Shown here: in pieces, positions 1 through 64,000 of the stretch
Layout of the letters: every line of letters begins with the position of its first letter
Position numbering within the stretch: the stretch's first letter is position 1
NCBI GenBank assembly: GCA_025024175.1
Contig: QCXZ01000003.1
Span: 14,295,621 to 14,359,620, forward strand
Source: Rhyzopertha dominica
Lineage: Eukaryota; Arthropoda; Insecta; Coleoptera; Bostrichidae
DNA: 64,000 nt
Reading direction: 5' to 3'
Made by a program: the position numbers and the translations under genes
Notes under the pieces: model-generated
What the model was told of the DNA's origin: nothing
The model's database searches: none
The model's input: the letters and a program-made list of their open reading frames with translations, nothing else

Positions 1-1809
1 TACACAAATCAGTTTTTGGTGCGACCTCTTACACCGTCCTTTCAATAAACACCACACAAAAGCTTTTCCAATACAAAACTGATACTACACCATTAAACAG
101 CACGCTCCTCTGTAATGTTTACGTGACACTTGACGTTACGAGTTGATTAACCTTGGATAGAAGCGTTTTGGGGCGACTCCTAAGATTCGAATTTCAGACC
201 TGAAATTCTCTACCTACAAATATTTTTTTGTTTTTCTTAACACGGTGTACGATATATATGCACGTCAAGATTCATTTTACGTAATTTTCAAAAAAAGTGA
301 TAATACCCAATTGTCGTAAACTAAGAGGACCTTGAAATAAACACGTAAAACAGAAGGTACTGTTAAAGACAACTTTGATGGGGAGAAAAAAGGCGAGTAA
401 TAAAAAGCGATGTATTAACTACAGATACCAAAAGATATATTTAGGGTTCGTAAAAAGTGGCCTAAACGTAGAGTGGACGGTGAATACTAACAAAAAGGAA
501 AATGACAGACAAATTGCTCCTGCACGTAGTAATATAAGATTATGCCGAAGTACAAAAAAAAGCTATTATGGTATGATTACGTGAAAAGAATGATGAAGGA
601 GAGGCCATTACAAAGGGTATTATTGAGTAGGAAGCCTAAAGAAAAGAAAACCGGAAAACCCTAAGAAATAGTATATTTCTGTTTCGTATGTAAGTGAACG
701 AAATATGGAGAAAAAAATTAAAGAGACAAAAGAGACATAGACGGCCTTGTCATTTATCACTTTGTAACCGTGGAAGTCATACAAGAAAATGATAAATGCT
801 TTAAAAATAATATCGCTATTTTACATGATAAAAGATTTAATTATAGACAGAGGTATCCTCAAAACATGCACTCGAGTCCCGTAATTACATCCTCAGTGCT
901 CATTCATTCATTGATTGTAACCATTTCCATACTTAAGAGTTCTAAAGACGGGATATGCAAACTAGTATCATTACCCGCAGTCAAGTACCATCGGGGTGTA
1001 AGCGAGAAATAATTTCATGCCCATCAAAGTGTTATTGCCGCNTTTGCCTAACGAAGCAACAGATTACTGTCGTCTTGTGTCTTAGCCATTCCTGCAAGCG
1101 TGTATTGGTGAATATTAATGGCCCTGGTTGCTGTCGTTCCGCTATGCACTACTGTTATCTCTCTATCGACGTAACGCGGAAATAATCAAATCAACTTCCC
1201 AAAAATAATTTCACGTTTGCATACATGCAAAGTGATTAACAACTCGTGTTCCGCTTAAGGCAATCTTGTAGCTTACTTGGGGATGTAATTTGCATTGTAT
1301 GAACCTAGCCTTATACTGTACTTGAACTTGTTGCTAAAAATGGCATGAGTAACTCTTGCCGTTTTAGTGAGTGGAACGGGAGGTTATTTATTACAAATAT
1401 TCAAATATAATGCACCCTTCAGAAATACGTGGGAAATAAATAGTCCGATAAAAATATTCAATAAAATTTGTCCTTCTATAAAATTTAACTGAAGGTTATT
1501 TATAGGCGCATGCATAGCTTTCATTGGAGCAATGCCAATATTATTGACGTTTTTCTACGGTGTTGCTAAAAATGATGACAAAGATTACAGGTGTAATCGA
1601 AACGTCAAATCGGTGATTTGATTATGTGGAATACTAGAAATGACTGCATTAAAGAAAATTGCAGCATAAGAAGTAAAGGCACACAAACACAAAGTTATAC
1701 TTTAAACTAAATTTGTTTTAAATAGAGAACGCGTATACGACAAACGTAAACAACTTAGTTTCTGAGATGAAGACATCATTGCAAATTCTGTCCAACAATC
1801 TTTTTTATA
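1..1809. other. AT-rich stretch, no gene recognised
   Basis: Only short open frames (up to 80 codons) with no recognisable motif are present. No splice-linked coding pattern, terminal repeat or RNA gene was seen. One N base lies at about 1042. The last part may belong to the 5' region of the Penelope-like remnant that follows. Confidence 0.5.
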
Positions 1810-3094
1810 AAGATGTTGAAGACAGAAAAATAGCCAAACAAGACTTTAACAAGGTTATGCAACAAAATACATTTACGAGTAAGTTAAAAAAAAGAAATTT
1901 ACCATTAAACACGGGAAGTCTATAACACACAAAATAGTTAAAGATAACAATAAAATGGTAATAAGCCTGCCAAAAGGAGTCCCTCATATACTGCCGTTAG
2001 TATTATAGCGAAGAAGATAAATTTTGCTGTAACGCCATGCAAAAATGGAGATATCATCTAAATTTAAAATGTTCAATCATATTGTTTCTGAAGAATCTAG
2101 CAGATAGGAAAAATATATGCTACGACATTAGAAATGCATGTACGCCCAAACCTAGCGTGACATATGTAGAAATGAAGGCTCTTAGGGATTTAAATGCAGA
2201 TAAGTACATCATAGTCTTTAAAGCGGATAAACGATAAAAAAGGCTGCCAGAGTAATTTTAAATAGAACAGCTTATGAGACTAAACTTAAACTCACAAATT
2301 TCTAAAATTATTAATTAATTATTAACAGTTTCATCAAAAATTCGTCTGCTTTTATTGATGTAATAAAAGGATTGAGTATTTCAGAAACCGATATTTTAGT
2401 TTCTAAAATAGTGAAACTCCTCAAGTGACACGTTAGCCAAATTATCTGAGCACTGTTTAAGATCTACTTGTTTGTCACGGAGTGGTAATTTTTGAGAACA
2501 ATTTTAGATTGAACCATGGGTTCACCCTTAAGCCCTATAGCTACCAGTTTCTTTATGGAGAAGAGGTAAAAATCTTGGTATAGGTTTGTAGATGAAACTT
2601 TTGTTATTTATCTCCAAGGTGTACGCTAGAGTTAGGCAAATTTATAAATTATTTAATTAGACAAAATTGTGATATATAATTTATGATGGAATTAGCAAGA
2701 AATGGTAATTTAACTTTCTTGAATATCAAAATGTATTGTATATGAAAAACGATGGTCAATTAGGATAGAAAGTTTACAAAAAACCAACAAACAGAGACAG
2801 TTACTTAAATACCACATCTCACCACCCTCTCACACAAAGAATAATCTTATAATGATGTTATTATTACAGCTCAACGCATTTCAGATGAAATAACACTACA
2901 ACAAGAAGTTCATCATCTGAAATCAGCGCTAGTAAGAATTTATTATATTAATAGGAATATTTAGTCAATGTTTTGTCCAAATTAAGCAACTTTTCAATCA
3001 CAAAATAAATTATAGTTGTATTTGCCTTATGTACAAGGCATTTGGGAAAAAATTAAAGAGGTTACTTAGAGTGATACTGTATTTATTGATAGTA
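1810..3094 (+). pseudogene. Decayed Penelope-like element (PLE-1), RT region
   Basis: Piecewise plus-strand translation in shifting frames gives Penelope-like reverse-transcriptase blocks in the right order. These are a pre-RT block with INFAVTP-like wording near 2015-2035, LADRKNICYDIRNAC and KYIIVFKADK at 2097-2235, a MGSPLSPIATSF-like palm block near 2515-2550, an FVDDTFVIY-like catalytic block near 2583-2615, a NGNLTFLNIKMY-like block near 2700-2740, KKPTNTDS-like wording near 2777, and LPYVQGIWEKIKEV at about 3020-3065, which precedes the GIY-YIG domain in this family. Many stops and frameshifts show that the copy is dead. It differs clearly in sequence from the second Penelope-like copy at 14-15.4 kb. 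Its 3' part is cut by the foldback repeat starting at 3095. Family assignment is from motif order; limits are approximate. Confidence 0.72.
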
Positions 3095-4020
3095 CAGGGT
3101 GAGCAAATAAGAGAGGTGGCCGGTGATATCTCATAAACCAGTAGCCCTAGAGCTTTGAGGTAAAAAATTTCTAACTAATATAGCCAAGGGATATTGCTGG
3201 AAAATATTTTCGAGTTTGTAAAGTGGCCGCTAGAAGGCGCTGTGGCACCCCCAAATTACAAAATTAATGTTTGTCAGTTTTAGCTTAGTAAAAGTCTGCG
3301 GTATTAATCATGTTAAGATTGTTTGGACTAAAATCTACCATTTTTGTTTAGAACATTTCTTTGGTAAATTTCAAATAAATGAGTGGGGGGCGAGTGAATA
3401 TTAATATAGAATATTTCAGGTTTGGCTTGACCGATTTCAACCGACGGGGTGTCATCTTCAAGAGCTTATGTACCTTTATAAAAGAGGGCGTTTTTTGAAG
3501 TTAATACTACCTAAATATCGATTTTTGTCAAAAATTTTAAATGCAAAGATATAAGGCTGTTAATTTTATTAAAAGAACAATTGAATACAGACTAAAATGG
3601 TAAAAACCGCACCATTTAAAAATTTCTAGAAAAAGTCGATATTTAAGTAGTAACTTCAGAAAACGCCCTTTACGGTCAACGCACAAACTATGTTCTGACA
3701 CTTAAAATTGCTTTTTAGGAAAGCACACAAGCTCTTGAAAATGTGATTACTTAATATTCACTTGCCAACCACTCATTTATTTGACATTTAACAAAAAATG
3801 TTAGATTTTAGTCCAAGCAATCTTATTATGTTTAATACCACAGATTTTTATTAGGCTAAAAATGACACAAACTTAAATTTTGTAATTTGGAAGTGCCACA
3901 GCGCCATTTAGCGGTCACTTCACAAACTCGAAAATATTTTCCAGTAATTTCTCTTGACCACTTTAGTTGAGAATTTTTTTACCTCAAAGCTCTAGCGCTA
4001 CTCGTTTGTGAGATATGTGT
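3095..4020. repeat. Long inverted-repeat (foldback) MITE, about 0.9 kb
   Basis: Two arms of about 430 bp are inverted copies of each other: roughly 3130-3560 matches the reverse complement of roughly 3590-4015. Shared blocks include AAAATATTTTCGAGTTTGT against ACAAACTCGAAAATATTTT, and the GTCCAAGCAATCTTA region against its complement. The left end starts CAGGGTGAGC, like the MITE at 12162. The right end has lost the matching terminus. No coding capacity is seen. It lies inside or at the edge of the Penelope-like remnant. Confidence 0.8.
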
Positions 4021-4039
4021 TTACAAAATCACTTGTTTT

Positions 4040-4228
4040 TGAGGTAAATATTACATAGGTTTAAGTAAGAATTTAGATGGCAATGCCATCTATCACATTA
4101 CATTGACATGATGACAAAGCCACCTACGTGCCTTAACTAAACTGCACTGATGAGCTGTAATAACAGCGAAATAAATCTATCTGCAGTTGGTTGAGGTGCA
4201 GACAGCACAGCATAGACATGCATTTTAT
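4040..4228 (+). repeat. Hammerhead-bearing dispersed repeat, copy 1
   Basis: This segment matches the reverse complement of 24196-24420 over almost its whole length; shared blocks include ATGACAAAGCCACCTA and TGCAGTTGGTTGAGGTG. Copy 1 lacks about 45 bp that copy 2 has just upstream of the ribozyme core, which removes one side of the outer part of stem I. It lies on the same strand as the decayed Penelope-like element and about 1 kb downstream, with a foldback MITE between. It may be that element's terminal repeat, or an independent retrozyme or SINE-like element. Confidence 0.85.
4140..4188 (+). ncRNA. Hammerhead ribozyme, type I (copy 1)
   Basis: All core elements occur in order. Stem I 5' strand AACTGCA is at 4140-4146 and CTGATGA at 4147-4153. 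Stem II is GCTGT/ACAGC (4154-4158 with 4163-4167) with loop AATA. GAAA is at 4168-4171. Helix III is very short: the last A of GAAA plus UA pair with UAU around loop AAUC. The cleavage triplet is ATC, with cleavage predicted after C4181, and the stem I 3' strand TGCAGTT is at 4182-4188. Every invariant core base of the hammerhead fold is present. Short helix III is typical of metazoan hammerheads. Activity in cis is inferred, not shown; this copy has lost the outer stem I pairing seen in copy 2. Confidence 0.85.
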
Positions 4229-6039
4229 TTCATAGGTTGACCGAAAGGCAAGTAGGGACCGGTTTAGTGCTACTAGATTGCAGCCTTCCCTAGCTGAACA
4301 TTCAAATCTAACTAAACGTTTGACTAATTTTGAGAAGACAAAAATTTACATAAGGAAAATGTTAAAAATGTCTGGTAAAAAAGCTATAGAAATTTGATAA
4401 CTTTAATAGGGATAATGAAAATTACGTGCTGGATGATATGTGGAAGGCAATTTTGTAGTTTTCTTTTATCAAGTAGTTGGTATATATTTAGTAGGCACGT
4501 TGTTTCTCGGACGCCTGGCTTTCCTGTTTATTTGTTTATGGTTCTTTCCTTTGACAAAGATTACAGATGAAATGTAAACATCAGACCTCAGACTGATATT
4601 TTTTTGTGTAATAATTTCATATTATGGACGCTGAAAGCATTCACCACGTATGCTACTCGTATAGGTACCATTAATTTGCCACAAGCTGGCAGGTGCGAAA
4701 ATGCCTTTCGTTAACGATGCTCAATGTAAATTATATCAAATTCAAGCTAATTTTGCTCTGGGGAAAATAACATTCGGTTGCCAGTCTAACACCTGATCTA
4801 CTATCTAGCTAACTTGATTTCTTATATGAGAGTAGAACAACCAAATCCACGTAATTGCGAATTAACCTTTTTTTGTTGGCTCTATAAGTATCACCTATGA
4901 CTGATACACTTTTTCCCCACACCCACTTTTCCAATCAAAGCCGGCTCTCTTCATTTCTTCGCTTTCAAATTATAGATCGACTTGCTGCGGTTAACTCGTA
5001 ATCCCTGCTTACTAATACATACCTAGGTAACCTTAAGCCCCAGGCGGCTCAGTACAATCACGTGGACTTCTTGGAAAAGCTATTAGAAGGTCCGGTACGG
5101 CCTATCACAATAGTAAATTCTGACTGGCAGCTTATCTCCAGCGCGTTAACCCATGGAATACACGATTGTCTCGTTCTTTTGTTTCAGCTTTACATGGACG
5201 ATTATATATAGGAACGATCCGACAGTTCGTGAGGATACTATGAATACGATGGGGCAGAGTAACTTCAGGGTTAAGTATGTCTCGTGATAACAAATACGTG
5301 TGCATGAATTTGCCTATCACTGAGTAAAACAAATACAATATAGCAATATCTAAGGGCAAGGCCTAGACCAAAATCATGTCGTCGATATCTTCTTGCGGTA
5401 AGCGGTCCTACGCCTGCTGAAGACATTTACTAGTGGTTCAAAAGCCTTGATAATAATAATGGTGGCAATCGTGAAGTGACCTGGCGATGCTACGGCATAC
5501 ATGTTCTATTAGAAATATACCCGGGAACTTTACTAAAGCATCTTGTAACTCCATGAGCGGTTTAGCTTTGTCTTGTTTCCCAATGGTATTTGGATAGCCT
5601 CAATGTGTGATATATCAACAAGATATATAGAAAGATCCTAAGTCGACCATTTTTCTCACACCATCTCCTACTGTTGAGCGTGTCATTCGGGCTATTTCTC
5701 TTAAACTGAATCTTTCTCTTTCATCCCAGTGATACAATTTTTTTTAAAATCATTAATGGAATAAATCGACGACTTAGACTAATTCTAAGCATTTTAGCAA
5801 GATCTTCGATTACCACCAAGAACTAGGAGACATGTGTGATAAATATAAAATTCGTACACTAAAAATTGAGATAAAGCAGTAAAAATTGTATTGCTTCTTT
5901 CTCTTTAACTCAAATACGTACATATTTGCTATAAAGTATTGCATCACGACTGAGCTCCAGCCTACTTAATCGTTTCTGATAGGTTACCATAGATTAATGA
6001 ATTAAATTTTAATTCATATGTGATATTACATAGTCATGA
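4229..6039. other. No gene recognised
   Basis: No open frame longer than about 75 codons and no recognisable family was found. Base composition is more mixed around 5000-5500 than in the flanks. Nothing here could be assigned to a host gene or an element. Confidence 0.5.
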
Positions 6040-7230
6040 ATTTTTTTTGCATCAAATTTTTTTATAAAAATGCACTTACGACATACGACCAGACGAATTG
6101 GATATAAACAGGATTGTGGCGCAAATATAAAAAAAACTGTTCTTCAGCCCGATTACATTACTCATAGGACTTATTCAAATGAACTCTCTGTCGATATCAA
6201 GAAATTCAAATCATATTATGATAACAGAGTCGCAAATAAACTGAAAGCTTTATACTCAAATATACGGCAATTTACTTCCTCCAAAGTATCATGGCCTATA
6301 TATAAAAACAGCAGCGGTAATAAGTATGTTCCAGCGAGCTCGAGACTGATGAGGTATTTGCCGAACAATTTTGTATATTCGGCTAAACCAGACGATCTTG
6401 TACCTCATTATAATGGTACTATGAGTCCTCAATCGCTCATTAACAATTTGATTTTGAAACTGTCTGCAGGATACTGAAGGGGTTAAAAAATTCTTTGCCT
6501 GGACCAGATAAACTGTTTCCAAAACTTTTAGTTGAATGTACCAACTCTATGGCGTCCTATTTTCCTCCTTATAACCAGCGGAGTTCCACGAGGTTCCGTA
6601 TTAGGACCTATACTATTTCTAATCTATGGTGCAGACATGACATTGCAGTGCAAAACGTTCGTTTACTTTTCGGTAACTGATATTCAAAATTATTTGATTT
6701 ATTGTGAATGGTGTTTTGACCAGCTAGTATAAATCCAAGTAAATGGTCGGTACTTACAATCGGTCGGGATAATCAACATTTTGAGTACAGCATAAATGGA
6801 GCACAGCTTCTGTAAAATTATGGATCTGGGCGTAACTATCACAGGATATCTCGGCTGGTCTGCCCATTTGAGAAACTGGTAAATAAAGCCGCACGTTCTT
6901 CTTATAAAAAAAAGGCGTTTAATAATTCTGATCCCCAACTATCGCGTAAACTTTATATTACTTACATACTCTGGCTAATTAGAGGCAAGCTGCTAGAAAG
7001 AGTTCAGCGCAATGCAACTCGTTGTCCAAGACAGTTAGTTAAGACACCTCGCTTATGGAAATCGTTTGCAAGCATAGAATAACGACGACGAAGAAACTTA
7101 TTCTTCAGCCGTAGCAATTTCTGTTTCAAAAACAACACTAATAAGCTGAGAAAAGGACAATTTAGGACATCGTATCGTTCACATTTTCTTATTAAAGAGC
7201 GTTTAATGCATGGAACAGTCTGCTAGATAA
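6040..7230 (+). pseudogene. Decayed Jockey/CR1-type non-LTR retrotransposon
   Basis: The plus-strand frame at 6070-6477 reads like the linker before the reverse transcriptase (SYYDNRVANKLKALYSNIRQF, then a SAGPDKLFPKLLVECTNSM-like block at 6460-6540 across a frame change). GVPRGSVLGPILFLIY at about 6590-6640 is the RT motif normally reading GVPQGSVLGPLLF. Further on come an LGVTISG-like block near 6825, KLVNKAARSSYKKKAFNNSD at 6880-6935 and LERVQRNATR at 6990-7020, in the order expected for the RT thumb region. Multiple frameshifts and the missing 5' half mark it as dead. Confidence 0.75.
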
Positions 7231-10200
7231 CGTTGTGTGTTAGTGTTTCCTTTTTTAGCTTACAGCCATCAAGTAATAATCATATTTATAACGTAAAAGT
7301 CTACAACCACACCTTACCTAATCATATCTGACGTTAATTAATAAACAAACGTTCGAAAGAGAAATCCACGACAACTTTCATCCAAATCACAACTGTACTA
7401 AACTAGAAGTGAATTAACCCCATGGTATTCCCAACGACTTTCCAAATATTTGCCTACAATAATATGCCTTAGGGCTAAAACTCAAGCGGATTTCTTTCCT
7501 GGAATGTTGCTAATGTTTATCTAACTTCTGTGAAGTAGCTCTTCTCAAAAATACCTGAATAAATTTGCCATTCAGTCTCTCGTTTCAGTTAATGTGCAAC
7601 CCGATAAAAAGTAACGATTTATTTCTTATTCCGGCATCGATGACTATATCTATTAAGTTTTATTTGGTGCTTGATTTTCCAAATTTTGAATGACAGGAGT
7701 GTTCCATTAACGCGCCAACCTTGGGAAATTGGACTCTCTCCGTCTTTATAACGCCGCTACATTTTAAAACTGCTATAAACAAACCTCTATTCAGCATGTT
7801 TACAGATTATATAAGTAAGTGCAAATATATGTCGCGCACATAGTATGTCCGCGTAATTTTAGATTAACCTTGTTACGTAAAGCAAAAGTACATGCTATAA
7901 AAATGACCGTGGATGGAAAACAATTCGCACGCTGCAGCTGCCAACACTTGCAAAATAGTAAACGTCAAAGCTACGTTATCTTTATTATTCATCTTGAGAT
8001 TAATAAATAACAACACTGTTCCATTTCTGATTTGCAAAATGAGTAGGTATGTAGTGTATGCCTAAAGTACCTTATTCGACAAATTATTACAGTTAACGTC
8101 ATAAAAATAGCATCATTAACAAACATTTCGTAATGAATGAAACAATACGTGAATGACTGAGTTTGTAATGGCCAGAAAATTCACTACATATACGTCAGAA
8201 TGACAAAATAGAATAACAGACAATTGCATAGTATTTTAAAATGATTTGTTTAAACAGTAAAGTTTTGATATTCAGCAAAGGTTACTTAACGAATATTAAC
8301 ATTAATTGAATGCAATAAGTTTCGTTCACATGTCGTAATGAACGTCTTCAAGCATAACATACCACGAATGTGCCAAAAAACTTATTTATAGACGTAGCAA
8401 GGATTGCTTTAACAATAAAAATTAAACACTTTCGTTGCACGTTCCCAATCCTTATTAAATGAAAACTGAAAAAACAATGCATTGTATGATCTCACATTAA
8501 TAAATGAATAAACACAATTCCACCGACAAATGTTTTTATACACTGACTGAGAGGAATAAGAACACCCAATAATCATTATTTTATGTGAATAAACTTTGGA
8601 TTATTTCGATTTTGATTTGTCAGAATATTTAGAGCAAAAAGACGTGCAAATTTTCCTATACGATATAGAATTTTTGGCTTGTTATATCGTCCTGAGCTAG
8701 TGCTGCACTGCTGAGCATCGGGTAACCGACTGGACTGGTGCAGAGAATGAACTGGGAATGGCATACTGTTGTTTTTAGCCATGATGGTCGGATAGGTTTC
8801 AAAAGACGACATGGCAAAAGACCCGATCCTTTTTGGGCGGAAAGGCATAGGCACCGCACCGATTGAGTAATGATGTGGGAGGCTGTTGCTCACGACAGCA
8901 GATCACATTTGGTCTTTATCAGAAGCAACGCGACCGCCCTGCGCTATATCCCAAAAGCAACGTAACCACAGGTTTTACCCTACCTTAGGACCCTCCTCGC
9001 GTCCAATTTTTTAACAAGACTTTATGTAACCATAATTACTTTGGACTACTTTGAACAAAACAATCTCAACTTGTTGCATCAAAATGTCACGGTCTTAAAA
9101 TCATTGAATGTGTCTTATTATGGGTAGAATATTGACAATTTTATACCATTCTCCACGGACTCCAATGATATGTCATGATGCATTACAAGTCGATGCATCA
9201 GCAGTGTTAAAATCCATATAGCACCGAGGAGACTCAGCTTATTATTATTTTTAAGTCCTTAGTGTATGAGTGTCGTTTGACCTTTAATGGTTTATTTGAA
9301 TTTGCCCGATATCTTTCATTCTATAAGTCCGCAATTTATTTAGCTTCCAAAATCATAATAAAGTAAGTACATTCTAAATTATTTGATGTCGCTGCTCTAT
9401 ACCATCTTCAGATAGATGCGACAATATGAATACAATATACAGGGTTATACGAAGCGATTGTAGATAAAAGAACAAAATGTATGTATGTTATGTCATACGA
9501 ACCAGATTTTGGAATCTCAAGATCGAAATGAAAAAAGAGTAATAATCTTATCTAAGAACACAAAAGTTCTAATCTGGATGTATGGTAGGCACGAAGACGC
9601 AAAAATCGATTTTAGAAAATAAAACATACAAAGTGCAAAGACCAAAGTATGTCGAAAATTCCGTATTACTGTCGGAAGCATGGGAGAAACAGTAAATATA
9701 CTTGAAACAATTCCAAAATATCTTGCCTGAGTCCTAACAATGCTTTTAATGGAAGGTTTTTCCTCTGTTACAAAGAGGGTAATTGCATAAAGCTTCCGGT
9801 TGGTATAAACTCATTTAGTGCAATGTCAAAGAAGATTGTAAACTTTATGAATTTATCGCAAGCTCATACACAGGGCATTGTTTTAGAAGATCGTCCACTG
9901 GCAATCTTAGTAAGTACCGGAGCAGATCTATTAAGAATAATGCGCCATGAAATGAATGAAAATAAGAAAACACGGTCTCAAAAGTTCTTGGAGAGATTAC
10001 TAAGAAGTGCACCCAGCACTTCCTACCTAGATCTCAACCTTCTTAGAAAATATGCTTAGTATGTGGAGTGAAAGTAAAAGAACGGTCAAATATAAATAAT
10101 GCCTAGTCGCTATCAGTAAGGACAAATCCCGCAATATTAACTCTCATTCTTCCGAATGAACGATATTTTAATTTCATTTCAGCGTAACTATATAAATATT

Positions 10201-11090
10201 TTGCACTTTATGTTGATAATTATACATCATTGTAAGAAATAATAAATAATAGGGTGCCTAAATGCGAACCTCGAGTTACTTCATTTAAAATCGTCAAATT
10301 ATACAACTGCTTCTGGTTACAAGCATTAATACAATTAAACATTATCACAGAATCCAAAACTGTCAAGCTTACGCAACAATGTCAACCCTGCCTTTTGGTG
10401 TAGCCTGCAGAAATAAGCAAAATATTAACGAGAGCCTTTGAGAAACACTTCTAGTGCATTCCAAATAGGTGGGGATTGTTAAAATGACTGTTTACGACAT
10501 AGTTATACTGATTTTATTCAAGGTCTCTAGAGGAAACGTCGTTTAAAAGTTTATCTATAGGTTTAAAATCTACAATTTGCAGTCGCCAATCTATGCTGCG
10601 GTGAAATCAGGTTCTCTCACCTTAGATATTCGGATAAACAAATCCTTGACCTTGAATAACACTTTAAGGGGCTTAGTGTGTCTTTGCAGTCATTGAAGTC
10701 ACAAAACGAAATAGTGTTTAGCGTGTCTCACGCTATCAATAAATGTTGTTTGAACATCAACTTTGCCTATAGTAAGCTTTCCTCACTTTATATTAAGAAG
10801 AAGCCTCTTGTATACCCATTAACAAATCAATTTATTAAATAGTTCATTTGGGTTAACTTNACGACTGCATACATACATAAAAGTTTGTGATATCACTATT
10901 AAGAAGCAAATAGTAATTTTGTAACCCCTCTAAGTAAGAATTGTTTAATCTATTACCAATTATAGAGAAGAGCATTATTTTAAAATGCAGTCCATGATCT
11001 CAGTAGTAAGAGTTTAGGCTTATTTAAAACTTTCTTGTTTCAAAATATAGCCCAGAGGGTTAATTCGGGCCTGAGGACTTCTACATCAAC
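7231..11090. other. No gene recognised; a few short open frames
   Basis: The region holds no long coding pattern. A 78-codon plus frame at 9823-10059 (contains LAILVSTGADLLRIMRHEM) and a 105-codon minus frame at 8576-8893 are the only notable frames, and neither resembles a family I know. The segment 8640-9000 is richer in G+C than its surroundings. An N lies at 10860. Confidence 0.45.
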
Positions 11091-11575
11091 TCACCGAAAG
11101 TTTTCACACGCGCGCTTGCCTATAGACAGTCCACCAGACAGCCTCCAATCCACAAAACTAGAAATCACACGCGCGTAAACCGAGAAGGCACTTTTCCCGA
11201 CTCCGAGATTCAAAACGCCGGACGACGATCGGATGACCCAAGCTCGAGACAGGTGAGCGTCGAGTTCTCGCCTGAACAGGTGCACTGGATCGAGTGTGTG
11301 TACGTTGCGTATAGCAGGTTGCTGTTGCCTTCGATGACCGACTGGGACCGAAACCCACCTTCGGTCGCACAAGTGAATATTGTAATGGTTCGAGGAACGC
11401 TCCGGCAGGTAGATTGTTGTGGAATATTCGGAGGGAGAAGCCTGAAACTGCATACCTGTTTCGATTGCCCCAAAGTGATGTTTTTTTTTGTTATGGGATG
11501 CCGCATGCCCTGGTCAGGGTCGGACTCGTCGGGCTCGTGTGGGTGGGTGCGCAGAAGTAATAAAGCATAAATTAA
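11091..11575. other. GC-rich, CpG-rich island open on both strands
   Basis: About 480 bp stand out from the AT-rich background by many CG dinucleotides. Overlapping open frames occur on both strands (120 codons minus at 11091-11453, 105 codons plus at 11253-11570), as expected from low stop-codon frequency in GC-rich DNA rather than from coding. No motif was recognised. It sits beside a non-LTR remnant and might be foreign to the local background, such as a 5' UTR of a retroelement or a CpG-rich regulatory island. Confidence 0.4.
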
Positions 11576-11589
11576 TCATTTTTGTTATG

Positions 11590-12150
11590 TGATTCTTGTT
11601 TCACTAATTATTAATTATCTAACTATTAGAACGGTAACACCCAAATCTCTGTAAGTAGTTTCCCGTCTCAGAACATGACCTTCGATGTTATATTCAATAG
11701 TTTAATATTTAAGAGTTTTTTTTAATATACGAGACAACAATACATTTGTCTATATTCAGATCCAATCCGTTATCTTGCAGATGTTGACAATCATCATTAT
11801 TGTTAAATATTATAAAATAACTTCATATCATCCGCATGTAGAAGTGACGAATAAGTTAAGTCATTTGATATGTCATTAATAAATAAATTAAATGATAGAG
11901 GCCCCAACACTGAACCTTGAGAAATACGTGATAAAGGTGAAAATGGTTATAAGGTTTTTTCCCCACATATTGAACACTGACTTCTTCCGCTTGCATACGA
12001 CTGCAGAAAAACAACTAATTTACTGTGGATACCCATGGTACACAATTTAGACAAGAAAACCCATGACCTTGCTAAAGTCCGTGTAAACCCCATCTATATA
12101 CCCCAGTTATGTACTGTGTGACGGAAACTGTATTTGTATTAATGGAATGG
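11590..12150 (-). pseudogene. Jockey-type reverse-transcriptase fragment
   Basis: Minus-strand translation in more than one frame gives GVYTDFSKV near 12100, then QGSVLGPLSFNLFINDIS at about 11920-11870, HADDMKLFYNI (the YADD-type catalytic block, with H for Y) near 11830 and a LDLNIDKC-like block near 11760. The order fits the palm of a Jockey-type non-LTR RT. Stops and frameshifts occur throughout. The upstream side ends at the MITE that begins at 12162; I could not find the continuation beyond that MITE. Confidence 0.65.
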
Positions 12151-12161
12151 TTAAGCATATA

Positions 12162-12980
12162 CAGGGTGAGTCAGTTTTTTGTAGACAAACTTTAACAGAA
12201 GATAGAACACATGTTTTTAAAAAGAAAAGTCCCTATAAACATATGCCGTAGAAGGCTTCGTTTGCTAGATACAGGGTGTTGAATATAACTTTTTTTCTCG
12301 AATTTTCTTTCATTATAACTTATAAACGCATGCTAAGATTTTTCATGTTTGGGGGATAATGCCTATTAATTATTGAACAGGGGCGGAATGCCAACGACTA
12401 TTTGTAAAGAAAACTGTTATTTTCATTATCTACATTACATTTTAACAAAAATAATGTCCCTTCTTCTGTTTCGAAAATCCTGTGCGTTATTTTGATGAGT
12501 TAATGTTTGAGGTGGTACTGAATTAAGTAATTTAATTATTATCAATTATCGGCTAAATATTTAAAATAAATAATAACTCGGAAACGCACAGGATTTTCCA
12601 AACAGAAGAAGGAACATTACTTTGTTAAACTGTATGTAGATAATGAAAATAACAGTTTTTTTATTACAAATAGTTATTGGCGTAGAAGTTCTGTTTAAGA
12701 CAGGGGTTGAACACCCCCTCCACTCAGCCACTGTGCAAATTTTTGAACATTCTTATCGCTTGTTTTATGCCCCTTAATTAATAAGCATTATCCTCCAAAC
12801 ATGAAAAAAATCTTAGCATTCGTTTATAGGTTATAATAAAAATTCTAGAAGAAAATTATATTCAACACCTTGTATCTCGGAAACGAAGCCTTCTGCGACA
12901 TATGTTTATAGAACTTTTCTTTTTAAAACATATGTTCTATCTTCTGTTAAAGTGTGTCTACAAAAAACTGACTCACCCTG
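12162..12980. repeat. Long inverted-repeat MITE with TATA flanks
   Basis: Starts CAGGGTGAGTCAG and ends CTGACTCACCCTG, both flanked by TATA (12158-12161 and 12981-12984), which is probably the target duplication. The two arms (roughly 12162-12497 and 12583-12980) are inverted copies along nearly their full length, with a short AT-rich centre. A second nested motif, CAGGGTGTTGAATATAA near 12283 and its complement near 12855, suggests a composite or two-step origin. No coding capacity. Confidence 0.88.
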
Positions 12981-13739
12981 TATATACTCAGGTCCCATAT
13001 CGCGCTTCCACAGTGCAAAAAAAGTCAGTTCCCCGGAAAAAGTGATTTAAGTTATGTTTATTTCTTACCATTGGTTAACTAAGCATTATTAATCTGGCAA
13101 CTAATAGAGAAAGCTATAATGTAGAGCGAATTTATTATAGTTTTAGATATTGCACTCAGTTTCAAGAATTTTCCGAAAAAATAAGCAGTTACAGCCTATG
13201 GAAGTCAATGGCCTTCCATTTGCGTCACTGTTATTCTCCGACATTATTATACATTACATTATTATATAATTATTAATATTGTTCAGGCTAGATTTTTTGA
13301 TTTGAATGCCAAGATGGACATGTACTGGCATCTATCGAGAGAACCAATAAAAGACTAAAGGCGATAAGATCGAATAGGAAAAAAAGGACAAGTTAGTCAA
13401 AAAAAGATCACCAGCGTGTGTGTGCGATGTTAATTTATTGCCAATATTCGCGATCGCCCAGATTCTAACTGAGTAAATCTATCAAAAGGGGGTTCCTCAT
13501 TTCCATGTCCTTATTCTTCCCAACCCCCCTAAAGAGACGAGAAAGTCAGGAAAACTGGGGTAAGTGCGCTTTATTTTTTTTTTACTTATAATCACGATCT
13601 GGTGCATAATTAAATATCAAAAATAACTTATTAAAATTAATGTTTGCTTTGGGAAGAAAAAATAAGTATTTGGAAAATCTGTATTAATAATAATAATTGC
13701 AGTCTACAGTTCATAGCTGCTAAAAAATGGTTCATAAAA
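12981..13739. other. No gene recognised
   Basis: AT-rich sequence between the MITE and the nested retrotransposon cluster. No open frame or repeat could be assigned. Confidence 0.5.
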
Positions 13740-13974
13740 TGTATGAATGATATTGCCCTCTAGATTGAACTTAGTATAACACCTGTGCATACTACAATTA
13801 AGTAGGTTATAGATACCATATGAAGAATGATTATTTGTGACACATTCGACATAACTAACTAACTAATTCAAAATTTTCACGACGTTATTGCTGTTCTGGA
13901 AGTGCGCTATAATCTGTTTAACTTGTGGATAAGATACTTTAAACAGTTTAGCAGTCCATAACTATAATAGGTAG
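13740..13974 (-). pseudogene. Jockey-like RT, third piece of a split element
   Basis: Read on the minus strand this continues the reverse transcriptase interrupted by the Penelope-like insertion. After the shared CTACCTATTATA duplication come wording like KLF.VSYPQVKQII and then NNVV..LN.LVSYV, fitting the RT block after the NYRPI motif. Stops and frame changes are present. It is recognised mainly because it lines up with the two other pieces at 15419-15520 and 18353-18960. Confidence 0.6.
13963..13974. repeat. 12-bp target-site duplication of PLE-2 (left copy)
   Basis: TATAATAGGTAG occurs here and again at 15419-15430, immediately outside both ends of the Penelope-like copy. Both copies encode the same LPII residues of the interrupted Jockey-like RT, which supports a genuine duplication. 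Confidence 0.85.
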
Positions 13975-15418
13975 TAATATAATAATTATAACACTTGGTA
14001 ATGTTTCAGATTTTATTGAGTTTAACCTCTTACATGTTTCGGCTTATTAGGCCTTTCTCAAAGAGTTTACAAAACGAAACTGTTGCTTAAAGTTAGATGC
14101 AGATCCCACGAGCCTCTATACCTACGAGCGGGTGACATTTATGGCAGCGTTGATAAACAAACTAGGGAATTCCACTTGATCGTTACAGATATTTTTGTGG
14201 GGGTTGTTAAGTGTTCTGTTTATGTGTAGCTGTTCCAGTAATCCTAACCTGATGCCGTTTTGAACGTTATGTAATATTTTAAATCTTTTTTCGTCAAATG
14301 TATGATTGAGAGTTACACAATGTTTTGAAAAGCCAGTTAAGGTCCTATTATTTAATATGGATTTCTTATGTTCTTTAATTCTTTCCTTAAAACTACGACC
14401 TGTGCAATCTATATAACTAATATTACATTCTTCACAATTAATTTCGTATACACCACTTTTGTTACCGTTGTCCGTCTTATCTTTATTGTTTACTAACAAT
14501 GCTCCTAAGTTGCTTCTATTCACGGAAATAAACTTTCTATTGTCATTGGAGAGGTATCTTGACATTTTTTCACTAACATTGCCTATGTAATTTATTGACT
14601 GCCATATTTTAACTTCATTTGAGCTTTGCGAATGGTAAAATTGTGACATTATTAGTTTTGATTGCTTAATACTGATCATCTTTTCAATCAATTTTGGTTC
14701 GTACCCATTTCTTATTGCCAGTTGTTTAATAATGTTTGATTCCTTTTCAAAATCTGCTGTACTTAGTGGAACCTGTAGTAGTCTGTGAATTAAACTATGA
14801 AAAGGTGACAATTTTATACTTACTGATTGTTTAGATTCAGCATGAATTAATGTATCGGTAGTGGTTGGTTTTCTATAAATGCTAAAATTTAGTTTTCCTG
14901 AATTCTTTGTTATGGTAAGGTCTAAAAAGTTTATGCTGTTGTTGTTTTCTTTTTCTATAGTAAATTGTATTTTTTCATGAATACTGTTTATGTAATTCAA
15001 AAATTGATCCAAGTTTCTATCTGTACCTGTCCAAATACAAAATATGTCGTCCACATAACGTGCCCAAAACTGAATGCAATTGACTAGATTACTATTTGAT
15101 TTGAATATGATTTTTTCGAAATTATTCATGTATATCTCAGCTAGCAGTGGTGACAATGGAGACCCCATTGGTAAGCCATCTTCTTGCGTGTAATATTGAT
15201 TATTAAAACAAAAGTAATTTTGATTAATGCATTCATTTAATAATAAGACCAATTCTTCTCTGAGGGATTCATCTAAGTTAACTGAATTAATATGTTCAAT
15301 TACAAGATTTTTGACTTCCTCAACTGGAATGGATGTGAATAGGTTTTTTACATCAAAGGAAAGTAATTTTGTATTAGGTTGGAGGGTAATATATTGTAGT
15401 TTTGAAGTCAATTGAAGT
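13975..15418 (-). mobile_element. 5'-truncated Penelope-like element (PLE-2)
   Basis: A 1444-bp insertion bounded by 12-bp direct duplications. Its 3' end (low coordinates) carries an AT-rich tail and the sequence GCCTAATAAGCCGAAACATG, of a kind found in Penelope-like terminal regions. The 5' end is cut within the open frame, so only the RT palm onward and the GIY-YIG domain remain. 5' truncation is common for elements copied by target-primed reverse transcription. Confidence 0.85.
14122..15411 (-). CDS. Penelope-like RT plus GIY-YIG endonuclease, 5'-truncated but open
   Basis: A 429-codon open frame. Residues 1-220 are reverse transcriptase: SFDVKNLFTSIPVEE (about residue 18), EDGLPMGSPLSPLLAEIYMN (about 78) and the catalytic YVDDIFCIW (about 114), with both aspartates present. 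Residues about 315-400 are a GIY-YIG endonuclease: GVYEINCEECNISYIDCTGRSF, in which the usual YIG reads YID, then RIKEHKKS and a GFSKHCVTLNHTFD block. A full-length family protein would carry several hundred more N-terminal residues, lost here. The methionine at 15411 is simply the first in the truncated frame, not a natural start. The lack of stops suggests a fairly recent insertion; it is unlikely to be autonomous. Confidence 0.9.
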   Translation of the reverse strand: MTSKLQYITLQPNTKLLSFDVKNLFTSIPVEEVKNLVIEHINSVNLDESLREELVLLLNECINQNYFCFNNQYYTQEDGLPMGSPLSPLLAEIYMNNFEKIIFKSNSNLVNCIQFWARYVDDIFCIWTGTDRNLDQFLNYINSIHEKIQFTIEKENNNSINFLDLTITKNSGKLNFSIYRKPTTTDTLIHAESKQSVSIKLSPFHSLIHRLLQVPLSTADFEKESNIIKQLAIRNGYEPKLIEKMISIKQSKLIMSQFYHSQSSNEVKIWQSINYIGNVSEKMSRYLSNDNRKFISVNRSNLGALLVNNKDKTDNGNKSGVYEINCEECNISYIDCTGRSFKERIKEHKKSILNNRTLTGFSKHCVTLNHTFDEKRFKILHNVQNGIRLGLLEQLHINRTLNNPHKNICNDQVEFPSLFINAAINVTRS

Positions 15419-15520
15419 TATAATAGGTAGATAATTTACAATTTCAGCTTTATTGCCTTTTTTAAAGATGAAACATACTTTATAAATCTCTCATTTTAGT
15501 TAAAGAGATGTTAAAAAGTG
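15419..15520 (-). pseudogene. Jockey-like RT, middle piece between two insertions
   Basis: About 100 bp of the host retrotransposon trapped between the Penelope-like insertion and the MULE. Minus-strand reading gives NISLTKMRDL, a frame change, then KVCFIFKKGNKAEIVNYLPI, matching the conserved FKKGNK...NYRPI motif of Jockey-type RTs. It begins at the MULE target duplication (15512-15520) and ends at the PLE duplication (15419-15430). Confidence 0.8.
15512..15520. repeat. 9-bp target-site duplication of the MULE (left copy)
   Basis: TAAAAAGTG directly precedes the left terminal inverted repeat and is repeated at 18353-18361 after the right end. Nine bases is the usual duplication length for Mutator-like elements. 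Confidence 0.9.
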
Positions 15521-18352
15521 GGCGCACCGCAGCTCCGGTCCAGATAATCCAAGCTTATAATCCAGCACCGAAACTCCGGTCCGGCATGAATTTATACCTG
15601 TTTGCTTCTTAAGAACAAACCGTAACTCCGGTCCGGTTTATATCTGCTTCTAGTCTAAGGATGGGTTCAGTTCGCAGAACTGTTAAATTGTCTTTATAAT
15701 TTATGCTTCACCTGTAATACCACAAAATGATACCTATACTTTCAAAACGTCTAAGGAAACTACAGTTAGACGGTTAGAGTTCCTTATAGACTTGAAAACG
15801 TTCTACAAAATTTACTACAGGACTTTCGTCCTATAATAATAAGACCTCTTATTTTATAATTTTCTAATTTTGGAAATGGAGGTTATTACTAGATCTGCTA
15901 TGTATAAATTTGAGCCATTGCATGATTTTTATATACCTAACTCTTTTATTGTTTGAAGTGAATTTTGTGTTCAGTGTATCTGTCTGGTACAGCCCTTGAA
16001 AGAAGAAGAACTAATAATGTAGGACAAAAGTCCTACTTATTAACGAGGTCATATAACATAATGCACAATATGAAATTTCCAAAAAGTACAGTACAGATGT
16101 TTAAATTTAAACTAGTAAAGTGGAAAAATACGCCAGATAATTTAGAAAATTAGCAATTAGAATTATCCAGATTTGTGCAATTTGTTTGTGTGCATTTGCT
16201 CAAATCAAAGCATGATGAAATATAATTACTAGATTGAATGCTTAAAAAGTGCATTGTTTAATATTATTGATGATATTGTAAGTGATAACGAACAGAATGA
16301 TACTCGTAAAAAATCTTACAAACATTTATTTTCACTGAACATAACAAAAAACTTATACACAAAAATACATATCTACCTATATATACATATTTAAAAAACA
16401 ATTTCAGAATATTTATGGGAAACACATTTAACAAAATCGTATTTGCTAATATTATTATTTTGTAACTGAGAAATTTTGTTTTTAATAAAATCATGCGTTC
16501 TGAGAATATTTCGTTTTGTTGTTTTATTTGATTCTATTAAACTGCTACTGTTTATTTTAACATATGTATCTATCTGCATATTTTTTAATGCTTCTAAAAA
16601 AACGTGTATATTTGGGTGTGGTGTTGTACAATAACTGTTAAATTTCGAGTGAAAATATTCGCATGTGTTTGTTGTTCGCATGATTGAAGCCGTGTTTGCT
16701 GCCCAGATGTGGGGAGGAAAACAGTCGTCTTCTTCAATGTAAGTTTCAACTAAATAATCCACGAATTCCGTCACCCTAACATCGTTAGGTTTATCTGCGA
16801 CAAAATCCTCGACAAAAACTGATCCAACATCGTTTGGATGAAGAAAGGTCCATCCAAAAATGTGACGCAACCATCTCCCTACTTCAGATTCACCACATTT
16901 ATATTCTTTAGAAAGTCCTAATTGCTGAATCTTTCTCCACCTGCAAGCAAAAGAAAAACACGTACGTTAGCTATTAATTGTAAAATTGTGTACAATAATT
17001 ATGCGCCTCTGTTTTTAGCTGTTGAATGTAAATTATATATTATATATTAATATTGTATATATAATTGTTCTAAAAAATCATGTTTGCAATGTTTTAGTAG
17101 GTAATACAGAAAATACTGCTATTTTTTGCAATAGAAATTTAGAACCGACTTGTTTTTTATTTGTACTTGATTGATAAGAGTATGCTATATAGAAAATAAT
17201 TATTTTATAAACATATGTGTACGAGTATGTACTTACCATGACTGTGCTAGGTGGAACCTGCAACCAATAATTTTCGCTTCCGGCAACATCTCTTCTATTC
17301 CTGCGTGTATTCCTCTTTCAAAATCAACGACAATATTTTCAGGCTTCTACGTCAGTCTCAGTTCTTTACACTTATGCATAATAGTTTTAAATAATGTTGC
17401 ATACGTCGTTTTGAATTTGTTTTTTAGTAAGCAGTATACTAGCGGAACATATAGATCATTGCAATATGCATGGATAGTAAAGAGTTGTAAAAAATGCTTG
17501 GTGCAGTAGTCAAAAGTGCCATCGACATAAAAAGTGACTTGTTGGCACAGAAAAACTAAATTTGTTGTGCAGCTAAAGACGACGATGTTATTTGCAGTAT
17601 CATTTACTGTCAAAAAATCTTCGCCTTTGATGGTTTTTAGTTCAACCAAGCTCAAAATATTGTGCACTTCCTCTGTCGTCCGGGGAAGTTTCGGAAAACT
17701 TTAGCTTTGCCCTATTAATGCTGTCACGTATATATTTCATATCCTTAGTTGTAAGGGTATCTACAGTACTTTTTTGCTCATGCATTTCCCGATGAATTAA
17801 TTTTTACGGTCTTTCTGCTAGGCAATCACTCGCTTTTCTCTTTAAACTATTACTAATTTTTTGTCTATTCATGTCTTCGGTACGAACGCATTCGTGTTCG
17901 TGTACACCGCATTTTCTGGAAAACACTGGATGTTCACTGGAACCTAAGGTGTAGATTTTTGCTTTGCATGTTTTCACGATGCAACACCAACACATTTCGC
18001 TAGTGCTTTTTAACAGTTTATATTGGTAGAACTTGTAATGTTCATGTGTAAGGAGAGGTTTGCCCCTTTGACTGAACATAACTTCTAACGCCATTTTATA
18101 CACTTTCTATTATAACACGTAACTAGATGAACACAACTGCACTCCCGTATTATTTTCGCACAACTGAAGTGTAATTAGAATGAAATTACCTGAAGGGTTT
18201 ATTCTGATACATTTCCCAAGAATTTGCAACCCGGGTAGCGGGTGGTCCAGAAGGTAAGAATATTGCTTGGACGGGAGTTTCGCCATAGAATTATCGACCC
18301 TTCTTAGATTTAATAGTTTTATGATGGTACGGACCGGAGTTACGGTGCACCG
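15521..18352 (-). mobile_element. MULE (Mutator-like) DNA transposon, about 2.8 kb
   Basis: Bounded by 21-bp terminal inverted repeats (15521-15541 and 18331-18351; 17-18 matches, sharing the CTCCGGTCC core) and 9-bp target duplications TAAAAAGTG. The left end carries three direct copies of an ACCGNAACTCCGGTCCGG-like motif (15526, 15567, 15618); the right end has an inverted copy at 18331 and a degenerate one at 18269. These subterminal arrays are plausible transposase-binding sites. The internal gene encodes a FLYWCH finger plus MULE transposase. Removing the element and one duplication rejoins the Jockey-like RT in frame across the junction (HAYPLFNISL), which confirms the boundaries. Confidence 0.92.
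16391..18103 (-). pseudogene. MULE transposase with N-terminal FLYWCH finger, two stops
   Basis: From 18103 the frame gives a FLYWCH-type zinc finger (FYQYKLLKSTSEMCWCCIVK, then HEHE). It then runs through an in-frame TAA after LAERP into the MULE catalytic domain: FYVDGTFDYC with the first aspartate (about 17530), VDFERGIHAGIEEMLPEAK with the second (about 17310), GCRFHLAQSW with the conserved C-x2-H, and TNTCEYFHSKFN with the likely catalytic glutamate (about 16670). A second stop (TAG) sits just before KPENIVVDFE. An intron at 16941-17236 has GT-AG ends and rejoins QSW to WRKIQQLGL in frame. The catalytic residues survive, so the copy decayed recently. A domesticated gene is unlikely given the stops and intact element ends. 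Confidence 0.85.
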
Positions 18353-18960
18353 TAAAAAGTGGGTAAGCGTGCACAATCTTTTATAAAGAAAACGGTTCAT
18401 CCGGACCTGTGGTAGGTACATTTGGGTTTAAGCTTTTTAGATATTGCAAGGACATCTTCGGTTATGGCTCCCATTATTATGCTTGTAGTTTTAGTAGTAC
18501 ATTCTACCAAAAAAGAATTAGTAGACCGTACGTGAGCGGAGCCAAAGTAGTTGGCAAACTCATTAGCAATATCCTGAAGATTATCGATAACAGCATCATT
18601 TCCGATCATTAATTGAGGATTAGGGCGTGTCAGATTCCTTCTATTTAAATATATATAGGTCCAGAAACTTTGTGGATTAGAAGCAAAGAATATCTTATAA
18701 GACAAATTTCTTTCAATCGATTATAAATACTCACGATGTGAAAATTGTGCAGATTTTTAAATTTTATTATTAATTTATTAATGAAGTCTTCAAATCTTTA
18801 CGTAAGTAAGTAACGATTTGAAGATCTACTTTAAAGGACACCCATACCTTTTGTATTTGTTGAATGATGCTACTTTACGTCGGATGTCTTGGATGATCTG
18901 TTTGATAAACCAATTAGTTCTTGATGTGGTTGTAACTGCTACAAATTTACTAACAGACAA
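18353..18960 (-). pseudogene. Jockey-like non-LTR element, 5' piece of a split element
   Basis: The minus frame at 18397-18705 reads NPQSFWTYIYLNRRNLTRPN, then DNLQDIANEFANYFGS, the linker between endonuclease and RT of Jockey-type elements. A frame change follows, then TGPDEPFSL...KIVHAYPLF running straight into the MULE insertion point. Upstream (18720-18960) weaker matches to the WF...RRK...FNKYKR block occur. The endonuclease is missing. This piece, 15419-15520 and 13740-13974 are three parts of one element. Confidence 0.75.
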
Positions 18961-20579
18961 CGCTATTAATTAATTGGAAATCGGTAACTAATCGTCTTCT
19001 ATTTTAGCGTTAAAGTCTCCGGCATTGCACAGTTGTCATTACAAAATCTGAAAGCTCAGAGACGAAGTTTGGAGGAGCCTGACGTAGGTAAAACATAACA
19101 ACTTAAACTTTAATGCGTAGATGCAAATATTTTAATAAAAGTCAGAGGAGGTTGTACCTAGTTAACTATGAGCTAAAATAAATATGACAAAGATTAATTA
19201 TTTAAAGTTATTTTATTTCACAAGTCTTTTTTTTTCTCTGGGTTTTTTCTGTACTTACTGACCATAAAATGACGTAGTTGGTAGAGCCATGACTAAATAA
19301 GACACACCGATTTTCACACAATGGCTGGGAAATCGGCAATGCAGGATTCTGTAGTTACATCAGACGTACCAAGCTGCTTCCATAGTTTGTAAAACCACCT
19401 ACTACGCTTATTATTGGTGACGTTCACAAAATAATCTCTAAAGTGTGATGTAAGACGTATACACATCAAAATAAAATCGAAAGGGTATCAAAATGTGCTT
19501 CCAGTATTCCGTATATAAAATAATCAAGTTTTCCACAACTTAACTGTTCACAGTAGTAAGTGAAGTAAGAAATATCAGTTTCACGCACAACCAAAAGAAT
19601 AAAAAATAAATAAACTAGGTATTTGAAAGAAATGGCTTTGAACTTTGACACCGCTAAAATGCAATTTGCGTATATTCTATATAAATAAATGTGCTAAGTT
19701 TTCATAAGCTAATTAAAAAATACACTGTTCTTACACATTTAATATATCATTTTTTCTCAACGAATAATAGTTAAAACAATCGTCTATGCGTTTACATATC
19801 GACAATGTGAATGAATCACTGTGTTCTGTCCACGACTTTTTAGATTGCGACAAATTGTACGTTTTTAATTAAATAATTTTATAATAACAAAACTTTGCTA
19901 ACAAGAAGTTTTGCTAATTGAAATGTGTGGCTAACTTGTTAAGTCGCACAGTATTTTACTGAAGGTTGATCTTATTAAAAATTCGTTTAGGCACTGAAAA
20001 AGTTCTCCAAAAACATTTACATACTTTACCATGTTAATCATGTGTGAAGTCACTTTCAGCCTTTCTTTCATGCTGTCAATGTTAATATCTTCATAAGCAA
20101 GTGCTAAACCACGTTGTAGTAGGTAATCAGCTAGCTGTCACATCCTATATAAAGAAAATTAATGAAGTCTCTTGAGTAAATTATGAATAATGCAGAAAGC
20201 ATGTTCTAATTAATAAGTACCTAATTGATAATCTATGTTAAGTAGGAACTCAACGAACGTAAATTATTGCACCAACAGACGTGAGATGTTCACAGCATCA
20301 AAAATTTTGCTTAAAAGGAAAAGTTACATGAAAATAATATATTCGCTTATGCGTCAATGTTTAAATTAACTGTTGTCCAGATAAAGACTTAACTATACAT
20401 ACACGTAACACATGTTGAGTATAATTATTAGTGTATGTAAACTAAGAATATTCACTTTGGAAATGTTTAAGAAATTGGTAATGTAACATTCTGCGACTGG
20501 TATGGTTTTGTTAATTAGGATTTTCTCTGTCCCATGCAGAGTTTTGATTTTCCAGGCACAAGCGAATGGACACACTGTA
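18961..20579. other. No gene recognised; one short coding-like stretch
   Basis: Mostly AT-rich. On the minus strand 19270-19440 reads as an uninterrupted segment (NNKRSRWFYKLWKQLGTSDV and on) that looks protein-like but belongs to no family I can name. A short inverted repeat (CTTCAAATC with GATTTGAAG) lies at 18788-18822, just before this stretch. Nothing else was found. Confidence 0.4.
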
Positions 20580-21270
20580 GTTCAATACGACACGATTAGG
20601 ACTTCCACCAAGTAGTTCCTTCAGCGATGCGATGCTCTCTAAGTCTTCAGGTTGGATATGTACATTGTCCAGGTGGCTATGTTTCCGGCAAAGCTTCTTC
20701 AGGTGGGCGATGTGCTCCAGGTCCTTACTTCAGCAGATGCTTACGGCATGAGAAGAGGGAGCGGTGAGCTTCGGTTGATTTCGAGAAGAGGAGGGATTTT
20801 CACCAGATCCCTGAACATGCGGGTTAATCTGTGCTTACGTCATGGAAAATGTTTGCACCAGGTGTTTTAGACCCAACAGGTCTGCCAGCACCAGTTATTG
20901 GTATCTTTACACGAGGTCCCTAGCTACAGCATCAACTTGTAGGCTGAGTCTGAATCGTGCTGTAGGTAGTCGGAGGAAGATGTATATTTTCAGTTTGCCA
21001 CCCTGAATTGCGAGATGTCGGTTGTTAGTTCGCTCTAACTTTCATCCTTACTGTATATAACACAAACATCCACTCATTTTTTTTAGACGGGTCGGCCATG
21101 TCGTCCTACGTCGGGTGGAAGGCTTGCACCAGTTAGTTGGTAGCCGAGGAGTGCTAACGATATATGCTTCCTCCAGAGAGGCAGTTTGTTTCAAGTATTT
21201 GGATTGAACATCCAAGTTGTCTAGGTGCTTACGTGGGGAGGAGGTGCAACAGAGACCCTATTAGGTGGTT
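20580..21270 (-). pseudogene. Leucine-rich, repeat-like coding relic (family unknown)
   Basis: GC-richer than its surroundings. Minus-strand reading gives EHIAHLKKLCRKHSHLDNVH and QPEDLESIASLKELLG (about 20720-20600), and a similar unit KHLDNLDVQSKYLKQTASLE near 21220. A third diverged unit, RKHRLTRMFRDLVKIPPLLE, lies at about 20830-20770. The plus-strand string TGCTTACG recurs near 20739, 20830 and 21223, suggesting tandem repeat units. Stops and frame breaks occur between units. I cannot name the protein family; a degenerate repetitive gene or part of a retroelement are both possible. Confidence 0.4.
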
Positions 21271-21689
21271 AGTACTAAACTAAATTTAAGGGCCACACAA
21301 TCTTGCACTATAGGTGTAGTTGTTTTATTGAGTCTTTGAAATAGCATACCACATTTCATATCTAACAACCAACGGATATTTTGGCATGTACAACATTTGA
21401 TTTAGTTACTAAAACTAAAACATTAAAGCCAAAACATGAGTTGATCCGTGGAACTAAGAAGTTAACGTTAATTAAATTAAATAAACGTAGGTAGAGTGAA
21501 TTTATGTAAAATGAGAAAGAAGTAGTTGTTGGTCAAATCTCCTGGGCGGATAAAAACCATCAAGCAAGAAACACAAGAACCTAAGAAAGAAAAGACCAGA
21601 CGGAACTAAAAAATCAAGTGAAATGAATGACTTCGCTCTTAGCCCACCCAGAATCTCTACAACTGCGATAGATAAATGCGTATGACATA
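21271..21689. other. No gene recognised
   Basis: Sequence between the repeat-like coding relic and the next RT fragment; no motif seen. Confidence 0.45.
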
Positions 21690-22215
21690 TGTATATGTTT
21701 TAGTGACCACGTTTAGAACATGATTATTAAACGTTAATTTAGTATCAAATAAAACTCCCAAGTCTTAAATGAGATCATTTCTGTAAAGGATAGCATCACT
21801 CATTTTGTATAAAGATACAAAAATAGTACACCTTCGAATGTTGCGTTCAAAATGGTTGGAACAAGCACCAATCACTAATTACATTTATGTCGTTTTGAAA
21901 ATGTTGAGTTGACAATCCCTTATTGAGTGAATTTCTTTAAAAAATTTTAAGTCATCACCAAGCATAAGTGTTGAAGAGGATATCCCGTCGTTAGTATCAT
22001 TGATAAGTAACAAATTAACAAAGGTCCTAAGTTGGAACCTAGCGCGACTCCGGATATTGCGGTAAATGTACAAAAATAGTTACCGTATCTGACAATCTGT
22101 TGTCTATCAACCATATACTTACCTAATAACATTTGCAGCCCATATCTGATAAAATATTCAGCAGATGTCAATCAAATCCTTCATCTTCTGGCACTCGGAT
22201 GTAACTATAAAACGC
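21690..22215 (-). pseudogene. Jockey-type reverse-transcriptase fragment
   Basis: Two overlapping minus frames (22171-21947 and 22073-21885) together give RQQIVRYGNYFCTFTAISGV, a GSNLGPLLICYLS block equivalent to the GSNLGPLLFLLFIND motif, and TLMLGDDLKFFKEI equivalent to the YADD catalytic block with G for A. The order is that of a Jockey-type RT palm. It is frameshifted and truncated at both sides. Confidence 0.72.
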
Positions 22216-24195
22216 CGAAAGTAAATGCAAAAATGTAACTAGCTTTGAATATAAAACTTATTTTTATATTCAAAGGTAACTAGTGATACAGACAGGAATT
22301 AAGGAAATTTTCGTCTAGTTATTTTGGAGCTCATGCACATCCCATCCAAAGGATTTGGATTTTATTTTAATCAGACACGCAATAAACGATTAGATTTATC
22401 AAATTGCAAGCAGCACAACTTAGAGGATTTCCTTTTGAGAGACACTCTTGAACTAAAACTGCATAAATTCCAGATTTTCAACGAATTAAAGATAGTTTTA
22501 TTTTTCACAATGGTTAATCGTGGAACAAACTCTGCAAGCGCCATGCAATATTTGCATTTCGTTTACTACTGCTCATTTGATGAGTTAGTCTTTTACTGTC
22601 AACATGCCGAAATAACATTTTTTGTGGGTAATATGAAACTTTTATAGAATATAGGTACACCACGCATTTAAACAAATAATGTAAATATGTTAGGATAAAA
22701 ATGCACGATTGTAGATATTTGAATTGAGCAAGTTAACATCTATTCCCGCTACAACCAGGAATCTTGCAAAACTAAAATTATTTTAAATTATCTTAAATAA
22801 ACTAAAAATATTAATTTTCAGATACTCTTAGTTTTCATGAACTTTTACTGTATTGGTCTATGCCAACATTATTCATAAGACTGATCAAATCCAACTGGAT
22901 GCGCTACCTTTTAGTGTGTCACAATAACATAACGCATTAATTCAGCGTACAGTTTCCATGAATGAAGTGTATGATGATACCGCAGCTGGACGATCTCTCG
23001 ACTGTCCATATGACAGCCATTGTGCTCGTTTTATACGCGGCCAGTAATGAGAAATGGCCTTTCAGCCACAACAACATGTGAATAACAGAATAAGGCGGCA
23101 TGTTGTGCATCTCATTACACAAGAGCGTCACAAAAACTGACGATCTTATCCGAGCAAGTAGATTTTTAAATCGCCGTAAGGAATAAATGCCAAGCCTTCT
23201 TGGACCAAGGCCACACTCTATATGCCCCCATACCAACATTCCACGGCTTGTCCTGCTGCATACACCGTCTTATCCGCGGATTTTTTCATATCTCTTTGAT
23301 ACACCTCTGCCTACGCGTTTATTCAAATTAACGCGGATTGTGGTCCGGCGCGTCATAACATTCCGGTTTTTGTTACAGCCCTTTAAATTTTCTATAAGAC
23401 GTATGAGTTTATAACAGAGGTGGCTTGCANAAAAACATTCGTGTTCTACTAATAAATTAAATAATAATATATGTAGGTAGGTATTGGCGCACCGAAGGGG
23501 GGGGGGGGAAGCTGCCCCCCCCCCTGGACCTGGGCTGCCAACTCTGGGCCCTTACAATTTCCCATACATTTAGCTGGTTAATTATGTGTGTATACCTAAA
23601 AATTGTCTTATTTACAAAATTGTAAATTCAGTAAAATTTATGGGCGTGTATTTCACAGTTTTTATCCAGAACTCATATTTGACCCTTGCAAATGACCTTC
23701 TCTAATAAATCGTTGTCAAATGGTTTCCAAGCTTAATCGATGCCATGTGAGTTTTGAAGCTGTAACTGCAACATCCTTGTTACGAATTGTTGTCTTAAAG
23801 CGGATATAGCTTTAAAAGACTATCTTGTTTAGGATGAGTCATAACACGATTTCTGCTTAGTTCAGCTCTTCTACCTTTTCCTATAAAGATTGTTCAACTA
23901 ACTACTGTTATATGGAATCACATCAGAAACTATCATATATTGAGTGATAAATCTAACTTTTGTACCAAATTTCTAAATTCACATTACATTTTAACAATTA
24001 ATACAAAAAAAAAATAAAAATCCATCTGCTCTCACGTTTATCATAAACGTTTATGAAAGTCAATTTATTTAATAGAAGTTTTAGGAATCCAGTACAAGCA
24101 TTAACAGCACGAATTAAAACCAGGTGTGTTGTTAAAAATGCAATTAAATATATTTCAGTTTATTTAAATCAAGCTTAATTTGGTTAATATATTAA
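22216..24195. other. No gene recognised; holds a G/C homopolymer hairpin
   Basis: A 100-codon minus frame at 22937-23239 and a 107-codon plus frame at 22324-22647 show no recognisable family. The 22930-23410 part is richer in G+C than the flanks. The G-run/C-run structure at 23497-23524 is listed separately. An N lies at 23430. Confidence 0.4.
23497..23524. repeat. G12-AAGCTG-C10 inverted homopolymer run
   Basis: Twelve consecutive G bases are followed after six bases (AAGCTG) by ten consecutive C bases. The strand can fold into a GC-only hairpin, or the G-run may form G-quadruplex-type structures. Homopolymer length may be affected by sequencing error. Confidence 0.8.
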
Positions 24196-24420
24196 GTAAA
24201 ATGCATGTCTATGCTGTGCTGTCTACACCTCAACCAACTGCAGATAGTACTATTTCGCTGTCATTACAGCTCATCAGTGCAGTTTAGGTCTAGTGTAGAC
24301 AACACGGCATAGAACTGGTTTTGCTTATAATATACCAAAGCTAGGTGGCTTTGTCATCATGTCAGTGTAATTCTGACAGATGGCATTGCCTTCCTAATTT
24401 CTTACTTTAATATATTAAGT
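24196..24420 (-). repeat. Hammerhead-bearing dispersed repeat, copy 2
   Basis: The reverse complement matches 4040-4228 (copy 1) across nearly its whole length, with about 45 extra bases between the ATGACAAAGCCACCTA block and the ribozyme core. Those extra bases include GTCTACAC, which pairs with GTGTAGAC downstream, so copy 2 is the more complete one. No Penelope-like coding sequence was seen next to it. Confidence 0.88.
24221..24300 (-). ncRNA. Hammerhead ribozyme, type I (copy 2, complete stem I)
   Basis: Read on the minus strand from 24300: outer stem I GTCTACAC pairs perfectly with GTGTAGAC at the other end (24228-24221). Inner stem I AACTGCA (24284-24278) pairs with TGCAGTT (24242-24236), with an internal loop between the two helices, as in natural hammerheads with loop-loop contacts. 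CTGATGA is at 24277-24271. Stem II is GCTGT/ACAGC with loop AATG. GAAA is at 24256-24253. Helix III is A-UAG/CUA-U with a UA loop, one pair longer than in copy 1. The triplet is AUC, with cleavage predicted between 24243 and 24242. All invariant core residues are present. Confidence 0.92.
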
Positions 24421-25530
24421 AGTCGGTTCATTTTTGAGAGCAATGCACTGGCTACCTAAGATGGTTGGCTTGACGCATAATGCTGAGGTATTTGTAATTC
24501 TGAGTTTTAATAATGTTAGTTATACATCGAGTCTCTTTCCCTGGGGAGTAAATATTACTACAATTGTATCTTTAGCACCTATACATATGAACTCCTAGCT
24601 TAAATTTCTAAAGCTTCTAGTGTGAGAAGTTGAAACTGTACTAAAAGCGAAACAGTTAATGCATTAGTCTTTGATATGTGTTAAATCTGAATCAGAAATC
24701 ATGGTCCTATTAGTAGGACTTTTAAGGTGAAATTTATGTTCCTTTGGTACTTCGTATGATATCATTATACATTATGTGGATCACGGATCTTTATTCTCCC
24801 AAACAAAATGTATCAACTCGTCTTTTGTTAAACGCGAGAGAGATACAACTGAATGCGCCTCACCTGAGTTCATCAATAACTGAATTAGTAATAAAGNGGA
24901 TTTGTATGNTCAGTATACACAGAAAACATATAAATAATTTGGGTCTTTATTTCATAGATGNTTTAAGTCGCCTTGCAGAAAATCCACGAAGATTATTCAT
25001 GGAATAAATACTTCATTAATCACTTAAGTACCTATATCTTATAAACGTTTATTATTTCTATTTATGTTGAATTATACTCTGCAGGACGNTCNTGCTTTGC
25101 CCTCCCCTAGACCAAAAGCTGGGTATGCCCATGTGGTAGGTATTCTGCCGTTGTGCTGAAATGATGGAACAAAAATGCTGTAAAAAGCCGTTTTGTTCCT
25201 TATGGAAATAATTATTCTTTTGTGACTAATAAATCATTAAGGAATTTATTACACCTAGACGGTGTTAAAAAAGAAGGTAAGATAATCGTGACGTTGACAC
25301 ATTTTACAATGCAATTTGGGGACACGATACACAAATACATGGTATGCCATNGCGCATATTCGCAGTTCTCCTTGCACAGTTGTGACGTCACTGTCGAGGA
25401 AAAATCCGCTTACTAGAACAAGTGACACGGTATTTTTAATTTAAATCTCTGTATCTTTGTTGACAATGTAGCTAGAAAACTCATTTTTTGTACTTTTACT
25501 ATTTCGATGGTGTATTAGAAATTAATCAAT
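24421..25530. other. No gene recognised; several N bases
   Basis: Ambiguous bases cluster here (about 24897, 24909, 24961, 25089, 25092, 25351), so frames are unreliable. No motif, repeat pair or RNA fold was recognised. Confidence 0.45.
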
Positions 25531-25639
25531 TACTATTGGGTAAGTGTGTGCCACAGACTGCCTATCTTCTTCGCCACCGTGGCATGATTCCCTAAAGTTA
25601 AAAAACCTGAATAACAGGGATCATAGCTATAAATGTGCT
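25531..25639 (+). repeat. 109-bp direct repeat, copy 1
   Basis: Matches 25895-26003 with about 88% identity, for example TACTATTGGGTAAGTGTGTG at both starts and GGGATCATAGCTATAAATGT at both ends. The 255 bp between the copies contain a tRNA-like cloverleaf. Confidence 0.9.
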
Positions 25640-25716
25640 GGAGGGGCGTCGATAGGCCCGCTTAAAAATATCTTGTTCGGGTATATTACTCGCCTGGCTG
25701 CGATTCCAACCAGAGT

Positions 25717-25793
25717 GCCTTGGTCGTGTTGTGATTGGTTAGCACGCCAGAGATCGGTTCTGGAGGTTTCGGGTTCGACTCCCTGCCAGGGCG
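25717..25793 (+). tRNA. tRNA-like cloverleaf, probably a tRNA-derived SINE head
   Basis: A full cloverleaf can be drawn. The acceptor stem is GCCTTGG with CCAGGGC (7 pairs, one G-U). The D-stem is GTGT/GCAC with a loop containing GG. The anticodon stem CCAGA/TCTGG is perfect, with a 7-base loop GATCGGT whose anticodon would be TCG (Arg). The variable loop is 5 bases. The T-stem is TCGGG/CCCTG with loop TTCGACT, and the B-box GGTTCGACTCC is intact. Deviations argue against a working tRNA: A instead of U at position 33, a poor A-box, and a C-U mismatch in the T-stem. It lies between two 109-bp direct repeats, so a SINE or tRNA pseudogene is the best reading. Confidence 0.55.
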
Positions 25794-25894
25794 AGTAACA
25801 ACTTTTTCGTACTGAATATTGGTCTACATACCCATTAAAAATATTATTACACGATTATACAAATAGGCGATAAAGACAATTATAAATATATAAC

Positions 25895-26003
25895 TACTAT
25901 TGGGTAAGTGTGTGCCACTGGCTGCCTATCTTCTTGGCCACCATGGCATGATTCCCTGAAGTTTAAAATCCTGAACGACGGGGATCATAGCTATAAATGT
26001 GCT
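25895..26003 (+). repeat. 109-bp direct repeat, copy 2
   Basis: Second copy of the repeat at 25531-25639, same orientation, with scattered substitutions. No coding capacity was recognised. Confidence 0.9.
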
Positions 26004-26444
26004 ATTATAATTTTCTATAATCTTGAAACAGCCTAATGGCTGCTTTGAAAAAAATTTCGTCCTTTGCAGTAAAACTGCAAGATATGCATTACAATAAATT
26101 AACTTTACCGACTTGCATTCACACATTATTTATGTATGTCGTGTGCAACCTAAGACCAACCTAACTAAAAGTCGGTACCGATCCTTACGTACAGTTTGTA
26201 ATTTTAATAGAGATTGTATTAGTGTTGCCAGAAAATAGGAAATAACACAAAAAGCATATAGAGTTGACAGGAAAATCAAAGAACGGGTCGAGAAACATAG
26301 GTCATATTGGACAAATTTGCTTTATTCATACTACAACTCGCATATAAAACTTTGAATAATCTGCTTGCTATAGTCTGCCTCTTTTGTTTCACATCTAAAA
26401 ATAAAGCAATCAATATCGAGCTTTGAACTTTGAATTAGCATTCA
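26004..26444. other. Intergenic, 3' of TEX10
   Basis: AT-rich sequence that should contain the TEX10 3' UTR on the minus strand. An AATAAA hexamer could not be assigned with confidence. No other feature was seen. Confidence 0.5.
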
Positions 26445-29383
26445 TTACCTTAATGTAAGAATATCTTTCATGCTTTGTGTTAAAAATGGGTCTGAATTTT
26501 TCTGTAAAAAATTCTTAATGCCTTCCAAATGTTCTTGATGTAAAACAGGAATAAAGTAAAACAAACTAAGAATCTTCATCATTGCTACACGCTCGTCACT
26601 TTTACATCCGGTTATTTTTATAGTTGATAAGTTGTCTAAAAAAAATAAGTTGTCACAAATTCATATAGCTTCAGTATGTTCCTAAATAACATTAAAGATT
26701 TTGGAGTTTGATTCTTTTGGTCTGGCTAAGAAAAAAGTTCCTATGAACACATGACTGGAATAGTTTCCTAACGAAGTTAGTGTCCCCTAAAGATGACTGC
26801 CAAAAGGTCGTTTCCTTTCAATTATTTGTGACAAATTTATTAAAAGTGACATCAGAGTTAATTTTTTGGAACTGAATCTATTGGTTCTATCAAAAATTGC
26901 ATAACTTAATTACAAGAAAAAGTACTACATTTTGTAAAAAAAATTAATGAAAAAATATTATGCAAAAATTTCGTCCTAAAGAATGTTTTATGCCCTAAAT
27001 AGGCTGAGCACGCTGCTACCTCCTTCCCCTAATTTAGGCAAACAATTTTTGCTAGCACTAATAGATTTGGGGCCATAAAATTAAATCTGATACAAATTTT
27101 TGTAAATATTACTCAACTAATTACTAAAGTACTTGAAATGAAAGACCTTTTGTCACCATCCAGTCCATTAAAGACATATGTCTATAAAAACTTTTGTTGC
27201 AAATTGACCCAAAAGAATCACTCCCAGAATATTTAAATACTATTCAGGAACATCACATATAATTATTAAAACAATTACCCAATATTACATCCAATTTTTT
27301 TAACAAAGAATTATTAAACAGCGTATTAGTTTGTCGTGCTATCATTGACAACTTATCCACTGTTTCTTCTGATACTTCTGCATTACAGAGGACTGATGGT
27401 AAAGTACTCAACCATATTTGGTATTTTGTTGAACTGAAAAATATCAAATATGTTTCACTGGATAAATTATGAAGCTGTGTATGACATTATTATCTAAAAG
27501 AAAGCTTGTAAGCAAGAGAGATAAATAAACAGAAATATTCAAATAAGTGTTGGAATACAATCCTGGCAAAATAAAAAATAACAAGAGGGCAAGTATTACC
27601 TACCTGTTTATCGATGGCTTATTCACAAGTGAACAAAGTAATTTGAAAACTGCAGATTTGGTTGAAAAGCTTCCATAATTATTACTGTGAAAATGTATAA
27701 CATCTTCCAACAGTTCAACCACTTTCAAACCCTTCTTTTCCCAATTTTCATAGTTATATCCCAAAATTGACTCCAAAATAACAAGTAAAGGTTTAGAATT
27801 TTGTTCATCTACATAATTCCGATTCACCAAACATCCTAAAAATATAAAGAAAATAACTACCTAACTAATGCAAATGCTTAAGATACTTACTTTTCATGTA
27901 TTTTAAAACATTTTCAGCCCATTCAATTTGTAGCTTGTTGTTTATGTTAAACTTGCAGGTTATAAGAATTCGACTTATCAATAAATTTTCATTAACACAT
28001 TTCAAATCGTTGTTTAATGCTGCTTTTACTGAAGATTTGCTTGACCTTGACCCTTCCTTTTGTGTATACGGAAAATATTTCAGTAAACAAGCTAGAAACT
28101 TCGACATATCTCTTAAATTAATCAATGTGTTCTTTTTTTCTTTGAAATAATCTGTTAACAAACCTAACGTTTTTGTGATGCATCTTAAAACAGATGCAGC
28201 TTCTTCGTTTAGGACTGTACCCTCTAAAAGTGAATAAATTTATGATATATATCACAATTGCCTACTACATATGAATGAGTAAGTCATAAGTACTTTAGCT
28301 TAGGAAACTACAATTTTTATAACAACATAAACATATCCATACTTGCCTTCACTGGTATTTACTTTTTTTTCTTCTGGTAGAACTTCCAACCAAGTTTCAT
28401 ATAGTAATGGCACCAAGGTCTCGTAATAGTTTTTCATATCACTATTCTCATCACTCGCTAACATGTATTTGTGTTCGCCAAAAAAATTTATTGGGCATCT
28501 TTGTATAAAATTTGCTTTACTATATAATGGAAATGAATTTATTTCGCCTATGTGTATTATTTTACTGCTAAAAAAGGAAATATTAGAAATTACATTAACC
28601 AAGCAGCTGATATTCATACACCCTCTCAATCCCCTCATCATGATCATCTTTAGCAAGAGAAAATTTTGCATCAAGAATATTATTCAGCCTAGTTAAAACT
28701 TTTATCCTCCAGTTAATGCTATCTTGTTTCGCTGACAAATGAATAGTAATAGTCCTTTGAGAAGAATTACTACGGAATTTTGAGAGTAGTGCTATAAAAT
28801 TTGACAGAATCTTTTCAAAATCTTCTGCTATGCAGCCCAGCGCTCTTTTAAGCAAAACGTCAATAAATAAAAGTGAATCTTCTTGTACTGACACATCAAT
28901 ATCAGTCATTGCACATCGAACATAAGATGAAAGTATATTAAAATAGGGTCGTAAGCTTTCTGCATTCATATTTTCTAATATAACATTAAGTAACTTTACT
29001 GATTCCCGTCGTACACTGCTATCCTTGTCCAAAACTAAAGGGCACACATCATGCAATAATTGTGAACTCCATTTTAGCAAAATTTCTTCTGGATATGCTG
29101 CAATTATTTGCCTTAACTCTACGCAACTATCTCTTTTAACATTTACATTGTAATGTTTAAGACGCTGTAACAACTCTTTAACATTTAATTTCCTTTTACT
29201 TAAAGGTTCAGAATCTGTCTTAGCTTTCAGCTGCTCTTGCACTACAATAGGTTTTATTTTAAAAGCAGTGTTGGTCACATTCGCACCCCTGGGTAGAACC
29301 TTTGTTTTTTCTGATTTAACCCTTAGTTTCACTTTAGCTTTTTCAGCTTTTAGATGCTTCTTGTGTCGTTGATTTTTGCCCAT
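26445..29383 (-). CDS. TEX10: TEX10/IPI1-like protein (Rix1 complex), six exons
   Basis: The family acts with PELP1 and WDR18 (yeast Rix1 complex) in late 60S ribosome maturation in the nucleus. Exon 1 (28600-29383) starts MGKNQRHKKHLKAEKAKVKL, a basic N-terminus typical of the family, then helical repeats (LKHYNVNVKRDSCVELRQII; PLVLDKDSSVRRESVKLLNV). Exon 2 is about 28343-28547 (EINSFPLYSKANFIQRCP), exon 3 27891-28223, exon 4 27604-27835, exon 5 27279-27433 and exon 6 26445-26635, ending MKDILTLR. Most junctions keep frame with GT-AG ends. Exon 1 joins exon 2 in frame using TAG|GC at 28548-28549; the exon 2/3 donor is ambiguous, since GTATGG, GTGAAG and GTAAAT give different phases. Introns are short to moderate (about 50-640 bp). 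The gene lies downstream of ERCC2 on the same strand. No disabling lesion was seen. Confidence 0.85.
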
Positions 29384-30472
29384 GTCAACAGATTACACAA
29401 AAAAGCACGTTAAACATACACCTAACCACACTTTTCTCTCTACAGGTTGTCAAGTTCGTCAAGTCAAATTGACATGAGTACTTGACGTATGTTACGTTAT
29501 AACTACAGGATGGTGTTAAAAGTATAGGTATTAATTGAAACTGTAATATAAAATAACGTTTTCATTTAAAAACGAAAAAAAAATGGACATAACAAAGTTA
29601 AAAAAACTATATCCATATAGGTAGCAGTTCAGTATCGGTTTGATTCCGATTTTCGCCACAGCAAAAATAGATTTTCAACTTGAGGTTTTTATTTGAATCA
29701 GAAATGTACCTTCCACACTTCTACTATAAATGAAGAGACGAAAACAGCAAGCAGCAGCTAGAGATAATAACAATAGTAAGTACCGAATCGAAATAAACTG
29801 ATATTTTTTGGCCTCAGTTCCCATTTGCGTTCCGAGCAAAATTGTCTATTTAGCGGTTTTCATTTCTATGACCGTTTTGACTTGAAACTTTTAATGAAAT
29901 ATGGTAAGCTCATGAACAGATGGCAGCACATACTTATACTTCTAGTAGCCATATATGCACTTAACTCAATATTGCAAAAAAATCAACTTGGATCCCTTGA
30001 TGTTTATACTTACAGATTATTTACTCATATTTCTTTTACAAGTTAATAATAAGCAAAAAATAATATCCCGCTCTAACATCAATAACTCAAATTATTCTAC
30101 AACATAATTGAATTCTTCATAAAAGCATATATTATAAAAGTAATCTATTTGTTTGCCCTTCAATCTCCATTTTTAAAAGGGAAAAGGTCATGTCATGCTC
30201 TTGACAAATAATAATTGAAATAATAAAACCTCAAAAGACTTGACAGTTGACACAAATTTATTTAAAAGACAAAAAATGGACCACCTGCGATTGCCATGCG
30301 ATTATTGTTACAACCCTTGTAGCCAGCAATTTTAAATAGTCATGAAAAAAACTAATAATTATAAAAAAAATTAATGAAACCATTGAAACATGTCACTAAA
30401 AGTATGTTTCTTTACAGATACATTCTTCTTACAAATATAGAAAAATATAAAAAAATAAATAACTTTTTAACT
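29384..30472. other. Intergenic between ERCC2 3' end and TEX10 start
   Basis: Holds the TEX10 promoter side and the ERCC2 3' UTR on the minus strand. A small inverted motif TTGACA...TGTCAA-like lies near 29455-29500. A 73-codon plus frame at 29825-30046 has no recognisable content. Confidence 0.5.
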
Positions 30473-33400
30473 TCAAGTTTGCTGTGCTTCCTTTTCAAAT
30501 TTATGGGCCTCTCTCTCCAGCTGCTCCAAAGTCAGTAAAGACACTCCTAGTTGGTCTTCCCTAGTAAACGGTTGTGCCATTTGCCGTAACCATCGTTTAG
30601 CTATCTGTGGTCAAACAAATTTTGCTTGGGTTATTCTATCATTTATTGTTAAACTCACTTGTATTGCTTCTTCAGTTGATAAATTACACAGAGAATCCTT
30701 GAGATGTTCTTGTATCCATTTTGGTAACTTAGATCGCTTATCAGATCTTGAAAACCTTTTATCCGCAAATATCATGATTCCATAATCAGTTTTTCCACGG
30801 ATGGCTCGTCCAACGCACTGGGCTGCATGACGCATGGCATCGAATGTCAGGAAATCATTCTCTCTAATCTAACAAAGTTTGTATATAAGTTTAAGTTAGG
30901 GCAACTTCATTTATATCGTTTGATTTATATTTAATCTAAGAATTTTTATTTAAAAAATAAAGTATATTAGAAAAGATTTATTAAAATGGTAATTAATGAA
31001 GATAAAAGTATGAAAACTTACTTGAAACTGGTCCCTTAGATAATCTAAACGTGCTTTCAATATCCTTGACTGAGTATAAACATATGGTATACCAAACATA
31101 AGAACGGCTCGTCCAAGATGATGATCAAAATCTACTCCTTCTGAGACTTTGCCTCTTGCAACAGAGAGTAATACTGCTCCTCTACCAGATTCACATGCCT
31201 ATTAGATAAATACAAAAAGTGTTTTTAATAATAGTACAGCTTTATGAATCATAATACTATCAAGTGTTTTTAAATATAGACTCAACCATTAATCTCTTCT
31301 TGCTTTACATAATAAAAAAGTAAACATGTGCTTTGGTTTAAATTGTAAATTTGATGATCCTTTATTGTTCAGCGAACATTAGTTTTTTTTTGTTAAAGGC
31401 ATAGTTAATTGGTACATTAGCTTTTAAATTTCAATCAAAATCTACAGATCTAAACAAAAATCCCTGACATTCAATCTTTAATTCACCTAAACAATAGTTT
31501 AACTTACCTTTATATAATACATCAGGGCAAAACTAGTTTCTGCTGAATCTTGTGTTTCTATAAACAACAGCTTGTATCGCTGAATGCTGTCAATGACGCC
31601 CTGATCATACCAGCTAGCAACTACAGATTCCAAGTATAAATATGATGTAAAGAAACATACAACACCATCAGGAACATTTGCTGCAACCTACCAAATAGAA
31701 TACAACACAGCACTAAAAAAGGCTTGCCAAAATTTTGTACTTTTTGTTATTAGCGACTAAGGGAAAGAGGAGGGGGCATTTACCAACAAAGTTAATTGAA
31801 AACCGTTTTTTCAATATAAAATATATCTGTTAATTTTGGAATACATTGTAAACTGCTTACCTCGACTAAAAGTTGTCCATAATTCCTTATAACAGCAACA
31901 TCTTCCCTCGTTTCAAATTTTGATGAAATGGCTACTTGGTCATTACCTTTTGAAACAATCTGAAATTACTTTACAATTTATAAGCTCCAATACAAGTTAG
32001 TATGCTTTACCATTGGTAACAAACAAGGCCTTGCCAAAGTCATAGTAAATGAAGACATTATAACTGGATGGAAGTTTAATATTTTCGGATACATATCCAA
32101 AGGAGATAGGGTACCTGATGTAATAACAACAGTCTGAAATCGATCAAATACTGGCTTGATTGCTATTGAAGAATCTAAACAACTAGAAACAAAATAGTTC
32201 AATATACATGGTCATTTGGAAAAAAAAATTGTACGTACCTAAAATGTAAAATAGGATTGGAGACGGTGGGTGTTTTGTCATCAAAAGGCTCAACAATTAT
32301 AGTAAATCCTTTAGTATATGTTGACACTAAGGTAGCTAGATGTGTAATTAAAATAATAGGACTAAAATCAGTTAAGTCTGAGATTTCTAACGTTCGTAAT
32401 AAGGAAGCTAAACGTTCAGCACAAAATCGCAAGGGTTTCCTCTCTATACAAACTTTCGTCTGGACATCCTTCAAGAATCCAGCAGGAGATTCCTGGACAA
32501 CATGTTGTACTCTTAGTCTTGTTTTCAGATATTCAACAAACCGTTTCAAAAAGCTTATAAAGTGTTCTGCATTTCTTATATTTCCAGGTACAACCTCTGC
32601 AATATAAGGTAATGTGACGTGACAATATTATAATTGTGTTGTCATTTTACCATTAAGAACTTCATCAGGAAGAACTGGATTTGCTAAAATAACATCAGTT
32701 TCTCTGGCTGTGCTAGCATCTCTANGTCCTTCTACTAGACGCTGGTATTCTTCCTGTAGTTTCTTTTGATCGTCTTGCCGCATTCTAGTAAAAAATTGAA
32801 TTATAAAATTATTGAAACACTTCAATTCAAATTGTGTACACATTTAAAAGCAGTTCCACTTATGAAAGATGTTCTAACTACAATAGACAGCTAAAATATA
32901 AAAATATTCTCAAATTTCACTTATGATATTCAATTGTGGGATTTTAAAATATTCAGTAAAAATACTCCTGAACTAGACTAAACTACTTTGGTGTTACTTA
33001 AAATATTATTATGTTATGTAGCCATTTTATATATACAATAGCTACATCAACAGCATACCTATTTTCTTTTCTTTTATAATAATTTATTTAATACTAGTTT
33101 CTCAATATTCACCACTATCAGTGTTAATTATGGAATACACTCCTTTATCAAAAATTTTCGTAAGAATTTCTTTATGTATGTTATGTTTTTTATATAAAAT
33201 AGATACTTATGAATATATTTTCGTTTAGACACTGCCCCTACAGCCCTACACACTCAAAAATGGATGCAAAAAGAAAGAAAGTGGTTCTGACAATCGAAAC
33301 AAAGCTGAGGTTGATTGAACATTACGAGAAAGGGGATATTGTATTTAAGTTAGCAAAAGAATACAATATTGGACTGTAAACTGTTCAGAGATAGTTTACG

Positions 33401-36400
33401 ACAAAAAGAAAATCTCTTGAAATTCACTTCACAGACCGACTTGCTTATTAAAGGTAAATTATATCGCAAATCACCAAAACCCTGTACACTAGAAAAGTCG
33501 GGCAATGCAATGTACCATTGGTTGAAACAAAAACGAACAGAGGTCTATCCAGTTATAGGACCACTGTTATTAGAGAAAGCAAAATGGTTTCACCAAGAGA
33601 TGAACATTCAGATCCCTTTTTAAGCATCACCGGGATGGTTACATCGATTCAAATTACATCATGGAATATGAACAAATAACATTAATGCCCTGTTCCAATG
33701 CTAGCAGAAGCTATGAATTACCACTCTGGTACATAGGCAAATCAAAAAACTTGTTTGTTACAAAAATCAAACAAAGGCAAGGATGAATCATGATATTTTC
33801 AGAATCAGAAATCATTTTATTGTAGCATATTACAGGATGAGCAAGAATAAAGAAACAGAAACATAATGCCACAATATGGTGTGACGTCAGTAAGGCTGTT
33901 TTTCAGTTACACCATAGTGTTTACAATTTTCAAAGCTTGGTTTTTTGGTGAATTTGTTCCTTCAGTTAAGAAACATTTAAAATTGCAACACTTACCAGAA
34001 AGAGAAATGCTTTTGTTGGACAACGCTCCTTCATATCCAGAGAAACTTTTACTGGAAAAAGCTGATTGTCAAATTTTTGTTAAAAATTTGCCTCCAAATG
34101 TCACAGCTCTATACAGCCCAGGCCTGCAAGCGCCGCTTCAGAAAAACAATGTTCCAACTTCTTTTAGAAGCAGATTGTTCACTCAAGGAGTTTTGGAAGA
34201 AATGGAGCATCAAGGATGCCATATACGCGGCAGCGGAGAGTCGGAGTGATGTTAAAAATGTAACCATACAGAAATCTTGATTCAAAATTTGGCCACAACT
34301 TTTTTTCCGAAAAAGGCTACAGTAACCTCTAAGTAACTCTTGAATGGCATTAAAAATGTTCTAGAATTTGAATTTGTTGACATTGAAGAATGGTTGGATT
34401 CTGATAAAAACGAACGAGGCTATGAAGTCTTAAACGATATGCAAATTGCATCAACTTCAGAAACTAAAGCAACTGATAACACCGATGAAGAGGACCAAGC
34501 CTGAAGCTGCTCTTTCATATGTAATAAATAAAGCACATACATACATACATACATACATAACTGTTTTTCAATTTTTATAGTTCATAGATGTATTCTACAT
34601 TTTTTTTGGTTTTATAATAAATATTTGACCATTATTACACATTTTTCAATTATCCGTGCATTGCAATTATTCGGCAATCCTCAATCGGATAGTCGAAGTT
34701 CTACTGTACTTTATATTATTTATTCATTTATAAACAAGAGTTGAAAAATGTAATCCAGGATTTAACAACGAGCAGCTTGCCTACTGCTGAATGCACACAT
34801 CTCAATTTTTTAAGATGGTATGACAGAGTTTCTCTTAATTAAAAGAATGTATCGAAAAAGTAAAGTGTAATACAAAAAACAATCAGTTTAATAAACTAAT
34901 ATAATTTTTAGAAATCAAAACATATTTTTCAGATCTTAAAATTCAAACATTAACTTACTCTGCAACAGTTCTCTCCAAAAGACTAATATTTGCAGTCGAC
35001 TTTTCTATAATCCTCCTATTGATTTTAACACTCATAGAATCTATGCATACATTATCAATGTTGTGGGCCTCATCAAATATAACAACAGCCTCCCGGCAAA
35101 GTTCCTTTGACACAACATCAGCTATCTTAGGATCCAGCAAATAATGATAACTGTACACGACAATATTGGCATGCATAATCTACAAATAGAAATTCACTAT
35201 GTATGTAAAATAATGATGTTCAGTTCTTACGGCAAATCGTGACAGGAAATAAGGACACCAATTGCGATCCCTACCAAACTGCTTCAGGTCATCTAAGCTG
35301 TACACACCGTAGGGCATGGTGCTCTCTTTACCATCCATAGCAAACCCTTCATAATACTGACATATTGGAGTAGTGTCATCGTAATTATGTCGTTCACGCA
35401 CATAACTTGCAGTTAACCCATGACATTTTGCATCTACAATTTTACCTTCTCTTTCTCGACTGACCTGTCAAGAGTATGATACTTAAAAACAGGGTAATTT
35501 TCATCCAGATATTAATAAGAGGAAATATAAATTAAGGCATTAAAAAGTTGAGTTATACACAACATTTTTCAATGGAACGGAATTCCATTCTTACTAAAAA
35601 AAAATGTTAGTATTTAACTGGTCGTATGCCATTTCAAATGAAGTATGTTTACTGAGCATTACAGTATGACTTCATGAAAGCATAATTTCATTGCAATATT
35701 CCAAACTGTAAGTACATAATGTGAAAATGTGATGGGAATTAAAAAGAAAAATATTGAATTTGTTACATTTTGATAGTGTGCTAAAGCAAATCTTAGTGCA
35801 AAAGAAATTGTATTTTCAGTTATAATATAACAAGAGTGTGAGAATAATTTGACAGCACTTTGGGAACAGTTCTCGAATTCTGTTGAATTATTTCAATTTA
35901 TTTTCACTCTCTTGTGATATTTTAGCTGATTACTTTTTGACATTTCTAAAAACCAATAAAAAAATTCAATTTCGGGCAATTATGTCATTTTGAACGAATC
36001 AAAACACAATTATAGTGGGAATTTTCACAAGAGCGAATTCTCACTGGAATAATTTAAGATAGGTTTTGCATGGCAACAAAAATTGTTGGTTTGACGTCTG
36101 TCATCAAACTTTACTAAAAATGAGTGGAACAAGATTTAATACGTCTTCACTCGATAAAATCGATAAGAAGATCAATGAAAATATATGTAAAAACACTAAG
36201 GTGAGCAAAGTATTGATATTGAAACAGCGTTTCTGCTTGTTACGTCAAAAAACAATCCTTCGAATACCACTCGAAAGTTCGATAAATTTGAAAATAATTC
36301 TCCAGCAATTCTCCAACACGTTGCCCTTCGGCAACAGGTTCTCGTGTCCGTCTGTCGAATTTCAGTCAATTTATTATTTTCAATTTATTCTCACTCTCTT

Positions 36401-38081
36401 GTGATATTATTGCAGATAATAAGCTTCATGCTTATTGGTAGTATAATAGTGTGTTGATTGGCTAAAAGGTACACAAGTGGGATGAAGTTCAAACTTTCTA
36501 TTGGTTTTTAAAAATGTCAAAAAATAATCTTTCTAATTAGTTAAAACTGTCAGTCTGCCATCACAAGTAAAAAATTTAATATCTCTAAACAATTCCTAGC
36601 TAGCAAAGATTTTTCTACTCAAACCATTAATGAATGCCTAGAGCTAGATTTTATGTGCAGCAAAAATTCACTATCTTATTCTACAGTAACCTTCAACCAC
36701 GGAAGGTAACAGGTAATGTTTCTTCTATGCTAATTTTTAAAATCAAATTTCAGGTCATACTAGAACTGTTGTGTATTTATACAGATCGTTATGATTGCGG
36801 CCAAGAAACATTTGAATTCTTAGAAAAATACTGTAATGTTGATAGCTAACAAAAGTTCTTAGTTACAATGTATCTATATAATCATTCTGCATCACGTGTG
36901 GCATGTACCATCCTAGAGATTATAATAGTACCCCACGAATTCTGAACCTTCCTGAATAATGTGGAAAATAATAATAAATAATAAATGTGAATATTATCTT
37001 TTAGGAACATGCCCAGAAGTTTTGAACACTACAGAGCTACTTCTACACTGTGCTCTTTTCTATTAAACTATATTTCTTTTCTAGAAAGGATCTCCTAACT
37101 TATAAACAAGTGCCTTATCTGCTAAATGATCAGACTTGACTAGTTCTTACTTTCTAAGGAGCTAGTTTGACAAAAAAATACAACTGATACACCACCTTGA
37201 TGGATGTTTGATACAAGTTAAATTTTGTCAACTTAAGCTTTTCTAAAAACAATGAAATTGCCTCTTAACAGTTAAAAACAATACTTTTTTGTCACACCTT
37301 TGGAATATAAAGATGGTAAACTGTCCTAACAGAAAATATATTGGCCAGATATGGCTTTCAATGACTTATTAACAGCACAGAAATTTTAGAACTACCTTAA
37401 TCTTACAAGAAACGCCTTTAAAGTTATTCTAAAAAGAAAATGTTAGTTTGGACACATCAAGATGACTAGACCATATAAAAAATGACAAAACAAAGCATTG
37501 ATTGAATGTACAGCGTAACAAAAAATAAAACTGACTCCAGGAATTTTTTGCAAGTTTATGATAGAGATGTAATTTTTGAGTTAGAAAAGTTAACTAGAGA
37601 CTGCTCTTACTTGTGGATGTATGCACATATTCTTCCTCGAACTAAGGACCAATCCAACCAGTCGTGGATATATACCATCTTGTTTTTCATAATACTCTAA
37701 TAGCTTCTTTAGTTCTTCGATTACTTTCTCTATTTCGGGAACAGTACGAGAGCAATAAATGAGCTTTCGTACATCATGTGGACGATCTATCATATAAGCG
37801 ACAATTAATGAAAGCAAAGTCGTAGTTTTGCCTGTGCCTGAAGGCATCTCCAATAAACAATGTCCCTAGAGAGTTTATAGTAAGTACACGTAAATTTTTA
37901 TATTTTAGTAGAACATGTGGTACCTTAGCATCCAGTGCCCTCTTCAATTCGCACATATATGCGTACTGTTCAGGATAGATATAGTCATAAGGAAAGTAAA
38001 CAATCAAACCATCCACATTTAACCTACAAATATATGAGAGTTTACAAGAGTTCATCTGCTTAAATGATAAACTTACTTCAT
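30473..38081 (-). CDS. ERCC2: ERCC2/XPD, TFIIH 5'-3' DNA helicase, 13 exons
   Basis: XPD is the Fe-S helicase of TFIIH, opening DNA in nucleotide excision repair and supporting transcription initiation. Exons: 38077-38081, 37924-38023, 37611-37865, 35231-35464, 34959-35179, 32651-32784, 32239-32596, 32011-32182, 31861-31959, 31508-31687, 31022-31198, 30659-30868, 30473-30604. All junctions are GT-AG and phase-consistent, giving 2277 bp (758 residues plus stop; the family is about 760). Walker A is MPSGTGKT in exon 3 and the DEAH box [13 protein letters not shown] in exon 5. The four Fe-S cysteines are NMCIHPQ, DAKCHGL, ICQYYEG and NWCPYF. Motif VI is [16 protein letters not shown] in exon 12. 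The last intron (30605-30658) is only 54 bp and contains an in-frame TGA. One N lies in exon 6 (32725). Introns host a Tigger remnant and other repeats. Confidence 0.96.
33260..34706 (+). pseudogene. Decayed Tigger/pogo transposon in an ERCC2 intron
   Basis: Lies antisense inside the intron between ERCC2 exons 5 and 6. The frame starts [20 protein letters not shown] at 33260, then [15 protein letters not shown], a pogo-type DNA-binding start; several stops and frameshifts follow. [20 protein letters not shown] at about 34012 is the second catalytic-aspartate block, and [20 protein letters not shown] (about 34086) corresponds to the third, normally NVTAL.QPMDQG, here altered to SPGLQAP and so lacking the catalytic D. 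The right terminal repeat ends CTACTG at 34701-34706 followed by TA, with GTCGAAGTTCTACTG like Tigger ends; the left terminus was not found. Confidence 0.8.
34535..34558. repeat. (ACAT)n microsatellite
   Basis: Five to six tandem ACAT units inside the Tigger remnant, after a plausible AATAAA at about 34523. Confidence 0.85.
35860..36540. repeat. Repeat-rich insertion in ERCC2 intron 4
   Basis: TTTCAATTTATTNTCACTCTC...TGTGATATT occurs at about 35891-35921 and again at about 36379-36409 in the same orientation. ACTTTTTGACATTTCTAAAAACCAATA at about 35931-35957 is mirrored in inverted orientation at about 36500-36528. A 112-codon plus frame (36066-36404) starts near a GGTTTGACGTCTGTCA segment but resembles no known protein. 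The layout suggests a non-autonomous mobile element rather than a gene. Limits are approximate. Confidence 0.5.
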
Positions 38082-38337
38082 TATGAAGTCTCTTTCTTCA
38101 AAATTCAATATTTACAGCTCATATAAGATTTTAATACTTTGTATTAGTTATTTCGGTTGTTTTGACCATTTGAGTTGAGCACTTACATTTTCTTTTAACC
38201 TCACTTTTATTCTTGATACCAACTTTACTTGTCTATGAATTTTACCAACATTAACGTTAATCACCAACAAGGTTCATAGATAGTAGTAGCAGTAGATAAG
38301 GTGGCCTCGTAACAGGGATGACGTCACGAGATGCCTA

Positions 38338-38345
38338 GCCTCACT
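38338..38345. repeat. 8-bp target-site duplication of P-type element (left copy)
   Basis: GCCTCACT occurs directly before the left terminal repeat and again at 40787-40794 directly after the right one. Eight bases is the duplication length made by P elements. Confidence 0.92.
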
Positions 38346-40786
38346 CACAGTAGAGGTACAACGGTATGTCAGTAACTCCGCCCATTTGTGAGAACCTCTG
38401 CGCATAACGTCACGTGCGATTGCGCGTGCCCGCCACCCGTCACTAGATGTCTTTAACGTGAGCTTCTCTTCTCATCAGTGTAAAGGTGTATTTCGGCGTT
38501 TTGATTGTTATTTTTATTTGGGCTGCTTGTTGGCAATAATTTGCTAATTCTTCATACAATTAAGATGCCTAATTGTGCTGTGGCCACCTGCAAAAACTCA
38601 AACAGAACTACGATAGGAACTGACATAAAATATTTCCGTTTTCCTAAAAATGATGATATTTCAAAGGAATGGATTGTTGCTTGCCGAAGGGAGGATAAAA
38701 TAAACTTAAGAAATGGTAAGTGTAATACCTGTTTATTTTAGAAATTTGGTTATTTGTTAATCTGTTCTAAAATGTGCTTAATATTGTTTTCAATAGCAGA
38801 TGATAAAATGTGTTCTTTTTAACTGAAAACAACGAAACAAATATAGCTTGTTGAAAATTATTACAATGCAATCAACGCAAACATACAATTAACAAATCAT
38901 TTTGTCTGTCTACCTGCATAATTCCAATCCCCATTTCTTCAGAAAAGCAATTTTTTTCAAGTTAACCTCAATATGTTTGAACTGTAATCCCATCGACTAA
39001 CATTGAAATATATTTTCAGCGACTGTATGTTCCATACATTTTGAAGAAAAATGTCTTGCAGTTTCTCTTAAACATCAATTATTAAATTACTGTCCAAAAA
39101 ATGCACGCAATCTGAAAGCTAATGCTGTGCCCACCCTAAATATTCCTAGATCTGCAAGTAGTTTTGAAACTCAAAACACTAGAGAAAGGTCATTACGGCA
39201 AATCAAAAGGAGAAGGAGGGACGTAGTAAATACTATATTGGAAACGTCACCGGAAATGTCACGTACTACATCGCCTGCAGAGGAAATATCTATCAATATT
39301 CTTGTTTCTGCAGAAACACCTAATGAAGTGCAGGAAAAAAACGTCGAGTAAGTACAATCGATTCCTATTTATTGGCTACAGAGCTGCTCAGAATACTTAT
39401 TGGAAAATGATTTTCATTTAAAGTATTTAAAAAAATTAAAGTGTTTAAATACGCTTACTAAAGAGTATTTTGGCATTGTTTTTTTGGATTTTGTCCCGTG
39501 TATGTTTATATTTATATAATTATTCCAACGTTTCCATTGAAAGTAATACTGATATCAACATTAAAGCGAATATGTAAACAGGTCTTATGAAACTCCAGAT
39601 TGACTTCCTTACAACAATAGATCAAAAAAACAAAACAAAAATCTTTAAAATGAACCCGTTCTACAAACACATCATTTAAACACATTGTATGTCAAAAGCC
39701 TAAAACATTGTTTTCTTTTTATTTTAGGAAATATGAAATTGAAATTTCAGAACTGAAAAAGAAAGTTCAAGGCTTAGAAGCTGCTAATGGCCTGCTTCAA
39801 AGGCAGATGAAGGAAATTACAGACAAATATGAATGCATGTTAAAAATAGTATTTACGCCTGGTCAAATAAAAAAACTTGTACAGGAAGAGAGAAGATTAC
39901 GGTGGAGTTCAGAAGACATAGCATCCTTATGTAAAGAAAAAAATATCNTNAAAAAATTAGCTGAGAACACTATGGTNCGGATAAAATCAAACAACTCCAT
40001 ACCCTATGAAGTAANCCTTTATTTCGCCAGAGTTAGAAGTTATATTCGATTACGAGATTTGAATAGGAAAATAAGTTTTCAAAATACAAAAAGAAAATTA
40101 GAAAAAAAATTGTCTAAATTTACCAACCGGAAAAAAATAGGGTTTCTGGAGCTTGCCATTATGTTGTATGATATATTTGTATGTATCACATTATTATTAT
40201 GTTCATTAAGCTAATGAAATAAATGAAATTTTTTTGTGTATCGTTGCGTCTTTCGGCAGAACACACTGTATACATAAGTTTTCATGCTAAATTTAACAAA
40301 TAAACACTCCTGAAATATAAAAAAGATATGCGTGGGTTTATAAGATCTCCGTGCTTAAAACTTCACAACCGCGAACAGCACCGAACACCATACCCAGCAC
40401 GCAAAATTAATTTCATATCTTCATCTTTGTAACTTCAGTTGTAATAAAAACATTTTTCATATCTTATTGATTGGTATTTCGTCTATCTTTTACCACAAAA
40501 AATATCTCGCATGTTGAAAATTAACACAGATATGACATAACTTACAACATTTATTTTTTTTCAATTAACTGCTACAAAAAATAAAAATTATAACACACCA
40601 ACACAATCGTAAAGGTACAGGGGACGTTTTGCTTCAAAAATGAGCTTCCTAGCTACATTTTTAACGAAGATATGACGCTGTGTGAGTATACTCTAATTTG
40701 CGGATATTCGCTCGCGCGTGACGTCACGAGTGGACGAGAGAGAGGGGCGAGTATGCGCAATGACATACCGTTGTAGCTCTACTGTG
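38346..40786 (+). mobile_element. P-type DNA transposon, internally reduced, 2441 bp
   Basis: Terminal inverted repeats of 26 bp (38346-38371 and 40761-40786, one mismatch; they start CACAGTAGAG) are flanked by perfect 8-bp GCCTCACT duplications. The element encodes a THAP-domain protein but lacks the GTP-binding and RNase H-like catalytic parts of a full P transposase, so it is non-autonomous. It is inserted about 265 bp upstream of the ERCC2 start codon on the opposite strand, probably within or next to the ERCC2 promoter. Confidence 0.9.
38565..40214 (+). CDS. THAP-domain protein of the P-type element, KP-like (321 aa)
   Basis: Three exons with in-frame GT-AG junctions: 38565-38715, 39020-39347 and 39728-40214 (966 bp). 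The N-terminal THAP finger starts MPNCAVATCKNSNRT, continues with YFRFPK and EWIVACRRED, and closes with VCSIHFEEKCL (C2CH). Residues about 100-155 form a basic, serine-rich linker. Exon 3 opens with a leucine-zipper-like coiled coil (YEIEISELKKKVQGLEAANG) and a helix-turn-helix-like stretch (IKKLVQEERRLRWSSEDIAS) usual in P and THAP transposases. It then ends with no catalytic domain. In Drosophila, KP deletion derivatives with just this finger and zipper repress transposition, so a similar role is a reasonable inference. Several N bases lie at 39949-40014. An AATAAA follows the stop at 40218. Confidence 0.82.
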
Positions 40787-40789
40787 GCC

Positions 40790-40819
40790 TCACTGATCTC
40801 TAAATATTTAGAGATCAGT
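40790..40819. promoter_or_regulatory. Perfect 28-bp palindrome shared with the TBCE upstream region
   Basis: From 40792 the sequence ACTGATCTCTAAAT is followed directly by its exact reverse complement. The same motif with a shorter centre occurs at 46705-46728, about 170 bp upstream of TBCE. Before the P-type insertion this copy would have been about 265 bp upstream of the ERCC2 start. A promoter role is inferred from position only. Confidence 0.45.
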
Positions 40820-42126
40820 CGATCAGTGCCTACCCTGTAAGTTGTGTGTTTATTTAACGATTCTGTCGTTCGTATAACGCTTGTTGGTCGTTTTTCTGCC
40901 TACAAAGCGTTAAAATTTGTTAGATTACTGGTTAGAGCGTACTATTTTACCGTACCAAATAATGGATAACTTTTCGCTGACAATAAATGGGCATTCATTA
41001 AAGATCGTATAGAATAGATTTAATACAGGCAGATTCAAGTAATGCATAAAAAGTTATAACCTTAGGACTAGAAACATTTGTATTTCATATATTTATGTGC
41101 AAAAGTAATGAACATCTTTGTTAATGAAATGGTTGCTATACTTACATCAAAATTTATTTTATCTAAGTCGGCTTCTATTATGTTCCGTAACAACACATAA
41201 GAGGAAGTTCTATGTATTATATTATTACACTAGTGGAATATGGATTCAAATTCCTAGACTTTGAAATATCTGTTTATAATTTTAGTGCACAATGAATCTT
41301 AATGAAGAAAACAAAATTAGTATTGTTAATTTAATCAGTTAATTATGTATGTATATAAACTATACATATAGGAGTGATATAAAAATACTGATAATTTATC
41401 TAGCTACTTACCTAATGATTAAACTACCTCAGTTCGTAAAACTAACATTAGAAAGTGTATTAAAAACCTTAAGATTCGCATCATTGTTATACATATGGGT
41501 GAAATGTTATGAAGAATGGAAGAACTACCATTAATGCTAATAGAAGAACAAAACCTTTAGAAAAAATAAAATTAAAATGTACCCATATTATTTCGTTTTA
41601 TGTCTGCAATATGATGTTTGGCCACAGATGCCGACCTCCAACCTTCATGATGAATGTTGTCATGGATGCCCCTGCATTAACATAGAAAGTTGGAGAGTAT
41701 CTTCAAAAACAATTTCCTTTTACTATTTGACAAGGAAGTCATATCATCTTTTAATTTTTTGATAATTAGCAATGTTTTGAATGGAAATGGTAGGACCAGA
41801 ATCAATGGTAACATAATATGTTTTATCACTTAGTAATTCAAGGGATTTCTCTAAATATAAAGTTCAAGTAATAGCTGTAGTTACATTATTTTTATCTGAT
41901 TGAACAATTAGATATTAGGGTTATTTTTTATTTTATATAACTAATCATAATGCCAACAATTATGTAAAAAAACATAATTAGCAGGTTAATACTGTATTTC
42001 TAGTATTAATACATGATGTATAAATTTATTAAGGCCAGCCTTTTAAAATAAAAAGCCATTAAAGTATACATATTCAGGCCAAAAGCCGGCATCACAATTT
42101 CTATCTCTTATTATTTATAGCTGGAC
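40820..42126. other. Intergenic between P-type element and TBCE 3' end
   Basis: AT-rich with several short open frames of no recognisable content. It includes the pre-insertion far-upstream region of ERCC2 and the TBCE 3' UTR on the minus strand. Confidence 0.5.
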
Positions 42127-45100
42127 TCAGGTAATGGCAATGATTCTATCACCGTCTTGCACCGAATAAAATCCCAGTTCTTTACACTCATCGTCCAATT
42201 CAATTTCAATATCAGGTTGCGAAAAACTAATGTACTGAAGCTTAGGTCGTGCATCCAACTTGAATACCCTCTGAACAAGCATGATCAATTTCTGAATGGC
42301 TAATGATTTTGGCAGTTTTTTGACTAGACTTTGTCCCTCATGTTCTATTGTAACATTCACTAGCGAAGACTGTATCATATTAGGTTGTACTCGCAATTCG
42401 TCTTCTTCCAGCTGTCCATATTCTAAAGAGGGAATGTTAAATGATAAAGCAGTCATGAAGGTTAGGGCACTTACTTTCTATAAGCTCTAGGTAACGGTTG
42501 TGTCTTTCCAAAAATTCCTCCTGTTTTTCTGTATCTTTTACTGAGAGCCATTCCAAACCATACTTTTTTAGATAGTCATATTCAGCACCTCTTCTTTCTG
42601 TTGCTGTAATTTCAGCTGCATTGAGTATCTGAAATAAGAATTTAATTAAATTTATATATTTATTACAATTAACATATGATTTTCATTTTATTACAAACTA
42701 ATGACTGAGCAATTCTTTTTCTTTTTTAATATATTATTTAATACGAAACAGTTTTCAACATAGTTTAGATGATTAATCATAATCATACAGCAATGCACAA
42801 TAGTCACTCTACTGTATCGATCTTAGAAGAGTCAGTTGCCTGGCATATTATTTATTTATTTTAAATAAAGTTTGAGCTGAGTGTGGGTTGATTAAGATCT
42901 AAATGGTATATGAAAAACCTATAGTAATTTAGAAAAATGGAATATGTCTTTCGCCAGATAAGCTGTCATCTTCAGTAGAAATAAAGCAGCTTCTTGGATT
43001 AATCGAAGCATATTCTTACCAAAACTCAGTGGAAGTATATCCTACATAGGTCTAAAATGCATGACAATAATTGTAATGTCTGCGAATAAGTTAAGTAATT
43101 AAATACCTTTAAATTTGCTATCCTTGCAATAATTAGCTCTTGTTGAGTTGCTAGATTTTCAGTTTCTAGTATAGGATTTCTAATGAATCTTAAATCTTCC
43201 AACCTTTTCAGTTTGTTGAGTTCACCAATAGACTCCCACTAAAATACCTCATTGCAATTACAACAAAAAACACAACAGATTGCTCTCTTTACATTATCAA
43301 TAAGATTATTCGAGAGTGCCAATCGAAGGACATTTTGAAATATAGTCAGCTGTTGTCCACCACAATTTTCAAACTTAATGTTGCTTATTTGTATATTTTC
43401 CAGTATCATATGTTGTAGGTTAGGCATGACTCCTAATTTACAAATTTCACTCCATTCTCTTATTGCATTGCCTTCCAGATCCAAAATTCGCACGTTTTTA
43501 AAGTTGTTTTCTGGAGGAGTGTCCAAGTGTGTTATTTCATTTGAAATAGCACGGAGCTCCTCAATGCCAGGAAANATAGCTGATAACTTTATAATGTCAT
43601 CCCAAGTTTACTTCATTGCTCCACAGATCAGAGTCCTTAAGTTCGGGAATAAGTACTTATCACAATCTTCAGGGAAAGTCAGTATGTTTTCACTAGAAGG
43701 CATTCCAAAAGTTATGAGAACGAAATTTAACGGTGAATTACTTACCTTACGTTCAGCCACTCTAAGAAATCAAGTTGCTCACAAACATTGAAAATGTCAC
43801 TCCAGCTGGTTAGAAGGTTTTTTGAAACATCCAATTCACAGACATTAGGGCAAAGCTTCTTTAATTCCATAGCACCACCCATTGTTTTTAAATTTTGTAA
43901 TCTTAAGTTTATAACTTTCAGATTTTTGAAATTACTGAAAAATAAGTGAGGGTTATAAAGACCAGTTTATTCAAAAGCATTTAACAATTAACTGCTGCAA
44001 GTTTCATTGTGAGTGATGACTTTTAATGTATTCAGGGTTGGGCAAAACCCGATTTTTGTATGAAATAAAATAAAAAAATCATCAAGTTTAAATCAACATG
44101 TAATTTAAAAGTTGACACGCAGTGTGCAAAAAGTGCCTTTTTCACTTTAGACCGACCAAAATGATTAATTTTAAAGAAAAAAAAAAGTGACAAAGCTAAA
44201 GCGGAAGAGAAAGTTGACGTCAAAAGAAATAGTATCTGATACAAAAGTTGTAGATAATGAAAAAATCAACTTCTGTCTGGTTACTTTTTAATAAAAGTAA
44301 CCCTAAAATTTCCAACAAAACCTAAAAGATCAACTTTTTGCTTTTCTCGTTTTCTAATTTTCACTTCTACCAAAATAATCAAATTTTAATTTTAATACTC
44401 AAAGTATACCTTTCTGTATCTAAAATAACCACATTTTTTTCAGATTAGAATAAATCAAGATGTTTCTGAGATATTAATGTTTTCCAAAACATTTTTTTTT
44501 CAACTAGAAAAATTATTATACAGAGTTCTGCTAGTGCTGATTTTTTCATTTGCTTTCATCTACTTTTTGATAAAATAAAGAAACTTACAGTCATGGTTTA
44601 AGATCAAGTTCAAAAATCAAACTAAATAAACAATGACTCCCGCAACAATGAATTTTTCAATGACTGTCAATAAATTGGTAAAAAAGTGTTTTGGGTCAGA
44701 CAACATGAATATTTCAGAAACGCCTTGATTTTTTAAATCCCAAAATAATGTGGTTATTTCAGGCACAGAAATGTACACTTTCACTAAATTTAATTAAAAT
44801 TGGACTATTTTTGTAGGAATGAAAAATATAAAACGATAAAATAAGAAAAAAGTTAATTTTTCAAATTTTTTTCACATAAATTTTAAGGTTATATTAAAAA
44901 TAACCACAATGAAGTAGTTTACTTTACTTTACTGACGATTTTTTATCTTTTTTATTTATTATATGCCCCTTTATCATTTCTACCCACAGGTGTTTCAATA
45001 ACACCTTGTTTTCTCTTTAAATGCAATTTAATTGGACTAGATATATCACTCATTGGAACATTCTGCTGCTAATATGTAAGGAAAGCAATGAGAGAATTGA

Positions 45101-46536
45101 TCACACAATTTTCCAACAAGCTTGAAATATTAGCCTCAAATGCAGTGAAAAAGAATACTTAGATTTTAAAATCAATACTAACTGTGCTAGATACTTTACA
45201 AAGAAAAGGTGCTACCCTTTTAAATACCATGGAACAATGTAAATACTGTAACCAAGGAGATATACAGGTAGATACATCACTTCAAGTACTGCCACTTTAC
45301 TATTTAAAAGCTTATATTATTATGGACTCGTCTAGAAAGTACATTTTGACTGTTGTTTTAATAAAGAAGCTGAGTACCCATTTAGTTTGTAGTAATTGTT
45401 TTAACAATTTGATTTCTCTCAAATATTTTTTTTGTAGTATTCTGTTTGTTTAGTAATAAATATAATTTAATAAGTTACTTATTGTTCATTCAATAAATTT
45501 TATCAATATTTTCACTGGTTTTGATTTAAATTGTAATTTATAATAAAATTAGTTAATTTAAATCATGATTTTTATAATGATTTAGATCAACCCAACCCTA
45601 AATGGTATACTTAAAGAACACTTATGGCAGGTTTCATAAAAAGTGATTAACCGGACCCTTATTAACTCGTGGTTAACAAGCAAAGGCGCATTAATCGTGG
45701 GTTAACCAGGGGATCTGTTTAAGCTCGCTTTGTGCAAATCGCTCGTAGTTTCCTCATATTATTAAAGGTCCCATTTAGAACAGTTTGGTCCTACAAGCAT
45801 GAATGAGTGATCCTTTTTAATGCCTCCAAATTTAATTAATTCAAAAAGTTATTCCTCACGGACAAAAATTAAATAATATAGATATCTGACATAATAGGTA
45901 TTTAATATAAAAATATTTCACTAAATTTACAATATTCCAACTTGCCTTTGCCGATCAGCTACTTCGTCAAATCCAACCAAATGTAAAAATGGTGCATTTA
46001 TGCTTTGTTGTAGAATTAACAAGTTTTGCTGATTGATTTTAACTGTGTATTCATCTTCAATTCTACCATATCTTGAAGTTATGGATTTTATCGCTGAACG
46101 TCCAAAATTTACCTTTTCTGGTCGTACAAATGACCCAGAAGTTGGGTGACTGAAACACATAGTTACAGTTACATTTCAGCACACAGATGTTCAATTCTGT
46201 AACTGTTCACCGTAATAATCTCACCTAGCTGCAAAGTACCGTATACCCTTAACAGACCCATCATGTTTTCCTCGATCAGGGTTGTCCCAGTCTATGCCGA
46301 GCCATGTTCCTTGGTGGCCATCGACTGAACCAATGTATCGAATAGTTCCAAAATAACCAGAACATTCAATTCTATCACCTATCTTGGCATCAAAAAACTT
46401 ATCACAAGAACCGATTGCTGTCGATGGACAAATCGAACTGGAATAAGGTTGAGCATTAGTACTTTACTTCAAAACTTAGGAAATAATTTTATGGCATTTG
46501 TTCTTACCGGCCAGGTGTTGTCGTTGTACTACTCAT
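42127..46536 (-). CDS. TBCE: TBCE, tubulin-folding cofactor E, with two frame-breaking lesions
   Basis: TBCE helps assemble alpha/beta-tubulin dimers in the cytosol. Exons: 46508-46536, 46225-46437, 45946-46149, 43293-43934, 43107-43238, 42475-42628, 42127-42422. Domains: CAP-Gly in exons 2-3 (IGDRIECSGYFGTIRYIGSV, GTWLGIDWDNPDRGKHDG), leucine-rich repeats in exon 4 (CPNVCELDVSKNLLTSW, KNVRILDLEGNAIREWSEI), ubiquitin-like domain in exon 7 (VKKLPKSLAIQKLIMLVQRV, ending DGDRIIAIT). Without the lesions the length would be about 554 residues. Lesions: CTTAC is tandemly doubled at 43741-43750, and dropping one copy restores LNVSNSPLNF and exon phase; an in-frame TAA lies at 43608-43610 between GAMK and TWDDII. 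The third intron uses a GC donor (AAAG|GCAAGT) and rejoins RQ to SNFKNLK. Pseudogene or assembly error cannot be told apart here. Confidence 0.9.
42890..43000 (-). repeat. Relic of a Penelope-like terminal repeat in a TBCE intron
   Basis: On the minus strand CTGAAGATGACAG, CTGGCGAAAGAC reads like the CTGAAGATG...GCGAAA signature seen in many Penelope-like terminal repeats, which derive from hammerhead motifs. Stem II would contain a mismatch and an extra base, so it is at best a fossil ribozyme. No RT coding sequence is attached. Confidence 0.4.
44033..45600. repeat. Foldback element in the large TBCE intron
   Basis: Ends are CAGGGTTGGG (44033) and CCCAACCCTA (45591-45600), a 10-bp inverted terminal repeat with one end base differing. 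Flanking eight bases (AATGTATT and AATGGTAT) resemble each other, suggesting a decayed 8-bp duplication of hAT type. Inside, 44270-44500 and the reverse complement of 44650-44915 are clearly related (shared AAATAACCACATT and TTTCTGAGATATT-like blocks), giving a long imperfect hairpin. No transposase frame was recognised. Confidence 0.7.
45626..45740. repeat. Short palindromic MITE, copy B
   Basis: The left arm (ATTAACCGGACCC, AACTCGTGGTTAAC) mirrors the right arm (TTAATCGTGGGTTAACCAGG, GCTTTGTGCA). It is a diverged relative of the palindromic element at 55903-56065. It lies inside the TBCE intron directly next to the foldback element end. Confidence 0.7.
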
Positions 46537-46702
46537 TGTTTTCAAAACTTTCAACAAAAAATAACGTGTTTATAAACAACCTCAAGTATTCATCATTTGA
46601 AGTTATTGACAAATGGTCAAATGCAAATGTAGAATTTGACACCTGCAAGCTGTGCTGTGTTGCCAGAATTATTTATATTCTGGAAAGGTATAATAGCAAT
46701 AG

Positions 46703-46728
46703 CACTGATCTCTAAATAGAGATCAGTT
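46703..46728. promoter_or_regulatory. Palindrome upstream of TBCE
   Basis: ACTGATCTCTA and TAGAGATCAGT flank two central bases, about 170 bp upstream of the TBCE start codon. It matches the palindrome at 40792-40819, which was upstream of ERCC2 before the P-type insertion. Regulatory function is inferred from shared position only. Confidence 0.4.
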
Positions 46729-46870
46729 TATAATAGTCATTGTCCGGTGCTGCCATCTAGTACGTATAATAGGCTAATCAACATAGGGTAGATAGTAGCA
46801 TAGATAAATTATTATTATTATCTATGATAGTAGATAGTAGATATTCTCCGTGTCTGATAGAGGCCATCGA

Positions 46871-47420
46871 AATGACTGTCTTGTCTGGTCATAAAAGGGG
46901 CAGAGCTGTTTGTAAAATGTACAAAACACATTTTCAGGTAAGCGGCAAAGTACCGCCGTTGAGAGCTTGGGACGAATGCGATTTCAAATAACATTATGGT
47001 TATGGAAAATTGCCAGCCATTATGAAAGAAGGCGTACTACATTATAACCCAGTACAAGCCCAGTATATTAAGCCGTAACCCTTAGCACACTTATAAATAA
47101 GGTTTCTCCTTATTGTCGGCTTTTAGGGGTTGGACTTCAAGTTAAAACCGACGCGAATATTCATATCTCAGCTCAACCCCTAGTAACCGACGATAAGGAG
47201 GGACCTTATTTATAAGTATGTTAAGGATCCTGTAGCAGTATACTGTGTTATAATGCGGTACGCGTTCTTTCAAGAGCGGTTTGCAATTTTCGCAGAATGT
47301 TATTTGAAAGGGCATTTCCTCCCAACCTTACTTTTCTGCTTATCTAAAAATATGTTTTGTGCATTTTACAATATCCTATTCTGAAGTTGTGCTCTTTTTA
47401 TGACCAGACAGGACAAAGTG
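46871..47420. repeat. Foldback MITE with long arms
   Basis: The left arm, about 46874-47145, matches the reverse complement of about 47155-47412. Shared blocks include GTCTGGTCATAAAA, TTTCAAATAACATT, ACTTATAAATAAGG and AGGGGTTG. The centre is short. There is no open frame beyond chance. Target duplications were not identified with confidence. Confidence 0.85.
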
Positions 47421-47588
47421 GTTTGAACAGCCCATATCGGTTTTTCAGTTTATTAGTTTCTTGTTGCCAGTTGTCATTCACTCGAGTTATTGCGCAGACT
47501 CTCTCCTCTACAAACGACCCAGTGTTGTTATTATTGGTATTATGTTATATTATTCAATACAGTATTAGCGTTTCGCGCATTAATAATA
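47421..47588. other. Short spacer before the pogo-type element
   Basis: No feature is seen apart from the TA target dinucleotide at 47587-47588 that borders the transposon. Confidence 0.5.
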
Positions 47589-50500
47589 GGGTGACTGTGC
47601 CTTAGTTCGGCCTGGGCCAGTAGTCGCCCTGTGTGACATAAATATACCTAAAATAAAGAAGTCTTTTTTAAATCTTTTCAAATTTTTATACCCCAATAGT
47701 CGGCCATATATATTTCCCGCCCAGAACAAATATTGTGCTTCTAACTTCNGAGGTGTTTTAATGTTGGCTACAGTTTCAAGTGCATGTCCGTTGAACTACG
47801 ACTGGTAAGNATGTCTTATAAGCGTAATCTAAATAATGGGACACTCAAGTAGTGTTTGCAGATGTTAATAATCAATTTTGCGATATTTATACGGATATAA
47901 AGTAGAAAAAAAGTACATTAGTGAAGTGCATAAAAAGGAACCGTCTTTTATAATTTTCCAGTAGTCGGCCGTCCCTTAACTCCGACGGCCGAATAAAGGC
48001 AGCAGACTACCTTAGTTCGGCCACATCGTCTTTAAATGATAATGATGATAATTTCAACCATAAGGATTTTTCTCTACTAGATTGAAAAATAAATTATGGC
48101 GGAAAATCAAAGAAAGCGTTCATTCCATCAATATTCCGAGGACTCTTTAAAAAACGCTTTGAGTGCAATTCGAGAAGCTAGCAGGAAGTTTTTAGTACCA
48201 CGCGCAACATTACAGGATCGAATTCATGGAAGAATTGCTGAAGGTCCTCGTAAAATGGGTCCACCTACGATCCTCAGAGGCCACGAAGAGCAAAAAATTG
48301 TGCAATGGCTCTTACACCTAGCTAAGTGCGGCTTTCCACAAAAAAGAAAGATTTACTGGACGCAGTTCAAAAGATAATTATTGAAGAAAAGCGAGACACC
48401 CCTTTTACAAACAATCGTCCAGGTGAAAAATGGTATAGAGGATTTCTAAAAAGACACAAAGAAGTGGCATTTCGTGAGGCTGAGAATCTTACTAAATCTC
48501 GTGCTGTAATTACTAAAGAGTATATAAATAAATGGTTCAAAGAACTCGAAGAGTATTTGACATCGCACGGTGCTCGTGATATATTAGAAGATCCATCCCG
48601 AATAATGAATGGTGATGAAACAAGTTTTTCGATGTGTCCTAAAAGTGGCAAGGTTCTTGCGCCAAGAGGTTGGAAAAATTTGTACGAAATCAAAAAAGGG
48701 AATGAAAAAGAAAACATAACTGTTCTTCTTGTATTTTCGGCTGATGGCAAGATGTTGAATCCAATGGTTGTGTTTCCATACGTGAGGGTTCCAAATGCAG
48801 TTGCAGCCAGCGTACCTTCTGGATGGTTCTGGGGAAAATCGGACACTGGGTGGATGCGAGCAGATGTGTTTTATGAATATATAACGAATGGTGTTGACAA
48901 ACGGATAGATGAAGAAAATCTTATTAGACCCGTGTTACTACTCATCGACGGTCATAAATCACACCTGACATTCGAATTGAGCCAATTTTGCGAGAAAAAA
49001 CAGATAATTTTGTACGCATTACCTCCAAATACCACTCACATACTACAGCCGGCAGATGTAAGCGTTTTTAAACCCTTGAAGACAGGTTGGAAGAGTACTG
49101 CAAGAGAATGGCAATCCAAGCCTGAAAATTTGAATTCAGTTTTAAGTAAGACAACCTTTTGCCCTTTATTGAAAGAGGTTTTTACTAGAAATGATCTTAC
49201 TAGCAGTATAATAAAAGGATTTCGGAAATGCGGACTTTATCCTTTCAACTCTGACGCCGTGGATTACAGCAAATGCGTACAAAATCACTTAGAAGATCTC
49301 AAGGAAAACAGGGACCAAGAAATCACTGATAATAGTTTGGGAACAACGGAAACTGTCTTATTAAAGTTGCAGCAACAATTAGAAGGAAAGGGAATTACAT
49401 CGATTCCGGATATTATTACTGAAATACAGTCTAAGAGAAAGAGTCGTGAACCAAAGATGCCTATAGAAAATTATCTAGTAAATGAAAATGGCGAATTAAT
49501 GTTACTTAATAGGGAGGAAACAGAAACAATTACCAGTTCAGTAATGAATAATGACGAGAATATAATAATAATGAACGCAAACTTTCTTGATACAAATCCA
49601 GCTGAAAACAAAAATATCTATGAGTATGAAGTGGAACAAAAATTCCTTACAGCGGAGCTGAATTATTCCCAGAATGCTACACTAAATAAAGAGAGTGAAC
49701 GTGAGAAAATTTTCCCACCTAATACTCAGCCTCAAGATACTTTCCATTATTCTACCCAGACAGAGATCCAAAACACCGTCGAGGCGAATTTACATATTGC
49801 AAATACAGATAACCAAAATGAAAGCCATGTAGAATGTGCTGTGGAAAATCTTGGTGCAAGTACAATTGTCGATGTCCATAACCGTGAGGTAAAACAACAA
49901 GTTATTGAGAACCAAAAATTAAATGATAGCGTTATTCCTGTTGTAAGTGCAATAATTATTGAAGGCAATGAAGACAAAATATATAATGACAAGGCAATGG
50001 ATAATAACTTATCTAGTCAAATTGCAATTGGAGATGAACAAATCGTACCAAAGAATGCAAAAATTAATATTTTACAGAATATTAAGATTCCCCGAAAAGA
50101 AACGGAACTTGTTTTGGCCTAACCCTATTAGTAAGACATGTAAAGTAAAAAGAGGTGAACGACAGCCTGCAGCAATATCCTTCGATGAGTATAGAAAGTA
50201 CTTAAAAAGAAAGGTAGAGGAAAAGGAGAAATTAACAGAAGAAAAGTTAAGGAAAAAACAACAACGACTTGAAAAGGCAGCACAAAAGAAAGAAACGGGG
50301 AAAGGTGTAGACCTATAAAGGCAGGACCGCTTGTAAAGAAAAATAAAACAAAACCAAGGGAAACAAATGCAGAATGCAGTGTAGAGGAAGAGTGTGAGAA
50401 CGGCGCTGAGGAAGATGAACTCGCTTGTACAAATATAGAACCAGAACGAAAGGAAATATGCGCAGAATGTGATGTGGAGCTTGACAGCGATGCTGATGAA

Positions 50501-50946
50501 GACAATGAGCTGAGACTTGTTGGTTGCGACCTGTGTCCAAGATGGTTTCATCTATGCTGCACCAAGTTTCAAGGGTTAAATTATCTTGAAGTTGAAGATA
50601 AAGCCTTTATTTGTCAGTTTTGTTAAAAGAATGTCCTTTTTGATAATAAATACCAATTTCTTTGCTATTTTTAATTATTTTTTTACGTTGGCCGACTATT
50701 GGTACGCAATAGGCTGGACATAAGTTATAGGAGGCCGACTATTGGGAAAAATGGCAACTTCACAAAATTTAATTTTTGCTATTTTTGCAGTTTGAGATAA
50801 GTAAAATATACACATGTTGTAATAAAGTAGCCTNCATGATGCATCAGATATAAAATTTGCAACTGTGTAGTATTATTTTGAATTAGTCCTAGGTTACACA
50901 GAAATTACAAATTCTCTTAGGAGGCCGACTACTGGTCCAGTCACCC
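47589..50946 (+). mobile_element. Pogo-type DNA transposon, about 3.36 kb, with subterminal arrays
   Basis: Starts GGGTGACTG and ends CAGTCACCC, flanked by TA on both sides (47587-47588 and 50947-50948), as expected for Tc1/mariner-pogo integration. Subterminal motifs of the form CCAGTAGTCGGCC occur near 47617, 47694 and 47951, with related TTAGTTCGGCC at 47601 and 48013. Inverted copies GGCCGACTATTGG lie near 50691 and 50733, and GGCCGACTACTGG at 50922. These are plausible transposase-binding sites. The internal gene is a frameshifted DDE transposase with a C-terminal PHD-like finger. Confidence 0.88.
48096..50626 (+). pseudogene. Pogo/jerky-like DDE transposase with PHD finger, three frameshifts
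   Basis: Starts MAENQRKRSFHQYSEDSLKN with a psq-type helix-turn-helix. A 1-bp shift at the A-run near 48340 joins to KKKDLLDAVQKII and the CENP-B-type second DNA-binding part (FTNNRPGEKWYRGFLKRHKE). The DDE_1 catalytic domain follows: MNGDETSFSMCP (first D), LLLIDGHKSHLTFE (second) and THILQPADVSVFKPLK (third), all present. A long low-complexity acidic region runs to about 50085. A frameshift near 50115 leads to PNPISKTCKVKRGERQP and a KR-rich coiled coil. Another near 50300 leads to a C-terminal C4HC3 PHD-like finger (ICAECDVE, VGCDLCPRWFHLCC, FICQFC). Few other lesions, so decay is recent or partly assembly error. Confidence 0.85.
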
Positions 50947-50948
50947 TA

Positions 50949-52435
50949 GTGGTAATTTCTGAACGTATCAATAGATGACGATAGTTTTACTAGCCCACTG
51001 ATATGGACACTATGACAGTATATTTGTAATATATTTCATGATCATACCCACATTAAAAGTCACTGTATTGAGGAAATACTACATTTAGATAGCCCTTTAG
51101 TATGTTTAAGTAAGCAGGAAGTTAGTTAGTGTAATACTGTAGGTGAAAAAAGCAAATATTTTAATTCCTCTTTACCTATTAACAATTTGACTGATTCTAA
51201 ACACTTCCATGTACTACTCAAATCCAAAATAATAAATGACTTTCCTTTGAAATATTAAAATTGACATAGAGTCTGCAACCAGCATAGAACACTTTTGTTT
51301 TACAATTAAAATTGCCTTGCATGCTTTGCAGACAATTGGCTGATATTATTGTTTTTTTCTGATTTCGTAAAATTAAACATACATAAATGTATCTCTATTG
51401 TACTATAGCATCTATGTTCTATGTTATGCTACAAAACATCATATAAATGAACAACAAAGGTAAAAAAGAATTCCTTAAAGATTTAGGTTAAATGCTAAGA
51501 ATATGCGCGTTTTGTTAACGGTTTTAAATTATTATGTTGTAAATAAATACTTCGAGTGATTTTTACAAGGGAAATAGGTTTGTAACAAATAAAACCCAGC
51601 ATCTAAAGTTTGCAAACCAACTTTACTGGCGGAACACAGAAACTGAAACACATTGTGAAAAGTGGTACCTAACGGAGACTTTGCATGTAACTGACTGTGC
51701 AATTCACAAATTAACGCATCATGATTTGTGAAGTTAACAGACACTATCATCCACTAACTATCATATAAAACAATAATAGTTACAAAATATATCCTCATTT
51801 ATTTATGGTGGCACAGTAGCTACAAATTTAATTATTAGTACTATTTGATTAAAGTGTGTCCAAATCGCTCAAATATTTTTACGTGCAGCCTAAAAGGTCG
51901 CCTGTCACCAAGCAGTAGTTTTGGTTGCCAGAGGATTCTTGTTAGTCGTCCAACTGTCGACAAGTCGTCTATACTGACGTATATATACTTTGTCAAAATG
52001 AGCGATTTTATTTAACAATTAAGGATACTGTGCATACTGTAAACTTACTTCTTTAATAAAATTCCCATTTTTAGCAACAATATTAAAACAGAAACAGANA
52101 CGATGTACAAGATAAATGGTTAAACAAAATATTCGACATGCCATAATACACAATTATTCGGATAAACCTGTTCATTAGAAATACCTCTTGGGGAATCAAT
52201 CTGCTGCTGTTTTGGGCTATATTGCTTTCATGGAAAATACGAGTTCGAAATATATCGCCACTTTCTAATAAGTATCAGCATGCAAGCAGTAGTCTTCAGG
52301 ATGCTTCACAGACATAAATTTCATGCTTTCCAAATATTAGCTCGATAATGAATTTAAGAAAGACAATTTTGATAGATAAGAATATCAACGTTTCCTTTAT
52401 ACTCTGACTCAGATGTCTATATGTTCATCCGCACC
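50949..52435. other. No gene recognised
   Basis: AT-rich, with a 72-codon minus frame at 51532-51750 of no known family. An N lies near 52100. Confidence 0.45.
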
Positions 52436-52745
52436 ACCGCAGATACTGGTGCTGTGTTAATCGTCACTTGATCCGGAAAGTATGCTCAGAGAGAAAAAAA
52501 ACCTTTAAATGTATGGATTGGGATATTACCTAATCATATCATAGGCCCATTCTTTCTTGAGTTTTATCTCGAGATATGCCAGACATACTAATCTAACCCC
52601 ATATCACTGATATCATGGATCACGATGAGGAGCTGAATGGAAATGAATTAGTTTTTCCGAAAGATAAGGTGCCTTCTCGTTATGCTGCTCGATTGATGAC
52701 AATGTCCAGGGGTATTGCAGAGTGGCAAATGGATCAGTAAGAGCC
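52436..52745 (+). pseudogene. Mariner-like transposase fragment
   Basis: In shifting plus frames the sequence reads NRHLIRKVCSERKKTFKCM, then IGILPNHIIGPFFLEFYLEI (52528-52587), then DEELNGNELVFPKDKVPSRY (about 52628-52687). This matches the order of a mariner-type DDE domain, where the blocks normally read WAGI.G..IIGP.F, and F.QDGAP.HYA. Several stops are present and both ends are missing. Confidence 0.55.
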
Positions 52746-54704
52746 AAAGGAATGCGGACAAAAAATTAACTACATAAAAGCAATAGTGCAATATGAAGTA
52801 ACCTTAATTTGAATATCAATTTTTACTACCACAAATAGCAGTTAAACTTGATTGCTACTTCTATTGTAATTTAACAATTATTTTTTTTCTACTGAATATA
52901 CTGAAAACTGAATAGCTAAACATGTTTCCAAAGATACTACCGGCTTCGATGAAACTGGCAACACGGCGCAAAAGGCGTGTTCCGGTGAAGCCAGAACGAA
53001 ACAATTCAGTGGCGAATTGGCATTATATGTTTGTCGATTTTTCTTAAAATGAACAAATATACTCGCGTAAAGACACTCCATAGCCAAACAAGAGAAGTGA
53101 TAGCGAATGCTTATAGGTAGGTAATAATATATAGTTTATTCGAACAAATGACATTTTTCTGAAAGTTTATAAAACACTGCGCGCTGTTAAGCATCAAATC
53201 AGCCATGTTTTATTACAAATTACAACTGCGTTGCGTTCCTTTCACCGACGCCCCGCTGTTACAGACCCGTTTGTCACACTGTATTTTAGACGAAAGAGGA
53301 ATGCTACATCACAAAATTGACTTATTTTAGAATTTTACTCAAATATCTCTCATATATGAATGATTGAAGGTGGCTCGGTTTCAATGAAATACCCCTTGTT
53401 GTAATTAATCCTTTAATTGCATTAAAAAACTGCTTTTATTCTATTGGTTATATATGCTATATTTCATATGAAAAGCCTATATTAAAATTGCCACTTACAA
53501 CAACTTACCTTTTATTGCTCTTTCTGGGGGATCATTCCAGGACAATAATTGTAGTATTGCTAACAATAAATACCATTTATAAAAATTGATTTTTATATTC
53601 GCTGTTAGGTATACGCGTTTTCCCACGGTCCCGTATTTTATGAAATAAATGCAACCGTTGTAGATAATCTTATTTTCGCAGAAACCTTTTAAACATCGTG
53701 ACTTTCGTTGAAAGATGTAAGCGCGAGGTCAGGTTGGATGTAATCCACTTAAAGTCAGGGAAAAGAGCAAAAAACCTTGATGAGCATTTTAATTTATAAG
53801 TAAAACCAATATGTATTAAATATTTGAGCACTTATATTTTTCATGATCACTAGAGCCTACGTGATATGTTAAGTGAAACGTTAAACCACCTGGGCGGATG
53901 CGAGTCAAGGTTAGTGCGGTAGGCAACAAAAGAAAAGATGCACTAGTTGACGTAACGTAGTCGGCCGACATCCTAAGAAGACATTCGCACGTAGGTGAGG
54001 CAAATGCCACTAAAATAATGTGTATTGTCTCTTCCACGGCCGTCTGCAGTAACAGCCACAAATATCTGCCGTGCTCTGTCAGTGTTTCTTATTAACGCTG
54101 CCAACTAGTTATTAGAACAAGTCACTGCCATTATTTACTGTATCTCAAGTCTTGCTGCACGTTTATGTTTGTGTAAGACAGTGACATCATCAAAAAACCT
54201 GTATTGGAAGAATGAGCTTTTTACAAATTCACAGTCTTATTGTATAAAATAAATATGTGAACAATGTCAAGACACTTAAAATTTCTCTTAAAGTTTTTCA
54301 GACTAATGATAATAAACTACCAACGTCTCGATATTAATCGAAAGAAAATTGAATTCTGAAATTTAATTATGCAAAATATACGGTATTGCTTATAAATAAG
54401 TTTCACTCTGTATTTTTGTTTGATACGCTTAAAACGTGTGTGTATGTATGAGATGAATAGCTATTTCAGGTACTGCTCCGTAAACCATACGCAGTATGTA
54501 ATTTTTTGGAATATAACGGAAAGAACTATGCATAGTAACACGAAATCACCTATTAATGCAGGAAACACACTAACTTTTGGATTTTAAAGATTTTGTAAAT
54601 AGAAAGGTTAAGATTAATGCGCCTCTTACCTTAATCATAATATTGCTTAAAACGTAAATTAACGGGATTATGAAGGATGCTAGTAGATACCATGCTAAAA
54701 TAAT
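52746..54704. other. No gene recognised
   Basis: Several short frames occur (69-81 codons on minus at 52878-53087 and 53816-54061) without recognisable content. No repeat structure was seen. Confidence 0.45.
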
Positions 54705-56520
54705 ATAGGGGAGTCGGTAGTGTCCCGTAAGTATACCCACCTTTAATCGCAATTGAGAACGACTCAGGTTTAAAAGCCATTTGCGTTCGTGAATAGGACT
54801 AGGTCCAGTGATGAGGGCCCTAGATTGCCTCAGTAGCTGAAGACCAAGCCACTTTGTGATCGCAGCCCTCAGTGTGCTTTCTGGGATAGCAATGGAAGAT
54901 TGCGGTCCGAGATAAGGTGCTGACGTTGGCCTTTTCGCTAACCTATCGGCCCTTCGTTGCCTTCAATGCAACCAAATCAAATTAACCCGATTAGTATGTT
55001 GCGCCAACCAGATCTGATGTGTTACGACTGCAGCAGAGGTAAGCGCCCGAAGTTGCCGCTTGGCTATCTCAGCAAATGTAGATATGCAATCCGGAGTACC
55101 CTCTACTGAGTTTCTCATAAGTACATGCCAGGATTGCACAAATTTTCGCTTGGAATACGCTAGGGTACTCTCCCAGTGGCAAACTAAGTTGTACTCTCGC
55201 AGATGTACCATGCACATACTCTCGTGACAATGCCTTTATCTGTTTTAGACCCATCCGTGTACTAGATGAGTCATTGTACTACAAGCATGTTATCACCATT
55301 CAGAAACCACTCTTCTTTATCGGGGATATTGATTCTGTATGGTGTATCAAAACATATAGTCGTGTTAATTCCATCTCTCGTTATTTAGAGAATAGTTTGA
55401 TCTCCACTTGGTACAGAGAGCGCCATACAGTGCCCTCCTCTCCCGGTCTTCCCCTTACCTAACCCCTGCAATCTAAAGGCCGTTCGTCGGGCTTCATACT
55501 CTGCCCTTACGTGGAGAGGTTCCAGTCCCAGAAGCATCTTCATAGATGCAGTAGGTGTCGGTCTCGTACCTCCGGTTATCACAAGACAGCCCAGCCGTTG
55601 AATTCGTCCTAACGCTGTCTTAATACTGTGTTTCGCAGTGGAGAGCCACAATATCAGGGCGGCGTATGTGATAAANAGGTCTCACCACACTTGTGTATAG
55701 ACAGCNCGCGACCTGTGGCTTAAGTCACTAACTGTTTCTCCCAAAAACGTCTGCATATCCACAGTGTTGCAAACGCCTTTCGACTGATTTGCCAGTTTGG
55801 AATCCAGGGTTAGACCTAGGTACTCCACCGCCGATACCGGCTTCAGTGTTACGTTTTGCAAAGAAGGTCATCGAATCGTTTGCGTTTATTTGTGAAGACT
55901 GGGGCCCCGTTGCAGAAAGCGTGGTTAACCAGACCCCCTGGTTAACACGCGGCCTTGGGGCAGTTGTCATGGAAACGGTTCTTTTTAAGGGCTGCCAATG
56001 GTAACGGCTGGTTAACCGCGTGTTAACCAGGGGGTCTGGTTAACGACGCTTTGTGCAATGGGGCCTGAGAGTTTCATCTTTGTCGGAATAACGTACAAGC
56101 CTCTGTGAAACCGGCCTCAGAAATTTACCTGAAATAACAATGTACAGGTCACCTGCACAAGCCTGCGCGTAGTATCCTTTTTTGTTAAGGATAGACCATA
56201 GTAGGGGAGATAATACCCCTCCTTGTGGAAAGCCTCGTATAGTGGACACCTCCACACTAGTTTCCCCAAAGTTAACTCCAAGCGACGGCAACTGAGCATT
56301 GATTCGATTCATTTTACAATGGCTCGATTAGCGCCTCTAATTGCCACCGTAGAACAAAGAGCATAAAATGAATGATTGTCGAGGGCTCCTTCAATATCCA
56401 GAAAGGCAGCTAGAACCCTCTCCTTTCTGGATAGAGCGTTCTCAGCTCGGTAGGTAAGTTTGATGGAGTGCTGTTTCCTTAGACATGCCTGATCTGTAGG
56501 CATGCTGATTTGGGAGAACT
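54705..56520 (-). pseudogene. R1/LOA-type non-LTR element, RT to RNase H and C-terminus
   Basis: On the minus strand from 56503: a TDQACLRKQHSIKLTYRAEN block and LAAFLDIEGALDNHSF (RT motif with the first Asp), then RGFPQGGVLSPLLWSILNKK (about 56250) and a YAQACAGDLYIVISGKF block (decayed YADD). After the embedded MITE come VFTNKRKRFDD, LKPVSAVEYLGLTLDSKL (about 55850-55795), RIQRLGCLVITGGTRPTPTA (about 55600) and LLGLEPLH. Then an RNase H part: LPLGEYPSVFQAKICAILAC at about 55170, then GNEGADRLAKR-like wording near 54950. The tail reads LRLKVGILTGHYRLPY. Frameshifts and stops are frequent. An RNase H plus this C-terminal tail fits the I/LOA/R1 group better than Jockey. Confidence 0.8.
55903..56065. 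repeat. Palindromic MITE, copy A, inserted in the R1/LOA-type element
   Basis: Ends GGCCCCGTTGCAGAAAGC and GCTTTGTGCAATGGGGCC are near-perfect inverted repeats. The arms continue with GGTTAACCAGACCCCCTGG and its exact complement, giving a hairpin over almost the whole 163 bp. It interrupts the non-LTR coding sequence between the RT palm and the FTNKR block. A diverged copy is at 45626-45740. Confidence 0.88.
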
Positions 56521-56524
56521 TTGA

Positions 56525-57175
56525 AGATTGCTAAAAGACCGGGGCTGTAATGTAGACTATGATTTACGATTTACTTCGCATGTTAATTACATAATTAAAA
56601 AAGCCTATAGCAATTTAGAATTAATTTATAATAGTCGTTGGTTACTGAGTGTGAAAACCAGAAAGATATTATGTCAGTCCTTAGAGTTGTCACATTTAAA
56701 TAATTGTGACGTGTTTTATGGTTCTTGCTGCCCGAGTTGCTGCCTATTTTTTCCGAAGACTAATTTTCAAATATAACATTAATAAAATTCTCGTCATTTT
56801 CTAACCAATCCTAAGCATCGCAATATGTATTTCAAAGAGGACTGACTTAAACGTATAGTTTACAGCCATATAGCTGACTACTAAAAATTGATCTGCAGTA
56901 AGGCATTGACAGTTTAGTCTGTGAGTGTTTAAAGGCGGCAGGTATATATTTTTTGTGTTTAAGGATGACTTGATTATCGTAGATTCACCAGCTTCACAAT
57001 AAGGTTTATTTTTAATGTACAGAGCTCTACATATAAAAAGGGGCATGTGGAAGATCAAGAAACTGACTTTTTAGTTAGTTGATTGACTATGCTCCTCTCG
57101 GCATCAGTATTTATGGTAATATGTATATATTCTTGATATGTAGTAATAAGTGTTGAATAAATTAAATTAAATAAT
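56525..57175 (+). pseudogene. 3' end of a Jockey/CR1-type non-LTR element
   Basis: The plus frame at 56555-56770 reads VDYDLRFTSHVNYIIKKAYS, then NLELIYNSRWLLSVKTRKIL and LSHLNNCDVFYGSC, the thumb region following the RT palm. Downstream is a decayed 3' region ending in AAATAAATTAAATTAAATAA near 57155. The upstream side is cut sharply at about 56520, where an oppositely oriented R1/LOA-type fragment begins. Confidence 0.7.
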
Positions 57176-59449
57176 ATTCTTTTTTCGTGTGGGAATTTTC
57201 CATTCAATCGCAGTGTGTTAAGATTCTCAATCAGATATTTCCTTTTTGCGTTCGTATCTAATTATAATTATTACATTAATCACAATCAAGCTTCGCCACT
57301 GCAGTATTTCCTGATCTTCATACCTTAGTATTTTTACTCAATTCTTGCATACGTTTGCGGCGCATACTGATGCTATTTATGGATGCTATCACGGCCCACA
57401 ATGTAACATTAAATCGGAACGAAACGGCCGCTTGTGTGTATCGGAATAGTTTATGCCTATTGCGCAATTAGAATTCTTCGTATAGAAGAGCACTGCATTT
57501 TGAAGCGAGTTAACTGTGTATAGGAAACGCCCATCGAATTCCGCAGGTTGGCACAATTCTTGAGTCACCTTCACTTTTTCTTGTTCAATTAACGCATCAC
57601 TTTGTAATTCCACACGCACGTTTAGGCTTCAAGTACACGGAGCCGGTGGATAACAGAGATGAAGGGGCACCCTTGAAACGTTGTTTTTCCTTTGCTGCAT
57701 TCTGCAAAGTCATTTATCAGATGAAGTAATTGAAGAGAATTTACGCTAATGCAGGAAGAAGTCTTCATAATCGACACAAGTGCCGATCACATTTTTCTCC
57801 GCGCGAACATTTATTTTATTTATCGCGCCATCGTAATTTCAATGCGTTTCCTACCTCCAATAAGGCGACTCCCAGACCTTTTGAAGCGAGATTTGAATCT
57901 ACCTATTACTTAGTATCGTGGTAACTTACGTATTTCTTTGCTTGTAATAGAAAGATTAAGATGCGATTCTCTTACAGAAGAATAAATACAAGGCACACTT
58001 ACCAACTTATCCGTTAGAAATCGCCCCAATTTCCAAATAATATTTGCCTAAAAGTTTCAGCAACTTTGATGCCGTTAAGTTTGCATAAAGATGATGAAGT
58101 GAATCAACTTAACATAAATTCGAAGAGAGAATGGGTAATTACAGCCAACCGCTAATGTTGGTATAAAAATTCGAAACCAAAAAATAACTAAAATATGATC
58201 CAGCAGGTAGAAAATAAAAAGCACACATTTACAAATTCGCAATGGAGACTCAAGAGCTTTACATAAAGTCACATATTAAAAAGAAGAAGAAAAGAAGGTT
58301 AGGTTAACCCCAACGTATAGTGATTAAGGCTTTCACGGTCGGAGTTCGTACTGGTAGATACTTTCGGGTTAGTTGGCCGTGGTCGTGGCGATTTCGCCAC
58401 TAATGTGGTGAGCTTCTTCAGAGCCGAGTTCATCATGGACGTAGCTGTCTCCGAGCGAACACAGACTGTGTACGTGAACACCTCACTATGTGTTGAATCG
58501 TAATGGTAGTTGGTGCTAAGCAGTCTCTGTACCAGAAAAGTTGTTCCGATGCAGTGTGTATCGACTATCCTTGTATATCTGAATGCGTTCTCACTTCCTT
58601 GTTTACGCGGGTTCTCGAAAATTTCACCAATACAGATACATGATGGTACCAGTAGTTAATTTGCAGCGATCCTGTTAAGCCCCCTTACACAATCGGTTAA
58701 TGGGGTTTTATAATAAAGTAAATAAGAGATTTTAGGCCCTGAAGAAAGAGTCAAACACATCGAATTTAGTTGAAAGGATTTGTTTTATTTATTGTAACCG
58801 ATTATTTATTTAAAGCAGTCAACGAGTATAACACAACGGTCAATATTTTAAGTTATAATTATACACGATGAAGACAGTATTGTATGATTTGTTCGGCGTT
58901 CTTCTCATAGGCAAGAGCCAAAATTCTATATTCCGCTATTTTTATAAGCCTCTAGAGCCGAGATTAGAGTGGGGTCCGCGAAATAGTAGCCGGCGCCAAA
59001 ACAGTGCGCGCTCGTGTCGTTTTCCTAGCTGAAAGTCGTAGAAGGCTTCCGGCAAGCAAGTTATTAATAATAATATATCCTTTATTGCTTTCACAATTGG
59101 TTGATTGATTGTTTGACTGGTTGATTGATTGAACCAGCGTACGGTCAGCATTTCTGCCACTCCCGGTTATACTGCCGGACCGGCCGTCTATGCTGGGTTG
59201 GAGGGGTACATGCTGATTGCTAGTAGTGCGACTGCCTAGCGCATGTTAAGGACATATAGGGATTGGAGCGGGAAGGTTATATAGGTGCAGTCATTTTATT
59301 TGAATGTTTTCAGATAGATATGACTACATAATAAGCATAGAAAATCAATAACTACATTAATTAAGAGTGATCGCACCCCAATTGCCAGAACAATTATTAA
59401 TCAGATGAACAGATGTCAGAGACACCCCTCCCTCCCCCGGCACCAAAGT
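57176..59449. other. No gene recognised; one unexplained 76-codon frame
   Basis: A minus frame at 57389-57619 (MRVELQSDALIEQEKVKVTQ and on) looks protein-like but belongs to no family I can name. The segment 58310-58480 may be a Penelope-like terminal repeat (listed separately). A TTGATTGATTG-rich stretch lies at 59098-59131. Confidence 0.4.
58310..58480 (-). repeat. Possible Penelope-like terminal repeat with a degenerate hammerhead-like core
   Basis: On the minus strand CTCTGAAGAAGCTCACCAC, ATTA, GTGGCGAAATCG is followed by CCACGACCACGGCCAACTAA. CTGAAGA and GAAA flank a CCAC/GTGG hairpin, as in hammerhead-derived terminal repeats, but extra bases between CTGAAGA and the stem break the core. 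No RT coding sequence is attached. A similar CTGAAGA motif occurs at 58739 on the plus strand. Confidence 0.35.
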
Positions 59450-60960
59450 TAATCATTCAAAAACTCCCGCAGATATCTTTAAAATTTCTCAGGTTCAAGA
59501 GTCTTTAAGTTATTGGGAAGAGAATTGTAAACTTTACAAATTTGCACTGAAAACGATCTCTCAAACAACGATGAGTTACGAAATGGGGGACTCAGTTTAC
59601 CCCTGAACCTGACATTAATGTTATGACGTCACTACGAAAAGTTATTTTATTGTAGAGGTAGGGTGGAGTCCTAAGGTAAACTACTTTATGTTATCTACTA
59701 GCTTATGCGATATATTATGTTGACGTCTCCCGATCCCATAAACGAACCTGAGACACGCATTCTGTATTCTCTGTATCTTCGCCTTAGTGGCTACATCAAG
59801 ACTTGAAAAAATACCTCACTGCAATAATTGAAGTGAGACAACACCATTGTGTCACTCAAAAATCTTTAACGCGTACATCCAGGTATGTTTTATGCGAAAA
59901 CAACTGCTTTAAGTTAATAAACGCCTTTTTTATGCAGTTGTTTATATGTTTACTGTAACGGAAAGTATTATCCAACGTCAACCCCAGACTCTTAGCATTT
60001 TCCACTAAAGGTATGGCACAGCCGTCAATGCGCAGCGCAAGCTTTTCCGAAACCGCACCCAATACATTTCAACCACCAAACAGAATAGCTGCAGATTTGC
60101 CCGGATTTATTTTTAATGCATGGGATCTGGACGCCACCGTAATCCTCTCCAAACCATCATTTATATTCTTCACCGCTAAATCGCACTCAGAAGGAGGAAA
60201 GCTGTAGTAGATTTGCGTATCGTCCGCGTACATGTGATACTGAACACTACGAACAGTGCTCAATACATTACTGACGTAAATCGAAATAAGAATGGGACCA
60301 AGAATAGATCCCTGAGGTACACCACAAGTCAAAGGCGCTTTTTTGATGAAGAAGTATCTAACTTTACCACAGCAAACCTCTCAGTTACAAATGACGACAA
60401 AAGCTCAACTGCACAACGACCGAAACCGATCTACCGAAGAATAGCTTCTAGAACAGAGTAATTGATTGTATCAAACGCTTTACTATAATCTAAAAGCACC
60501 AACACGGCGCAATGACGATTATCACGGGCACGTAAAATGTCATCTGTAACCTTTAATAGTGCTGTAGTGCAGCTAAAATTTGGTCGAAATCCAGACTGCG
60601 TAACATGCAATATATTATGCCCATCCAGGTGCTCACGTATTTAATCATCTAAAATTTTTTCAAAAACCTTGGCCAAGCAGGGCTAACTGGTCTATAATCC
60701 TTTATTTATTGCGGTGCAGCGATCTTTGGGATTGGCCTAATAACAGCCTTCTTCCAAGCTTTCGGATAATAACATGACAATACACAAAGGGGCATGTCTA
60801 TCAAAAAGAGTATTTAGAATGCAATTTATATGGTCAACCTTGCCATCAATATCCGCAACATCAAATATATTCTCCAGGACGCTAGTCAATAGATCAGCAT
60901 GAAATGCCTCTTCAGAAAACATTTTAAAGTTTCGATATGTATATATGACCGGTTTGTATA
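59450..60960 (-). pseudogene. Jockey/CR1-type non-LTR element, linker to 3' end
   Basis: On the minus strand: SVLENIFDVADIDGKVDHIN and TLFDRHAPL (about 60890-60790, linker); QSGFRPNFSCTTALLKVTDD (about 60600) and VLLDYSKAFDTINYSVLEAI (about 60500), both in one frame. Then GVPQGSILGPILISIYVSNV (60325-60265), QYHMYADDTQIYYSF with intact catalytic YADD (about 60240), LKINPGKSAAILFGG, LGLTLDNTFRYSKHINNC (about 59980), a LRRRYREYRMRVSGSF-like block and SLPNNLKTLEPEKF near 59515. A handful of stops and frameshifts occur and the 5' endonuclease is missing. This is the best-preserved RT remnant in the right half of the window. Confidence 0.82.
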
Positions 60961-63900
60961 CAAAACAATAATAAAACCTAGCACTTCATGCAAAATAATA
61001 ATATATTATATAGTAATTGCATGCCTAGGGGTAGTACACTTCAGAATTGATTGTTCTTAATCAGATTAAATAGGATGTGTATGAACTAAACTGCATGTAA
61101 TACGACTTAGTTTCAGCTTCTTTTTAAGGGTAACTTATTGCTATTGAAAAGCATTAGATGTTGTATAGTAAACGTTGCTGTTGCAACTACATTGCTGTTG
61201 TAATTACACTACAACTACGTTCACATTGGAAGGTATATTAAGTTGTAGTTACGTCCATTCATCATGGTGTTCCTTAAAGAAGGATCTTTGAAGAAGTACT
61301 GTGAATGCACTATGCGGAATGTTGCCTTAGTCAGTACGCATATGATAATAACTGTGCATCTCCTTTCACTCAATCGAGTCAACAAAGCCGTTGTGTATCT
61401 AAACATAAAATTAGATATAATGCAAACGCCCTAGCGACTAGCCCAACCAAATAAATTTGTTTATGCATTGGAATTAAACTAACTCGGGACCATGCCACAA
61501 ACTTGATTAGCAACACTAAATTTAAATGGAACAACACTAATTTAAATGGATTTGTTATAAAATACATTCTGTTATGAAACAGATTGATTGTAATAAAAAT
61601 TAGGGGTTGGTCTTTTTAGTATATTATGACCTGTAAGAAACATGTTACCATGGGGCTGCATAGTACCTTAATTACCTCAACTAAAGTGTCAGATATGTGA
61701 GTCTGTAATTATAAACTCTTTGACTTATTATGTGAGTGTGAACTGTTCTTATTTGCTAGAATACTATTTAGGGGTGTAGTAGGTATATATGTATACCTAG
61801 CCATAATACCTTTCACTAATACTATCAAGGTTACTCCAAATTTTGAGTTCTACTAGTCTCGAAAATAGATTAAAGTCTTCAAATGAGTGAAAGTGCGATG
61901 ACGATTGCTTTTTCGCTATAAAATACTTTTTTTGTACATACAAGGTTATTACAAACCTATGTATTTAGATCTTAGATATTCTAAATAGCATTCTGTATTT
62001 GTGTGCTGTTATAGGATATTTACTCTACTGCATTCAAGTACGCTCATGTATGATTTTGCAATGTCCTTTGAGTATTGGGGCAATAATTATCGCTTATATC
62101 GTGATCCACATACGTATTGCGAATTCCGTAAAAGCACAAACGGCGTAAATTAATACAAGGATATGTAAACATTACTTCGTTACATTATTGTTGCCATCAG
62201 TGCAAGAACGTTGCATAAATCACTCTTAACGTTAATTGCGTAGTGGTTGCCTTAATTCATACATTTGACCTCATCGTTTTTCTTATATTAGCGAATATCT
62301 GAGTGTGCAGATGTAGGTAAAGAAAAGGTTATTAGCTGACACATGTTGGGTCGAAGTATGCATCTCTGTTGCTCCAGTTAAATTCATCATTTATTTATTA
62401 TGAATTACAAATAAAAGTTTACACGTTACAAACACAAGAAAATAATTAAAAGTAGCGCACTCTACTATTTTGCGACATAAACACTATATAGAAGGATATA
62501 TTTGATTATTATTATTGATTTGATTATTTCTGTCAGTCAGTATAAGTATTATTAAAGTCTAAACGCACGTGCTCAAAAGTAATAGTAAGTATAAGTTTTT
62601 GATATTTTTGTTTATGTATACAGTGTAAGGGATACCATAGTGATATTTCTTAGCTCAGAGTCACGTTAAAGCCTACCACTTATAAATATTGAGTCCACCA
62701 ATTGTTCTGAATTTGTTCTACTTTTTTAATTTGTTGTTTTGTAGATGTCGCTTTTTAACAATTTAACTACGAATAACAAATGTACGATGTCATGGTACAT
62801 AGTGTCATATGACAAAGCTGAAGCAAAACTACTTTTTCGCTATCAGAAATGAACGGTGTCGATTACCATCTGTCAGGTATTTATGGTTTTTTACATGGGT
62901 ATAGTATAGCCGGGTGATGCGTCAAGAAGATGAATTACTTCTATGTGAGGACATGACATTCCCAATTAGTTGTTGTGGACGGGCCAGGTATTCAGTGCGA
63001 AGACATTTAGGTGCATCCATTGTAATAATTGGCATCGCATTATGTATTTAAGACACACATGGAGGTGAGAACTGCACTTTTTTACTAAGTGTTGTAGTAT
63101 TTTTGGCATGTACAATAATATAAATTTTTAAAATGTCCAATGGAAAGCGATGTTATTATGATATGAACTATGTGTGACAATTTACTTTGGATTAAAAACT
63201 AACAAGTTTATCTCATCATTGTTGGGGGGGATTTAAATTATCACGCAGGGTAACGGGGGATGCTTAAGAATGCATTTTCAGGCTTGTTAGTGTTTTATGA
63301 AAGACTGGAACCAATACTACAATTTTAAAATTGGTAGTCAGCAATAATGTTAGGAGTGCCTATTACAGTTATATTTACTTACTAATTTTCATATTTTATC
63401 GCGTTTCATTGTATACGTATTCTAAACAGTCATATATCATTAAAATATTACACGATTATTTGGTTTTATTTTTTTGAATGTAAATCTTTATGGTAAAGAA
63501 GAAACAAGAAAAAGACGTCAGGCGCATTTTTTTTTGTTAAAAGAGGGGCCGACGGGGCTAGATTTCCGGGAGGTCAAGTACATCTTGATCATCGTAGGGC
63601 CAAGACCTATCATCGAGTAAGGATCCAATGAGTCATTCTCGGCCTATGAGTGTGACAAACATTACACATATTGCGGACAATAATTCAAAACATAATTCAA
63701 AAATGAAGCGGATCGTGCGCTAACAGCAAAACGAAAACATAAGAGATGAATAAATGAGACCGACTTTGAAAATGCATTCAAATCTGCAATTAGTTTAAAA
63801 ATTTATATTGACAATTGCAAAATGGTTTACAGTTGGATTAGGCTTAATACTACGCTAAATGATTATCATTAAACAAAATGAAATCATAAAAACTGTGCCC

Positions 63901-64000
63901 TTTTAACTTTTCTACTCGGCTTCACACACAGTTTGCGTCTAGCTGCCCTCATTTGCGCTGTACCAAACTGGGAATTATCTATAAACGTTTTTATGTTTTA
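60961..64000. other. No gene recognised
   Basis: About 3 kb of AT-rich sequence with open frames no longer than about 62 codons. No transposon motif, long inverted repeat or splice-linked coding pattern was seen. A short T-run lies at about 63527-63535. Confidence 0.5.

Follow-up and report, generated by a model that had tools for sequence, protein, structure and literature searches.

A short SINE-like repeat with type I hammerhead motifs in the genome of Rhyzopertha dominica

Within a stretch of 64,000 nucleotides from the beetle Rhyzopertha dominica (the window, analysed at its full length), two places resemble hammerhead ribozymes, and the locus raises the question of whether they are hammerheads and what kind of element carries them. 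In both places the invariant residues of a type I hammerhead (CUGANGA...GAAA, A15.1-U16.1, and H17) are all present, as the original prediction had claimed, and the coordinates given for them were correct. The hammerhead of copy 1 occupies positions 4140-4188 of the plus strand and that of copy 2 positions 24284-24236 of the minus strand; each is 49 nt long, with a predicted cut after residue C17 (C4181 in copy 1, C24243 in copy 2). Stem I (AACUGCA/UGCAGUU, open toward the flanks), the core CUGAUGA, stem II (GCUGU/ACAGC), and the GAA are shared, and stems I, II, and III can pair in both copies. Loop II is AAUA in copy 1 and AAUG in copy 2, a difference that had been read correctly. Helix III is AUA/UAU in both, with the loop AAUC in copy 1 and the palindromic loop GUAC in copy 2.

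A strict descriptor of the type I fold, drawn up once the copies had been seen (CUGANGA, stem II of 4-6 bp, GAA, A15.1-U16.1, H17, and stem I of 5 bp or more), matches the window at 2 places and matches none of 300 dinucleotide shuffles of it. A looser descriptor (the core and a stem II of at least 3 bp, then GAA) adds one place, at 6346 on the plus strand, which fails the strict form. The best covariance match of both copies is Rfam RF02275 (Hammerhead_HH9), at 31.9 and 28.0 bits, with E-values, taken over all of Rfam, of 4.4e-4 and 8.1e-3. A match above threshold had been proposed as a check; both scores are below the RF02275 gathering score of 52, which is a curation threshold and corresponds to no biochemical feature, and no Rfam family reaches gathering. 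The helix III region and the outer stem of the copies align poorly to RF02275. Between the two 49-nt hammerheads there are 4 base differences, all of them among the 8 loop bases and none among the 41 core and stem bases (P for this confinement is 3.3e-4 if the differences are independent and roughly 0.014 if they arose in two events). The 37 nt that follow the hammerhead on its 3' side are also conserved between the copies, with 1 difference, so the ribozyme is not singled out by its conservation. At the level of sequence, the two places are confirmed as carrying type I hammerhead motifs.

Helix III of copy 2 had been drawn as UAG[UA]CUA, which would need a 2-base loop. Because a hairpin loop of 2 nt is sterically impossible, this drawing gives way to 3 bp of AUA/UAU closed by a GUAC tetraloop. 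A compensatory change had also been read into helix III; it is rejected, since the paired bases are identical in the two copies. The helix III region of copy 2 forms a perfect 10-nt palindrome, which copy 1 has lost. Hammerheads of interspersed repeats in Aedes aegypti, which PMC3088659 outlines alongside those of other species, have a loop III able to form a 10-bp dimer stem, and an example of a similar kind described there did not cleave in vitro under the assay conditions used. The beetle repeat resembles them in its insect host, its dispersed occurrence, its short helix III, and, in copy 2, a possible 10-bp dimer stem; unlike the Aedes repeats as they are presented in that account, copy 1 lacks the palindrome, and the likeness is one of architecture.

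An outer stem I of 8 bp had been described for copy 2. The stem is indeed there, and its length is different: the 5' arm (24292-24313, minus strand) pairs with the 3' arm (24208-24229, minus strand) over 7 + 14 bp, interrupted by a single unpaired base in either arm. Beyond what had been described, the outer stem is long in copy 1 too: positions 4128-4139 (plus strand) pair 12/12 with 4188-4199, with some G-U pairs. Different 5' arms keep the outer stem paired in the two copies. Loss of the outer stem by copy 1 is ruled out by these 12 pairs, which 5 of 63,750 other 12-mers in the window would match. The U-A pair at 24225/24296 in copy 2 corresponds to a C-G pair at 4199/4128 in copy 1. The internal loop within stem I of copy 2 could serve tertiary contacts between loop I and loop II. 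The predicted fold of copy 2 is far more stable than its shuffles (z -6.6 and -7.3; 0/200 equally stable), and that of copy 1 is slightly above them in stability (z -2.1; 6/200). For both 49-mers the minimum-energy fold has a non-hammerhead core, favoured by 3.6-3.7 kcal/mol, and such energies leave out tertiary and core contacts; as modelled, predicted energies disfavour the hammerhead fold of the monomer.

In both copies the hammerhead belongs to a larger repeat unit and makes up its 3' part. Copy 1 of the element extends over 4062-4225 (plus strand, 164 bp) and copy 2 over 24199-24406 (minus strand, 208 bp); copy 1 lacks 44 bp that are found in copy 2 between the 5' domain and the hammerhead. 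Identity between them is 90% over 109 bp and 88% over 69 bp, and the conserved 5' domain of about 64 nt (24342-24406 on the minus strand in copy 2, with its counterpart at 4062-4126 on the plus strand in copy 1) is predicted to form its own hairpin in copy 2. At the 3' end the two copies stop at one and the same base of the element, and their 5' ends agree within 2 nt. Copy 1 is flanked by target-site duplications at 4049-4061 and 4226-4238 (plus strand), identical at 12/13 bases, and copy 2 by duplications at 24407-24421 at its 5' end and 24184-24198 at its 3' end (minus strand), identical at 15/15. An empty site would hold TACTTAATATATTAA once. The duplications score 15 for copy 2 and 11 for copy 1, and the best of 400 random flank pairs, which were narrower (30 nt, against about 50 nt around the copies), scores 10. 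The shared 3' end and the distinct target-site duplication of each copy mark them as separate retro-insertions of one SINE-like element. The claim that the hammerheads sit in a dispersed repeat in opposite orientation is borne out by these homologous copies and their duplications, the two copies found within the 64-kb window lying on opposite strands. Weak matches in the window, excluded from the copy count, include those of both hairpins to their own opposite strand and others such as one at 32671-32765 (66%, E 0.013). An exact-pattern scan for relatives across prokaryotes and viruses gave, in viral contigs, 0 matches to the hammerhead pattern and 0 to the 5' domain; in prokaryote genomes it gave 1 match, in a contig of a Saccharibacteria MAG, which counts as a separate candidate.

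The copies have a GC content of 0.40 and 0.41, and no frame stays free of stops for more than 30 amino acids in copy 1 or 37 in copy 2. A promoter was not found: a tRNA gene search gave none, and neither copy has a B-box-like site at up to 2 mismatches; a tRNA-type SINE is rejected on these grounds. The element is probably a non-autonomous SINE-like retroelement of about 208 bp, without a notable ORF, that carries a type I hammerhead in an insect genome. Its 5' part would be the hairpin domain of about 64 nt, followed close to the 3' end by the hammerhead with its long closing stem I. The element would be transcribed, and the hammerhead may cut its RNA 44 nt short of the 3' end; cutting would probably work best in a dimer, held together by the palindromic helix III found in copy 2. 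Copying would fall to the reverse transcriptase of another element, either a Penelope-like element or a LINE, and insertion would occur at a staggered break of 13-15 bp, the scars of which are observed. Because both inserted copies continue past the cut site and end at one shared 3' base, the RNA that was copied was either uncut or re-joined (circular).

The nearest known kinds are animal non-LTR retrozymes and dispersed Penelope-type hammerheads, and the kind is already known in animals. Animal non-LTR retrozymes, as summarised in PMC7229834, have circular RNAs of 170-400 nt, a GC content below 50%, and target duplications larger than 4 bp. It is quite possible, if short of probable, that the copies are solitary units shed by such a retrozyme, with tandem arrays elsewhere in the genome, circularised monomers of about 208 nt cut from their transcripts, and insertions that are one-round copies of the circle. 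The low-GC, non-coding unit, the type I hammerhead, the larger duplications, and the highly self-paired RNA predicted for copy 2 all match that description; the unit size of copy 2 (208 bp) falls inside the range, and copy 1, at 164 bp and with its 44 bp missing, is just under it. The fixed ends observed would also follow if the circle were copied once around from a constant starting point. In contrast to the retrozymes of that summary, the units here are solitary and fixed-ended, with no tandem array in the window: a within-window search found neither a tandem repeat nor a second hammerhead at either copy, and the start and end junctions are the same in both, not permuted.

Somewhat unlikely is descent from a Penelope-like element that bears this hammerhead in the same genome, with the copies as its solo terminal repeats or as non-autonomous derivatives of it. 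The short helix III and palindromic loop of copy 2 fit Penelope-type hammerheads, possibly dimeric ones, as characterised in PMC7761336, and the window does contain a Penelope-like element. This element is 5'-truncated, with an ORF at 14122-15417, about 9 kb from the nearer copy, that has a reverse transcriptase by Pfam and a GIY-YIG end read by eye (PF01541 is annotated in several homologues). A within-window comparison detected no sequence common to it and the repeat, and an origin of the repeat from this particular element is rejected; downstream it has a different, degenerate hammerhead-like motif, also read by eye. No ORF with reverse transcriptase and GIY-YIG was found between hammerhead repeats, neither copy lying at the ends of ORF 14122-15417. 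Unprocessed RNA was the main in vitro template of a Penelope element, according to the outline in PMC11167929, and the copies here suggest likewise. Weak helix III, possible action as a dimer, and dispersed copies are shared with the minimal hammerheads of Penelope-like elements and Terminons as PMC7761336 presents them; unlike those, the beetle hammerheads have no attached Penelope ORF, are single and not tandem, and possess a 3-bp helix III. Of the original assignment, a type I hammerhead in a SINE-like repeat stands, on the motif, the two homologous copies, and their duplications; membership among retrozymes or Penelope terminal repeats is at most a possibility, the copies being solitary in this window and the Penelope-like ORF having no detected sequence in common with them.

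It is unlikely that both copies are dead relics of a formerly working ribozyme, neither of which cuts today. The 44 bp and the palindrome missing from copy 1 speak for such decay, as do the other pairings that predicted energy favours in both monomers; against it, 41/41 core and stem bases are the same in the two copies and compatible with a hammerhead. A chance likeness to a hammerhead, with which the Rfam scores below the cut-off would agree, is already very unlikely in view of the empty shuffles, the differences found only in loops, and the E-values over all of Rfam.

The preferred SINE-like retroelement might even represent a distinct class of solitary, fixed-end, target-duplicating "hammerhead SINEs", with the ribozyme 44 nt before the 3' end and two stem-I subfamilies, a reading that is doubtful; if it were true, retrotransposition would be limited by the cut, which would take off the priming end. 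Among the papers listed by a literature search, and going by titles and abstract openings, none dealt with a hammerhead retroelement of beetles. PMC7761336 calls it a mystery what minimal type I hammerheads do in animal retrotransposons. The copies described here are monomeric, carry clear insertion scars, and span the cut site, which shows that their template was uncut or re-joined when inserted, and for this reason the role of cleavage is testable by a simple reporter.

The Rhyzopertha dominica window contains two copies of a short hammerhead-bearing repeat in opposite orientations. The 49-nt hammerhead motifs lie at 4140-4188 on the plus strand (copy 1; predicted cut position C17 at 4181) and at 24284-24236 on the minus strand (copy 2; C17 at 24243), where the original prediction had correctly placed them. 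A strict descriptor, composed with both copies already known, picks out just these two places, and 300 dinucleotide shuffles of the window yield no match; a 25-base query with up to three mismatches matches only the two copies, with 0 matches expected. One extra place, at 6346 (plus strand), appears in a looser scan, but its stem II has 3 bp and it fails the strict descriptor. The best Rfam model for both copies is RF02275 (HH9), with bit scores of 31.9 (E 4.4e-4) and 28.0 (E 8.1e-3). The anticipated covariance match above threshold was not obtained: neither copy reaches the gathering score, which is 52, and a search at that cut-off gives no match at all.

Alignment of the two places extends the repeat well past the hammerhead: a block of 109 bp that contains the motif is 90% identical, and 69 bp lying upstream are 88% identical. 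Copy 2 occupies 24406-24199 on the minus strand (208 bp) and copy 1 occupies 4062-4225 on the plus strand (164 bp), without 44 bp between the conserved 5' domain and the hammerhead. Direct repeats flank both: TACTTAATATATTAA in copy 2 (24421-24407 and 24198-24184, minus strand; 15 of 15 bases) and TATTACATAGGTT/TATTTCATAGGTT in copy 1 (4049-4061 and 4226-4238, plus strand; 12 of 13 bases). Scored as length minus twice the mismatches, they reach 15 and 11, respectively. Among 400 randomly chosen flank pairs (30 nt each, spaced 200 apart), 391 lack a repeat of at least 8 and the top score is 10; this comparison gives some advantage to the copies, whose flanks were searched more widely (about 50 nt). 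Independently of search width, the direct repeats immediately adjoin the two ends of the shared sequence. The 3' ends of the copies are identical in position and the 5' ends are 2 nt apart. The copies are read as insertions of the same element that arose independently; their GC contents are 0.40 and 0.41, and their stop-free stretches reach at most 37 aa. To the left of copy 1, a foldback element with inverted repeats spans 3126-4016 (about 890 bp) and ends about 30 bp short of the target duplication.

All four differences between the 49-nt hammerheads (one in loop II, three adjacent in loop III) fall within the 8 loop positions, and none falls among the 41 core and stem positions. Treating all four as independent gives P 3.3e-4, and counting the three neighbouring changes as a single event gives roughly 0.014. 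Conservation is not confined to the ribozyme, because the 37 nt downstream contain only 1 difference. In the 5' domain, 11 of 64 aligned columns differ; 5 of these fall in the first 8 columns, whose alignment is doubtful because the 5' ends are offset by 2 nt.

The helix III originally proposed for copy 2 (UAG/CUA) needs a 2-base hairpin loop, which cannot form. Helix III of copy 2 is therefore read as AUA/UAU with the loop GUAC, and copy 1 has the same helix with the loop AAUC; because the paired bases are identical, the supposed compensatory change disappears. In copy 2, the 10-nt stretch AUAGUACUAU is perfectly palindromic; through it two copy 2 molecules could form a 10-bp intermolecular helix III, and a duplex of the bare 10-mers is predicted at -9.6 kcal/mol. 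The copy 1 counterpart, AUAAAUCUAU, is no palindrome. In both 49-mers, a rival non-hammerhead fold is better by 3.6-3.7 kcal/mol, which speaks for weak hammerhead folding of the monomer, as far as nearest-neighbour energies can tell.

The 208-mer of copy 2 has a predicted fold of -76.6 kcal/mol (z -6.6; 0 of 200 shuffles equally stable), in which the 5' domain forms a hairpin of its own and stem I is very long. Beyond the hammerhead, this predicted stem continues through 4 bp, 14 bp and 7 bp, the arms of the last two parts being 24313-24292 and 24229-24208 (minus strand). The copy 1 fold (131 nt) stands out less than that of copy 2 (z -2.1; 6 of 200 shuffles equally stable). Its outer stem I uses another 5' arm, pairing 4128-4139 with 4188-4199 at 12 of 12 positions including G-U, a match that only 5 of 63,750 other window 12-mers would make.

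Direct observation of the element covers its sequence, structural potential, insertion scars and fixed ends. In the proposed mechanism, it would be transcribed, its RNA would be cut by its own hammerhead, probably acting as a dimer, and the trans-acting enzyme of a LINE or Penelope-like element would copy it. The predicted cut site is 44 nt from the element end and both insertions carry sequence on both its sides, so the copied RNA was uncut or re-joined. For an anole Penelope element, unprocessed RNA is described as the main template in vitro, and its protein as preferring to cut AT-rich DNA (PMC11167929). The target duplications of the window element are AT-rich (GC 0.07 and 0.23), but the window itself is AT-rich too (GC 0.34).

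The Penelope-like reverse transcriptase ORF of the window (14122-15417, minus strand) matches only RVT_1 in Pfam; its end reads by eye as GIY-YIG, and PF01541 is present in several homologues. Because it aligns to residues 292-716 of a 720-aa homologue, it represents a 5'-truncated Penelope-like element. Among the best 120 of its 1098 matches, the highest-ranking named relative is from Harmonia axyridis (45%), and one database protein is 99% identical over 81% of the ORF length. Similarity between this Penelope-like element and the 208-bp element was looked for and none was detected. Downstream of the ORF, at about 14062-14033 (minus strand), a degenerate hammerhead-like motif is seen by eye, made up of a UUGAGAA core, a GGC/GCC stem and CAUG. 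U and A occupy its C3 and G8 positions, and it is absent from the Rfam matches.

Judged by its proteins, the window belongs to an insect, perhaps a beetle. Other window features include an Ipi1/TEX10-like ORF (28595-29392, minus strand) with 13 relatives, the 3 named ones being from Rhamnusium bicolor (50%), Agrilus planipennis (46%) and Leptosia nina (45%); a 598-aa ORF with a DDE_1 transposase domain (48326-50122, plus strand), followed by a frame that appears PHD finger-like by eye (50273-50626); and an inverted-repeat element with arms of up to 89 nt (12154-12988). At 25528-26003, a direct repeat of 112 bp, whose copies are 90% identical and lie 364 bp apart, has a perfect B-box-like site between them, at 25772, and is a possible tRNA-type SINE. 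Outside the window, a candidate type III hammerhead lies at 7715-7768 of a contig labelled as belonging to a Saccharibacteria MAG (L001). It shares the 25-nt core and stem II of the window copies; by eye, its stem I reads as CACGA/UCGUG and its helix III as AUCGU/ACGAU, and H17 is U. It scores 22 bits against Rfam HH9 (E 0.083), and its predicted MFE fold lacks the hammerhead as such. The contig may be a chimera, since its GC drops from 0.61 to 0.40 at the candidate.

Animal non-LTR retrozymes are described as tandem units with type I hammerheads, giving linear and circular RNAs of 170-400 nt and, when present, target duplications of more than 4 bp; similar repeats occur in insects among others (PMC7229834). 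Minimal type I hammerheads are reported as dispersed in the thousands, some in Penelope terminal repeats, and retrozymes could count as a SINE family (PMC7761336). Hammerheads of Aedes interspersed repeats have a palindromic loop III that could form a 10-bp dimer stem; one Aedes RNA assayed showed no cutting under the conditions of that study (PMC3088659). The element fits this company. Retrozymes are tandem by definition, whereas no tandem arrangement of the element is found within the window, and, unlike Penelope-like elements, it has no attached Penelope ORF; it is therefore filed as retrozyme-like or SINE-like and as a member of neither group. The element is real and ordinary in kind, and its anatomy is useful.
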